A stretch of 64,000 bases of DNA from Saccoglossus kowalevskii. Lineage: Eukaryota > Hemichordata > Enteropneusta > Harrimaniidae. Shown here piece by piece: positions 1 through 64,000 of this stretch. Location of the stretch: NCBI RefSeq assembly GCF_000003605.2, contig NW_003150839.1, forward strand, positions 57,888 through 121,887, written 5' to 3'. Below the pieces are notes generated by a model. That model was not told where the DNA came from and did not search any database. It was given only the letters and a program-made list of their open reading frames with translations. Positions within the stretch are counted from its first letter, which is position 1, and every line of letters begins with the position of its first letter. A program made the translations under genes and the position numbers.

Positions 1-114
1 GCAAATTGAGTCATATCAATGCGCCTGTCTTGATAAGTTTGAGTTACACACTCATTACACATAAACATGCAACATTGACTGGTATGTCAAACATTAAAAA
101 TTCTCTCTAGTGGT

Positions 115-187
115 AGCCCCCTATGAGATTCGAACAAATGACCCCTGGTTTACAAGACCAGTGCTCTAACCATTGAGCTAAGGAGGG
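115..187 (-). pseudogene. tRNA-Thr(UGU) copy 1, degraded
   Basis: G1 is C (C1-C72 clash), T-stem bases 51 and 52 are both T (two mismatches), and G15 is A. The anticodon TGT is intact. The upstream spacer is the long type. Confidence 0.65.
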
Positions 188-709
188 TAGTTGGACTCTT
201 CAACATTCGTACGAAATTAAAATGAGTCACATTAATATAAGCTTATTAATACAAGCGTATAGAGTGGATTCAGTGGTTTTCAGACCGCAATTAACTGTAG
301 GAGTTGCCTCAATGAAAGTGAGAAATTGAGTTGAGTCAAAAAATTCGCTTGTCTTGATTGGTTTCAGTAACTCACTCATCGCCCATAAACATACAACATT
401 GACTGGTTTGTTCATCCAAGATGGAAAATTAGCTGTAGGAGTTGCCCTTTTGAAATTCGAACTAATGGCCCCGCTATAACCACGGAGCTAAGGAGGCGGC
501 TTGCAGCCTTGAAGATACCGTGTAGGAGTTGCCCCTAAGAAATTCGAAGTAATGGCTTCTGTCTTAACCACAGAGCTAATGAGGCGGCTTTCATTGCAAA
601 TTGAGTCATATCAATGCGCATGTCTTGATAAGTTTGAGTTACACACTCATTACACATAAACATGCAACATTGACTGGTATGTCAAACATTAAAAATTCTC
701 TCTAGTGGT

Positions 710-782
710 AGCCCCCTATGAGATTCGAACTCATGACCACTGGTTTACAAGACCAGTGCTCTAATCACTGAGCTAAGGAGGC
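710..782 (-). tRNA. trnT-UGU: tRNA-Thr(UGU) copy 2
   Basis: G19 is A, which would lose the G19-C56 loop contact, and G44 is T. All stems pair. Identical lesions occur in copy 89 at 51160. Confidence 0.65.
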
Positions 783-1290
783 TAGTTGGAGTCATCAACA
801 TTCGTACGAAATTAAAATGAGTCACATTAATATGCTTGTATTGAGTGGTTTCAGTGGTTTTCAGACCGCAATTAACTGTAGAAGTTGCCTCAATGAAAGT
901 GAGAAATTGAGTTGAGTAAAAAAATTCGCTTGTCTTGATTGGTTTCAGTAGCTCACTTATCGCCCATAAACATACAACATTGACTGGTTTGTTGATCCAA
1001 GATGGAAAATTAGCTGTAGCAGTTGCCCTTATGAAATTCGAACTCATGGCCCCGTTATAACCACGGAGCTAAGGAGGCGGCTTGTAGCCTTGAAGATACC
1101 GTGTATGAGTTGCCCCTAAGAAATTCGAAGTAATGGCTTCTGTCTTAACCACAGAGCTAAGGAGGCGGATTGCATTGCAAATTGAGTCATATCAATGCGC
1201 CTGTCTTGATAAGTTTGAGTTACACACTCATTACACATAAACATGCAACATTGACTGGTATGTCAAACATTAACAATTCTCTCTAGTGGC

Positions 1291-1363
1291 AGCCCCCTAT
1301 GAGATTCGAACTCATGACCCCAGGTTTACAAGACCAGTGCTCTAACCACTGAGCTAAGGAGGC
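1291..1363 (-). tRNA. trnT-UGU: tRNA-Thr(UGU) copy 3
   Basis: One anticodon-stem mismatch (T28-T42). The downstream T-run is broken to TTGTT, so termination is doubtful. Confidence 0.65.
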
Positions 1364-1871
1364 TAGTTGGCTTCTTCAAAATTCGTACGAAATTAAAATG
1401 AGTCACATTAATATGCTTGTATTGAGTGGTTTCAGTGGTTTTCAGACTGCAATTAACTGTAGGAGTTGCCTCAATGAAAGTGAGAAATTAAGTTGAGTCA
1501 AAAAATTCGCTTGTCTTGATTGGTTTCAGTAACTCACTCATCGCCCATAAACATACAACATTGACTGGTTTGTTCATCCAAGATGGAAAATTGGCTGTAG
1601 GAGTTGCCCTTATGAAATTCGAACTCATGGCCCCGCTATAACCACGGAGCTAAGGAGGCGGCTTGTTGCCTTGAAGATACCGTGTAGGAGTTGCCCCTAA
1701 GAAATTCGAAGTAATGGCTTCTGTCTTAACCACAGAGCTAAGGAGGCGGCTTGCATTGCAAATTGAGTCATATCAATGCGCCTGTCTTGATAAGTTTGAG
1801 TTACACACTCATTACACATAAACATGCAACATTGACTGGTATGTCAAACATTAAAAATTCTCTCTAGTGGT

Positions 1872-1944
1872 AGCCCCCTATGAGATTCGAACTCATGACC
1901 CCTGGTTTACAAGACCAGTGCTCTAACGACTGAGCTAAGGAGGC
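1872..1944 (-). tRNA. trnT-UGU: tRNA-Thr(UGU) copy 4
   Basis: G18 is C, weakening the D-loop/T-loop contact. Everything else is consensus. Confidence 0.7.
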
Positions 1945-2453
1945 TAGTTGGACTCTTCAACATTCGTACGAAATTAAAATGAGTCACATTAATATGCTTG
2001 TATTGAGAGTGGTTTCAGTGGTTTTCAGACCGCAATTAACTGTAGGAGTTGCCTCAATGAAAGTGAGAAATTGAGTTGAGTCAAAAAATTCGCTTGTCTT
2101 GATTGGTTTCCGTAACTCACTCATCGCCCATAAACATACAACATTGACTGGTTTGTTCATCCAAGATGGAAAATTAGCTGTAGGAGTTGCCCTTATGAAA
2201 TTCGAACTCATGGCCCATCTATAACCACGGAGCTAAGGAGACGGCTTGTAGCCTTGAAAATACCGTGCAGGAGTTGCCCCTAAGAAATTCGAAGTAATGG
2301 ATTCTGTTTTAACCACAGAGCTAAGGAGGCGACTTGATTGCAAATTGAGTCATATCAATGCGCCTGTCTTGATAAGTTTCAGTTACACACTCATTACACA
2401 TAAACATGCAACATTGACTGGTATGTCAAACATTAAAAATTCTCTCTAGTGGT

Positions 2454-2526
2454 AGCCCCCTATGAGATTCGAACTCATGACCCCTGGTTTACAAGACCAG
2501 TGCTCTAACCACTGAGCTAAGGAGGC
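2454..2526 (-). tRNA. trnT-UGU: tRNA-Thr(UGU) copy 5, consensus
   Basis: Body identical to the array consensus with a T5 terminator. The 5' flank is the long type, so upstream S2 elements sit about 13 bp further away. Confidence 0.92.
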
Positions 2527-3047
2527 TACTTGGACTCTTCAACATTCGTACGAAATTAAAATGAGTCACTTTAATATAAGCATATTAATACAAGCGTATT
2601 GAGTGGATTCAGTGGTTTTCAGACCGCAATTAACTGTAGGAGTTGCCTCAATGAAAGTGAGAAATTGAGTTGAGTCAAAAAATTCGCTTGTCTTGATTGG
2701 TTTCAGTAACGCACTCATCGCCCATAAACATACAACATTGACTGGTTTGTTCATCCAAGATGGAAAATTAGCTGTAGGAGTTGCCCTTATGAAATTCGAA
2801 CAAATGGCCCCGCTTAACCACGGAGCTAAGGAGGCGGCTTGCAGCCTTGAAGATACCGTGTAGGAGTTGCCCCTAAGAAATTCGAAGTAATGGCTTCTGT
2901 CTTAACCACAGAGCTAAGGAGGCGGCATGCATTGCAAATTGAGTCATATCAATGCGCCTGTCTTGATAAGTTTGAGTTACACACTCATTACACATAAACA
3001 TGCAACATTGACTGGTATGTCAAACATTAAAAATTCTCTCTAGTGGA

Positions 3048-3120
3048 AGCCTCCTATGAGATTCGAACTCATGACCCCTGGTTTACAAGACCAGTGCTCT
3101 AACCACTGAGCTAACGAGGC
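3048..3120 (-). tRNA. trnT-UGU: tRNA-Thr(UGU) copy 6
   Basis: G69 is A, turning U4-G69 into U-A, but C6 is G and clashes with G67. The same combination is found in copy 29 (16424). Confidence 0.7.
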
Positions 3121-3627
3121 TAGTTGGACTCTTCAACATTCGTACGAAATTAAAATGAGTCACATTAATATGCTTGTATTGAGTGGTTTCAGTGGTTTTC
3201 AGACCGCAATTAACTGTAGGAGTTGCCTCAATGAAAGTGAGAAATTGAGTTGAGTCAAAAAATTCGCTTGTCTTGATTGGTTTCAGTACGCACTCATCGC
3301 CCATAAACATACAACATTGACTGGTTTGTTCATCCAAGATGGAAAATTAGCTGTAGGAGTTGCCCTTATGAAATTCGAACTAATGGCCCCGCTATAACCA
3401 CGGAGCTAAGGAGGCGGCTTGCAGCCTTGAAGATACCGTGTCGGAGTTGCCCCTAAGAAATTCGAAGTAATGGCTTCTGTCTTAACCACAGAGCTAAGGA
3501 GGCGGCATGCATTGCAAATTGAGTCATATCAATGCGCCTGTCTTGATAAGTTTGAGTTACACACTCATTACACATAAACATGCAACATTGACTGGTATGT
3601 CAAACATTAAAAATTCTCTCTAGTGGA

Positions 3628-3700
3628 AGCCTCCTATGAGATTCGAACTCATGCCCCCTGGTTTACAAGACCAGTGCTCTAACCACTGAGCTAAGGAGGC
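3628..3700 (-). tRNA. trnT-UGU: tRNA-Thr(UGU) copy 7
   Basis: U4-A69 acceptor pair and T47 to G in the variable loop. All stems pair. Long-type 5' flank. Confidence 0.85.
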
Positions 3701-4222
3701 TAGTTAGACTGTTCAACATTCGTACGAAATTAAAATGAGTCACATTAATATAAGCTTATTAATACAAGCGTATTGAGTGGATTCATTGGTTTTCAGACCG
3801 CAATTACCTGTAGGAGTTGCCTCAATGAAAGTGAGAAATTGAGTTGAGTTAAAAAATTCGCTTGTCTTGATTGGTTTCAGTAACTCACTCATCGCCCATA
3901 AACATACAACATTGACTGGTTTGTTCATCCAAGATGGAAAATTAGCTGTAGGAGTTGCCCTTATGAAATTCGAACTCATGGCCCCGCTATAACCACGGAG
4001 CTAAGGAGGCGGCTTGTAGCCTTGAAGATACCGTGTAGGAGTTGCCCCTAAGAAATTCGAAGTAATGGCTTCTGTCTTAATCACAGAGCTAAGGAGGCGG
4101 CTTGCATTGCAAATTGAGTCATATCAATGCGCCTGTCTTGATAAGTTTGAGTTACACACTCATTACACATAAACATGCAACATTGACTGGTATGTCAAAC
4201 ATTAAAAATTCTCTCTAGTGGC

Positions 4223-4295
4223 AGCCCCCTATGAGATTCGAACTCATGACACCTGGTTTACAAGACCAGTGCTCTAACCACTGAGCTAAGGAGGC
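4223..4295 (-). tRNA. trnT-UGU: tRNA-Thr(UGU) copy 8
   Basis: Only G45 to T in the variable loop. Same change as copy 90. Confidence 0.87.
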
Positions 4296-4804
4296 TAGTT
4301 GGACTCTTCAAAATTCGTACGACATTAAAATGAGTCACATTAATATGATTGTATTGAGTGGTTTCAGTGGTTTTCAATCTGCAATTAACTGTAGGAGTTG
4401 CCTCAATGAAAGTGAGAATTTGAGTTGAGTCAAAAAAGTCGCTTGACTTGATTGGTTTCAGTAACTCACTCATCGCCCATAAACATACAACATTGACTGG
4501 TTTGTTCATCCAGATGGGAAATTAGCTGTAAGAGTTGCCTTTATGAAATTCGAACTCATGGCTCCGCTATACCACGGAGCTAAGGAGGCAGCTTGTAGCT
4601 GAAGATACCGTGTAGAGAGTTGCCCTTAAGAAATTCGAAGTAAATGGCTTTTTGTTCTGAACCACCAGAGTAAGGAGGCGGCCTGCATTGCAAATGACTC
4701 ATATCAATGCGCCTGTTCTTGATAAAGTTTGAGTTACACACTCATTACACATAAACAATGCAACATTGACTGGTATGTCAAACATTAAAATTCTCTCTAG
4801 TGGA

Positions 4805-4877
4805 AGCCCCCTATGAGATTCGAACTCATGACCCCTGGTTTACAAGACCAGTGCTCTAACCACTGAGCTAAGGAGGC
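4805..4877 (-). tRNA. trnT-UGU: tRNA-Thr(UGU) copy 9, consensus
   Basis: Consensus body with a T4 terminator. The unit to its left (4505-4760) has an unusual number of one-base indels. Confidence 0.92.
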
Positions 4878-5385
4878 TAGTTGGACTCTTCAACATTCGT
4901 ACGAAATTAAAATGATTCACATTAATATGCTTGTATTGAGTGGTTTCAGTGGTTTTCAGACCGCAATTAACTGAAGGAGTTGCCTCAATGAAAGTGAGAA
5001 ATTGAGTTGAGTCAAAAAATTCGCTTGTCTTGATTGGTTTCAGTAACTCACTCATCGCCCATAAACATACAACATTGACTGGTTTGTTCATCCAAGATGG
5101 GAAATTAGCTGTAGGAGTTGCCCTTATGAAATTCGAACTCATGGCCCCGCTATAACCACAGAGCTACGGAGGCGGCTTGTAGCCTAGAAGATACCGTGTA
5201 GGAGTTGCCCCTAAGAAATTCGAAGTAATGGCTTCTGTCTTAACCACAGAGCTAAGGAGGCGGCTTGCATTGCAAATTGAGTCATATCAATGCGCCTGTC
5301 TTGATAAGTTTGAGTTACACACTCATTACACATAAACATGCAACATTGACTGGTATGTCAAACATTAAAAAATCTCTCTAGTGGA

Positions 5386-5458
5386 AGCCCCCTATGAGAT
5401 TCGAACTCATGACCCCTGGTTTACAAGACCAGTGCTCTAACCACTGAGCTAAGGAGGC
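5386..5458 (-). tRNA. trnT-UGU: tRNA-Thr(UGU) copy 10, consensus
   Basis: Consensus body with a T6 terminator. Confidence 0.93.
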
Positions 5459-5966
5459 TAGTTGGACTCTTCAACATTCGTACGAAATTAAAATGAGTCA
5501 CATTAATATGCTTGTATTGAGTGGTTTCAGTGGTTTTCAGACCGCAATTAACTGTTGGAGTTGTCTCAATGAAAGTGAGAAATTGAGTTGAGTCAAAAAA
5601 TTCGCTTGTCTTGATTGGTTTCAGTAACTCACTCATCGCCCATAAACATACAACATTGACTGGTTTGTTCATCCAAGATGGAAAATTAGCTGTAGGAGTT
5701 GCCCTTATGAAATTCGAACTCATGGCCCCGCTATAACCACGGAGCTAAGGAGGCAGCTTGTAGCCTTGAAGATACCGTGTAGGAGTTGCCCCTAAGAAAT
5801 TCGAAGTAATGGCTTTTGTCTGAACCACAGAGCTAAGGAGGCGGCTTGCATTGCAAATTGACTCATATCAATGCGCCTGTCTTGATAAGTTTGAGTTACA
5901 CACTCATTACACATAAACATGCAACATTGACTGGTATGTCAAACATTAAAAATTCTCTCTAGTGGA

Positions 5967-6039
5967 AGCCCCCTATGAGATTCGAACTCATGACCCCTGG
6001 TTTACAAGACCAGTGCTCTAACCACTGAGCTAAGGAGGC
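5967..6039 (-). tRNA. trnT-UGU: tRNA-Thr(UGU) copy 11, consensus
   Basis: Consensus body with a T5 terminator. Unit nearly identical to that of copy 9. Confidence 0.93.
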
Positions 6040-6547
6040 TAGTTGGACTCTTCAACATTCGTACGAAATTAAAATGATTCACATTAATATGCTTGTATTG
6101 AGTGGTTTCAGTGGTTTTCAGACCGCAATTAACTGAAGGAGTTGCCTCAATGAAAGTGAGAAATTGAGTTGAGTCAAAAAATTCGCTTGTCTTGATTGGT
6201 TTCAGTAACTCACTCATCGCCCATAAACATACAACATTGACTGGTTTGTTCATCCAAGATGGGAAATTAGCTGTAGGAGTTGCCCTTATGAAATTCGAAC
6301 TCATGGCCCCGCTATAACCACAGAGCTACGGAGGCGGCTTGTAGCCTAGAAGATACCGTGTAGGAGTTGCCCCTAAGAAATTCGAAGTAATGGCTTCTGT
6401 CTTAACCACAGAGCTAAGGAGGCGGCTTGCATTGCAAATTGAGTCATATCAATGCGCCTGTCTTGATAAGTTTGAGTTACACACTCATTACACATAAACA
6501 TGCAACATTGACTGGTATGTCAAACATTAAAAAATCTCTCTAGTGGA

Positions 6548-6620
6548 AGCCTCCTATGAGATTCGAACTCATGACCCCTGGTTTACAAGACCAGTGCTCT
6601 AACCACTGAGCTAAGGAGGC
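6548..6620 (-). tRNA. trnT-UGU: tRNA-Thr(UGU) copy 12, fully paired acceptor
   Basis: The only change is G69 to A, giving seven Watson-Crick acceptor pairs. T6 terminator. Confidence 0.92.
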
Positions 6621-7127
6621 TAGTTGGACTCTTCACATTCGTACGAAATTAAAATGAGTCACATTAATATGCTTGTATTGAGTGGTTTCAGTGGTTTTCA
6701 GACCGCAATTAACTGTTGGAGTTGTCTCAATGAAAGTGAGAAATTGAGTTGAGTCAAAAAATTCGCTTGTCTTGATTGGTTTCAGTAACTCACTCATCGC
6801 CCATAAACATACAACATTGACTGGTTTGTTCATCCAAGATGGGAAATTAGCTGTAGGAGTTGCCCTTATGAAATTCGAACTCATGGCCCCCGCTATAACC
6901 ACAGAGCTACGGAGGCGGCTTGAAGCCTTGAAGATACCGTGTAGGAGTTGCCCCTAAGAAATTCGAAGTAATGGCTTCTGTCTTAACCACAGAGCTAAGG
7001 AGGCAGCTTGCATTGCAAATTGAGTCATATCAATGCGCCTGTCTTGTTAAGTTTGAGTTACACACTCATTACACATAAACATGCAACATTGACTGGTATG
7101 TCAAACATTAAAAATTCTCTCTAGTGG

Positions 7128-7200
7128 AAACCCCTATGAGATTCGAACTCATGACCCCTGGTTTACAAGACCAGTGCTCTAACGACTGAGCTAAGGGGGC
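7128..7200 (-). pseudogene. tRNA-Thr(UGU) copy 13, degraded
   Basis: One base is lost from the 3' acceptor strand (ACCCCT on the + strand), so pairs 1 and 2 fail. U4 is C and G18 is C. Duplicated as copy 17. Confidence 0.65.
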
Positions 7201-7709
7201 TAGTTGGACTCTTCAACATTCGTACGAAATTAAAATGAGTCACATTAATATGCTCTTATTGAGAGTGGTTTCAGTGGTTTTCAGACCGCAATTAACTGTA
7301 GGAGTTGCCTCAATGAAATTGAGAAATTGAGTTGAGTCAAAAAATTCGCTTGTCTTGATTGGTTTCCGTAACTCACTCATCGCCCATAAACATACAACAT
7401 TGACTGGTTTGTTCATCCAAGATGGAAAATTAGCTGTAGGAGTTGCCCTTATGAAATTCGAACTCATGGCCCATCTATAACCACGGAGCTAAGGAGACGG
7501 CTTGTAGCCTTGAAAATACCGTGCAGGAGTTGCCCCTAAGAAATTCGAAGTAATGGATTCTGTTTTAACCACAGAGCTAAGGAGGCGACTTGATTGCAAA
7601 TTGAGTCATATCAATGCGCCTGTCTTGATAAGTTTCAGTTACACACTCATTACACATAAACATGCAACATTGACTGGTATGTCAAACATTAAAAATTCTC
7701 TCTAGTGGT

Positions 7710-7782
7710 AGCCCCCTATGAGATTCGAACTCATGACCCCTGGTTTACATGACCAGTGCACTAACCACTGAGCTAAGGAGGC
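7710..7782 (-). pseudogene. tRNA-Thr(UGU) copy 14, degraded
   Basis: The conserved U33 before the anticodon is A, and the D stem has a T12-T23 mismatch. Anticodon bases are intact. Duplicated as copy 18. Confidence 0.6.
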
Positions 7783-8305
7783 TACTTGGAATCTTCAACA
7801 TTCGTACGAAATTAAAATGAGTCACATTAATATAAGCATATTAATACAAGCGTATTGAGTGGTTTCAGTGTTTTTCAGACCGCAATTAACTGTAGGAGTT
7901 GCCTCAATGAAAGTGAGAAATTGAGTTGAGTCAAACAATTCGCTTGTCTTGATTGGTTTCAGTAACTCACTCATCGCCCATAAACATACAACATTGACTG
8001 GTTTGTTCATCCAAGATGGGAAATTAGCTGTAGGAGTTGCCCAAATGAAATTCGAACTCATGGCCCCCGCTATAACCACAGAGCTACGGAGGCGGCTTGT
8101 AGCCTTGAAGATACCGTGTAGGAGTTGCTCCTAAGAAATTCGAAGTAATGGCTTCTGTCTTAACCACAGAGCTAAGGAGGCGGCTTGCATTGCAAATTGA
8201 GTCATATCAATGCGCCTGTCTTGATAAGTTTGAGTTACACACTCATTACACATAAACATGCAACATTGACTGGTATGTCAAACATTAAAAATTCTCTCTA
8301 GTGAA

Positions 8306-8360
8306 AGCCCCCTATGAGATTCGAACCAGACCAGTGCTCTAACCACTGAGCTAAGGAGGC
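8306..8360 (-). pseudogene. tRNA-Thr copy 15, 18-nt anticodon-arm deletion
   Basis: 55 nt long. The + strand reads GATTCGAACCAGACCAG, so part of the T stem, the variable loop and most of the anticodon arm are missing. It cannot be a functional tRNA. The A box remains. Confidence 0.9.
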
Positions 8361-8866
8361 TAGTTGGACTCTTCAACATTCGTACGAAATTAAAATGAGT
8401 CACATTAATTAGCTTGTATTGAGTGGTTTCAGTGGTTTTCAGACCGCAATTAACTGTTGGAGTTGCCTCAATGAAAGTGAGAAATTGAGTTGAGTCAAAA
8501 AATTCGCTTGTCTTGATTGGTTTCAGTAATTCACTCATCGCCCATAAACATACCACATTGACTGGTTTGTTCATCCAAGATGAAAAATTAGCTGTAGGAG
8601 TTGCCCTTATGAAATTCGAACTCATGGCCCCGCTATAACCACAGAGCTAAGGAGGCGGCTTGTAGCCTTGAAGATACCGTGTAGGAGTTGCCCCTTAGAA
8701 ATTCGAAGTAATGGCTTCTGTCTTAACCACAGAGCTAAGGAGGCAGCTTGCATTGCAAATTGAGTCATATCAATGCGCCTGTCTTGATAAGTTTGAGTTA
8801 CACACTCATTACACATAAACATGCAACATTGACTGGTATGTCAAACATTAAAAATTCTCTCCAGTA

Positions 8867-8939
8867 AGCCCCCTATGAGATTCGAACTCATGACCCCTGG
8901 TTTACAAGAACAGTGCTCTACCCACTGAGCTAAGGAGGC
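8867..8939 (-). tRNA. trnT-UGU: tRNA-Thr(UGU) copy 16
   Basis: Anticodon-stem mismatch T30-C40 and T20 to G. Two bases are missing just past the 3' end. Long-type 5' flank. Confidence 0.65.
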
Positions 8940-9460
8940 TAGTTGGACTCTTTAACATTCGTACGAAATTAAAATGAGTCACATTAATATAAGCATATTA
9001 ATACAAGCGTATTGAATGGATTCAGTGGTTTTCAGACCGCAATTAACTGTAGGAGTTGCCTCAATGAAAGTGAGAAATTGAGTTGAGTCAAACAATTCGC
9101 TTGTCTTGATTGGTTTCAGTAACTCACTCATCGACCATAAACATACAACATTGACTGGTTTGTTCATCCAAGATGAAAAATTAGCTGTAGGAGTTGCCCT
9201 TATGAAATTCGAACTCATGGCCCCGCTATAACCACAGAGCTACGGAGGTGGCTTGAAGCCTTGAAGATACCGTGTAGGAGTTGCCCCTAAGAAATTCGAA
9301 GTAATGGCTTCTGTCTTAACCACAGAGCTAAGGAGGCAGCTTGCATTGCAAATTGAGTCATATCAATGCGCCTGTCTTGATAAGTTTGAGTTACACACTC
9401 ATTACACATAAACATGCAACATTGACTGGTATGTCAAACATTAAAAATTCTCTCTAGTGG

Positions 9461-9533
9461 AAACCCCTATGAGATTCGAACTCATGACCCCTGGTTTACA
9501 AGACCAGTGCTCTAACGACTGAGCTAAGGGGGC
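9461..9533 (-). pseudogene. tRNA-Thr(UGU) copy 17, degraded
   Basis: Same shortened acceptor, C4 and C18 as copy 13, 2333 bp away. Confidence 0.65.
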
Positions 9534-10041
9534 TAGTTGGACTCTTCAACATTCGTACGAAATTAAAATGAGTCACATTAATATGCTCTTATTGAGAGTG
9601 GTTTCAGTGGTTTTCAGACCGCAATTAACTGTAGGAGTTGCCTCAATGAAATTGAGAAATTGAGTTGAGTCAAAAAATTCGCTTGTCTTGATTGGTTTCC
9701 GTAACTCACTCATCGCCCATAAACATACAACATTGACTGGTTTGTTCATCCAAGATGGAAAATTAGCTGTAGGAGTTGCCCTTATGAAATTCGAACTCAT
9801 GGCCCATCTATAACCACGGAGCTAAGGAGACGGCTTGTAGCCTTGAAAATACCGTGCAGGAGTTGCCCCTAAGAAATTCGAAGTAATGGATTCTGTTTTA
9901 ACCACAGAGCTAAGGAGGCGACTTGATTGCAAATTGAGTCATATCAATGCGCCTGTCTTGATAAGTTTCAGTTACACACTCATTACACATAACATGCAAC
10001 ATTGACTGGTATGTCAAACATTAAAAATTCTCTCTAGTGGT

Positions 10042-10114
10042 AGCCCCCTATGAGATTCGAACTCATGACCCCTGGTTTACATGACCAGTGCACTAACCAC
10101 TGAGCTAAGGAGGC
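10042..10114 (-). pseudogene. tRNA-Thr(UGU) copy 18, degraded
   Basis: Same A33 and T12-T23 lesions as copy 14. Confidence 0.6.
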
Positions 10115-10637
10115 TACTTGGAATCTTCAACATTCGTACGAAATTAAAATGAGTCACATTAATATAAGCATATTAATACAAGCGTATTGAGTGGTTTCAG
10201 TGTTTTTCAGACCGCAATTAACTGTAGGAGTTGCCTCAATGAAAGTGAGAAATTGAGTTGAGTCAAACAATTCGCTTGTCTTGATTGGTTTCAGTAACTC
10301 ACTCATCGCCCATAAACATACAACATTGACTGGTTTGTTCATCCAAGATGGGAAAATAGCTGTAGGAGTTGCCCAAATGAAATTCGAACTCATGGCCCCC
10401 GCTATAACCACAGAGCTACAGAGGCGGCTTGTAGCCTTGAAGATACCGTGTAGGAGTTGCTCCTAAGAAATTCGAAGTAATGGCGTCTGTCTTAACCACA
10501 GAGCTAAGGAGGCGGCTTGCATTGCAAATTGAGTCATATCAATGCGCCTGTCTTGATAAGTTTGAGTTACACACTCATTACACATAAACATGCAACATTG
10601 ACTGGTATGTCAAACATTAAAAATTCTCTCTAGTGAA

Positions 10638-10692
10638 AGCCCCCTATGAGATTCGAACCAGACCAGTGCTCTAACCACTGAGCTAAGGAGGC
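10638..10692 (-). pseudogene. tRNA-Thr copy 19, 18-nt anticodon-arm deletion
   Basis: Same 55-nt deleted form as copy 15, within the duplicated four-unit block. Confidence 0.9.
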
Positions 10693-11200
10693 TAGTTGGA
10701 CTCTTCAACATTCGTACGAAATTAAAATGAGTCACATTAATTAGCTTGTATTGAGTGGTTTCAGTGGTTTTCAGACCGCAATTAACTGTTGGAGTTGCCT
10801 CAATGAAAGTGAGAAATTGAGTTGAGTCAAAAAATTCGCTTGTCTTGATTGGTTTCAGTAATTCACTCATCGCCCATAAACATACAACATTGACTGGTTT
10901 GTTCATCCAAGATGGAAAATTAGCTGTAGGAGTTGCCCTTATGAAATTCGAACTCATGGCCCCGCTATAACCACGGAGCTAAGGAGGCAGCTTGTAGCCT
11001 TGAAGATACCGTGTAGGAGTTGCACCTAAGAAATTCGAAGTAGTGGCTTCTGTCTTAACCAAAGAGCTAAGGAGGCGGCTTGCATTGCAAATTGAGTCAT
11101 ATCAATGCGCCTGTCTTGATAAGTTTGAGTTACACACTCATTACACATAAACATGCAACATTGACTGGTATGTCAAACATTAAAAATTCTCTCTAGCGGA

Positions 11201-11273
11201 AGCCCCCTATGAGATTCGAACTCATGACCCCTGGTTTACAAGACCAGTGTTCTAACCACTGAGCTAAGGAGGC
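11201..11273 (-). tRNA. trnT-UGU: tRNA-Thr(UGU) copy 20
   Basis: One D-stem mismatch (C11-A24). Confidence 0.75.
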
Positions 11274-11781
11274 TAGTTGGACTCTTCAACATTCGTACGA
11301 AATTAAAATGAGTCACATTAATATGCTTGTATTGAGTGGTTTCAGTGGTTTTCAGACAGCAATTAACTGTAGGAGTTGCCTCAATGAAAGTGAGAAATTG
11401 AGTTGAGTCAAAAAATTCGCTTGTCTTGATTGGTTTCAGTAACTCACTCATCGCCCATAAACATACAACATTGACTGGTTTGTTCATCCAAGATGGAAAA
11501 TTAGCTGTAGGAGTTGCCCTTATGAAATTCGAACTCATGGCCCCGCTATAACCACGGAGCTAAGGAGGCAGCTTGTAGCCTTGAAGATACCGTGTAGGAG
11601 TTGCACCTAAGAAATTCGAAGTAGTGGCTTCTGTCTTAACCAAAGAGCTAAGGAGGCGGCTTGCATTGCAAATTGAGTCATATCAATGCGCCTGTCTTGA
11701 TAAGTTTGAGTTACACACTCATTACACATAAACATGCAACATTGACTGGTATGTCAAACATTAAAAATTCTCTCTAGCGGA

Positions 11782-11854
11782 AGCCCCTTATGAGATTCGA
11801 ACTCATGACCCCTGGTTTACAAGACCAGTGCTCTAACCACTGAGCTAAAGAGGC
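11782..11854 (-). tRNA. trnT-UGU: tRNA-Thr(UGU) copy 21, compensated acceptor pair
   Basis: C6 is T and G67 is A, so the consensus C6-G67 pair has become T6-A67. The stem stays fully paired. Copies 68 and 104 carry A67 alone. Confidence 0.9.
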
Positions 11855-12362
11855 TAGTTGGACTCTTCAACATTCGTACGAAATTAAAATGAGTCACATT
11901 AATATGCTTGTATTGAGTGGTTTCAGTGGTTTTCAGACCGCAATTAACTGTTGGAGTTGCCTCAATGAAAGTGAGAAATTGAGTTGAGTCAAAAAATTCG
12001 CTTGTCTTGATTGGTTTCAGTAACTCACTCATCGCCCATAAACATACAACATTGACTGGTTTGTTCATCCAAGATGGGAAATTAGCTGTAGGAGTTGCCC
12101 TTATGAAATTCGAACTCATGGCCCCGCTATAACCACAGAGCTACGGAGGCGGCTTGTAGCCTAGAAGATACCGTGTAGGAGTTGCCCCTAAAAAATTCGA
12201 AGTAATGGCTTCTGTCTTAACCACAGAGCTAAGGAGGCGGCTTGCATTGCAAATTGAGTCATATCAATGCGCCTGTCTCGATAAGTTTGAGTTACACACT
12301 CATTACACATAAACATGCAACATTGACTGGTATGTCAAACATTAAAAATTCTCTCTAGTGGA

Positions 12363-12435
12363 AGCCCCCTCTGAGATTCGAACTCATGACCCCTGGTTTA
12401 CAAGACCAGTGCTCTAACCACTGAGCTAAGGAGGC
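12363..12435 (-). tRNA. trnT-UGU: tRNA-Thr(UGU) copy 22
   Basis: T65 is G, giving an A49-G65 mismatch at the base of the T stem. Confidence 0.78.
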
Positions 12436-12944
12436 TAGTTGGACTCTTCAACATTCGTACGAAATTAAAATGGGTCACATTAATATGCTTGTATTGAGTG
12501 GTTTCAGTGGTTTTCAGACCGCAATTAACTGTAGGAGTTGCCTCAATGAAAGTGAGAAATTGAGTTGAGTCAAAAAATTCGCTTGTCTTGATTGGTTTCA
12601 GTAACTCACTCATCGCCCATAAACATACAACATTGACTGGTTTGTTCATCGAAGATGGGAAATTAGCTGTAGGAGTTGCCCAAATGAAATTCGAACTCAT
12701 GGCCCCCGCTATAACCACAGATCTACGGAGGCGGCTTGTAGCCTTGAAGATACCGTGTAGGAGTTGCCCCTAAGAAATTCGAAGTAATGGCTTCTGTCTT
12801 AACCACAGAGCTAAGGAGGCAGCTTGCATTGCAAATTGAGTCATATCAATGCGCCTGTCTTGATAAGTTTGAGTTACACACTCATTACACATAAACATGC
12901 AACATTGACTGGTATGTCAAACATTAAAAATTCTCTCTAGTGGA

Positions 12945-13017
12945 AGCCCCCTATGAGATTCGAACTCACGACCCCTGGTTTACAAGACCAGTGCTCTAAC
13001 CACTGAGCTAAGGAGGC
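12945..13017 (-). tRNA. trnT-UGU: tRNA-Thr(UGU) copy 23
   Basis: A49 is G, leaving a G49-U65 wobble. Same as copy 75. Confidence 0.87.
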
Positions 13018-13526
13018 TAGTTGGACTCTTCAACATTCGTACGAAATTAAAATGAGTCACATTAATATGCTTGTATTGAGTGGTTTCAGTGGTTTTCAGA
13101 CCGCAATTAACTGTAGGAGTTGCCTCAATGAAAGTGAGAAATTGAGTTGAGTCAAAAAATTCGCTTGTCTTGATTGGTTTCAGTAACTCACTCATCGCCC
13201 ATAAACATATAACATTGACTGGTTTGTTCATCCAAGATGGGAAATTAGCTGTAGGAGTTGCCCTTATGAAATTCGAACTCATGGCCCCCGCTATAACCAC
13301 AGAGCTACGGAGGCGGCTTGTAGCCTTGAAGATACCGTGTAGGAGTTGCCCCTAAGAAATTCGAAGTAATGGCTTCTGTCTTAACCACAGAGCTAAGGAG
13401 GCGGCTTGCATTGCAAATTAAGTCATATCAATGCGCCTGTCTTGATAAGTTTGAGTTACACACTCATTACACATAAACATGCAACATTGACTGGTATGTC
13501 AAACATTAAAAATTCTCTCTAGTGGA

Positions 13527-13599
13527 AGCCCCCTATGAGATTCGAACTCATGACCCCTGGTTTACAAGACCAGTGCTCTAACCACTGAGCTAAGGAGGC
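13527..13599 (-). tRNA. trnT-UGU: tRNA-Thr(UGU) copy 24, consensus
   Basis: Consensus body. The 5' flank palindrome is altered to TTCATACGAA. Confidence 0.92.
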
Positions 13600-14108
13600 T
13601 AGTTGGACTCTTCGACATTCATACGAAATTAAAATGTGTCACATTAATATGCTTGTATTGAGTGGTTTCAGTGGTTTTCAGACCGCAGTTAACTGTAGGA
13701 GTTGCCTCAATGAAATTGAGAAATTGAGTTGAGTTAAAAAAAACGCTTGTCTTGATTGGTTTCAGTAACTCACTCATCGCCCATAAACATACAACATTGA
13801 CTGGTTTGTTCATCGAAGATGGGAAATTAGCTGTAGGAGTTGCCCAAATGAAATTCGAACTCATGGCCCCCGCTATAACCACAGAGCTACGGAGGCGGCT
13901 TGTAGCCTTGAAGATACCGTGTAGGAGTTGCCCCTAAGAAATTCGAAGTAATGGCTTCTGTCTTAACCACAGAGCTAAGGAGGCGGCTTGCATTGCAAAT
14001 TGAGTCATATCAATGCGCCTGTCTTGATAAGTTTGAGTTACACACTCATTACACATAAACATGCAACATTGACTGGTATGTCACACATTAAAAATTCTCT
14101 CTAGTGAA

Positions 14109-14163
14109 AGCCCCCTATGAGATTCGAACCAGACCAGTGCTCTAACCACTGAGCTAAGGAGGC
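14109..14163 (-). pseudogene. tRNA-Thr copy 25, 18-nt anticodon-arm deletion
   Basis: Third occurrence of the 55-nt deleted form, here with TGTCACACATTA in the spacer, as in copies 96 and 100. Confidence 0.9.
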
Positions 14164-14673
14164 TAGTTGGACTCTTCAACATTCGTACGAAATTAAAATG
14201 AGTCACATTAATATGCTTGTATTGAGTGGTTTCAGTGGTTTTCAGACCGCAATTAACTGTAGGAGTTGCCTCAATGAAAGTGAGAAATTGAGTTGAGTCA
14301 AAAAATTCGCTTGTCTTGATTGGTTTCAGTAACTCACTCATCGCCCATAAACATATAACATTGACTGGTTTGTTCATCCAAGATGGGAAATTAGCTGTAG
14401 GAGTTGCCCTTATGAAATTCGAACTCATGGCCCCCGCTATAACCACAGAGCTACGGAGGCGGCTTGTAGCCTTGAAGATACCGTGTTGGAGTTTGCCCCT
14501 AAGAAATTCGAAGTAATGGCTTCTGTCTGAACCACAGAGCTAAGGAGGCGGCTTGCATTGCAAATTAAGTCATATCAATGCGCCTGTCTTGATAAGTTTG
14601 AGTTACACACTCATTACACATAAACATGCAACATTGACTGGTATGTCAAACATTAAAAATTCGCTCTAGTGGA

Positions 14674-14746
14674 AGCCCCCTATGAGATTCGAACTCATGA
14701 CCCCTGGTTTACAAGACCAGTGCTCTAACCACTGAGCTAAGGAGGC
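14674..14746 (-). tRNA. trnT-UGU: tRNA-Thr(UGU) copy 26, consensus
   Basis: Consensus body. Its unit matches that of copy 91, 37,646 bp away. Confidence 0.92.
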
Positions 14747-15254
14747 TAGTTGGACTCTTCAACATTCGTACGAAATCAAAATGAGTCACATTAATATGCT
14801 TGTATTGAGTGGTTTCAGTGGTTTTCAATCTGCAATTAACTGTAGGAGTTGCCTCAATGAAAGTGATAATTTGAGTTGAGTCAAAAAAGTCGCTTGACTT
14901 GATTGGTTTCAGTAACTCACTCATCGCCCATAAACATACAACATTGACTGGTTTGTTCATCCAAGATGGGAAATTAGCTGTAGGAGTTGCCTTTATGAAA
15001 TTCGAACTCAAGGCCCCGCTATAACCACAGAGCTAAGGAGGCGGCTTGTAGCCTTAAAGATACCGTGTAGGAGTTGCCCCTAAGAAATTCGAAGTAATGG
15101 CTTCTGTCTTAACCACAGAGCTAAGGTGGCGGCTTGCATTGCAAATTGAGTCATATCAATGCGCCTGTCTTGAAAAGTTTGAGTTACACACTCATTACAC
15201 ATAAACATGCAACATTGACTGGTATGTCAAACATTAAAAATTCTCTCTTGTGGA

Positions 15255-15327
15255 AGCCCCCTATGAGATTCGAACTCATGACTCCTGGTTTACAAGACCA
15301 GTGCTCTAACCACTGAGCTAAGGAGGC
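15255..15327 (-). tRNA. trnT-UGU: tRNA-Thr(UGU) copy 27
   Basis: Only G45 to A in the variable loop, shared with copies 92 and 109. Confidence 0.88.
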
Positions 15328-15828
15328 TAGTTGGACTCTTCAACATTCGTACGAAATTAAAATGAGTCACATTAATATGCTTGTATTGAGTGGTTTCAGT
15401 GGTTTTCAGACCGCAATTAACTGTAGGAGTTGCCTCAATGAAAGTGAGAAATTGAGTTGAGTCAAAAAATTCGCTTGTCTTGATTGGTTTCAGTAACACA
15501 CTCATCGCCCATAAACATTGACTGGTTTGTTCATCCAAGATGGAAAATTAGCTGTAGGAGTTGCCCTTATGAAATTCGAACTCATGGCCCCGCTATAACC
15601 ACGGAGCTAAGGAGACGGCTTGTAGCCTTGAAGATACCGTGTAGGAGTTGCCCCTAAGAAATTCGAAGTAATGGCTTCTGTCTTAACCACAGAGCTAAGG
15701 AGGCGGCTTGCATTGCAAATTGAGTCATATCAATGCGCCTGTCTTGATAAGTTTGAGTTACACACTCATTACACATAAACATGCAACATTGACTGGTATG
15801 TCAAACATTAAAAATTCGCTCTAGTGGA

Positions 15829-15901
15829 AGGCCCCTATGAGATTCGAACTAATGACCCCTGATTTACAAGACCAGTGCTCTAACCACTGAGCTAAGGAGG
15901 C
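15829..15901 (-). tRNA. trnT-UGU: tRNA-Thr(UGU) copy 28, weakened
   Basis: C2-C71 acceptor mismatch, T51-C63 T-stem mismatch and a G30-U40 wobble. Marginal. Long-type 5' flank. Confidence 0.55.
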
Positions 15902-16423
15902 TAGTTGGACTCTTCAACATTCGTACGAAATTAAAATGAGTCACATTAATATAAGCTTATTAATACAAGCGTATAGAGTGGATTCAGTGGTTTTCAGACT
16001 GCAATTAACTGTAGGAGTTGCCTCAATGAAAGTGAGAAATTGAGTTGAGTAAAAAAATTCGTTTGTCTTGATTGGTTTCAGTAACTCACTCATCGCCCAT
16101 AAACATACAACATTGGCTGGTTTGTTCATCCAAGATGGGAAATTAGCTGTAGGAGTTGCCCTTATGAAATTCGAACTAATGGCCCCGCTATAACCACGGA
16201 GCTAAGGAGGCGGCTTGCAGCCTTGAAGATACCGTGTAGGAGTTGCCCCTAAGAAATTCGAAGTAATGGCTTCTGTCTTAACCACAGAGCTAATGAGGCG
16301 GCTTGCATTGCAAATTGAGTCATATCAATGCGCCTGTCTTGATAAGTTTGAGTTACACACTCATTACACATAAACATGCAACATTGACTGGTATGTCAAA
16401 CATTAAAAATTCTCTCTAGTGGA

Positions 16424-16496
16424 AGCCTCCTATGAGATTCGAACTCATGACCCCTGGTTTACAAGACCAGTGCTCTAACCACTGAGCTAACGAGGC
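16424..16496 (-). tRNA. trnT-UGU: tRNA-Thr(UGU) copy 29
   Basis: U4-A69 pair but G6-G67 clash, as in copy 6. Confidence 0.7.
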
Positions 16497-17004
16497 TAGT
16501 TGGACTCTTCAACATTCGTACGAAATTAAAATGAGTCACATTAATATGCTTGTATTGAGTGGTTTCAGTGGTTTTCAGACCGCAATTAACTGTAGGAGTT
16601 GCCTCAATGAAAGTGAGAAATTGAGTTGAGTCAAAAAATTCGCTTGTCTTGATTGGTTTCAGTAACTCACTCATCGCCCATAAACATACAACATTGACTG
16701 GTTTGTTCATCCAAGATGGAAAATTAGCTGTAGGAGTTGCCCTTATGAAATTCGAACTCATGGCCCCGCTATAACCACGGAGCTAAGGAGGCAGCTTGTA
16801 GCCTTGAAGATACCGTGTAGGAGTTGCCCCTAAGAAATTCGAAGTAATGGCTTTTGTCTGAACCACAGAGCTAAGGAGGCGGCTTGCATTGCAAATTGAC
16901 TCATATCAATGCGCCTGTCTTGATAAGTTTGAGTTACACACTCATTACACATAAACATGCAACATTGACTGGTATGTCAAACATTAAAAATTCTCTCTAG
17001 TGGA

Positions 17005-17077
17005 AGCCCCCTATGAGATTCGAACTCATGACCCCTGGTTTACAAGACCAGTGCTCTAACCACTGAGCTAAGGAGGC
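17005..17077 (-). tRNA. trnT-UGU: tRNA-Thr(UGU) copy 30, consensus
   Basis: Consensus body. The upstream unit has the shortened R3. Confidence 0.93.
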
Positions 17078-17578
17078 TAGTTGGACTCTTCAACATTCGT
17101 ACGAAATTAAAATGAGTCACATTAATATGCTTGTATTGAGTGGTTTCAGTGGTTTTTAGACCGCAATTAACTGTAGGAGTTGCCCCAATGAAATTGAGTT
17201 GAGTCAAAAAATTCGCTTGTCTTGATTGGTTTCAGTAACTCATTCATCGCCCATAAACATACAACATTGACTGGTTTGTTCATCCAAGATGGGGAAATTA
17301 TCTGTAGTAGTTGCCCTTATGAAATTCGAACTCATGGCCCCACTATAACCACGGAGCTAAGGAGGCGGCTTGCAGCCTTCAAGCTACCGTGTAAGAGTTG
17401 CCCCTAAGAAATTTGAAGTAATGTCTTCTGTCTTAACCACAGAGCTAAGGAGGCGGCTTGCATTGCAAATTGACTCATATCAATGCGCCTGTCTTGATAA
17501 GTTTGAATTACTCACTCATTACACATAAACATGCAACATTGACTGGTATGTCAAACATTAGAAATTCTCTCTAGTGGA

Positions 17579-17651
17579 AGCTCCCTATGAGATTCGAACT
17601 CATGACCCCTGGTTTACAAGACCAGTGCTCTAACCACTGAGCTAAGGAGGC
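17579..17651 (-). tRNA. trnT-UGU: tRNA-Thr(UGU) copy 31
   Basis: C3-A70 acceptor mismatch. The terminator is interrupted (TTTCT). Confidence 0.65.
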
Positions 17652-18157
17652 TATTTGGACTCTAATATTCGTACGAAATTAAAATGAGTCACATTAATAT
17701 GCTTGTATTGAGTGGTTTCAGTGGTTTTCAGACCGCAATTAACTGTAGGAGTTGCCTCAATGAAAGTGAGAAATTGAGTTGAGTCAAAAAATTCGCTTGT
17801 CTTGATTGGTTTCAGTAACTCACTCATCGCCCATAAACATACAACATTGACTGGTTTGTTCATCCAAGATGGAAAATTAGCTGTAGGAGTTGCCCTTATG
17901 AAATTCGAACTCATGGCCCCGCTATAACCACGGAGCTAAGGAGGCAGCTTGTAGCCTTGAAGATACCGTGTAGGAGTTGCCCCTAAGAAATTCGAAGTAA
18001 TGGCTTTTGTCTGAACCACAGAGCTAAGGAGGCGGCTTGCATTGCAAATTGACTCATATCAATGCGCCTGTCTTGATAAGTTTGAGTTACACACTCATTA
18101 CACATAAACATGCAACATTGACTGGTATGTCAAACATTAAAAATTCTCTCTAGTGGA

Positions 18158-18230
18158 AGCCCCCTATGAGATTCGAACTCATGACCCCTGGTTTACAAGA
18201 CCAATGCTCTAACCACTGAGCTAAGGAGGC
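18158..18230 (-). tRNA. trnT-UGU: tRNA-Thr(UGU) copy 32
   Basis: C27 is T, leaving a U27-G43 wobble at the top of the anticodon stem. Confidence 0.87.
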
Positions 18231-18731
18231 TAGTTGGACTCTTCAACATTCGTACGAAATTAAAATGAGTCACATTAATATGCTTGTATTGAGTGGTTTC
18301 AGTAGTTTTTAGACCGCAATTAACTTTAGGAGTTGCCCCAATGAAATTGAGTTGAGTCAAAAAATTCGCTTGTCTTGATTGGTTTCAGTAACTCATTCAT
18401 CGCCCATAAACATACAACATTAACTGGTTTGTTCATCCAAGATGGGGAAATTATCTGTAGTAGTTGCCCTTATGAAATTCGAACTCATGGCCCCACTATA
18501 ACCACGGAGCTAAGGAGGCGGCTTGCAGCCTTGAAGCTACCGTGTAAGAGTTGCCCCTAAGAAATTCGAAGTAATGTCTTCTGTCTTAACCACAGAGCTA
18601 AGGAGGCGGCTTGCATTGCAAATTGACTCATATCAATGCGCCTGTCTTGATAAGTTTGAGTTACTCACTCATTACACATAAACATGCAACATTGACTGGT
18701 ATGTCAAACATTAAAAATTCTCTCTAGTGGA

Positions 18732-18804
18732 AGCCCCCTATGAGATTCGAACTCATGACCCCTGGTTTACAAGACCAGTGCTCTAACCACTGAGCTAAGG
18801 AGGC
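18732..18804 (-). tRNA. trnT-UGU: tRNA-Thr(UGU) copy 33, consensus
   Basis: Consensus body and T5 terminator. Confidence 0.93.
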
Positions 18805-19312
18805 TAGTTGGACTCTTCAACATTCGTACGAAATTAAAATGAGTCACATTAATATGCTTGTATTGAGTGGTTTCAGTGGTTTTTAGACCGCAATTAACTG
18901 TAGGAGTTGCCTCAATGAAAGTGAGAAATTGAGTTGAGTCAAAAAATTCGCTTGTCTTGATTGGTTTCAGTAACTCACTCATCGCCCATAAACATACAAC
19001 ATAGACTGGTTTGTTCATCCAAGATGGAAAATTAGCTGTAGGAGTTGCCCTTCTGAAATTCGAACTCATGGCCCCGCTATAAGCACGGAGCTAAGGAGGC
19101 AGCTTGTAGCCTTGAAGATACCGTGTAGGAGTTGCCCCTAAGAAATTCGAAGTAATGGCTTCTGTCTTAACCATAGAGCTAAAGAGGCGGCTTGCATTGC
19201 AAATTGACTCATATCAATGCGCCTGTCTTGATAAGTTTGAATTACACACTCATTACACATAAACATGCAACATTGACTGGTATGTCAAACATTAAAAATT
19301 CTCTCTAGTGGA

Positions 19313-19385
19313 AGCCCCCTATGAGATTCGAACTCATGACCCCTGGTTTACAAGACCAGTGCTCTAACCACTGAGCTAAGGAGGC
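19313..19385 (-). tRNA. trnT-UGU: tRNA-Thr(UGU) copy 34, consensus
   Basis: Consensus body. The unit to its right has the shortened R3 and a duplicated R2. Confidence 0.93.
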
Positions 19386-19706
19386 TAGTTGGACTCTTCA
19401 ACATTCGTACGAAATTAAAATGAGTCACATTAATATGCTTGTATTGAGTGGTTTCAATGGTTTTTAGACCGCAATTAACTGTAGGAGTTGCCCCAATGAA
19501 ATTGAGTTGAGTCAAAAAATTCGCTTGTCTTGAATGGTTTCAGTAACTCACTCATCGCCCATAAACATACAACATTGACTGGTTTGTTCATCCAAGATGG
19601 GAAATTAGCTGTAGGATTTGCGCTTATGAAATTCGAACTCATGGCCCCGCTATAACCACGGAGCTAAGGAGGCGGCTTGTAGCCTTGAAGATACCGTGTA
19701 GGAGTT

Positions 19707-19861
19707 GCCCCTGAGAAATTCGAAGTAATGGCTTCTGTCTTAACCACAGAGCTAAGGAGGCGGCTTGCATTGCAAATTGTAGCCTTGAAGATACCGTGTA
19801 GGAGTTGCCCCTAAGAAATTCGAAGTAATGGCTTCTGTCTTAACTACAGAGCTAAGGAGGC
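19707..19861 (-). repeat. 100-bp tandem duplication of R2
   Basis: R2 is present twice, at 19707-19761 and 19807-19861, making the unit between copies 34 and 35 673 bp long. The first copy reads CCCCTGAGAAATTC in place of CCCCTAAGAAATTC. Confidence 0.8.
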
Positions 19862-19985
19862 GGCTTGCATTGCAAATTGAGTCATATCAATGCGCCTGTC
19901 TTGATAAGTTTGAGTTACACACTCATTACACATAAACATGCAACATTGACTGGTATGTCAAACATTAAAAATTCTCTCTAGTGGA

Positions 19986-20058
19986 AGCCCCCTATGAGAT
20001 TCGAACTCATGACCCGTGGTTTACAAGACCAGTGCCCTAACCACTGAGCTAAGGAGGC
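19986..20058 (-). tRNA. trnT-UGU: tRNA-Thr(UGU) copy 35
   Basis: C27-C43 mismatch plus a U12-G23 wobble in the D stem. Same as copy 67. Confidence 0.7.
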
Positions 20059-20565
20059 TAGTTGGACCCTTCAACATTCGTACGAAATAAAAATGAGTCA
20101 CATTAATATGCTTGTATTGAGTGGTTTCAGTGGTTTTCAGACCGCAATTAACTGTAGGAGTTGCCTCAATGAAAGTGAGAAATTGAGTTGAGTAAAAAAA
20201 TTCGCTTGTCTTGATTGGTTTCAGTAACTCACTCATCGCCCATAAACATACAAAATTGACTGGTTTGTTCATCCAAGATGGGAAATTAGCTGTAGGAGTT
20301 ACCCTTATGAAATTCCAACTCATGGCCCCGCTATAACCACGGAGCTAAGGAGGCGGCTTGTAGCCTTGAAGATACCGTGTAGGAGTTGCCCCTAAGAAAT
20401 TCGAAGAAATGGCTTCTGTCTTAACCACAGAGCTAAGAGGCGGCTTGCATTGCAAATTTACTCATATCAATGCGCCTGTCTTGATAAGTTTGAGTTACAC
20501 ACTCATTACACATAAATATGCAACATTGACCGGTATGTCAAACATTAAAAATTCTCTCTAGTGGA

Positions 20566-20638
20566 AGCCCCCTTTGAGATTCGAACTCATGACCCCTGGT
20601 TTACAAGACCAGTGCTCTAACCACTGAGCTAAGGAGGC
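20566..20638 (-). tRNA. trnT-UGU: tRNA-Thr(UGU) copy 36
   Basis: A49-A65 mismatch at the base of the T stem. Confidence 0.78.
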
Positions 20639-21146
20639 TAGTTGGACTCTTCAACATTCGTACGAAATTAAAATGAGTCACATTAATATGCTTGTATTGA
20701 GTGGTTTCAGTGCTTTTCAGTCCGCAATTAACTGTAGGAGTTGCCTCAATGAAAGTGAGAAATTGATTTGAGTCAAAAAATTCGCTTGTCTTGATTGGTT
20801 TCAGTAACTCACTCATCGCCCATAAACATACAACATTGACTGGTTTGTTCATCCAAGATGGGAAATTAGCTGTCGGAGTTGCCCTTATGAAATTCAAACT
20901 CATGGCCCCACTATAACCACGGAGCTACGGAGGCGGCTTGTAGCCTTGAAGACACCGAGTAGGAGTTGCGCCTAAGAAATTCGAAGTAATGGCTTCTGTC
21001 TTAACCAAGGAGCTAAGGAGGCGGCTTGCATTGCAAATTGACTCATATCAATGCGCCTGTCTTGATAAGTTTGAGTTACACACTCATTACACATAAACAT
21101 GCAACATTGACTGGTATGTCAAACATTAAAAATTCTCTCTAGTGGA

Positions 21147-21219
21147 AGACCCCTATGAAATTCGAACTCATGACCCCTGGTTTACAAGACCAGTGCTCTA
21201 ACCACTGAGCTAAGGAGGC
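21147..21219 (-). tRNA. trnT-UGU: tRNA-Thr(UGU) copy 37
   Basis: C2-U71 acceptor mismatch and a G53-U61 wobble next to the T loop, which also alters the B box. Confidence 0.65.
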
Positions 21220-21726
21220 TAGTTGGACCCTTCAACATTCGTACGAAATAAAAATGAGTCACATTAATATGCTTGTATTGAGTGGTTTGAGTGGTTTTCA
21301 GACCGCAATTAACTGTAGGAGTTGCCTCAATGAAAGTGAGAAATTGAGTTGAGTAAAAAAATTCGCTTGTCTTGATTGGTTTCAGTAACTCACTCATCGC
21401 CCATAAACATACAAAATTGACTGGTTTGTTCATCCAAGATGGGAAATTAGCTGTAGGAGTTACCCTTATGAAATTCCAACTCATGGCCCCGCTATAACCA
21501 CGGAGCTAAGGAGGCGGCTTGTAGCCTTGAAGATACCGTGTAGGAGTTGCCCCTAAGAAATTCGAAGAAATGGCTTCTGTCTTAACCACAGAGCTAAGAG
21601 GCGGCTTGCATTGCAAATTTACTCATATCAATGCGCCTGTCTTGATAAGTTTGAGTTACACACTCATTACACATAAATATGCAACATTGACCGGTATGTC
21701 AAACATTAAAAATTCTCTCTAGTGGA

Positions 21727-21799
21727 AGCCCCCTTTGAGATTCGAACTCATGACCCCTGGTTTACAAGACCAGTGCTCTAACCACTGAGCTAAGGAGGC
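21727..21799 (-). tRNA. trnT-UGU: tRNA-Thr(UGU) copy 38
   Basis: A49-A65 mismatch as in copy 36. Long-type 5' flank. Confidence 0.78.
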
Positions 21800-22319
21800 T
21801 AGTTGGACTCTTCAACATTCGTACGAAATTAAAATGAGTCACATTAATATAAGCATATTAATACAAGCGTATTGAGTGGATTCAGTGGTTTTCAGACCGC
21901 AATTAACTGTAGGAGTTGCCTCAATGAAAGTGAGAAATTGAGTTGAGTCAAAAAATTCGCTTGTCTTGATTGGTTTCAGTAACGCACTCATCGCCCATAA
22001 ACATACAACATTGACTGGTTTGTTCATCCAAGATGGAAAATTAGCTGCAGGAGTTGCCCTTATGAAATTCGAACAAATGGCCCCGCTTAACCACGGAGCT
22101 AAGGAGGCGGCTTGCAGCCTTGAAGATACCGTGCAGGAGTTGCCCCTAAGAAATTCGAAGTAATGGCTTCTGTTTTAACCACAGAGCTAAGGAGGCGGCT
22201 TGAATGCAAATTGAGTCATATCAATGCGCCTGTCTTGATAAGTTTCAGTTACACACTCATTACACATAAACATGCAACATTGACTGGTATGTCAAACATT
22301 AAAAATTCTCTCTAGTGGC

Positions 22320-22392
22320 AGCCCCCTATGAGATTCGAACTCATGACCCCTGGTTTACAAGGCCAGTGCTCTAACCACTGAGCTAAGGAGGC
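22320..22392 (-). tRNA. trnT-UGU: tRNA-Thr(UGU) copy 39
   Basis: T31 is C, giving a C31-A39 mismatch beside the anticodon loop. Confidence 0.72.
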
Positions 22393-22900
22393 TAGTTGGA
22401 CTCTTCAACATTCGTACGAAATTAAAATGAGTCACATTAATATGTTTGTATTAAGTGGTTTTAGTGGTTTTCAGACCGCAATTAACTGTAGGAGTTGCCT
22501 CAAGGAAAGTGAGAAATTGAGTTGAGTCAAACAATTCGCTTGTCTTGATTGGTTTCAGTAGCTCACTCATCGCCCATAAACATACTACATTGACTGGTTT
22601 GTTGATCCAAGATGGAAAATTAGCTGTAGCAGTTGCCCTTATGAAATTCGAACTCATGGCCCCGTTATAACCACGGAGCTAAGGAGGCGGCTTGTAGCCT
22701 TGAAGATACCGTGTATGAGTTGCCCCTAAGAAATTCGAAGTAATGGCTTCTGTCTTAACCACAGAGCTAAGGAGGCGGCTTGCATTGCAAATTGAGTCAT
22801 ATCAATGCGCCTGTCTTGATAAGTTTGAGTTACACACTCATTACACATAAACATGCAACATTGACTGGTATGTCAAACATTAAAAATTCTCTCTAGTGGC

Positions 22901-22973
22901 AGCCCCCTATGAGATTCGAACTCATGACCCCAGGTTTACAAGACCAGTGCTCTAACCACTGAGCTAAGGAGGC
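22901..22973 (-). tRNA. trnT-UGU: tRNA-Thr(UGU) copy 40
   Basis: T28-T42 mismatch as in copy 3, but with an intact T5 terminator. Confidence 0.75.
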
Positions 22974-23482
22974 TAGTTGGATTCTTCAAAATTCGTACGA
23001 AATTAAAATGAGTCACATTAATATGCTTGTATTGAGTGGTTTCAGTGGTTTTCAGACTGCAATTAACTGTAGGAATTGCCTCAATGAAAGTGAGAAATTA
23101 AGTTGAGTCAAAAAATTAGCTTGTCTTGATTGGTTTCAGTAACTCACTCATCGCCCATAAACATACAACATTGACTGGTTTGTTCATCCAAGATGGGAAA
23201 TTAGCTGTAGGAGTTGCCCTTATGAAATTCGAACTCATGGCCCCGCTATAACCACAGAGCTAAGGAGGCGGCTTGTAGCCTTGAAGATACCGTGTAGGAG
23301 TTGCCCCTATGAAATTCGAAGTAATGGCTTCTGTCTTAACCACAGAGCTAAGGAGGCGGCTTGCATTGCAAATTGAGTCATATCAATGCGCCTGTCTTGA
23401 TAAGCTTGAGTTACACACTCATTACACATAAACATGCAACATTGACTGGTATGTCAAACATTAAAAAATTCTCTCTTGTGGA

Positions 23483-23554
23483 AGACCCCTATGAGATTCG
23501 AACTCATGACCCCTGGTTTACAGACCAGTGCTCGAACCACTGAGCTAAGGAGGC
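23483..23554 (-). pseudogene. tRNA-Thr copy 41, one base lost from anticodon loop
   Basis: The anticodon loop has only six bases (CTGTAA), so U33 or U34 is missing. Also C2-U71 and A21 to C. Confidence 0.75.
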
Positions 23555-24062
23555 TAGTTGGACTCTTCAACATTCGTACGAAATTAAAATGAGTCACATT
23601 AATATGCTTGTATTGAGTGGTTTCAGTGGTTTTCAGACCGCAATTAACTGTAGGAGTTGCCTCAATGAAAGTGAGAAATTGAGTTGAGTAAAACAATTCG
23701 CTTGTCTTGATTGGTTTCAGTAACTCACTCATCGCCCATAAACATACAACATTGACTGGTTTGTTCATCCAAGATGGAAAATTAGCTGTAGGAGTTGCCC
23801 TTATGAAATTCGAACTCATGGCCCCGCTATAACCACGGAGCTAAGGAGACGGCTTGTAGCCTTGAAGATACCGTGTAGGAGTTGCCCCTAAGAAATTCGA
23901 AGTAATGGCTTCTGTCTTAACCACAGAGCTAAGGAGGCGGCTTGCATTGCAAATTGAGTCATATCAATGCGCCTGTCTTGATAAGTTTGAGTTACACACT
24001 CATTACACATAAACATGCAACATTGACTGGTATGTCAAACATTAAAAATTCTTTCTGGTGGA

Positions 24063-24135
24063 AGCCCCCTACGAGATTCGAACTCATGACCCCTGGTTTA
24101 CAAGACCAGTGCTCTAACCACTGAGCTAAGGATGC
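24063..24135 (-). tRNA. trnT-UGU: tRNA-Thr(UGU) copy 42
   Basis: A3-G70 acceptor mismatch and a U50-G64 wobble. Same as copies 62 and 72, all with the long-type flank. Confidence 0.7.
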
Positions 24136-24657
24136 TGGTTGGACTCTTCAACATTCGTACGAAATTAAAATGAGTGATATTAATATAAGCATATTAATAC
24201 AAGCGTATTGAGTGGATTCAGTGGTTTTCAGGCCGCAATTAACTGTAGGAGTTGCCTCAATGAAAGTGAGAAATTGAGTTGAGTCAAAAAATTCGCTTGT
24301 CTTGATTGGTTTCAGTATCTCACTCATCGCCCATAAACATACATCATTGACTGGTTTGTTCATCCAAGATGGAAAATTAGCTGTAGGAGTTGCCCTTATG
24401 AAATTCGAACTAATGGCCCCACTATAACCACGGAGCTAAGGAGGCGGCTTGCAGCCTTGAAGATACCGTGTCGGAGTTGCCCCTAAGAAATTCGAAGTAA
24501 TGGCTTCTGTCTTAACCACTGAGCTAATGAGGCGGCTTGCATTGCAAATTGAGTCATATCAATGCGCATGTCTTGATAAGTTTGAGTTACACACTCATTA
24601 CACATAAACATGCAACATTGACTGGTATGTCAAACATTAAAAATTCTCTCTAGTGGA

Positions 24658-24730
24658 AGCCCCCTATGAGATTCGAACTCATGACCCCTGGTTTACAAGA
24701 CCAGTGCTCTAACCACTGAGCTAAGGAGGC
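24658..24730 (-). tRNA. trnT-UGU: tRNA-Thr(UGU) copy 43, consensus
   Basis: Consensus body and T5 terminator. Confidence 0.93.
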
Positions 24731-25238
24731 TAGTTGGACTCTTCAACATTCGTACGAAATTAAAATGAGTCACATTAATATGCTTGTATTGAGTGGTTTC
24801 AGTGGTTTTCAGACGGCAATTAACTGTAGGAGTTGCCTCAATGAAAGTGAGAAATTGAGTTGAGTAAAACAATTCGCTTGTCTTGATTGGTTTCAGTAAC
24901 TCACTCATCGCCCATAAACATACAACATTGACTGGTTTGTTCATCCAAGATGGAAAATTAGCTGTAGGAGTTGCCCTTATGAAATTCGAACTCATGGCCC
25001 CGCTATAACCACAGAGCTAAGGAGGCGGCTTGTAGCCTTAAAGATACCGTGTAGGAGTTGCCCCTAAGAAATTCGAAGTAATGGCTTCTGTCTTAACCAC
25101 AGAGCTAAGGAGGCGGCTTGTATTGCAAATTGAGTCATATCAATGCGCCTGTCTTGATAAGTTTAAGTTACACTCTCATTACACATAAACATGCAACATT
25201 GACTGGTATGTCAAACATTAAAATTTCTCTCTTGTGAA

Positions 25239-25311
25239 AGCCCCCTATGAGATTCGAACTCATGACCCCTGGTTTACAAGACCAGTGCTCGAACCACTGA
25301 GCTAATAAGGC
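25239..25311 (-). tRNA. trnT-UGU: tRNA-Thr(UGU) copy 44, weakened
   Basis: C5 is T (wobble with G68) and C6 is A (clash with G67). A21 is C. Confidence 0.62.
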
Positions 25312-25819
25312 TAGTTGGACTCTTCAACATTCGTACGAAATTAAAATGAGTCACATTAATATGCTTGTATTGTGTGGTTTCAGTGGTTTTCAGACCGCAA
25401 TTCACTGTAGGAGTTGCCTCAATGAAAGTGAGAAATTGAGTTGAGTAAAACAATTCGCTTGTCTTGATTGGTTTCAGTAACTCACTCATCGCCCATAAAC
25501 ATACAACATTGACTGGTTTGTTCATCCAAGATGGAAAATTAGCTGTAGGAGTTGCCCTTATGAAATTCGAACTCATGGCCCCGCTATAACCACGGAGCTA
25601 AAGAGACGGCTTGTAGCCTTGAAGATACCGTGTAGAGTTGCCCCTAAGAAAATTCGAAGTAATGGCTTCTGTCTTAATCACAGAGCTAAAGAGGCGGCTT
25701 GCATTGCAAATTGAGTCATATCAATGCGCCTGTCTTGATAAGTTTGAGTTACACACTCATTACACATAAACATGCAACATTGACTGGTATGTCAAACATT
25801 AAAAATTCTCTCTAGTGGC

Positions 25820-25892
25820 AGCCCCCTATGAGATTAGAACTCATGACCCCTGGTTTACAAGACCAGTGCTCTAACCACTGAGCTAAGGAGGC
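25820..25892 (-). tRNA. trnT-UGU: tRNA-Thr(UGU) copy 45, B-box variant
   Basis: G57 is T, changing the B-box core from GTTCGAATC to GTTCTAATC. The stems are intact. Shared with copies 48 and 51. Confidence 0.72.
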
Positions 25893-26400
25893 TAGTTGGA
25901 CTCTTCAAAATTCGTACGACATTAAAATGAGTCACATTAATATGCTTGTATTGAGTGGTTTCAGTGGTTTTCAATCTGCAATTAACTGTAGGAGTTGCCT
26001 CAATGAAAGTGAGAAATTGAGTTGAGTCAAAAAAGTCGCTTGTCTTGATTGGTTTCAGAAACTCACTCATTGCCCATAAACATACAACATTGACTGGTTT
26101 GTTCATCCAAGATGGGAAATTAGCTGTAGGAGTTGCCTTTATGAAATTCGAACTCATGGCCCCGCTATAACCACAGAGCTAAGGAGGTGGCTTGTAGCCT
26201 TGACGATACCGTGTAGGAGTTGCCCCTAAGAAATTCGAAGTAATGGCTTCTGTCTTAACCACAGAGCTAAGGAGGCGGCTTGCATTGCAAATTGAGTCAT
26301 ATCAATGCGCCTGTCTTGATAAGTTTGAGTTACACACTCATTACACATAAACATGCAACATTGACTGGTATGTCGAACATTAAAAATTCTCTATTGTGGA

Positions 26401-26472
26401 AGCCCCTATGAGATTCGAACTCATGACCCCTGGTTTACAAGACCAGTGCTCTAACCACTGAGCTAAGGAGGC
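26401..26472 (-). tRNA. trnT-UGU: tRNA-Thr(UGU) copy 46, acceptor base lost
   Basis: One C is missing from the 3' acceptor strand, leaving 72 nt and poor pairing at positions 1-2. The rest is consensus. Long-type 5' flank. Confidence 0.58.
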
Positions 26473-26994
26473 TAGTTGGACTCTTCAACACTCGTACGAA
26501 ATTAAAATGAGTCACATTAATATAAGCTTATTAATACAAGCGTATAGAGTGGATTCAGTGGTTTTCAGACCGCAATTAACTGTAGGAGTTGCCTCAATGA
26601 AAGTGAGAAATTGAGTTGAGTCAAAAAATTCGCTTGTCTTGATTGGTTTCAGTAACTCACTCATAGCCCATAAACATACAACATTGGCTGGTTTGTTCAT
26701 CCAAGATGGGAAATTAGCTGTAGGAGTTGCCCTTATGAAATTCGAACTCATGGCCCCGCTATAACCACGGAGCTAAGGAGGCGGCTTGCAGCCTTGAAGA
26801 TACCGTGTAGGAGTTGCCCCTAAGAAATTCGAAGTAATGGCTTCTGTCTTAACCACAGAGCTAATGAGGCGGCTTGCATTGCAAATTGAGTCATATCAAT
26901 GCGCCTGTCTTGATAAGTTTGAGTTACACACTCATTACACATAAACATGCAACATTGACTGGTATGTCAAACATTAAAAATTCTCTCTAGTGGT

Positions 26995-27067
26995 AGCCCC
27001 CTATGAGATTCGAACTCTTGACCCCTGGTTTACAAGACCAGTGCCCTAACCACTGAGCTAAGGAGGC
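26995..27067 (-). tRNA. trnT-UGU: tRNA-Thr(UGU) copy 47
   Basis: A50-A64 T-stem mismatch and a U12-G23 wobble. Same as copies 50 and 106. Confidence 0.72.
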
Positions 27068-27577
27068 TAGTTGGACTCTTCAACATTCGTACGAAAATAA
27101 AATGAGTCACATTAATATGCTTGTATTGAGTGGTTTCAGTGGTTTTCAGACCGCAATTAACTGTAGGAGTTGCCTCAATGAAAGTGAGAAATTGAGTTGA
27201 GTCAAAAAAAAAACGCTTGTCTTGATCGGTTTCAGTAACTCACTCATCGCCCATAAACATACAACATTGACTGGTTTGTTCATCCAAGATGGAAAATTAG
27301 CTGTAGGAGTTGCCCTTATGAAATTCGAACTCATGGCCCCGCTATAACCACGGAGCTAAGGAGGTGGCTCGTAGCCTTGAAGATACCGTGTAGGAGTTGC
27401 CCCTAAGAAATTCGAAGTAATGGCTTCTGTCTTAATCACAGAGCTAAGGAGGCGGCTTGCATTGCAAATTGAGTCATATCAATGCGCCTGTCTTGATAAG
27501 TTTGAGTTACACACTCATTACACATAAACATGCAACATTGACTGGTATGTCAAACATTAAAAATTCTCTCTAGTGGC

Positions 27578-27650
27578 AGCCCCCTATGAGATTAGAACTC
27601 ATGACCCCTGGTTTACAAGACCAGTGCTCTAACCACTGAGCTAAGGAGGC
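27578..27650 (-). tRNA. trnT-UGU: tRNA-Thr(UGU) copy 48, B-box variant
   Basis: G57 to T, as in copy 45. Confidence 0.72.
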
Positions 27651-28158
27651 TAGTTGGACTCTTCAAAATTCGTACGACATTAAAATGAGTCATATTAATA
27701 TGCTTGTATTGAGTGGTTTCAGTGGTTTTCAATCTGCAATTAACTGTAGGAGTTGCCTCAATGAAAGTGAGAAATTGAGTTGAGTCAAAAAAGTCGCTTG
27801 TCTTGATTGGTTTCAGAAACTCACTCATTGCCCATAAACATACAACATTGACTGGTTTGTTCATCCAAGATGGGAAATTAGCTGTAGGAGTTGCCTTTAT
27901 GAAATTCGAACTCATGGCCCCGCTATAACCACAGAGCTAAGGAGGTGGCTTGTAGCCTTGACGATACCGTGTAGGAGTTGCCCCTAAGAAATTCGAAGTA
28001 ATGGCTTCTGTCTTAACCACAGAGCTAAGGAGGCGGCTTGCATTGCAAATTGAGTCATATCAATGCGCCTGTCTTGATAAGTTTGAGTTACACACTCATT
28101 ACACATAAACATGCAACATTGACTGGTATGTCGAACATTAAAAATTCTCTCTTGTGGA

Positions 28159-28231
28159 AGCCCCCTATGAGATTCGAACTCATGACCCCTGGTTTACAAG
28201 ACCAGTGCTCTAACCACTGAGCTAAGGAGGC
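28159..28231 (-). tRNA. trnT-UGU: tRNA-Thr(UGU) copy 49, consensus
   Basis: Consensus body and T5 terminator. Confidence 0.93.
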
Positions 28232-28739
28232 TAGTTGGACTCTTCAACATTCGTACGAAATTAAAATGAGTCACATTAATATGCTTGTATTGAGTCGTTT
28301 CAGTGGTTTTCAGACCGCAATTAACTGTAGGAGTTGCCTCAATGAAAGTGAGAAATTGAGTTGAGTCAAAAAATTCGCTTGTCTTGATTGGTTTCAGTAA
28401 CTCACTCATCGCCCATAAACATACAACTTTGGCTGGTTTGTTCATCCAAGATGGGAAATTAGCTGTAGGAGTTGCCCTTATGAAATTCGAACTCATGGCC
28501 CCGCTATAACCACGGAGCTAAGGAGGCGGCTTGCAGCCTTGAAGATACCGTGTAGGAGTTGCCCCTAAGAAATTCGAAGTAATGGCTTCTGTCTTAACCA
28601 CAGAGCTAATGAGGCGGCTTGCATTGCAAATTGAGTCATATCAATGCGCCTGTCTTGATAAGTTTGAGTTACACACTCATTACACATAAACATGCAACAT
28701 TGACTGGTATGTCAAACATTAAAAATTCTCTCTAGTGGT

Positions 28740-28812
28740 AGCCCCCTATGAGATTCGAACTCTTGACCCCTGGTTTACAAGACCAGTGCCCTAACCACTG
28801 AGCTAAGGAGGC
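28740..28812 (-). tRNA. trnT-UGU: tRNA-Thr(UGU) copy 50
   Basis: A50-A64 mismatch and U12-G23 wobble, as in copy 47. Confidence 0.72.
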
Positions 28813-29321
28813 TAGTTGGACTCTTCAACATTCGTACGAAAATAAAATGAGTCACATTAATATGCTTGTATTGAGTGGTTTCAGTGGTTTTCAGACCGCA
28901 ATTAACTGTAGGAGTTGCCTCAATGAAAGTGAGAAATTGAGTTGAGTCAAAAAAAAACGCTTGTCTTGATCGGTTTCAGTAACTCACTCATCGCCCATAA
29001 ACATACAACATTGACTGGTTTGTTCATCCAAGATGGAAAATTAGCTGTAGGAGTTGCCCTTATGAAATTCGAACTCATGGCCCCGCTATAACCACGGAGC
29101 TAAGGAGGTGGCTCGTAGCCTTGAAGATACCGTGTAGGAGTTTCCCCTAAGAAATTCGAAGTAATGGCTTCTGTCTTAATCACAGAGCTAAGGAGGCGGC
29201 TTGCATTGCAAATTGAGTCATATCAATGCGCCTGTCTTGATAAGTTTGAGTTACACACTCATTACACATAAACATGCAACATTGACTGGTATGTCAAACA
29301 TTAAAAATTCTCTCTAGTGGC

Positions 29322-29394
29322 AGCCCCCTATGAGATTAGAACTCATGACCCCTGGTTTACAAGACCAGTGCTCTAACCACTGAGCTAAGGAGGC
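29322..29394 (-). tRNA. trnT-UGU: tRNA-Thr(UGU) copy 51, B-box variant
   Basis: G57 to T, as in copy 45. Confidence 0.72.
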
Positions 29395-29902
29395 TAGTTG
29401 GACTCTTCAAAATTCGTACGACATTAAAATGAGTCATATTAATATGCTTGTATTGAGTGGTTTCAGTGGTTTTCAATCTGAAATTAACTGTAGGAGTTGC
29501 CTCAATGAAAGTGAGAAATTGAGTTGAGTCAAAAAAGTCGCTTGTCTTGATTGGTTTCAGAAACTCACTCATTGCCCATAAACATACAACATTGACTGGT
29601 TTGTTCATCCAAGATGGGAAATTAGCTGTAGGAGTTGCCTTTATGAAATTCGAACTCATGGCCCCGCTATAACCACAGAGCTAAGGAGGTGGCTTGTAGC
29701 CTTGACGATACCGTGTAGGAGTTGCCCCTAAAAAATTCGAAGTAATGGCTTCTGTCTTAACCACAGAGCTAAGGAGGCGGCTTGCATTGCAAATTGAGTC
29801 ATATCAATGCGCCTGTCTTGATAAGTTTGAGTTACACACTCATTACACATAAACATGCAACATTGACTGGTATGTCGAACATTAAAAATTCTCTCTTGTG
29901 GA

Positions 29903-29975
29903 AGCCTCCTATGAGATTCGAACTCATGACCCCTGGTTTACAAGACCAGTGCTCTAACCACTGAGCTAAGGAGGC
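29903..29975 (-). tRNA. trnT-UGU: tRNA-Thr(UGU) copy 52, fully paired acceptor
   Basis: G69 to A only, as in copy 12. The unit to its right carries a duplicated R2. Confidence 0.92.
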
Positions 29976-30304
29976 TAGTTGGACTCTTCAACATTCGTAC
30001 GAAATTAAAATGAGTCACATTAATATGCTTGTATTGAGTGGTTTCAGTGGTTTTCAGACCGCAATTAACTGTAGGAGTTGCCTCAATGAAAGTGAGAAAT
30101 TGAGTTGAGTCAAAAAATTCGCTTGTCTTGATTGGTTTCAGTAACTCACTCATCGCCCATAAACATACAACATTGACTGGTTTGTTCATCCAAGATGGGA
30201 AATTAGCTGTAGGAGTTGCCCTTATGAAATTCGAACTCATGGCCCCGCTATAACCACGGAGCTAAGGAGGCAGCTTGTAGCCTTGAAGATACCGTGTAGG
30301 AGTT

Positions 30305-30459
30305 GCCCCTGAGAAATTCGAAGTAATGGCTTCTGTCTTAACCACAGAGCTAAGGAGGCGGCTTGCATTGCAAATTGTAGCCTTGAAGATACCGTGTAGG
30401 AGTTGCCCCTAAGAAATTCGAAGTAATGGCTTCTGTCTTAACCACAGAGCTAAGGAGGC
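30305..30459 (-). repeat. 100-bp tandem duplication of R2
   Basis: R2 copies at 30305-30359 and 30405-30459, unit of 681 bp between copies 52 and 53. It carries the same CTGAGAAATTC marker in the first copy as at 19707, so it shares one origin with that event. Confidence 0.8.
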
Positions 30460-30583
30460 GGCTTGCATTGCAAATTGAGTCATATCAATGCGCCTGTCTT
30501 GATAAGTTTGAGTTACACACTCATTACACATAAACATGCAACATTGACTGGTATGTCAAACATTAAAAATTCTCTCTAGTGGA

Positions 30584-30656
30584 AGCCCCCTATGAGATTC
30601 GAACTCATGACCCCTGGTTTACAAGACCAGTGCCCTAACCACTGAGCTAAGGAGGC
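30584..30656 (-). tRNA. trnT-UGU: tRNA-Thr(UGU) copy 53
   Basis: Only a U12-G23 wobble in the D stem. Confidence 0.87.
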
Positions 30657-31164
30657 TAGTTGGACCCTTCAACATTCGTACGAAATAAAAATGAGTCACA
30701 TTAATATGCTTGTATTGAGTGGTTTCAGTGGTTTTCAGACCGCAATTAACTGTAGGAGTTGCCTCAATGAAAGTGAGAAATTGAGTTGAGTAAAAAAATT
30801 CGCTTGTCTTGATTGGTTTCAGTAACTCACTCATCGCCCATAAACATACAAAATTGACTGGTTTGTTCATCCAAGATGGGAAATTAGCTGTAGGAGTTGC
30901 CCTTATGAAATTCCAACTCATGGCCCCGCTATAACCACGGAGCTAAGGAGGCAGCTTGTAGCCTTGAAGATACCGTGTAGGAGTTGCCCCTATGAAATTC
31001 GAAGTAATGGCTTATGTCTTAACCACAGAGCTAAGGAGGCGGCTTGCATTGCAAATTGACTCATATCAATGCGCCCGTCTTGATAAGTTTGAGTTACACA
31101 CTCATTACACATAAACATGCAACATTGACTGGTATGTCAAACATTAAAAATTCTCTATAGTGGA

Positions 31165-31237
31165 GGCCCCCTATGAGATTCGAACTCATGACCCCTGGTT
31201 TACAAGACCAGTGCTCTAACCACTGAGCTAAGGAGGC
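31165..31237 (-). tRNA. trnT-UGU: tRNA-Thr(UGU) copy 54, discriminator C
   Basis: The body is consensus but the discriminator base 73 is C instead of U, which may affect charging by threonyl-tRNA synthetase. Confidence 0.82.
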
Positions 31238-31745
31238 TAGTTGGACTCTTCTACATTCGTACGAAATTAAAATGAGTCACATTAATATGCTTGTATTGAG
31301 TGGTTTCAGTGGTTTTCAGACCGCAATTAACTGTAGGAGTTGCCTCAATGAAAGTGAGCAATTGAGTTGAGTCAAAAAATTCGTTTGTCTTGATTGGTTT
31401 CAGTAAATCACTCATCGCCCATAAACATACAACATTGACTGGTTTGTTCATCCAAGATGGGAAATTAGCTGTAGGAGTTGCCCTTATGAAATTCGAACTC
31501 ATGGCCCCGCTATAACCACGGAGCTAAGGAGGCAGCTTGTAGCCTTGAAGATACCGTGTAGGAGTTGCCCCTAAGAAATTCGAAGTAATGGCTTATGTCT
31601 TAACCACAGAGCTAAGGAGGCGGCTTGCATTGCAAATTGACTCATATCAATGCGCCCGTCTTGATAAGTTTGAGTTACACACTCATTACACATAAACATG
31701 CAACATTGACTGGTATCTCAAACATTAAAAATTCTCTATAGTGGA

Positions 31746-31818
31746 GGCCCCCTATGAGATTCGAACTCAAGACCCCTGGTTTACAAGACCAGTGCTCTAA
31801 CCACTGAGCTAAGGAGGC
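31746..31818 (-). tRNA. trnT-UGU: tRNA-Thr(UGU) copy 55, discriminator C
   Basis: Discriminator C as in copy 54, plus a T49-T65 mismatch. Confidence 0.7.
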
Positions 31819-32318
31819 TAGTTGAACTCTTCAACATTCGTACGAAATTAAAATGAGTCACATTAATATGCTTGTATTGAGTGGTTTCAATGGTTTTTAG
31901 ACCGCAATTAACTGTAGGAGTTGCCCCAATGAAATTGAGTTGAGTCAAAAAATTCGCTTGTCTTGAATGGTTTCAGTAACTCACTCATGGCCCATAAACA
32001 TACAACATTGACTGGTTTGTTCATCCAAGATGGGAAATTAGCTGTAGGAGTTGCCCTTATGAAATTCGAACTCATGGCCCCGCTATAACCACGGAGCTAA
32101 GGAGGCGGCTTGTAGCCTTGAAGATACCGTGTCGGAGTTGCCCCTAAGAAATTCGAAGTAATGGCTTCTGTCTTAACCACAGAGCTAAGGAGGCGGCTTG
32201 CATTGCAAATTGACTCATATCAATGCGCCTGTCTTGATAAGTTTGAGTTACACACTCATTACAGATAAACATGCAACATTGACTGGTATGTCAAACATTA
32301 AAAATTCTCTCTAGTGGA

Positions 32319-32391
32319 AGCCCCCTATGAGATTCGAACTCATGACCCCTGGTTTACAAGACCAGTGCTCTAACCACTGAGCTAAGGAGGC
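32319..32391 (-). tRNA. trnT-UGU: tRNA-Thr(UGU) copy 56, consensus
   Basis: Consensus body and T5 terminator. Confidence 0.93.
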
Positions 32392-32900
32392 TAGTTGGAC
32401 TCCTCAACATTCGTACGAAATTAAAATGAGTCACATTAATATGCTTGTATTGAGTGGTTTCAGTGGTTTTCAGACCGCAATTAACTATAGGAGTTGCCTC
32501 AATGAAAGTGAGAAATTGAGTTGAGTAAAAAAAAAACGCTTGTCTTGATTGGTTTCAGTAACTCACTCATCGCCCATAAACATACAACATTGACTGGTTT
32601 GTTCATCCAAGATGGAAAATTAGCTGTAGGAGTTGCCCTTATGAAATTCGAACTCATGGCCCCGCTATAACCACGGAGCTAAGGAGGCGGCTTGTAGCCT
32701 TGAAGATACCGTGTAGGAGTTGCCCCTAAGAAATTCGAAGTAATGGCTTTTGTCTTAACCACAGAGCTAAGGAGGCGGCTTGCATTGCAAATTGAGTCAT
32801 ATCAATGCGCCTGTCTTGATAAGTTTGAGTTACACACTCATTACACATAAACATGCAACATTGACTGGTTTGTCAAACATTAAAAATGACCTCTAGTGGA

Positions 32901-32972
32901 AGCCCCTATGGGATTCGAACTAATGACCCCTGATTTACAAGACCAGTGCTCTAACCACTGAGCTAAGGAGGC
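32901..32972 (-). pseudogene. tRNA-Thr copy 57, degraded
   Basis: 72 nt. One acceptor base is lost, two T-stem mismatches (T51-C63, A52-C62) and a G30-U40 wobble. Long-type 5' flank. Confidence 0.65.
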
Positions 32973-33494
32973 TAGTTGGACTCTTCAACATTCGTACGAA
33001 ATTAAAATGAGTCACATTAATATAAGCTTATTAATACAAGCGTATAGAGTGGTTTCAGTGGTTTTCAGACCGCAATTAACTGTAGGAGTTGCCTCAATGA
33101 AAGTGAGAAATTGAGTTGAGTCAAAAAATTCGCTTGTCTTGATTGGTTTCAGTAACTCACTCATCGCCCATAAACATACAACATTGACTGGTTTGTTCAT
33201 CCAAGATGGAAAATTAGCTGTAGGAGTTGCCCTTATGAAATTCGAACTCATGGCCCCGCTATAACCATGGAGCTAAGGAGACGGCTTGTAGCCTTGAAGA
33301 TACCGTGTAGGAGTCGCCCCTAAGAAATTCGAAGTAATGGCTTCTGTCTTAACCACAGAGCTAAGGAGGCGGCTTGCATTGCAAATTGAGTCATATCAAT
33401 GCGCCTGTCTTGATAAGTTTGAGTTACACACTCATTACACACAAACATGCAACATTGACTGGTATGTCAAACATTAAAAATTCTCTCTAGTGGA

Positions 33495-33567
33495 AGCCCC
33501 CTATGAGATTCGAACTCATGACCCCTGGTTTACAAGACCAGTGCTCTAACCACTGAGCTAAGGAGGC
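33495..33567 (-). tRNA. trnT-UGU: tRNA-Thr(UGU) copy 58, consensus
   Basis: Consensus body and T5 terminator. Confidence 0.93.
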
Positions 33568-34076
33568 TAGTTGGACTCCTCAACATTCGTACGAAATTAA
33601 AATGAGTCACATTAATATGCTTGTATTGAGTGGTTTCAGTGGTTTTCAGACCGCAATTAACTATAGGAGTTGCCTCAATGAAAGTGAGAAATTGAGTTGA
33701 GTCAAGAAAAAACGCTTGTCTTGATTGGTTTCAGTAACTCACTCATCGCCCATAAACATACAACATTGACTGGTTTGTTGATCCAAGATGGAAAATTAGC
33801 TGTAGGAGTTGCCCTTATGAAATTCGAACTCATGGCCCCGCTATAACCACGTAGCTAAGGAGGCGGCTTGCAGCCTTGAAGATACCGTGTAGGAGTTGCC
33901 CCTAAGAAATTCGAAGTAATGGCTTCTGTCTTAACCACAGAGCTAATGAGGCGGCTTGCATTGTAAATTGAGTCATATCAATGCGCATGTATTGATAAGT
34001 TTCAGTTACACTCTCATTACATATAAACATGCAACATTGACTGGTATGTCAAACATTAAAAATTCTCTCTAGTGGT

Positions 34077-34149
34077 AGCCCCCTATGAGATTCGAACTCA
34101 TTACCCCTGGTTTACAATACCAGTGCTCTAACCACTGAGCTAAGGAGGC
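34077..34149 (-). tRNA. trnT-UGU: tRNA-Thr(UGU) copy 59
   Basis: C32 is A and C48 is A, so the G15-C48 Levitt pair is lost. Stems and anticodon are intact. Confidence 0.65.
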
Positions 34150-34631
34150 TAGTTGCACTCTTCAACATTCGTACGAAATTAAAATGAGTCACATTAATAT
34201 GCTTGTATTGAGTGGTTTCAGTGGTTTTCAGACCGCAATTAACTGTAGGAGTGCCCCAATGAAATGAGTGAGTCATATAATTCGCTTGTCTTGACGGATT
34301 TCAGTAACTCACTCATCGCCCATAAACATACAACATTGACTGGTTTGTTCATCCAAGATGGAAAATTAGCTGTAGGAGTTGCCCTTATGAAATTCGAACT
34401 CATGGCCCCCCGCTATAACCACAGAGCTAAGGAGGCGGCTTGCAGCCTTGAAGATACCGTGTAGGAGTTGCCCCTAAGAAATTCGAAGTAATGGCTTCTG
34501 TCTTAACCACAGAGCTAAGGAGGCGGCTTGCATTGCAAATTGAGTCATATCAATGCGCCTGTCCTGATAAGTTTGAGTTACACACTCATTAAACATAAAC
34601 ATGTCAAACATTTAAAATTCTCTCTAGCGGA

Positions 34632-34704
34632 AGCCCCTCATGAGATTCGAACTCATGACACCTGGTTTACAAGACCAGTGTTCTAACCACTGAGCTAAGG
34701 AGGC
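34632..34704 (-). tRNA. trnT-UGU: tRNA-Thr(UGU) copy 60, weakened
   Basis: C6-A67 mismatch with a U7-G66 wobble, C11-A24 in the D stem, and T45. Confidence 0.58.
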
Positions 34705-35194
34705 TAGTTGGACTCTTCAACATTCGTACGAAATTAAAATGAGTCACATTAATATGCTTGTATTGAGTGGTTTCAGTGGTTTTCAGACCGCAATTAACTG
34801 GAGTTGCCTCAATGAAAGTGAGAAATTGAGTTGAGTCAAAAAATTCGCTTGTCTTGATTGGTTTCAGTAACTCACTCATAGCCCATAAACATACAACATT
34901 GACTGGTTTGTTCATCCAAGATGTAAAATTAGCTGTAGGAGTTGCCCTTATGAAATTCGAACTCATGGCCCCCCGCTATAACCACGGAGCTAAGGAGGCG
35001 GCTTGCAGCCTTGAAGATACCGTGTAGGAGTTGCCCCTAAGAAATTCGAAGTAATGGCTTCTGTCTTAACCACAGAGCTAAGGAGGCGGCTTGCATTGCA
35101 AATTGAGTCATATCAATGCGCCTGTCCTGATAAGTTTGAGTTACACACTCATTAAACATAAACATGTCAAACATTTAAAATTCTCTCTAGCGGA

Positions 35195-35267
35195 AGCCCC
35201 TCATGAGATTCGAACTCATGACACCTGGTTTACAAGACCAGTGTTCTAACCACTGAGCTAAGGAGGC
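35195..35267 (-). tRNA. trnT-UGU: tRNA-Thr(UGU) copy 61, weakened
   Basis: Same four changes as copy 60, the adjacent duplicate. Confidence 0.58.
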
Positions 35268-35774
35268 TAGTTGGACTCTTCAACATTCGTACGAAATTAA
35301 AATGAGTCACATTAATATGCTTGTATTGAGTGGTTTCAGTGGTTTTCAGACCGCAATTAACTGTAGGAGTTGCCTCAATGAAAGTGAGAAATTGAGTTGA
35401 GTCAAAAAATTCGCTTGTCTGATTGGTTCAGTAACTCACTCATCGCCCATAAACATACAACATTGACTGGTTTGTTCATCCAAGATGGAAAATTAGCTGT
35501 AGGAGTTGCCCTTTATAAAATTCGAACTCATGGCCCTGCTATAACCACGGAGCTAAGGAGACGGCTTGTAGCCTTGAAGATACCGTGTAGGAGTTGCCCC
35601 TAAGAAATTCGAAGTAATGGCTTCTGTCTTAACCACAGAGCTAAGGAGGCGGCTTGCATTGCAAATTGAGTCATATCAATGCGCCTGTCTTGATAAGTTT
35701 GAGTTACACACTCATTACACATAAACATGCAACATTGACTGTTATGTCAAACATTAAAAATTCTTTCTAGTGGA

Positions 35775-35847
35775 AGCCCCCTACGAGATTCGAACTCATG
35801 ACCCCTGGTTTACAAGACCAGTGCTCTAACCACTGAGCTAAGGATGC
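35775..35847 (-). tRNA. trnT-UGU: tRNA-Thr(UGU) copy 62
   Basis: A3-G70 mismatch and U50-G64 wobble, as in copy 42. Confidence 0.7.
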
Positions 35848-36369
35848 TGGTTGGACTCTTCAACATTCGTACGAAATTAAAATGAGTCATATTAATATAA
35901 GCATATTAATACAAGCGTATTGAGTGGATTCAGTGGTTTTCAGACCGCAATTAACTGTAGGAGTTGCCTCAATGAAAGTGAGAAATTGAGTTGAGTCAAA
36001 AAATTCGCTTGTCTTGATTGGTTTCAGTAACGCACTCATCGCCCATAAACATACAACATTGACTGGTTTGTTCATCCAAGATGGAAAATTAGCTGTAGGA
36101 GTTGCCCTTATGAAATTCGAACTAATGGCCCCGCTATAACCACGGAGCTAAGGAGGCGGCTTGCAGCCTTGAAGATACCTTGTAGGAGTTGCCCCTAAGA
36201 AATTCGAAGTAATGGCTTCTGTCTTAACCACAGAGCTAATGAGGCGGCTTGCATTGCAAATTGAGTCATATCAATGCGCATGTCTTGATAAGTTTGAGTT
36301 ACACACTCATTACACATAAACATGCAACATTGACTGGTATGTCAAACATTAAAAATTCTCTCTAGTGGT

Positions 36370-36442
36370 AGCCTCCTATGAGATTCGAACTCATGACCCC
36401 TGGTTTACAAGACCAGTGCCCTAACCACTGAGCTAAGGAGGC
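36370..36442 (-). tRNA. trnT-UGU: tRNA-Thr(UGU) copy 63
   Basis: U4-A69 pair and U12-G23 wobble. All stems pair. Confidence 0.88.
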
Positions 36443-36950
36443 TAGTTGGTCTCTTCAACATTCGTACGAAATTAAAATGAGTCACATTAATATGATTGTA
36501 TTGAGTGGTTTCAGTGGTTTTCAGACCGCAATTAACTGTAGGAGTTGCCTCAATGAAAGTGAGAAATTGAGTTGAGTCAAAAAAAACGCTTGTCTTGATC
36601 GGTTTCAGTAACTCACTCATCGCCCATAAACATACAACATTGACTGGTTTGTTCATCCAAGATGGAAAATTAGCTGCAGGAGTTGCCCTTATGAAATTCG
36701 AACTCATGGCCCCGCTATAACCACGGAGCTAAGGAGGCGGCTCGTAGCCTTGAAGATACCGTATAGGAGTTGCCCCTAAGAAATTCGAAGTAATGGCTTC
36801 TGTCTTAATCACAGAGCTAAGGAGGCGGCTTGCATTGCAAATTGAGTCATATCAATGCGCCTGTCTTGATAAGTTTGAGTTACACACTCATTACACATAA
36901 ACATGCAACATTGACTGGTATGTCAAACATTGAAAATTCTCTCTTGTGGA

Positions 36951-37023
36951 AGCCCCCTATGAGATTCGAACTCATGACCCCTGGTTTACAAGACCAGTGC
37001 TCGAACCACTGAGCTAAGGAGGG
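36951..37023 (-). tRNA. trnT-UGU: tRNA-Thr(UGU) copy 64
   Basis: G1 is C (C1-C72 clash) and A21 is C. Terminator T4. Confidence 0.62.
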
Positions 37024-37267
37024 TAGTTGGACTCTTCAACATTCGTACGAAATTAAAATGAGTCACATTAATATGCTTGTATTGAGAGTGGTTTCAGTGG
37101 TTTTCAGACCGCAATTAACTGTAGGAGTTGCCTCAATGAAAGTGAGCAATTGAGTTGAGTAAAACAATTCGCTTGTCTTGATTGGTTTCAGTAACTCACT
37201 CATCACCCATAAACATACAACATTGACTGGTTTGTTCATCCAAGATGGAAAATTAGCTGTAGGAGTT

Positions 37268-37305
37268 GCCCTTATGAAATTCGAACTCATGGCCCCGCTG
37301 TAATA
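37268..37305 (-). pseudogene. R1 truncated in its 5' half
   Basis: R1 keeps the acceptor and T arm but its D-arm side (consensus ACCACGGAGCTAAGGAG on the + strand) is replaced by GTAATA, shortening the unit to 568 bp and removing the A box. Confidence 0.7.
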
Positions 37306-37518
37306 CGGCTTGTAGCCTTGAAGATACCGTGTAGGAGTTGCCCCTAAGAAATTCGAAGTAATGGCTTCTGTCTTAACCACAGAGCTAAGGAGGCGGCTTG
37401 CATTGCAAATTGAGTCATATCAATGCGCCTGTCTTGATAAGTTTGAGTTACACACTCATTACACATAAACATGCAACATTGACTGGTATGTCAAACATTA
37501 AAAATCCTCTCTAGTGGC

Positions 37519-37591
37519 AGCCCCCTATGAGGTTCGAACTCATGACCCCTGGTTTACAAGACCAGTGCTCTAACCACTGAGCTAAGGAGGC
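37519..37591 (-). tRNA. trnT-UGU: tRNA-Thr(UGU) copy 65
   Basis: Only T60 to C in the T loop. All stems pair. Confidence 0.87.
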
Positions 37592-38099
37592 TAATTGGAG
37601 TCATCAAAATTCGTACGACATTAAAATGAGTCACATTAATATGCTTGTATTGAGTGGTTTCAGTGGTTTTCAGACCGCAATTAACTGTAGGAATTGCCTC
37701 AATGAAAGTGAGAAATTGAGTTGAGTCAAACAATTCGCTTGTCTTGATTGGTTTCAGTAATTCACTCATCGCCCATAAACATACAACATTGACTGGTTTG
37801 TTCATCCAAGATGGAAAATTAGCTGTAGGAGTTGCCCTTATGAAATTCGAACTCATGGCCCCGCTATAACCACGGAGCTAAGGAGGCGGCTTGCAGCCTT
37901 GAAGATGCCGTGTAGGAGTTGCCCCTAAGAAATTCGAAGTAATGGCTTCTGTCTTAACCACAGAGCTAATGAGGCGGCTTGCATTGCAAATTGAGTCATA
38001 TCAATGCGCATGTCTTGATAAGTTTGAGTTACACACTCATTACACATAAACATGCAACATTGACTGGTATGTCAAACATTAAAAATTCTCTCTAGTGGT

Positions 38100-38172
38100 A
38101 GCCCCCTATGAGATTCGAACTCATGACCTCTGGTTTACAAGACCAGTGCTCTAACCACTGAGCTAAGGAGGC
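38100..38172 (-). tRNA. trnT-UGU: tRNA-Thr(UGU) copy 66
   Basis: Only G44 to A in the variable loop. Confidence 0.89.
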
Positions 38173-38500
38173 TAGTTGGACTCTTCAACATTCGTACGAA
38201 ATTAAAATGAGTCACATTAATATGCTTGTATTGAGTGGTTTCAGTGGTTTTCAGTCCGCAATTAACTGTAGGAGTTGCCTCAATGAAAGTGAGAAATTGA
38301 GTTGAGTCAAACATTCGCTTGTCTTGAATGGTTTCAGTAACTCACTCATCGCCCATAAACATACAACATTGACTGGTTTGTTCATCCAAGATGGGAAATT
38401 AGCTGTAGGATTTGCGCTTATGAAATTCGAACTCATGGCCCCGCTATAACCACGGAGCTAAGGAGGCGGCTTGTAGCCTTGAAGATACCGTGTAGGAGTT

Positions 38501-38655
38501 GCCCCTGAGAAATTCGAAGTAATGGCTTCTGTCTTAACCACAGAGCTAAGGAGGCGGCTTGCATTGCAAATTGTAGCCTTGAAGATACCGTGTAGGAGTT
38601 GCCCCTAAGAAATTCGAAGTAATGGCTTCTATCTTAACCACAGAGCTAAGGAGGC
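38501..38655 (-). repeat. 100-bp tandem duplication of R2
   Basis: R2 copies at 38501-38555 and 38601-38655, unit of 680 bp between copies 66 and 67. The CTGAGAAATTC marker is again in the first copy. As at 19.7 kb the next tRNA carries C43 and G23. Confidence 0.8.
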
Positions 38656-38779
38656 GGCTTGCATTGCAAATTGAGTCATATCAATGCGCCTGTCTTGATA
38701 AGTTTGAGTTACACACTCATTACACATAAACATGCAACATTGACTGGTATGTCAAACATTAAAAATTCTCTCTAGTGGA

Positions 38780-38852
38780 AGCCCCCTATGAGATTCGAAC
38801 TCATGACCCGTGGTTTACAAGACCAGTGCCCTAACCACTGAGCTAAGGAGGC
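38780..38852 (-). tRNA. trnT-UGU: tRNA-Thr(UGU) copy 67
   Basis: C27-C43 mismatch and U12-G23 wobble, as in copy 35. It too follows a duplicated R2. Confidence 0.7.
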
Positions 38853-39360
38853 TAGTTGGACCCTTCAACATTCGTACGAAATAAAAATGAGTCACATTAA
38901 TATGCTTGTATTGAGTGGTTTCAGTGGTTTTCAGACCGCAATTAACTGTAGGAGTTGCCTCAATGAAAGTGAGAAATTGAGTTGAGTAAAAAAATTCGCT
39001 TGTCTTGATTGGTTTCAGTAACTCACTCATCGCCCATAAACATACAAAATTGACTGGTTTGTTCATCCAAGATGGAAAATTAGCTGTAGGAGTTGCCCTT
39101 ATGAAATTCGAACTCATGGCCCCGCTATAACCACGGAGCTAAGGAGGCAGCTTGTAGCCTTGAAGATACCGTGTAGGAGTTGCACCTAAGAAATTCGAAG
39201 TAGTGGCTTCTGTCTTAACCAAAGAGCTAAGGAGGCGGCTTGCATTGCAAATTGAGTCATATCAATGCGCCTGTCTTGATAAGTTTGAGTTACACACTCA
39301 TTACACATAAACATGCAACATTGACTGGTATGTCAAACATTAAAAATTCTCTCTAGCGGA

Positions 39361-39433
39361 AGCCCCTTATGAGATTCGAACTCATGACCCCTGGTTTACA
39401 AGACCAGTGCTCTAACCACTGAGCTAAGGAGGC
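39361..39433 (-). tRNA. trnT-UGU: tRNA-Thr(UGU) copy 68, uncompensated A67
   Basis: G67 is A opposite C6. This is the single-change state of the pair that copy 21 has restored. Confidence 0.77.
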
Positions 39434-39941
39434 TAGTTGGACTCTTCAACATTCGTACGAAATTAAAATGAGTCACATTAATATGCTTGTATTGAGTGGT
39501 TTCAGTGGTTTTCAGACCGCAATTAACTGTAGGAGTTGCCTCAATGAAAGTGAGAAATTGAGTTGAGTCAAAAAATTCGCTTGTCTTGATTGGTTTCAGT
39601 AACTCACTCATCGCCCATAAACATACAACATTGACTGGTTTGTTCATCCAAGATGGAAAATTAGCTGTAGGAGTTGCCCTTATGAAATTCGAACTCATGG
39701 CCCCGCTATAACCACGGAGCTAAGGAGGCGGCTTGTAGCCTTGAAGATACCGTGTAGGAGTTGCCCCTAAGAAATTCGAAGTAGTGGCTTCTGTCTTAAC
39801 CAAAGAGCTAAGGAGGCGGCTTGCATTGCAAATTGAGTCATATCAATGCGCCTGTCTTGATAAGTTTGAGTTACACACTCATTACACATAAACATGCAAC
39901 ATTGACTGGTATGTCAAACATTAAAAATTCTCTCTAGCGGA

Positions 39942-40014
39942 AGCCCCCTATGAGATTCGAACTCATGACCCCTGGTTTACAAGACCAGTGCTCTAACCAC
40001 TGAGCTAAGGAGGC
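39942..40014 (-). tRNA. trnT-UGU: tRNA-Thr(UGU) copy 69, consensus
   Basis: Consensus body and T5 terminator. Confidence 0.93.
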
Positions 40015-40522
40015 TAGTTGGACTCTCCAACATTCGTACGAAATTAAAATGAGTCACATTAATATGCTTGTATTGAGTGGTTTCAGTGGTTTTCAGACCG
40101 CAATTAACTGTAGGAGTTGCCTCAATGAAAGTGAGAAATTGAGTTGAGTCAAAAAATTCGCTTGTCTTGATTGGTTTCAGTAACTCACTCATCGCCCATA
40201 AACATACAACATTGACTGGTTTGTTCATCCAAGATGGAAAATTAGCTGTAGGAGTTGCCCTTATGAAATTCGAACTCATGGCCCCGCTATAACCACGGAG
40301 CTAAGGAGGCGGCTTGTAGCCTTGAAGATACCGTGTAGGAGTTGCCCCTAAGAAATTCGAAGTAATGGCTTCTGTCTGAACCACAGAGCTAAGGAGGCGG
40401 CTTGCATTGCAAATTGACTCATATCAATGCGCCTGTCTTGATAAGTTTGAGTTACACACTCATTACACATAAACATGCAACATTGACTGGTATGTCAAAC
40501 ATTAAAAATTCTCTCTAGTGGA

Positions 40523-40595
40523 AGCCCCATATGAGATTCCAACTCATGGCCCCTGGTTTACAAGACCAGTGCTCTAACCACTGAGCTAAGGAGGC
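40523..40595 (-). pseudogene. tRNA-Thr(UGU) copy 70, C56 lost
   Basis: The invariant T-loop C56 is G, damaging both the B box and the G19-C56 contact. C6-U67 mismatch and T47 to C. The same haplotype is at copies 85 and 105. Confidence 0.6.
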
Positions 40596-41092
40596 TAGTT
40601 GGACTCTTCAACAGTCGTACGAAATTAAAATGAGTCACATTAATATGCTTGTATTGAGTGGTTTCAGTGGTTTTCAGACCGCAATTAACTGTAGGAGTTG
40701 CCTCAATGAAAGTGAGAAATTGAGTTGAGTCAAAAAATTCGTTTGTCTTGATTGGTTTCAGTAACTCACTCATCGCCCATAAACATACAACATTGACTGG
40801 TTTGTTCATCCAAGATGGGAAATTAGCTGTAAGAGTTGCCCTTGTGAAATTCGAACTCATGGCCCCGCTATAACCACGGAGCTAAGGAAGCGGCTTGTAG
40901 CCTTGAAGATACCGTGTAGGAGTTGCCCCTAAGAAATTCGAAGTAATGGATTCTGTCTTAACCACAAAGCTAAGGAGGCGGCTTGCTTTGCAAATTGACT
41001 CATATCAATGCGCCTGTCTTGATAAGTTTGAGTTACACATAAACATGCAACATTGACTGGTATGTCAAACATTAAAAATTCTCTCTAGTGGA

Positions 41093-41164
41093 AGCCCCTA
41101 TGAGATTCGAACTCATGACCCCTGGTTTACAAGACCAGTGCTCTAACCACTGAGCTAAGGAGGC
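41093..41164 (-). tRNA. trnT-UGU: tRNA-Thr(UGU) copy 71, acceptor base lost
   Basis: One C is missing from the 3' acceptor strand (72 nt). Otherwise consensus. Confidence 0.58.
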
Positions 41165-41672
41165 TAGTTGGACTCTTGAAAATTCGTACGACATTAAAAT
41201 GAGTCACATTAATATGCTTGTATTGAGTAGTTTCAGTGGTTTTCATTCTGCAATTAACTGTAGGAGTTGCCTCAATGAAAGTGAGAAATTGAGTTGAGTC
41301 AAAAAATTTGCTTGTCTTGATTGGTTTCAGTAACTCACTCATCGCCCATAAACATACAACATTGACTGGTTTGTTAATCCAAGATGGAAAATTAGCTGTA
41401 GGAGTTGCCCTTATGAAATTCGAACTCATGGCCCCGCTATAACCACGGAGCTAAGGAGACGGCTTGTAGCCTTGAAGATACCGTGTAGGAGTTGCCCCTA
41501 AGAAATTCGAAGTAATGGCTTCTGTCTTAACCACAGAGCTAAGGAGGCGGCTTGCATTGCAAATTGAGTCATATCAATGCGCCTGTCTTGATAAGTTTGA
41601 GTTACTCACTCATTACACATAAACATGCAACATTGACTGGTATGTCAAACATTAGAAATTCTTTCTGGTGGA

Positions 41673-41745
41673 AGCCCCCTACGAGATTCGAACTCATGAC
41701 CCCTGGTTTACAAGACCAGTGCTCTAACCACTGAGCTAAGGATGC
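41673..41745 (-). tRNA. trnT-UGU: tRNA-Thr(UGU) copy 72
   Basis: A3-G70 mismatch, U50-G64 wobble and an interrupted terminator (TTTCT). Confidence 0.62.
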
Positions 41746-41935
41746 TGGTTGGACTCTTCAACATTCGCACGAAATTAAAATGAGTCATATTAATATAAGC
41801 ATATTAATACAAGCGTATTGAGTGGATTCAGTGGTTTTCAGACCGCAATTAACTGTAGGAGTTGCCTCAATGAAAGTGAGAAATTGAGTTGAGTAAAAAA
41901 AAACGCTTGTCTTGATTGGTTTCAGTAACTCACTC

Positions 41936-42008
41936 ATCGCCCTATGAGATTCGAACTCATGACCCCTGGTTTACAAGACCAGTGCTCTAACCACTGAGCT
42001 AAGGAGGC
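41936..42008 (-). pseudogene. tRNA-Thr(UGU) copy 73, chimeric 3' end
   Basis: The left part of this gene is fused to S3: ACTCATCGC of the spacer joins CCTATGAG of the tRNA, so the acceptor 3' strand becomes AGGGCGA with mismatches at pairs 1 and 3. The usual T5 terminator is gone. The nearest T-run is T9 at 41895-41903. Only 263 bp separate it from copy 72. Confidence 0.75.
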
Positions 42009-42240
42009 TAGTTGAACTCTTCAACATTCGTACGAAATTAAAATGAGTCACATTAATATGCTTGTATTGAGTGGTTTCAGTGGTTTTCAGACCGCAATTA
42101 ACTGTAGGAGTTGCCTCAATGAAAGTGCGAAATTGAGTTGAGTCAAAAATTCGCTTGTCTTGATTGGTTTCAGTAACTCACTCATCGCCCATAAACATAT
42201 AACATTGACTGGTTTGTTCATCCAAGATGGGAAATTAGCT

Positions 42241-42252
42241 GTAGGAGTTGCC
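42241..42252. other. R1 deletion junction at a 12-bp direct repeat
   Basis: GTAGGAGTTGCC, which normally occurs before both R1 and R2, is present once here and S3 runs straight into R2. The intervening R1 and linker (about 88 bp) are missing, as expected from recombination or slippage between the two copies. Confidence 0.8.
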
Positions 42253-42428
42253 CCTAAGAAATTCGAAGTAATGGCTTCTGTCTTAACCACAGAGCTAAGG
42301 AGGCGGCTTGCATTGCAAATTAAGTCATATCAATGCGCCTGTCTTGATAAGTTTGAGTTACACACTCATTACACATAAACATGCAACATTGACTGGTATG
42401 TCAAACATTAAAAATTCTCTCTAGTGGA

Positions 42429-42501
42429 AGCCCCCTATGAGATTCGAACTCATGACCCCTGGTTTACAAGACCAGTGCTCTAACCACTGAGCTAAGGAGG
42501 C
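42429..42501 (-). tRNA. trnT-UGU: tRNA-Thr(UGU) copy 74, consensus
   Basis: Consensus body. The unit is a mosaic: the 5' flank matches copy 24 (TTCATACG) while its R1 has AGATCTACGG as in the unit of copy 22. Confidence 0.92.
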
Positions 42502-43010
42502 TAGTTGGACTCTTCGACATTCATACGAAATTAAAATGTGTCACATTAATATGCTTGTATTGAGTGGTTTCAGTGGTTTTCAGACCGCAGTTAACTGTAG
42601 GAGTTGCCTCAATGAAATTGAGAAATTGAGTTGAGTTAAAAAAAACGCTTGTCTTGATTGGTTTCAGTAACTCACTCATCGCCCATAAACATACAACATT
42701 GACTGGTTTGTTCATCGAAGATGGGAAATTAGCTGTAGGAGTTGCCCAAATGAAATTCGAACTCATGGCCCCCGCTATAACCACAGATCTACGGAGGCGG
42801 CTTGTAGCCTTGAAGATACCGTGTAGGAGTTGCCCCTAAGAAATTCGAAGTAATGGCTTCTGTCTTAACCACAGAGCTAAGGAGGCAGCTTGCATTGCAA
42901 ATTGAGTCATATCAATGCGCCTGTCTTGATAAGTTTGAGTTACACACTCATTACACATAAACATGCAACATTGACTGGTATGTCAAACATTAAAAATTCT
43001 CTCTAGTGGA

Positions 43011-43083
43011 AGCCCCCTATGAGATTCGAACTCACGACCCCTGGTTTACAAGACCAGTGCTCTAACCACTGAGCTAAGGAGGC
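43011..43083 (-). tRNA. trnT-UGU: tRNA-Thr(UGU) copy 75
   Basis: G49-U65 wobble, as in copy 23. Confidence 0.87.
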
Positions 43084-43590
43084 TAGTTGGACTCTTCAAC
43101 ATTCGTACGAAATTAAAATGAGTCACATTAATATGCTTGTATTGAGTGGTTTCAGTGGTTTTCAGACCGCAATTAACTGTTGGAGTTGCCTCAATGAAAG
43201 TGAGAAATTGAGTTGAGTCAAAAAATTCGCTTGTCTTGATTGGTTTCAGTAACTCACTCATCGCCCATAAACATACAACATTGACTGGTTTGTTCATCCA
43301 AGATGGAAAATTAGCTGTAGGAGTTGCCCTTATGAAATTCGAACTCATGGCCCCGCTATAACCACGGAGCTAAGGAGGCGGCTTGCAGCCTTGAAGATAC
43401 CGTGCAGGAGTTGCCCATAAGAATTTCGAAGTAATGGCTTCTGTTTTAACCACAGAGCTAAGAGGCGGCTTGCATTGCAAATTGACTCATATCAATGCGC
43501 CTGTCTTGATAAGTTTGAGTTACACACTCATTACACATAAACATGCAACATTGACTGGTATGTCAAACATTAAAAATTCTCTCTAGTGGA

Positions 43591-43663
43591 AGCCCCCTAT
43601 GAGATTCGAACTCATGACCCCTGGTTTACAAGACCAGTGCTCTAACCACTGAGCTAAGGAGGC
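43591..43663 (-). tRNA. trnT-UGU: tRNA-Thr(UGU) copy 76, consensus (reference unit)
   Basis: Chosen as the reference gene. On the minus strand it reads GCCTCCT, TA, GCTCAGTGGTTAGAGC (A box), A, CTGGT-CTTGTAA-ACCAG with anticodon TGT at 34-36, GGGTC, ATGAGTTCGAATCTCAT (B box) and AGGGGGC, then discriminator T. Key residues G18, G19, U33, U54, U55, C56 and A58 are all present. It decodes ACA, and other ACN codons by wobble. The assignment to threonine rests on the anticodon and on overall likeness to animal tRNA-Thr. Confidence 0.94.
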
Positions 43664-43698
43664 TAGTTGAACTCTTCAACATTCGTACGAAATTAAAA
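43664..43698 (-). promoter_or_regulatory. tRNA 5' flank with 10-bp palindrome (reference unit)
   Basis: Immediately upstream of the tRNA 5' end there is an 18-bp spacer and then the perfect palindrome TTCGTACGAA (43682-43691), followed by an A/T-rich stretch. The palindrome lies at about -19 to -28 from the tRNA and is kept in most units. Variants include CATACGAA (13.6, 42.5, 54.7 and 57.0 kb families), GTCGTACGAA (40.6, 44.8, 48.9, 58.8, 59.3, 60.5 kb) and TTCGTACGAC (4.3, 25.9, 27.7, 37.6, 51.8 kb). This is the region where TFIIIB normally sits; any role for the palindrome is inference. Confidence 0.5.
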
Positions 43699-43742
43699 TG
43701 AGTCACATTAATATGCTTGTATTGAGTGGTTTCAGTGGTTTT
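43699..43742. repeat. spacer sub-repeat S2 (reference unit)
   Basis: Begins TGAGTCA and continues with a GCTTGT-ATTGA-TGGTTTCAGT core that aligns with S1 and S3. It is the shortest of the three paralogous spacers and is cut off where S1 and S3 continue into the CATAAACAT..CAACATTGACTGG segment. It forms the far 5' flank of the tRNA. In 15 units it carries a 13-14 bp insertion (see 53021-53046). Confidence 0.75.
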
Positions 43743-43756
43743 CAGACAGCAATTAA

Positions 43757-43790
43757 CTGTAGGAGTTGCCTCAATGAAAGTGAGAAATTG
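43757..43790 (-). pseudogene. R3: fragment of a tRNA 3' end (reference unit)
   Basis: Shares CTGTAGGAGTTGCC with the 3' tail of R1 and most of it with R2, followed by CAATGAAAGTGAG, which resembles the acceptor and T-stem of R1. No A box or B box remains. In the units right of copies 30, 32, 34 and 55 it is shortened by 8 bp to GCCCCAATGAAATTGAG. Confidence 0.5.
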
Positions 43791-43793
43791 AGT

Positions 43794-43880
43794 TGAGTCA
43801 AAAAATTCGCTTGTCTTGATTGGTTTCAGTAACTCACTCATCGCCCATAAACATACAACATTGACTGGTTTGTTCATCCA
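43794..43880. repeat. spacer sub-repeat S3 (reference unit)
   Basis: Begins TGAGTCA and aligns along its length with S1: GCTTGTCTTGAT, GTTTCAGTAACTCACTCAT, then CATAAACATACAACATTGAC. A run of A (T on the transcribed strand) sits just after the TGAGTCA and varies from 5 to 9 bases between units, often replacing the usual AAAAAATTCG by an A-run plus CG. Confidence 0.8.
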
Positions 43881-43886
43881 AGATGG

Positions 43887-43890
43887 AAAA
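43887..43890 (-). terminator. T4 run downstream of relic R1 (reference unit)
   Basis: On the minus strand R1 is followed after 15 bp by TTTT (in CTAATTTTCC). In roughly half of the units a single substitution makes it CTAATTTCCC, leaving only TTT, so a Pol III terminator here would be present in some units and absent in others. Confidence 0.4.
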
Positions 43891-43905
43891 TTAGCTGTAG
43901 GAGTT

Positions 43906-43959
43906 GCCCTTATGAAATTCGAACTCATGGCCCCGCTATAACCACGGAGCTAAGGAGGC
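43906..43959 (-). pseudogene. R1: armless tRNA relic (reference unit)
   Basis: 54 nt. It keeps GCCTCCT, the A-box region TAGCTCCGTGGTTA, the T arm ATGAGTTCGAATTTCAT and a weakened acceptor 3' strand AAGGGC, but the anticodon stem and loop are gone and replaced by a short GCGGGGCC link. It occurs in nearly every unit at +243 to +296 from the tRNA right end. It cannot decode. The A- and B-box-like sequences could still bind TFIIIC, which is inference. Confidence 0.75.
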
Positions 43960-43992
43960 GGCTTGTAGCCTTGAAGATACCGTGTAGGAGTT

Positions 43993-44047
43993 GCCCCTAA
44001 GAAATTCGAAGTAGTGGCTTCTGTCTTAACCAAAGAGCTAAGGAGGC
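43993..44047 (-). pseudogene. R2: second armless tRNA relic (reference unit)
   Basis: 55 nt at +330 to +384. It begins GCCTCCTTAGCTC and ends TTCGAATTTCTTAGGGGC, with the anticodon arm reduced to AAGACAGAAGCC. The T-stem is more eroded than in R1 (TTACT against TTCTT). No T-run separates R2 from R1, so any Pol III transcript starting at R2 would run through R1. Confidence 0.7.
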
Positions 44048-44063
44048 GGCTTGCATTGCAAAT

Positions 44064-44150
44064 TGAGTCATATCAATGCGCCTGTCTTGATAAGTTTGAG
44101 TTACACACTCATTACACATAAACATGCAACATTGACTGGTATGTCAAACA
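44064..44150. repeat. spacer sub-repeat S1 (reference unit)
   Basis: Begins TGAGTCA and aligns with S3 through CTGTCTTGATAAGTTTGAG, CACTCATTACACATAAACAT and CAACATTGACTGGTATGTC. It lies immediately downstream of the next tRNA gene's terminator. In many units the first seven bases are TGACTCA instead, which keeps the palindromic half-sites. Confidence 0.8.
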
Positions 44151-44152
44151 TT

Positions 44153-44157
44153 AAAAA
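44153..44157 (-). terminator. T5 Pol III terminator of tRNA-Thr (reference unit)
   Basis: TTTTT lies 14 nt past the discriminator base of the tRNA at 44172. It is T6 for copies 10, 12 and 41, T4 for copies 9, 44, 60, 61, 64, 98 and 111, and interrupted to T3 or less for copies 3 (TTGTT), 31 and 72 (TTTCT) and 82 (TTTGT). Confidence 0.8.
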
Positions 44158-44171
44158 TTCTCTCTAGTGGA

Positions 44172-44244
44172 AGCCCCCTATGAGATTCGAACTCATGACC
44201 CCTGGTTTACAAGACCAGTGCTCTAACCACTGAGCTAAGGAGGC
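44172..44244 (-). tRNA. trnT-UGU: tRNA-Thr(UGU) copy 77, consensus
   Basis: Consensus body with the T5 terminator at 44153-44157. Confidence 0.94.
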
Positions 44245-44753
44245 TAGTTGGACTCTTCAACATTCGTACGAAATTAAAATGAGTCACATTAATATGCTTG
44301 TATTGAGTGGTTTCAGTGGTTTTCAGACCGCAATTAACTGTTGGAGTTGCCTCAATGAAAGTGAGAAATTGAGTTGAGTCAAAAAATTCGCTTGTCTTGA
44401 TTGGTTTCAGTAACTCACTCATCGCCCATAAACATACAACATTGACTGGTTTGTTCATCCAAGATGGGAAATTAGCTGCAGGAGTTGCCCTTATGAAATT
44501 CGAACTCATGGCCCCCGCTATAACCACAGAGCTACGGAGGTGGCTTGTAGCCTTGAAGATACCGTGTAGGAGTTGCCCCTAAGAAATTCGAAGTAATGGC
44601 TTCTGTCTTAACCACAGAGCTAAGGAGGCGGCTTGCATTGCAAATTGAGTCATATCAATGCGCCTGTCTTGATAAGTTTGAGTTACACACTCATTACACA
44701 TAAACATGCAACATTGACTGGTATGTCAAACATTAAAAATTCTCTCTAGTGGA

Positions 44754-44825
44754 AGCCCAATATGAGATTGGAACTCATGACCCCTGGTTTACAAGACCAG
44801 TGCTCAACCACTGAGCTAAGGAGGC
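44754..44825 (-). pseudogene. tRNA-Thr(UGU) copy 78, degraded
   Basis: Two acceptor mismatches (C5-U68, C6-U67), G57 to C, and A21 deleted (72 nt). Confidence 0.7.
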
Positions 44826-45333
44826 TAGTTGGACTCTTCAACAGTCGTACGAAATTAAAATGAGTCACATTAATATGCTTGTATTGAGTGGTTTCAGTGG
44901 TTTTCAGACCGCAATTAACTGTTGGAGTTGCCTCAATGAAAGTGAGAAATTGAGTTGAGTCAAAAAATTCGCTTGTCTTGATTGGTTTCAGTAACTCACT
45001 CATCGCCCATAAACATACAACATTGACTGGTTTGTTCATCCAAGATGGAAAATTAGCTGTAGGAGTTGCCCTTATGAAATTCGAACTCATGGCCCCACTA
45101 TAACCACGGAGCTAAGGAGGCAGCTTGTAGCCTTGAAGATACCGTGTAGGAGTTGCCCCTAAGAAATTCGAAGTAATGGCTTCTGTCTTAACCATAGAGC
45201 TAAGGAGGCGGCTTGCATTGCAAATTGAGTCATATCAATGCGCCTGTCTTGATAAGTTTGAGTTACACACTCATTACACATAAACATGCAACATTGACTG
45301 GTATGTCAAACATTAAAAATTCTCTCTAGTGGA

Positions 45334-45406
45334 AGCCCAATATGAGATTCGAACTCATGACCCCTGGTGTACAAGACCAGTGCTCCAACCACTGAGCAAA
45401 GGAGGC
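45334..45406 (-). pseudogene. tRNA-Thr(UGU) copy 79, degraded
   Basis: Same two acceptor mismatches as copy 78, plus A38 to C, A21 to G and A9 to T. Confidence 0.65.
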
Positions 45407-45915
45407 TAGTTGCACTCTTCAACATTCGTACGAAATTAAAATGAGTCACATTAATATGCTTGTATTGAGTGGTTTCAGTGGTTTTCAGACCGCAATTAAC
45501 TGTAGGAGTTGCCTCAATGAAAGTGAGCAATTGAGTTGAGTCAAAAAATTCGTTTGTCTTGATTGATTTCAGTAACTCACTCATCGCCCATGAACATACA
45601 ACATTGACTGGTTTGTTCATCCAAGATGGGAAATTAGCTGTAGGAGTTGCCCTTATGAAATTCGAACTCATGGCCCCCGCTATAACCACAGAGCTACGGA
45701 GGCGGCTTGTAGCCTTGAAGATACCATGTTGGAGTTGCCCCTAAGAAATTCGAAGTAATGGCTTCTGTCTTAACCACAGAGCTAAGGAGGCGGATTGCAT
45801 TGCAAATTGACTCATATCAATGCGCCTGTCTTGATAAGTTTGAGTTACACACTCATTACACATAAACATGCAACATTAACTGGTATGTCAAACATTAAAA
45901 ATTCTCTCTAGTGGA

Positions 45916-45988
45916 AGCCCGCTATGAGATTCGAACTCATGACCCCTGGTTTACAAGACCAGTGCTCTAAACACTGAGCTAAGGAGGC
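45916..45988 (-). tRNA. trnT-UGU: tRNA-Thr(UGU) copy 80, weakened
   Basis: C5-C68 acceptor mismatch and G19 to T, losing the G19-C56 contact. Confidence 0.55.
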
Positions 45989-46497
45989 TAGTTGAACTCT
46001 TCAACATTCGTACGAAATTAAAATGGGTCACATTAATATGCTTGTATTGAGTAGTTTCAGTGGTTTTCAGACCGCAATTAACTGCAGGAGTTGCCTCAAT
46101 GAAAGTGCGAAATTGAGTTGAGTCAAAAAATTCGCTTGTCTTGATTGGTTTCAGTAACTCACTCATCGCCCATAAACATATAACATTGACTGGTTTGTTC
46201 ATCCAAGATGGGAAATTAGCTGTAGGAGTTGCCCTTATGAAATTCGAACTCATGGCCCCAGCTATAACCACAGAGCTACGGAGGCGGCTTGTAGCCTTGA
46301 AGATACCGTGTTGGAGTTGCCCCTAAGAAATTCGAAGTAATGGCTTCTATCTGAACCACAGAGCTAAGGAGGCGGCTTGCTTTGCAAATTAAGTCATATC
46401 AATGCGCCTGTCTTGATAAGTTTGAGTTACACACTCATTACACATAAACATGCAACATTGACTGGTATGTCAAACATTAAAAATTCTCTCTAGTGGA

Positions 46498-46570
46498 AGC
46501 CCCCTATGAGATTCGAACTCATGGCCGCTGGTTTACAAGACCAGTGCTCTAACCACTGAGCTAAGGAGGC
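46498..46570 (-). tRNA. trnT-UGU: tRNA-Thr(UGU) copy 81
   Basis: Variable loop changed to CGGCC (G44C, T47C). All stems pair. Confidence 0.82.
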
Positions 46571-47078
46571 TAGTTGGACTCTTCAACATTCGTACGAAAT
46601 TAAAATGAGTCACATTAATATGCTTGTATTGAGTGGTTTCAGTGGTTTTCAGACCGCAATTAACTGTTGGAGTTGCCTCAATGAAAGTGAGAAATTGAGT
46701 TGAGTCAAAAAATTCGCTTGTCTTGATTGGTTTCAGTAACTCACTCATCGCCCATAAACATACAACATTGACTGGTTTGTTCATCCAAGATGGAAAATTA
46801 GCTGTAGGAGTTGCCCTTATGAAATTCGAACTTATGGCCCCACTATAACCACGGAGCTAAGGATGCAGCTTGTAGCCTTGAAGATACCGTGTAGGAGTTG
46901 CCCCTAAGAAATTCAAAGTAATGGCTTCTGTCTTAACCATAGAGCTAAGGAGGCGGCTTGCATTGCAAATTGAGTCATATCAATGCGCCTGTCTTGATAA
47001 GTTTGAGTTACACACTCATTACACATAAACATGCAACATTGACTGGTATGTCAAACATTACAAATTCTCTCTAGTGGA

Positions 47079-47151
47079 AGCCCCCTATGAGATTCGAACT
47101 CATGACCCGTGGTGTACAAGACCAGTGCTCCAACCACTGAGCAAAGGAGGC
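47079..47151 (-). tRNA. trnT-UGU: tRNA-Thr(UGU) copy 82, weakened
   Basis: C27-C43 mismatch, A38 to C, A21 to G, A9 to T, and an interrupted terminator (TTTGT). Confidence 0.5.
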
Positions 47152-47660
47152 TAGTTGCACTCTTCAACATTCGTACGAAATTAAAATGAGTCACATTAAT
47201 ATGCTTGTATTGAGTGGTTTCAGTGGTTTTCAGACCGCAATTAACTGTAGGAGTTGCCTCAATGAAAGTGAGCAATTGAGTTGAGTCAAAAAATTCGTTT
47301 GTCTTGATTGGTTTCAGTAACTCACTCATCGCCCATAAACATACAACATTGACTGGTTTGTTCATCCAAGATGGGAAATAAGCTGTAGGAGTTGCCCTTA
47401 TGAAATTCGAACTCATGGCCCCCGCTATAACCACAGAGCTACGGAGGCGGCTTGTAGCCTTGAAGATACCGTGTTGGAGTTGCCCCTAAGAAATTCGAAG
47501 TAATGGCTTCTGTCTGAACCACAGAGCTAAGGAGGCGGCTTGCTTTGCAAATTAAGTCATATCAATGCGCCTGTCTTGATAAGTTTGAGTTACACACTCA
47601 TTACACATAAACATGCAACATTGACTGGTATGTCAAACATTAAAAATTCTCTCTAGTGGA

Positions 47661-47733
47661 AGCCCCCTATGAGATTCGAACTCATGACCCCTGGTTTACA
47701 AGACCAGTGCTCCAACCACTGAGCAAAGGAGGC
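47661..47733 (-). tRNA. trnT-UGU: tRNA-Thr(UGU) copy 83
   Basis: A21 to G and A9 to T. The stems are intact. Related to copies 79 and 82. Confidence 0.75.
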
Positions 47734-48241
47734 TAGTTGCACTCTTCAACATTCGTACGAAATTAAAATGAGTCACATTAATATGCTTGTATTGAGTGGT
47801 TTCAGTGGTTTTCAGACCGCAATTAACTGTAGGAGTTGCCTCAATGAAAGTGAGCAATTGAGTTGTGTCAACAAATTCGTTTGTCTTGATTGGTTTCAGT
47901 AACTCACTCATCGCCCATAAACATACAACATTGACTGGTTTGTTCATCCAAGATGGGAAATTAGCTGTAGGAGTTGCCCTTATGAAATTCGAGCTCATGG
48001 CCCCGCTATAACCACGGAGCTAAGGAGGCGGCTTGTAGCCTTGAAGATACCGTGTAGGAGTTGCCCCTAAGAAATTCGAAGTAATGGCTTCTGTCTTAAC
48101 CACAGAGCTAAGGAGGCGGCTTGCATTGCAAAGTGAGTCATATCAATGCGCCTGTCTTGATAAGTTTGAGTTACACACTCATTACACATAAACATGCAAC
48201 ATTGACTGGTATGTCAAACATTAAAAATTCTCTCTGGTGGA

Positions 48242-48314
48242 AGACCCCTATGAGATTCAAACTCATGACCCCTGATTTACAAGACCAGTGCTCTAACCAC
48301 TGAGCTAAGGAGGC
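48242..48314 (-). tRNA. trnT-UGU: tRNA-Thr(UGU) copy 84, weakened
   Basis: C2-U71 mismatch, C56 to T in the B box, and a G30-U40 wobble. Confidence 0.55.
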
Positions 48315-48822
48315 TAGTTGGACTCTTCAACATTGGTACGAAATTAAAATGAGTCACATTAATATGCTTGTATTGAGTGGTTTCAGTGGTTTTCAGACCG
48401 CAATTAACTGTAGGAGTTGCCTCAATGAAAGTGAGAAATTGATTTGAGTCAAAAAATTCGCTTGTCTTGATTGGTTTCAGTAACTCACTCATCGCCCATA
48501 AACATACAACATTGACTGGTTTGTTCATCCAAGATGGAAAATTAGCTGTAGGAGTTGCCCTTATGAAATTCGAACTCATGGCCCCGCTATAACCACGGAG
48601 CTAAGGAGGCGGCTTGTAGCCTTGAAGATACCGTGTAGGAGTTGCCCCTAAGAAATTCGAAGTAATGGCTTCTGTCTGAACCACAGAGCTAAGGAGGCGG
48701 CTTGCATTGCAAATTGACTCATATCAATGCGCCTGTCTTGATAAGTTTGAGTTACACACTCATTACACATAAACATGCAACATTGACTGGTATGTCAAAC
48801 ATTAAAAATTCTCTCTAGTGGA

Positions 48823-48895
48823 AGCCCCATATGAGATTCCAACTCATGGCCCCTGGTTTACAAGACCAGTGCTCTAACCACTGAGCTAAGGAGGC
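48823..48895 (-). pseudogene. tRNA-Thr(UGU) copy 85, C56 lost
   Basis: C56 to G, C6-U67 and T47 to C, identical to copy 70, 8300 bp away. Confidence 0.6.
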
Positions 48896-49403
48896 TAGTT
48901 GGATTCTTCAACAGTCGTACGAAATTAAAATGAGTCACATTAATATGCTTGTATTGAGTGGTTTCAGTGGTTTTCAGACTGCAATTAACTGTAGGAATTG
49001 CCTCAATGAAAGTGAGAAATTAAGTTGAGTCAAAAAATTAGCTTGTCTTGATTGGTTTCAGTAACTCACTCATCGCCCATAAACATACAACATTGACTGG
49101 TTTGTTCATCCAAGATGGGAAATTAGCTGTAGGAGTTGCCCTTATGAAATTCGAACTCATGGCCCCGCTATAACCACAGAGCTAAGGAGGCGGCTTGTAG
49201 CCTTGAAGATACCGTGTAGGAGTTGCCCCTATGAAATTCGAAGTAATGGCTTCTGTCTTAACCACAGAGCTAAGGAGGCGGCTTGCATTGCAAATTGAGT
49301 CATATCAATGCGCCTGTCTTGATAAGCTTGAGTTACACACTCATTACACATAAACATGCAACATTGACTGGTATGTCAAACATTAAAAATTCTCTCTTGT
49401 GGA

Positions 49404-49476
49404 AGACCCCTATGAGATTCGAACTCATATCCCCTGGTTTACAAGACCAGTGCTCTAACCACTGAGCTAAGAAGGC
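49404..49476 (-). tRNA. trnT-UGU: tRNA-Thr(UGU) copy 86, weakened
   Basis: C2-U71 mismatch, U5-G68 wobble, and C48 to T with T47 to A. Confidence 0.58.
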
Positions 49477-49984
49477 TAGTTGGAGTCTTCAACATTCGTA
49501 CTAAATTAAAATGAGTCACATTAATATGCTTGTATTGAGTGGTTTCAGTGGTTTTCAAACCGCAATTAACTGTTGGGGTTGCCTCAATGAAAGTGAGAAA
49601 TTGAGTTGAGTCAAAAAATTCGCTTGTCTTGATTGGTTTCAGTAACTCACTCATCGCCCATAAACATACAACATTGACTGGTTTGTTCATCCAAGATGGG
49701 AAATTAGCTGTAGGAGTTGCCCTTATGAAATTCGAACTCATGGCCCCGCTATAACCACAGAGCTAAGGAGGCGGCTTGTAGCCTTGAAGATACCGTGTAG
49801 GAGTTGCCCCTATGAAATTCGAAGTAATGGCTTCTGTCTTAACCACAGAGCTAAGGAGGCGGCTTGCATTGCAAATTGAGTCATATCAATGCGCCTGTCT
49901 TGATAAGTTTGAGTTACACACTCATTACACATAAACATGCAACATTGACTGGTATGTCAAACATTAAAAATTCTCTCTTGTGGA

Positions 49985-50057
49985 AGCCCCCTATGAGATT
50001 CGAACTCATGACCCCTGGTTTACAAGACCAGTGCTCTAACCACTGAGCTAAGGAGGC
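49985..50057 (-). tRNA. trnT-UGU: tRNA-Thr(UGU) copy 87, consensus
   Basis: Consensus body and T5 terminator. Confidence 0.93.
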
Positions 50058-50565
50058 TAGTTGGAGTCTTCAACATTCGTACGAAATTAAAATGAGTCAC
50101 ATTAATATGCTTCTATTGAGAGTGGTTTCAGTGGTTTTCAGACCGCAATTAACTGTAGGAGTTGCCTCAATGAAAGTGAGAATTGAGTTGAGTCAAAAAA
50201 TTCGCTTGTCTTGATTGGTTTCCGTAACTCACTCATCGCCCATAAACATACAACATTGACTGGTTTGTTCATCCAAGATGGAAAATTAGCTGTAGGAGTT
50301 GCCCTTATGAAATTCGAACTCATGGCCCATCTATAACCACGGAGCTAAGGAGACGGCTTGTAGCCTTGAAAATACCGTGCAGGAGTTGCCCCTAAGAAAT
50401 TCGAAGTAATGGATTCTGTTTTAACCACAGAGCTAAGGAGGCGACTTGATGGCAAATTGAGTCATATCAATGCGCCTGTCTTGATAAGTTTCAGTTACAC
50501 ACTCATTACACATAAACATGCAACATTGACTGGTATGTCAAACATTAAAAATTCTCTCTAGTGGT

Positions 50566-50638
50566 AGCCCCCTATGAGATTCGAACTCATGACCCCTGGT
50601 TAACAATTCCAGTGCTCTAACCACTGAGCTAAGGACGC
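50566..50638 (-). pseudogene. tRNA-Thr(UGU) copy 88, degraded
   Basis: G3-G70 clash, A31-A39 mismatch, and loop changes C32 to A and A37 to T. Anticodon TGT remains. Long-type 5' flank. Confidence 0.65.
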
Positions 50639-51159
50639 TACTTGGACTCTTCAACATTCGTACGAAATTAAAATGAGTCACATTAATATAAGCATATTAA
50701 TACAAGCGTATTGAGTGGATTCAGTGGTTTTCAGACCGCAATTAACTGTAGGAGTTGCCTCAATGAAAGTGAGAAATTGAGTTGAGTCAAAATATTCGCT
50801 TGTCTTGATTGGTTTCAGTAACGCACTCATCGCCCATAAACATACAACATTGACTGGTTTGTTCATCCAAGATGGAAAATTAGCTGTAGGAGTTGCCCTT
50901 ATGAAATTCGAACAAATGGCCCCGCTTAACCACGGAGCTAAGGAGGCGGCTTGCAGCCTTGAAGATACCGTGTAGGAGTTGCCCCTAAGAAATTCAAAGT
51001 AATGGCTTCTGTCTTAACCACAGAGCTAATGAGGCGGCTTTCATTGCAAATTGAGTCATATCAATGCGCATGTCTTGATAAGTTTGAGTTACACACTCAT
51101 TACACATAAACATGCAACATTGACTGGTATGTCAAACATTAAAAATTCTCTCTAGTGGT

Positions 51160-51232
51160 AGCCCCCTATGAGATTCGAACTCATGACCACTGGTTTACAA
51201 GACCAGTGCTCTAATCACTGAGCTAAGGAGGC
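51160..51232 (-). tRNA. trnT-UGU: tRNA-Thr(UGU) copy 89
   Basis: G19 to A and G44 to T. Body and spacer match copy 2. Confidence 0.65.
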
Positions 51233-51738
51233 TAGTTGGAGTCATCAACATTCGTACGAAATTAAAATGAGTCACATTAATATGCTTGTATTGAGTGGTT
51301 TCAGTGGTATTCAGACCGCAATTAACTGTAGGAGTTGCCTCAATGAAAGTGAGAAATTGAGTTGAGTCAAACAATTCGCTTGTCTTGATTGGTTTCAGTA
51401 ACTCACTCATCGCCCATAAACATACAACATTGACTGGTTTGTTCATCCAAGATGGAAAATTAGCTGCAGGAGTTGCCCTTATGAAATTCGAACAAATGGC
51501 CCCGCTTAACCACGGAGCTAAGGAGGCGGCTTGCAGCCTTGAAGATACCGTGCAGGAGTTGCCCCTAAGAAATTCGAAGTAATGGCTTCTGTTTTAACCA
51601 CAGAGCTAAGGAGGCGGCTTGAATGCAAATTGAGTCATATCAATGCGCCTGTCTTGATAAGTTTCAGTTACACACTCATTACACATAAACATGCAACATT
51701 GACTGGTATGTCAAACATTAAAAATTCTCTCTAGTGGC

Positions 51739-51811
51739 AGCCCCCTATGAGATTCGAACTCATGACACCTGGTTTACAAGACCAGTGCTCTAACCACTGA
51801 GCTAAGGAGGC
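51739..51811 (-). tRNA. trnT-UGU: tRNA-Thr(UGU) copy 90
   Basis: G45 to T only, as in copy 8, with the same S2 and R3 variants. Confidence 0.87.
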
Positions 51812-52319
51812 TAGTTGGACTCTTCAAAATTCGTACGACATTAAAATGAGTCACATTAATATGATTGTATTGAGTGGTTTCAGTGGTTTTCAATCTGCAA
51901 TTAACTGTAGGAGTTGCCTCAATGAAAGTGAGAATTTGAGTTGAGTCAAAAAAGTCGCTTGACTTGATTGGTTTCAGTAACTCACTCATCGCCCATAAAC
52001 ATACAACATTGACTGGTTTGTTCATCCAAGATGGGAAATTAGCTGTAAGAGTTGCCTTTATGAAATTCGAACTCATGGCCCCGCTATAACCACAGAGCTA
52101 AGGAGGCGGCTTGTAGACTTAAAGATACCGTGTAGGAGTTGCCCCTAAGAAATTCGAAGTAATGGCTTCTGTCTTAACCACAGAGCTAAGGAGGCGGCTT
52201 GCATTGCAAATTGAGTCATATCAATGCGCCTGTCTTGATAAGTTTGAGTTACACACTCATTACACATAAACATGCAACATTGACTGGTATGTCAAACATT
52301 AAAAATTCGCTCTAGTGGA

Positions 52320-52392
52320 AGCCCCCTATGAGATTCGAACTCATGACCCCTGGTTTACAAGACCAGTGCTCTAACCACTGAGCTAAGGAGGC
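52320..52392 (-). tRNA. trnT-UGU: tRNA-Thr(UGU) copy 91, consensus
   Basis: Consensus body. Unit matches that of copy 26. Confidence 0.92.
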
Positions 52393-52900
52393 TAGTTGGA
52401 CTCTTCAACATTCGTACGAAATCAAAATGAGTCACATTAATATGCTTGTATTGAGTGGTTTCAGTGGTTTTCAATCTGCAATTAACTGTAGGAGTTGCCT
52501 CAATGAAAGTGATAATTTGAGTTGAGTCAAAAAAGTCGCTTGACTTGATTGGTTTCAGTAACTCACTCATCGCCCATAAACATACAACATTGACTGGTTT
52601 GTTCATCCAAGATGGGAAATTAGCTGTAGGAGTTGCCTTTATGAAATTCGAACTCAAGGCCCCGCTATAACCACAGAGCTAAGGAGGCGGCTTGTAGCCT
52701 TAAAGATACCGTGTAGGAGTTGCCCCTAAGAAATTCGAAGTAATGGCTTCTGTCTTAACCACAGAGCTAAGGTGGCGGCTTGCATTGCAAATTGAGTCAT
52801 ATCAATGCGCCTGTCTTGAAAAGTTTGAGTTACACACTCATTACACATAAACATGCAACATTGACTGGTATGTCAAACATTAAAAATTCTCTCTTGTGGA

Positions 52901-52973
52901 AGCCCCCTATGAGATTCGAACTCATGACTCCTGGTTTACAAGACCAGTGCTCTAACCACTGAGCTAAGGAGGC
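52901..52973 (-). tRNA. trnT-UGU: tRNA-Thr(UGU) copy 92
   Basis: G45 to A only, as in copy 27, but here with the long-type 5' flank. Confidence 0.88.
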
Positions 52974-53020
52974 TAGTTGGACTCTTCAACATTCGTACGA
53001 AATTAAAATGAGTCACATTA

Positions 53021-53046
53021 ATATAAGCTTATTAATACAAGCGTAT
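53021..53046. repeat. long-type S2 with 13-14 bp palindromic insertion (example)
   Basis: Here ATATGCTTGTATTGAG of the short-type S2 is replaced by ATATAAGCTTATTAATACAA followed by GCGTAT, which contains the inverted form of the original (AATACAAGC). The same long type lies right of copies 1, 5, 7, 14, 16, 18, 28, 38, 42, 46, 57, 62, 72, 88 and 92, with TAAGCATATTAATA or TAAGCTTATTAATA, and explains their 593-596 bp units. Confidence 0.7.
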
Positions 53047-53496
53047 AGAGTGGATTCAGTGGTTTTCAGACTGCAATTAACTGTAGGAGTTGCCTCAATG
53101 AAAGTGAGAAATTGAGTTGAGTAAAAAAATTCGTTTGTCTTGATTGGTTTCAGTAACTCACTCATCGCCCATAAACATACAACATTGACTGGTTTGTTCA
53201 TCCAAGATGGGAAATTAGCTGTAGGAGTTGCCCTTATGAAATTCGAACTCATGGCCCCCGCTATAACCACAGAGCTAAGGAGGCGGCTTGCAGCCTTGAA
53301 GATACCGTGTAGGAGTTGCCCCTAAGAAATTCGAAGTAATGGCTTCTGTCTTAACCACAGAGCTAAGGAGGCGGCTTGCATTGCAAATTGAGTCATATCA
53401 ATGCGCCTGTCTTGATAAGTTTGAGTTACACACTCATTACACATAAACATGCAACATTGACTGGTATGTCAAACATTAAAAATTCTCTCTAGTGGT

Positions 53497-53569
53497 AGCC
53501 CCCTATGAGATTCGAACAAATGACCCCTGGTTTACAAGACCAGTGCTCTAGCCACTGAGCTAAGTAGGC
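53497..53569 (-). pseudogene. tRNA-Thr(UGU) copy 93, degraded
   Basis: T51 and T52 mismatches in the T stem as in copy 1, A5-G68 clash, and T20 to C. Confidence 0.62.
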
Positions 53570-54077
53570 TAGTTGGACTCTTCAACATTCGTACGAAATT
53601 AAAATGAGTCACATTAATATGCTTGTATTGAGTGGTTTCAGTGGTTTTCAGACCGCAATTAACTGTAGGAGTTGCCTCAATGAAAGTGAGAAATTGAGTT
53701 GAGTCAAAAAAAACGCTTGTCTTGATTGGTTTCAGTAACTCACTCATCGCCCATAAACATACAACATTGACTGGTTTGTTCATCCAAGATGGAAAATTAG
53801 CTGTAGGAGTTGCCCTTATGAAATTCGAACTCATGGCCCCGCTATAACCACGGAGCGAAGGAGACGGCTTGTAGCCTTGAAGATACCGTGTAGGAGTTGC
53901 CCCTAAGAAATTCGAAGTAATGGCTTCTGTCTTAACCACAGAGCTAAGGAGGCGGCTTGCATTGCAAATTGAGTCATATCAATGCGCCTGTCTTGATAAG
54001 TTTGAGTTACACACTCATTACACATAAACATGCAACATTGACTGGTATGTCAAACATTAAAAATTCTCTCTAGTGGA

Positions 54078-54150
54078 AGCCCCCTATGAGATTCGAACTC
54101 ATGACCCCTGGTTTACAAGACCAGTGCTCTAACCACTGAGCTAAGGAGGC
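54078..54150 (-). tRNA. trnT-UGU: tRNA-Thr(UGU) copy 94, consensus
   Basis: Consensus body and T5 terminator. Confidence 0.93.
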
Positions 54151-54658
54151 TAGTTGGACTCTTCAACATTCGTACGAAATTAATATGAGTCACATTAATA
54201 TGCTTGTATTGAGTGGTTTCAGTGGTTTTCAGACCGCAATTAACTGTAGGAGTTGCCTCAATGAAAGTGCGAAATTGAGTTGAGTGAAAAATTCGCTTGT
54301 CTTGATTGGTTTCAGTAACTCACTCATCGCCCATAAACATATAACATTGACTGGTTTGTTCATCCAAGATGGGAAATTAACTGTAGGAGTTGCCCTTATG
54401 AAATTCGAACTCATGGCCCCCGCTATAACCACAGAGCTACGGAGGCGGCTTGTAGCCTTGAAGATACCGTGTAGGAGTTGCCCCTAAGAAATTCGAAGTA
54501 ATGGCTTCTGTCTTAACCACAGAGCTAAGGAGGCGGCTTGCATTGCAAAATAAGTCATATCAATGCGCCTGTCTTGATAAGTTTGAGTTACACACTCATT
54601 ACACATAAACATGCATCATTGACTGGTATGTCAAACATTAAAAATTCTCTCTAGTGGA

Positions 54659-54731
54659 AGCCCCCTATGAGATTCGAACTCATGACCCCTGGTTTACAAG
54701 ACCAGTGCTCTAACCACTGAGCTAAGGAGGC
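54659..54731 (-). tRNA. trnT-UGU: tRNA-Thr(UGU) copy 95, consensus
   Basis: Consensus body. 5' flank palindrome altered to TTCATACGAA. Confidence 0.92.
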
Positions 54732-55240
54732 TAGCTGGACTCTTCGACATTCATACGAAATTAAAATGAGTCACATTAATATGCTTGTATTGAGGGGTTT
54801 CAGTGGTTTTCAGACCGCAGTTAACTGTAGGAGTTGCCTCAATGAAATTGAGAAATTGAGTTGAGTTAAAAAAAACGCTTGTCTTGATTGGTTTCAGTAA
54901 CTCACTCATCGCCCATAAACATACAACATTGACTGGTTTGTTCATCGAAGATGGGAAATTAGCTGTAGGAGTTGCCCAAATGAAATTCGAACTCATGGCC
55001 CCCGCTATAACCACAGAGCTACGGAGGCGGCTTGTAGCCTTGAAGATACCGTGTAGGAGTTGCCCCTAAGAAATTCGAAGTAATGGCTTCTGTCTTAACC
55101 ACAGAGCTAAGGAGGCGGCTTGCATTGCAAATTGAGTCATATCAATGCGCCTGTCTTGATAAGTTTGAGTTACACACTCATTACACATAAACATGCAACA
55201 TTGACTGGTATGTCACACATTAAAAATTCTCTCTAGTGAA

Positions 55241-55295
55241 AGCCCCCTATGAGATTCGAACCAGACCAGTGCTCTAACCACTGAGCTAAGGAGGC
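55241..55295 (-). pseudogene. tRNA-Thr copy 96, 18-nt anticodon-arm deletion
   Basis: 55-nt deleted form, as in copies 15, 19, 25 and 100. Confidence 0.9.
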
Positions 55296-55803
55296 TAGTT
55301 GGACTCTTCAACATTCGTACGAAATTAAAATGAGTCACATTAATATGCTTGTATTGAGTGGTTTCAGTGGTTTTCAGACCGCAATTAACTGTAGGAGTTG
55401 CCTCAATGAAAGTGAGAAATTGAGTTGAGTCAAAAAATTCGCTTGTCTTGATTGGTTTCAGTAACTCACTCATCGCCCATAAACATACAACATTGACTGG
55501 TTTGTTCATCCAAGATGGAAAATTAGCTGCAGGAGTTGCCCTTATGAAATCCGAACTCATGGCACCACTATAACCACTGAGCTAAGGAGGCAGCTTGTAG
55601 CCTTGAAGATACCGTGTAGGAGTTGCCCCTAAGAATTTCGAAGTAATGGCTTCTGTTTTAACCACAGAGCTAAGGAGGCGGCTTGCATTGCAAATTGACT
55701 CATATCAATGCGCCTGTCTTGATAAGTTTGAGTTACACACTCATTACACATAAACATGCAACATTGACTGGTATGTCAAACATTAAAAATTCTCTCTAGT
55801 GGA

Positions 55804-55876
55804 AGCCCCCTATGAGATTCGAACTCATGACCCCTGGTTTACAAGACCAGTGCTCTAACCACTGAGCTAAGGAGGC
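55804..55876 (-). tRNA. trnT-UGU: tRNA-Thr(UGU) copy 97, consensus
   Basis: Consensus body. The flank reads TTCGTACAAA, breaking the palindrome. Confidence 0.92.
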
Positions 55877-56365
55877 TAGTTGGACTCTTCAACATTCGTA
55901 CAAAATTAAAATGAGTCACATTAATATGCTTCTATTGAGTGGTTTCAGTGGTTTTCAGACCGCAATTAACTGTAGGAGTTGCCTCAATGAAAGTGCGAAA
56001 TTGAGTTGAGTCAAAAATTCGCTTGTCTTGATTGGTTTCAGTAACTCACTCATCGCCCATAAACATATAACATTGACTGGTTTGTTCATCCAAGATGGGA
56101 AATTAGCTGTAGGAGTTGCCCTTATGAAATTCGAACTCATGGCCCCGCTATAACCACGGAGCTAAGGAGGCGGCTTGCAGCCTTGAAGATACCGTGCAGG
56201 AGTTGCCCATAAGAATTTCGAAGTAATGGCTTCTGTTTTAACCACAGAGCTATGAGGCGGCTTGCATTGCAAATTGACTCATATCAATGCGCCTGTCTTG
56301 ATAAGTTTGAGTTACACACTCATTAAACATAAACATGTCAAATATTTAAAATTCTCTCTAGTGGA

Positions 56366-56438
56366 AGCCCCCTATGAGATTCGAACTCATGACCACTGGT
56401 TTACAAGACCAGTGCTCTAACCACTGAGCTAAGGAGGC
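56366..56438 (-). tRNA. trnT-UGU: tRNA-Thr(UGU) copy 98
   Basis: Only G44 to T in the variable loop. T4 terminator in a shortened S1. Confidence 0.87.
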
Positions 56439-56946
56439 TAGTTGAACTCTTCAACATTCGTACGAAATTAAAATGAGTCACATTAATATGCTTGTATTGA
56501 GTGGTTTCAGTGGTTTTCAGACCGCAATTAACTGTAGGAGTTGCCTCAATGAAAGTGCGAAATTGAGTTGAGTCAAAAATTCGCTTGTCTTGATTGGTTT
56601 CAGTAACTCACTCATCGCCCATAAACATATAACATTGACTGGTTTGTTCATCCAAGATGGGAAATTAGCTGTAGGAGTTGCCCTTATGAAATTCGAACTC
56701 ATGGCCCCCGCTATAACCACAGAGCTACGGAGGCGGCTTGTAGCCTTGAAGATACCGTGTAGGAGTTGCCCCTAAGAAATTCGAAGTAATGGCTTCTGTC
56801 TTAACCACAGAGCTAAGGAGGCGGCTTGCATTGCAAATTAAGTCATATCAATGCGCCTGTCTTGATAAGTTTGAGTTACACACTCATTACACATAAACAT
56901 GCAACATTGACTGGTATGTCAAACATTAAAAATTCTCTCTAGTGGA

Positions 56947-57019
56947 AGCCCCCTATGAGATTCGAACTCATGACCCCTGGTTTACAAGACCAGTGCTCTA
57001 ACCACTGAGCTAAGGAGGC
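56947..57019 (-). tRNA. trnT-UGU: tRNA-Thr(UGU) copy 99, consensus
   Basis: Consensus body. Flank palindrome TTCATACGAA as in copies 24, 74 and 95. Confidence 0.92.
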
Positions 57020-57528
57020 TAGTTGGACTCTTCGACATTCATACGAAATTAAAATGTGTCACATTAATATGCTTGTATTGAGTGGTTTCAGTGGTTTTCA
57101 GACCGCAGTTAACTGTAGGAGTTGCCTCAATGAAAGTGAGAAATTGAGTTGAGTTAAAAAAAACGCTTGTCTTGATTGGTTTCAGTAACTCACTCATCGC
57201 CCATAAACATACAACATTGACTGGTTTGTTCATCGAAGATGGGAAATTAGCTGTAGGAGTTGCCCAAATGAAATTCGAACTCATGGCCCCCGCTATAACC
57301 ACAGAGCTACGGAGGCGGCTTGTAGCCTTGAAGATACCATGTAGGAGTTGCCCCTAAGAAATTCGAAGTAATGGCTTCTGTCTTAACCACAGAGCTAAGG
57401 AGGCGGCTTGCATTGCAAATTGAGTCATATCAATGCGCCTGTCTTGATAAGTTTGAGTTACACACTCATTACACATAAACATGCAACATTGACTGGTATG
57501 TCACACATTAAAAATTCTCTCTAGTGAA

Positions 57529-57583
57529 AGCCCCCTATGAGATTCGAACCAGACCAGTGCTCTAACCACTGAGCTAAGGAGGC
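57529..57583 (-). pseudogene. tRNA-Thr copy 100, 18-nt anticodon-arm deletion
   Basis: 55-nt deleted form, exactly 2288 bp from copy 96. Confidence 0.9.
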
Positions 57584-58091
57584 TAGTTGGACTCTTCAAC
57601 ATTCGTACGAAATTAAAATGAGTCACATTAATATGCTTGTATTGAGTGGTTTCAGTGGTTTTCAGACCGCAATTAACTGTTGGAGTTGCCTCAATGAAAG
57701 TGAGAAATTGAGTTGAGTCAAAAAATTTGCTTGTCTTGATTGGTTTCAGTAACTCACTCATCGCCCATAAACATACAACATTGACTGGTTTGTTCATCCA
57801 AGATGGAAAATTAGCTGCAGGAGTTGCCCTTATGAAATCCGAACTCATGGCCCCGCTATAACCACTGAGCTAAGGAGGCAGCTTGTAGCCTTGAAGATAC
57901 CGTGTAGGAGTTGCCCCTAAGAATTTCGAAGTAATGGCTTCTGTTTTAACCACAGAGCTAAGGAGGCGGCTTGCATTGCAAATTGACTCATATCAATGCG
58001 CCTGTCTTGATAAGTTTGAGTTACACACTCATTACACATAAACATGCAACATTGACTGGTATGTCAAACATTAAAAATTCTCTCTAGTGGA

Positions 58092-58164
58092 AGCCCCCTA
58101 TGAGATTCGAACTCATGACCCCTGGTTTACAAGACCAGTGCTCTAACCACTGAGCTAAGGAGGC
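58092..58164 (-). tRNA. trnT-UGU: tRNA-Thr(UGU) copy 101, consensus
   Basis: Consensus body and T5 terminator. Confidence 0.93.
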
Positions 58165-58673
58165 TAGTTGGACTCTTCAACATTCGTACGAAATTAATAT
58201 GAGTCACATTAATATGCTTGTATTGAGTGGTTTCAGTGGTTTTCAGACCGCAATTAACTGTAGGAGTTGCCTCAATGAAAGTGCGAAATTGAGTTGTGTC
58301 AAAAAATTCGTTTGTCTTGATTGGTTTCAGTAACTCACTCATCGCCCATAAACATACAACATTGACTGGTTTGTTCATCCAAGATGGGAAATTAGCTGTA
58401 GGAGTTGCCCTTATGAAATTCGAACTGATGGCCCCCGCTATAACCACAGAGCTACGGAGGCGGCTTGTAGCCTTGAAGATACCGTGTAGGAGTTGCCCCT
58501 AAGAAATTCGAAGTAATGGCTTCTGTCTTAACCACAGAGCTAAGGAGGCGGCTTGCATTGCAAAATAAGTCATATCAATGCGCCTGTCTTGATAAGTTTG
58601 AGTTACACACTCATTACACATAAACATGCATCATTGACTGGTATGTCAAACATTAAAAATTCTCTCTAGTGGA

Positions 58674-58746
58674 AGACCCCTATGAGATTCAAACTCATGA
58701 CCCCTGGTTTACAAGACCAGTGCTCTAACCACTGAGCTAAGGAGGC
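58674..58746 (-). tRNA. trnT-UGU: tRNA-Thr(UGU) copy 102, weakened
   Basis: C2-U71 mismatch and C56 to T. Confidence 0.57.
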
Positions 58747-59255
58747 TAGTTGGACTCTTGAACAGTCGTACGAAATTAAAATGAGTCACATTAATATGCT
58801 TGTATTGAGTGGTTTCAGTGGTTTTCAGACCGCAATTAACTGTTGGAGTTGCCTCAATGAAAGTGAGAAATTGAGTTGAGTCAAAAAATTCGCTTGTCTT
58901 GATTGGTTTCAGTAACTCACTCATCGCCCATAAACATACAACATTGACTGGTTTGTTCATCCAAGATGGGAAATTAGCTGTAGGAGTTGCCCTTATGAAA
59001 TTCGAACTCATGGCCCCCGCTATAACCACAGAGCTACGGAGGCGGCTTGTAGCCTTGAAGATACCGTGTAGGAGTTGCCCCTAAGAAATTCGAAGTAATG
59101 GCTTCTGTCTTAACCACAGAGCTAAGGAGGCGGCTTGCATTGCAAATTGAGTCATATCAATGCGCCTGTCTTGATAAGTTTGAGTTACACACTCATTACA
59201 CATAAACATGCAACATTGACTGGTATGTCAAACATTAAAAATTCTCTCTAGTGGA

Positions 59256-59328
59256 AGCCCCCTATGAGATTCAAACTCATGACCCCTGGTTTACAAGACC
59301 AGTGCTCTAACCACTGAGCTAAGGAGGC
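59256..59328 (-). tRNA. trnT-UGU: tRNA-Thr(UGU) copy 103, C56U
   Basis: C56 to T alters the B box and the G19 contact. Stems intact. Confidence 0.65.
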
Positions 59329-59836
59329 TAGTTGGACTCTTCAACAGTCGTACGAAATTAAAATGAGTCACATTAATATGCTTGTATTGAGTGGTTTCAG
59401 TGGTTTTCAGACCGCAATTAACTGTAGGAGTTGCCTCAATGAAAGTGAGAAATTGAGTTGAGTCAAAAAATTCGCTTGTCTTGATTGGTTTCAGTAACTC
59501 ACTCATCGCCCATAAACATACAACATTGACTGGTTTGTTCATCCAAGATTGAAAATTAGCTGTAGGAGTTGTCCTTATGAAATTCGAACTCATGGCCCCG
59601 CTATAACCACGGAGCTAAGGAGGCAGCTTGTAGCCTTGAAGATACCGTGTAGGAGTTGCCCCTAAGAAATTCGAAGTAGTGGCTTCTGTCTTAACCAAAG
59701 AGCTAAGGAGGCGGCTTGCATTGCAAATTGAGTCATATCAATGCGCCTGTCTTGATAAGTTTGAGTTACACACTCATTACACATAAACATGCAACATTGA
59801 CTGGTATGTCAAACATTAAAAATTCTCTCTAGTGGA

Positions 59837-59910
59837 AGCCCCTTATGAGATTCGAACTCATGACCCCCTGGTTTACAAGACCAGTGCTCTAACCACTGAG
59901 CTAAGGAGGC
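59837..59910 (-). tRNA. trnT-UGU: tRNA-Thr(UGU) copy 104, uncompensated A67
   Basis: C6-A67 mismatch and a six-base variable loop (one extra G), 74 nt in all. Confidence 0.7.
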
Positions 59911-60418
59911 TACTAGGACTCTTCAACATTCGTGCGAAATTAAAATGAGTCACATTAATATGCTTGCATTGAGTGGTTTCAGTGGTTTTCAGACCGCAAT
60001 TACCTGTAGGAGTTGCCTCAATGAAAGTGAGAAATTGAGTTGAGTCAAAAAATTCGCTTGTCTTGACTGGTTTCAGTAACTCACTCATCGCCCATAAACA
60101 TACAACATTGACTGGTTTGTTCATCCAAGATGGAAAATTAGCTGTAGGAGTTGCCCTTATGAAATTCGAACTCATGGCCCCGCTATAACCACGGAGCTAA
60201 GGAGGCGGCTTGTAGCCTTGAAGATACCGTGTAGGAGTTGCCCCTAAGAAATTCGAAGTAATGGCTTCTGTCTGAACCACAGAGCTAAGGAGGCGGCTTG
60301 CATTGCAAATTGACTCATATCAATGCGCCTGTCTTGATAAGTTTGAGTTACACACTCATTACACATAAACATGCAACATTGACTGGTATGTCAAACATTA
60401 AAAATTCTCTCTAGTGGA

Positions 60419-60491
60419 AGCCCCATATGAGATTCCAACTCATGACCCCTGGTTTACAAGACCAGTGCTCTAACCACTGAGCTAAGGAGGC
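60419..60491 (-). pseudogene. tRNA-Thr(UGU) copy 105, C56 lost
   Basis: C56 to G and C6-U67 as in copies 70 and 85, but with T47 retained. Confidence 0.6.
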
Positions 60492-60999
60492 TAGTTGGAC
60501 TCTTCAACAGTCGTACGAAATTAAAATGAGTCACATTAATATGCTTGTATTGAGTGGTTTCAGTGGTTTTCAGACCGCAATTAACTGTAGGAGTTGCCTC
60601 AATGAAAGTGAGAAATTGAGTTGAGTCAAAAAATTCGTTTGTCTTGATTGGTTTCAGTAACTCACTCATCGCCCATAAACATACAACATTGACTGGTTTG
60701 TTCATCCAAGATGGGAAATTAGCTGTAGGAGTTGCCCTTATGAAATTCGAACTCATGGCCCCGCTATAACCACGGAGCTAAGGAGACGGCTTGTAGCCTT
60801 GAAGATACCGTGTAGGAGTTGCCCCTAAGAAATTCGAAGTAATGGCTTCTGTCTTAACCACAGAGCTAAGGAGGCGGCTTGCATTGCAAATTGAGTCATA
60901 TCAATGCGCCTGTCTTGATAAGTTTGAGTTACACACTCATTACACATAAACATGCAACATTGACTGGTATGTCAAACATTAAAAATTCTCTCTATTGGT

Positions 61000-61072
61000 A
61001 GCCCCCTATGAGATTCGAACTCTTGACCCCTGGTTTACAAGACCAGTGCCCTAACCACTGAGCTAAGGAGGC
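61000..61072 (-). tRNA. trnT-UGU: tRNA-Thr(UGU) copy 106
   Basis: A50-A64 mismatch and U12-G23 wobble, as in copies 47 and 50. Confidence 0.72.
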
Positions 61073-61582
61073 TAGTTGGACTCTTCAACATTCGTACGAA
61101 AATAAAATGAGTCACATTAATATGCTTGTATTGAGTGGTTTCAGTGGTTTTCAGACCGCAATTAACTGTAGGAGTTGCCTCAATGAAAGTGAGAAATTGA
61201 GTTGAGTCAACAAAAAAACGCTTGTCTTGATCGGTTTCAGTAACTCACTCATCGCCCATAAACATACAACATTGACTGGTTTGTTCATCCAAGATGGAAA
61301 ATTAGCTGTAGGAGTTGCCCTTATGAAATTCGAACTCATGGCCCCGCTATAACCACGGAGCTAAGGAGGCGGCTCGTAGCCTTGAAGATACCGTGTAGGA
61401 GTTGTCCCTAAGAAATTCGAAGTAATGGCTTCTGTCTTAATCACAGAGCTAAGGAGGTGGCTTGCATTGCAAATTGAGTCATATCAATGCGCCTGTCTTG
61501 ATAAGTTTGAGTTACACACTCATTACACATAAACATGCAACATTGACTGGTATGTCAAACATTAAAAATTCTCTCTAGTGGC

Positions 61583-61655
61583 AGCCCCCTATGAGATTCG
61601 AACTCATGACCCCTGGTTTACAAGACCAGTGCTCTAACCACTGAGCTAAGGAGGC
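61583..61655 (-). tRNA. trnT-UGU: tRNA-Thr(UGU) copy 107, consensus
   Basis: Consensus body in the position that carries the T57 variant in the related 25.8-29.9 kb block. Confidence 0.93.
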
Positions 61656-62163
61656 TAGTTGGACTCTTCAAAATTCGTACGACATTAAAATGAGTCACAT
61701 TAATATGCTTGTATTGAGTGGTTTCAGTGGTTTTCAATCTGCAATTAACTGTAGGAGTTGCCTCAATGAAAGTGAGAAATTGAGTTGAGTCAAAAAAGTC
61801 GCTTGTCTTGATTGGTTTCAGTAACTCACTCATTGCCCATAAACATACAACATTGACTGGTTTTTTCATCCAAGATGGGAAATTAGCTGTAGGAGTTGCC
61901 TTTATGAAATTCGAACTCATGGCCCCGCTATAACCACAGAGCTAAGGAGGTGGCTTGTAGCCTTGAAGATACCGTGTAGGAGTTGCCCCTAAGAAATTCG
62001 AAGTAATGGCTTCTGTCTTAACCACAGAGCTAAGGAGGCGGCTTGCATTGCAAATTGAGTCATATCAATGCGCCTGTCTTTATAAGTTTGAGTTACACAC
62101 TCATTACACATAAACATGCAACATTGACTGGTATGTCGAACATTAAAAATTCTCTCTTGTGGA

Positions 62164-62236
62164 AGCCCCCTATGAGATTCGAACTCATGACCCCTGGTTT
62201 ACAAGACCAGAGCTCTAACCACTGAGCTAAGGAGGC
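62164..62236 (-). tRNA. trnT-UGU: tRNA-Thr(UGU) copy 108
   Basis: Only A26 to T at the D/anticodon stem junction. Confidence 0.87.
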
Positions 62237-62744
62237 TAGTTGGACTCTTCAACATTCGTACGAAATTAAAATGAGTCACATTAATATGCTTGTATTGAGT
62301 GGTTTCAGTGGTTTTCAGACCGCAATTAACTGTAGGAGTTGCCTCAATGAAAGTGAGAAATTGAGTTGAGTCAAAAGATTCGCTTGTTTTGATTGGTTTC
62401 AGTAACTCACTCATCGCCCATAAACATACAACATTGACTGGTTTGTTCATCCAAGATGGAAAATTAGCTGTAGGAGTTGCCCTTATGAAATTCGAACTCA
62501 TGGCCCCGCTATAACCACGGAGCTAAGGAGACGGCTTGTAGCCTTGAAGATACCGTGTAGGAGTTGCCCCTAAGAAATTCGAAGTAATGGCTTCTGTCTT
62601 AACCACAGAGCTAAGGAGGCGGCTTGCATTGCAAATTGAGTCATATCAATGCGCCTGTCTTGATAAGTTTGAGTTACACACTCATTACACATAAACATGC
62701 AACATTGACTGGTATGTCAAACATTAAAAATTCTCTCTTGCGGA

Positions 62745-62817
62745 AGCCCCCTATGAGATTCGAACTCATGACTCCTGGTTTACAAGACCAGTGCTCTAAC
62801 CACTGAGCTAAGGAGGC
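62745..62817 (-). tRNA. trnT-UGU: tRNA-Thr(UGU) copy 109
   Basis: G45 to A only. Confidence 0.88.
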
Positions 62818-63325
62818 TAGTTGGACTCTTCAAAATTCGTACGACATTAAAATGAGTCACATTAGTATGCTTGTATTGAGTAGTTTCAGTGGTTTTCAAT
62901 CTGCAATTAACTGTAGGAGTTGCCTCAATGAAAGTGAGAAATTGAGTTGAGTCAAAAAATTTGCTTGTCTTGATTGGTTTCAGTAACTCACTCATCGCCC
63001 ATAAACATACAACATTGACTGGTTTGTTAATCGAAGATGGAAAATTAGCTGTAGGAGTTGCCCTTATGAAATTCGAACTCATGGCCCCGCTATAACCACG
63101 GAGCTAAGGAGACGGCTTGTAGCCTTGAAGATACCGTGTAGGAGTTGCCCCTAAGAAATTCGAAGTAATGGCTTCTGTCTTAACCACAGAGCTAAGGAGG
63201 CGGCTTGCATTGCAAATTGAGTCATATCAATGCGCCTGTCTTGATAAGTTTGAGTTACACACTCATTACACATAAACATGCAACATTGACTGGTATGTCA
63301 AACATTAAAAATTCTCTCTAGTGGT

Positions 63326-63398
63326 AGCCCACTATGAGATTCGAACAAATGACCCCTGGTTACCAAGACCAGTGCTCTAACCACAGAGCTAAGGAGGC
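63326..63398 (-). pseudogene. tRNA copy 110, anticodon changed to UGG, degraded
   Basis: The loop reads CTTGGTA, so the anticodon would be UGG (proline) with A37 to T. C5-U68 mismatch, T51 and T52 in the T stem, and A14 to T. Probably inactive. Confidence 0.65.
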
Positions 63399-63908
63399 TA
63401 GTTGGACTCTTCAACATTCGTACGAAATTACAATGAGTCACATTAATATGCTTGTATTGAGTGGTTTCAGTGGTTTTCAGACCGCAATTAACTATAGGAG
63501 TTGCCTCAATGAAAGTGAGAAATTGAGTTGAGTCAAAAAAACGCTTGTCTTGATTGGTTTCAGTAACTCACTCATCGCCCATAAACATACAACATTGACT
63601 GGTTTGTTCATCCAAGATGGAAAATTAGCTGTAGGAGTTGCCCTTATGAAATTCGAACTCATGGCCGCGCTATAACCACGGAGCTAAGGAGGCGGCTTGT
63701 AGCCTTGAAGATACCGTGTAGGAGTTGCCCCTAAAGAAATTCGAAGTAATGGCTTCTGTCTTAACCACAGAGCTAACGAGGCGGCTTGCATTGCAAATTG
63801 AGTCATATCAATGCGCCTGTCTTGATAAAGTTTGAGTTACACACTCATTACACATAAACATGCAACATTTGACTGGTTTGTCAAACATTTAAAATGACCT
63901 CTAAGTGA

Positions 63909-63980
63909 AGCCCCCTATGAGATTCGAACTTCATGACCCCTGATTTACAGACCAGTGCTCTAACCATTGAGCTAAGAGGG
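63909..63980 (-). pseudogene. tRNA-Thr copy 111, several indels
   Basis: An extra base in the T stem, one base missing from the anticodon loop (CTGTAA), one missing from the 5' acceptor, and G1 to C. The surrounding 200 bp also has one-base indels, so sequence error is a live alternative to real decay. Confidence 0.6.
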
Positions 63981-64000
63981 TAGTTGGACTCTTCACATTC

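Follow-up and report, generated by a model that had tools for sequence, protein, structure and literature searches.

Introduction

Much of the tRNA complement of Entamoeba lies in separate long tandem arrays, the units of which hold one to several tRNAs. In Xenopus, the tandem unit of the oocyte-type 5S DNA combines a Pol III gene with a truncated pseudogene, and its developmental use is established. Ser-Tyr-Tyr and Pro tRNA genes also form clusters in Arabidopsis, smaller than the array described here. The locus that we analysed is a 64-kb stretch of Saccoglossus kowalevskii DNA (hereafter the window), the final 64 kb of a 121,887-bp contig. It resembles the Entamoeba system in its separate long tandem tRNA arrays; however, Entamoeba units contain short tandem repeats, whereas the arrays that we read hold one tRNA type per unit, changed anticodons aside, and here Asp-GUC matches are unclustered and dispersed genes coexist with the arrays. 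As in the Xenopus 5S DNA, each unit joins a Pol III gene to truncated relics, but the gene encodes a tRNA instead of 5S rRNA.

The Entamoeba arrays are named in PMC7681961. Homogeneous tDNA clusters, defined by neighbours of one isoacceptor family <1000 nt apart, are reported to have arisen many times among eukaryotes, and Nematostella and teleosts to carry tRNA clusters of fifty and more members, though not explicitly homogeneous ones (PMC2888827). The present locus likewise consists of one-isoacceptor neighbours <1000 nt apart; it differs from the clusters of PMC2888827 by its more than 200 units on one gap-free contig, by a regular unit of tRNA plus relics, and by the measurement of variability. 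The Arabidopsis clusters are also tandem and made of seemingly redundant tRNA genes, which in the plant are silent in most tissues, but the Ser-Tyr-Tyr unit holds two isoacceptors (PMC12308677). A human tandem repeat bearing tRNA, the 1q23.3 VNTR, differs in having 7.3-kb, GC-rich, CTCF-binding units, 9-43 per allele (PMC4041453). Finally, tRNA-derived sequence is found in Harttia catfish satellites, there in complex units mixed with SINE and LINE pieces (PMC11955569). Homogeneous tRNA clusters are thus already known; what is new is the scale and the number of isoacceptors that are arrayed.

A tRNA-Thr(UGU) array spans the entire contig

A unit of ~581 bp is repeated head-to-tail across the entire contig, which is free of gaps (zero N in window and contig), with one tRNA-Thr(UGU) gene per unit:

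1..64000, minus strand: array of ~581-bp units in tandem, each with one tRNA-Thr(UGU) gene, running on over the contig
1287..1867, minus strand: example unit, reference for BLAST and alignments
1872..1944, minus strand: example mature tRNA-Thr(UGU), 73 nt (Rfam tRNA, 70.5 bits)
1853..1857, minus strand: T5 run resembling a Pol III terminator, about 14 nt past the 3' end of the tRNA
8325..8360, minus strand: truncated tRNA, nt 1-36 only, the missing 3' half replaced by a 23-bp non-unit stretch
10657..10692, minus strand: truncated tRNA, nt 1-36 only
14128..14163, minus strand: truncated tRNA, nt 1-36 only
55260..55295, minus strand: truncated tRNA, nt 1-36 only
57548..57583, minus strand: truncated tRNA, nt 1-36 only
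63322..63399, minus strand: copy with a TGG anticodon, called tRNA-Pro by ARAGORN

Every one of the 106 tRNA genes that ARAGORN called in the window lies on the minus strand; 103 are Thr(TGT), one is Pro(TGG) and two have an incomplete anticodon. A separate BLAST count gave 106 near-complete copies and 5 that keep only nucleotides 1-36, which bears out the at least 111 tRNA positions claimed by an earlier, sequence-only reading of the window. That reading was also right to see a satellite-scale array of one isoacceptor, which in fact fills the contig (203 tRNA copies and 9 with the 3' half lost). It had further described the array as perfectly head-to-tail. The orientation held, a single unit matching the contig on the plus strand only; the perfection did not, because mean pairwise identity is 96.0% (n=99 aligned window units), unit length varies between 555 and 596 bp, and truncation or rearrangement affects a few units. 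Twelve stretches of at least 8 bp of the contig had no unit match >150 bits: 11 measure 10-24 bp and the other, at the contig end, 97 bp.

Copies of one isoacceptor family thus follow one another <1000 nt apart, as in homogeneous tDNA clusters (PMC2888827), mostly at 581 bp; applied strictly, the 1000-nt limit divides the window into six clusters, at 5 slightly larger gaps that each enclose a truncated copy. As a long homogenised head-to-tail array of similar units, the locus is also satellite DNA. The consensus tRNA has all the sequence hallmarks of a Pol III gene: cloverleaf, A box, B box, anticodon and T-run terminator. A run of at least four T lies no more than 40 nt away in 194 of the 203 copies of the contig, and in the example tRNA CCA is not encoded directly 3' of the discriminator. 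The array is probably transcription-competent. As to the claim that the window holds no other gene, its 10 ORFs of at least 110 aa reach 135 aa at most, and Rfam, run on bases 1-6000, returned ten tRNA matches above the gathering score and otherwise eight weak opposite-strand matches, all to a single family and under the gathering score of that family. The tRNA relics, however, had gone unmentioned.

The unit carries tRNA relics and linkers of low variability

Besides the tRNA-Thr(UGU) gene, the array unit bears tRNA relics, and two linker segments stand out by their low variability:

1683..1748, minus strand: relic C, tRNA-derived, without anticodon arm (alignment; position converted from the consensus unit)
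1596..1660, minus strand: relic B, tRNA-derived, without anticodon arm (alignment; position converted from the consensus unit)
1458..1481, minus strand: piece left from the T-arm end of another relic (24 bp, 83% to the 3' end of relic C, E 0.007)
1768..1847, no strand: linker segment with the lowest variability, 0.0078 substitutions per site, paralogous to 1508-1567
1508..1567, no strand: second low-variability linker segment, 0.0100

TRF returned 15 rows for the 64 kb, of which three are 14-bp runs with 2.4-3.2 copies and the others, with periods of 87-100 bp, are relic pairs; no Entamoeba-like short tandem repeats between the tRNAs of a unit were found by this search. A loose pattern count over the window (up to 4 substitutions) gave 282 hits for relic B, 271 for relic C and 168 for the intact 5' end; these counts were left unused because the three patterns cross-match one another.

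Units are homogenised across the array

Identity is nearly flat with distance, 0.964 between neighbouring units and 0.961 at a separation of 59 units, and several identical units sit 42-165 units from each other. Such a pattern would be expected if head-to-tail amplification had started from a unit that joined a single tRNA-Thr(UGU) gene to older tRNA relics, unequal exchange and/or gene conversion then holding the units uniform across the array.

Repeats of this kind may also be created by the assembler. Both ends of the contig lie inside the array, as one would expect had a short array been inflated. However, the units are mostly distinguishable, differing by 4% on average, and only 20 pairs among all pairs of 191 units are at least 99.8% identical. 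Moreover, the same array is present on a second contig (C3345, 20,925 bp), a 2,925-bp piece of which is at best 97.7% identical to C4103, and the first contig contains no N. An artefact is therefore very improbable.

Array copies decay like satellite DNA

Variability per site is 0.0199 in the tRNA and 0.0204 in the unit. The ratio of tRNA to the rest of the unit is 0.98 (95% 0.72-1.30) and that of tRNA to relics 0.87 (0.58-1.30); a rank test of tRNA against the rest of the unit gave p = 0.011, though the means are equal. Mutations did not avoid the stems: 41 pair-breaking changes occur among the 92 distinct tRNA variants, compared with 44.8 +- 4.2 expected. Intact-like tRNAs make up 94 of the 191 aligned copies, 58 are identical to the consensus and 104 have no broken pair. 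Among the tRNA parts compared, variability is lowest in the A box (0.0092), followed by the anticodon loop (0.0135), and highest in the acceptor stem (0.0366), the 3' acceptor strand (0.055) being the most variable part examined. The low values of the A box and anticodon loop could be a sign that promoter or decoding is weakly constrained; with this partial exception, purifying selection was not detected on the Thr copies. Overall, the Thr copies are without measurable copy-level selection and decay much like ordinary satellite DNA, unlike working genes. Even if the array were important, selection on a single one of its ~200 copies would be too faint to detect.

Distinct variants are more numerous per site in the tRNA (1.26 vs 0.90, p = 0.0005), whereas singletons alone do not differ between the tRNA and the rest (p = 0.22). 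Transcription-associated mutagenesis is a possible cause of this excess, which may be explained equally well by the low-variability linkers.

These values bear on the suggestion, made from the sequence alone, that the array is a dosage reservoir. At the level of single copies this finds no support, the tRNA on average matching the rest of the unit in variability, stems not being avoided and three identical Thr-UGU genes being dispersed elsewhere. A dosage role is possible at the array level alone: the whole array would supply tRNA-Thr(UGU) at a stage of very high demand (oocyte, early embryo or mucus glands), much as oocyte-type 5S genes do in Xenopus, and the decay of single copies would be tolerable because about half stay good. 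The intact consensus elements and the copies without a broken pair fit such a supply. So does the clustering of matches to other isoacceptors, initiator Met included, as a general supply would need, and a plant precedent is available in the Arabidopsis Ser/Tyr array, which is active in root-tip cells but silent in the majority of tissues (PMC12308677). Nevertheless, mean variability of the tRNA is not below that of linkers or relics, its distinct variants are in excess, identical genes exist elsewhere and the five Asp-GUC matches are dispersed. We consider array-level dosage unlikely.

The sequence-only reading had also proposed a structural chromosomal satellite, which agrees with the evolutionary pattern. 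Taken as function, arrayed A and B boxes might bind TFIIIC and so organise chromatin, or the array might be a (peri)centromeric satellite, and the tRNA product would be irrelevant. The contrast between A box and acceptor stem speaks for this; in addition, the window is poor in CpG (o/e 0.55) and CpG sites show double the variability, as in methylated DNA, and a boundary role has been proposed for the CTCF-binding tRNA repeat at human 1q23.3 (PMC4041453). However, box-like pieces also occur in relic B, and that relic is not conserved (0.0267); CpG is not depleted in the Arg (1.02), Cys (0.83) and Trp (0.90) arrays, one locus each; and a non-array stretch (L016) is equally depleted (0.51). A structural or chromatin element thus appears quite improbable as the main explanation.

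Dispersed genes coexist with the array

Elsewhere in the assembly, three dispersed Thr-UGU genes share one identical 72-nt sequence in unrelated flanks that have a single 15-bp match in common. The array tRNA differs from them in the D loop and at one pair, A49-U65 in the array and G49-C65 in the dispersed genes. Truncated tRNA relics in the unit might recall a SINE or retroposon of tRNA origin that became tandem by chance, but the tRNA of the array has its full length and folds, and the dispersed copies examined (5 of 9 candidates scored) share the tRNA alone, without linker; we regard this origin as extremely improbable.

We think it fairly probable that the locus is a homogenised tRNA-gene satellite, the copies of which are individually nearly dispensable, and that it is one of several single-isoacceptor arrays in the genome. 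Most copies would then be able to bind TFIIIC and Pol III, as predicted, yet each could be lost; most are probably silent or little used, silence being a guess. The dispersed genes may back up the supply of tRNA-Thr(UGU), and turnover would sustain the array, with selection on the whole array weak at most.

Other isoacceptors are arrayed in the same assembly

The sequence-only reading had implied that the array is unique. This no longer holds, given the Nematostella and teleost clusters of PMC2888827 and further arrays in the assembly itself. Single-tRNA arrays were read directly for Arg-UCG, Cys-GCA and Trp-CCA, which came to light because they are arrayed and were not chosen as probes, and in part for Lys-CUU. 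Among five isoacceptors probed by choice, four (Gly-GCC, Lys-CUU, initiator Met and Sec) gave clustered matches, those of Gly, initiator Met and Sec being inferred as arrays from match spacing; Asp-GUC gave five dispersed matches without clustering. For Sec, 10 of 11 matches, putatively identified by a 22-base probe, cluster on one contig; this clustering ruled out the Sec tRNA as a single-copy negative control.

The Arg unit is also relic-bearing; Arg arrays were analysed with strong tRNA anchors, keeping relics out, and Trp with 18 units. Variability of the tRNA in the Cys arrays is about half that of the linker (0.032 vs 0.068), so constraint on some arrays is possible. No convincing linker common to arrays of different isoacceptors was found. 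A wider proposal is that isoacceptor-specific satellite arrays of up to 200+ units house a large part of the tRNA genes, those for initiator Met and perhaps selenocysteine among them; the arrays would act as a separate, stage-specific (e.g. oocyte) supply or as Pol III-factor chromatin domains, a few dispersed genes doing the everyday work. We offer it tentatively, as rather doubtful.

This animal therefore carries decaying satellite tRNA copies of several kinds beside, at least for Thr-UGU, identical dispersed genes. The system lets one ask how many tRNA genes a cell needs, how copy number relates to codon use and how a Pol III gene becomes a satellite, and it cautions that functional dosage may be smaller than the number of tRNA genes counted in assemblies of this kind.

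A cephalochordate origin, considered on the basis of mitochondrial gene order, was rejected: an inverted cox1 is not among the rearrangements described for Asymmetron (PMC2034537), and ATA occupies positions where Ile is usual. In the mtDNA of the assembly, AAA was read as Lys and AUA as Ile, on the strength of Lys and Ile sites that we take to be conserved. Together with an inverted cox1, these readings agree with Saccoglossus as described in PMC3121625 and point to an acorn worm, probably of that genus.

Extent and anatomy of the Thr array

In the window, ARAGORN called 106 tRNA genes, each of them on the minus strand and 103 identified as Thr(TGT), and a BLAST search with one unit showed that the ~581-bp units run head-to-tail in a single orientation throughout. 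Contig C4103 (121,887 bp), in a 572-Mb assembly of 4830 contigs, ends with the 64,000 bases of the window; the 57,887 bases ahead of them held 95 further tRNA genes (ARAGORN). Counted by BLAST, C4103 carries 203 near-complete tRNA copies and 9 cut to approximately nucleotides 1-36. The window's share is 106 near-complete and 5 cut copies, which bears out the 111 tRNA positions claimed for it by the sequence-only reading. Twelve stretches of at least 8 bases in C4103 had no match to the unit: 11 measured 10-24 bp and one, at the end of the contig, 97 bp. Both ends of C4103 lie inside the array, so its true length may exceed 121,887 bp. The same array was present on a second contig, C3345 (20,925 bp); a 2,925-bp piece of it reached at best 97.7% identity with C4103, so C3345 is no plain overlap. 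The proposed satellite-scale array of one tRNA is real and long.

The array gene is a 73-nt tRNA-Thr(UGU); among the ten copies lying in the window's first 6 kb, the top one scored 74.9 bits against an Rfam gathering score of 29. A run of at least 4 T was found within 40 nt downstream of the tRNA in 194 of 203 copies, at offset 14 in 175. The consensus unit also contains two tRNA-derived pieces without an anticodon arm (relics B and C) and one T-arm-end remnant. An Rfam scan of 6 kb gave no family match for two paralogous linker segments (76% identity across 109 bp), which were the least variable among the regions compared, below the tRNA itself:

Linker segments of the example unit (window positions)
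1768-1847: linker segment, variability 0.0078
1508-1567: linker segment, variability 0.0100

Arrays of other isoacceptors

A genome Rfam tRNA search scored 63 of 25,204 candidates, 62 of which lay on contigs shown to be arrays and the remaining one on C3484. Contigs read wholly or in part revealed arrays of Arg-UCG (C237, C1937, C3006), Cys-GCA (C926, C682, C4368) and Trp-CCA (C4826). The Arg unit (565 bp; stretches L018, L021, L022, L031 and L032) has a single intact tRNA together with a single relic, an architecture like that of the Thr unit.

The Arg, Cys and Trp contigs surfaced because they are arrayed; later isoacceptors were probed by choice, five with results, using presumed sequences. 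Clustering was seen with four of the five probes (Gly, Lys, initiator Met and Sec). The Gly-GCC probe gave 109 matches at no more than 1 mismatch, those among the 100 listed all falling on six contigs. Lys-CUU gave 46 (C4166, 28; C2779, 14; C1622, 3; C1146, 1), and three Lys genes lay ~0.5 kb apart in one of two C4166 pieces read. For initiator Met there were 242 matches; among the 100 listed, 98 were on C341, C3681, C2143 and C848, and 2 were isolated. Matches on C2143 and C341/C3681 showed two spacings, ~1907 bp and ~603 bp, as if there were two kinds of array. For tRNA-Sec a tandem arrangement would be unusual; at no more than 2 mismatches the Sec probe had 11 matches, 10 clustered on C1591 and an isolated one that was perfect. 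The ten occupy C1591:151-9509 on one strand, with spacings of ~0.5 and 1.3 kb. The Asp-GUC probe showed no clustering: its 5 matches, of 2 mismatches each, were spread over three contigs with a minimum separation of 5 kb, though more divergent copies would escape it. Among the loci hit by these probes, two Lys contig pieces were read, so the probable head-to-tail order of the Gly, initiator Met and Sec copies rests on the single strand per contig and the spacing of matches.

Homogenisation and constraint

From 217 unit matches in C4103, 191 full units were aligned, truncated or rearranged units being excluded. Identity barely differed between neighbours (96.4%) and units 59 apart (96.1%), showing homogenisation along the whole array. 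Per-site variability was 0.0199 in the tRNA, 0.0204 in the whole unit, 0.0267 in relic B and 0.0202 in relic C; the tRNA/rest ratio was 0.98 (site bootstrap 0.72-1.30, unit bootstrap 0.84-1.13) and the tRNA/relics ratio 0.87 (0.58-1.30). The 92 distinct tRNA variants comprised 41 pair-breaking, 13 pair-keeping and 38 unpaired changes, where random placement would give 44.8, 10.8 and 36.4. No broken pair was found in 104 of the 191 copies; 94 in addition retained the anticodon, T8A9 and the core of the B box. Identity to the consensus was seen in 58 copies. Copy-level evolution argues against every unit being a needed gene. Two of the 191 copies, including that at window 63322-63399, have the anticodon changed to TGG (Pro).

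Several results speak against a purely neutral reading. In the Thr array, variability was lower in the A box (0.0092) and in the anticodon loop (0.0135) than in the acceptor stem (0.0366), whose excess over the remaining tRNA positions was significant (permutation p = 0.0012), and despite equal means a rank test separated the tRNA from the rest of the unit (p = 0.011). In the Cys arrays (101 of 110 units used), moreover, the tRNA had about half the linker variability (0.0324 vs 0.0678). The values were 0.0185 vs 0.0211 in the Arg arrays (77 of 86 units) and 0.0247 vs 0.0357 in the Trp array (18 of 22); variants clearly avoided pair breakage in none of the Arg, Cys and Trp sets. As the tRNA/linker gap is large for Cys and smaller for Arg and Trp, the degree of constraint may differ from array to array.

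Dispersed Thr-UGU genes

A 20-base anticodon-arm probe had 180 exact matches genome-wide, of which C4103 has 158, C3345 has 19 and C2107 has 3. All three genes on C2107 share one identical 72-nt sequence, and their flanks (228-300 bp) have only a 15-bp match in common. Identity despite unlike flanks looks like the pattern of purifying selection on working genes; it may also result from recent copying of the tRNA alone. A partial Thr copy is also found on C2107, and another copy, with a different 3' end, on C4203. A compensated pair separates the array (A49-T65) from the C2107 genes (G49-C65), which suggests that structural constraint shaped the array tRNA before or early in its amplification.

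CpG content

CpG observed/expected was 0.55 in the window (depleted); single Arg, Cys and Trp array loci gave 1.02, 0.83 and 0.90 (not depleted). Around dispersed Thr genes, two loci gave 0.94 and 0.92 (not depleted), and the adjoining non-array stretch L016 gave 0.51 (depleted). CpG sites of the Thr unit were about twice as variable as other sites (0.0399 vs 0.0194). The depletion and this variability are hints of methylation and prove nothing.

Relation to known tRNA clusters

The Thr array belongs to a known kind, the homogeneous tRNA clusters; its novelty is the satellite scale and the recurrence for several isoacceptors within one genome. A role in tRNA supply at array level, or a role in chromatin, is possible. 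S. kowalevskii tRNA counts were used in PMC8580430, which has zero occurrences of the words "tandem" and "cluster". Our search of the open-licence PMC literature, mostly by listing, found no report of acorn worm tRNA arrays, nor a closer match.

Mitochondrial contig

Contig C4830 (17,037 bp) is mitochondrial, and its gene order and code together point to an acorn worm that is a Saccoglossus or closely related to it. It has cox1 inverted relative to neighbouring genes and a deuterostome-like gene order nad3-R-nad4L-nad4-H-S1-nad5. AAA occupies conserved Lys positions, and ATA positions where Ile is the common residue. In PMC3121625, S. kowalevskii mtDNA is described with a COX1 inversion and AAA coding for Lys, and AUA codes for Ile in echinoderms, enteropneusts and Rhabdopleura.
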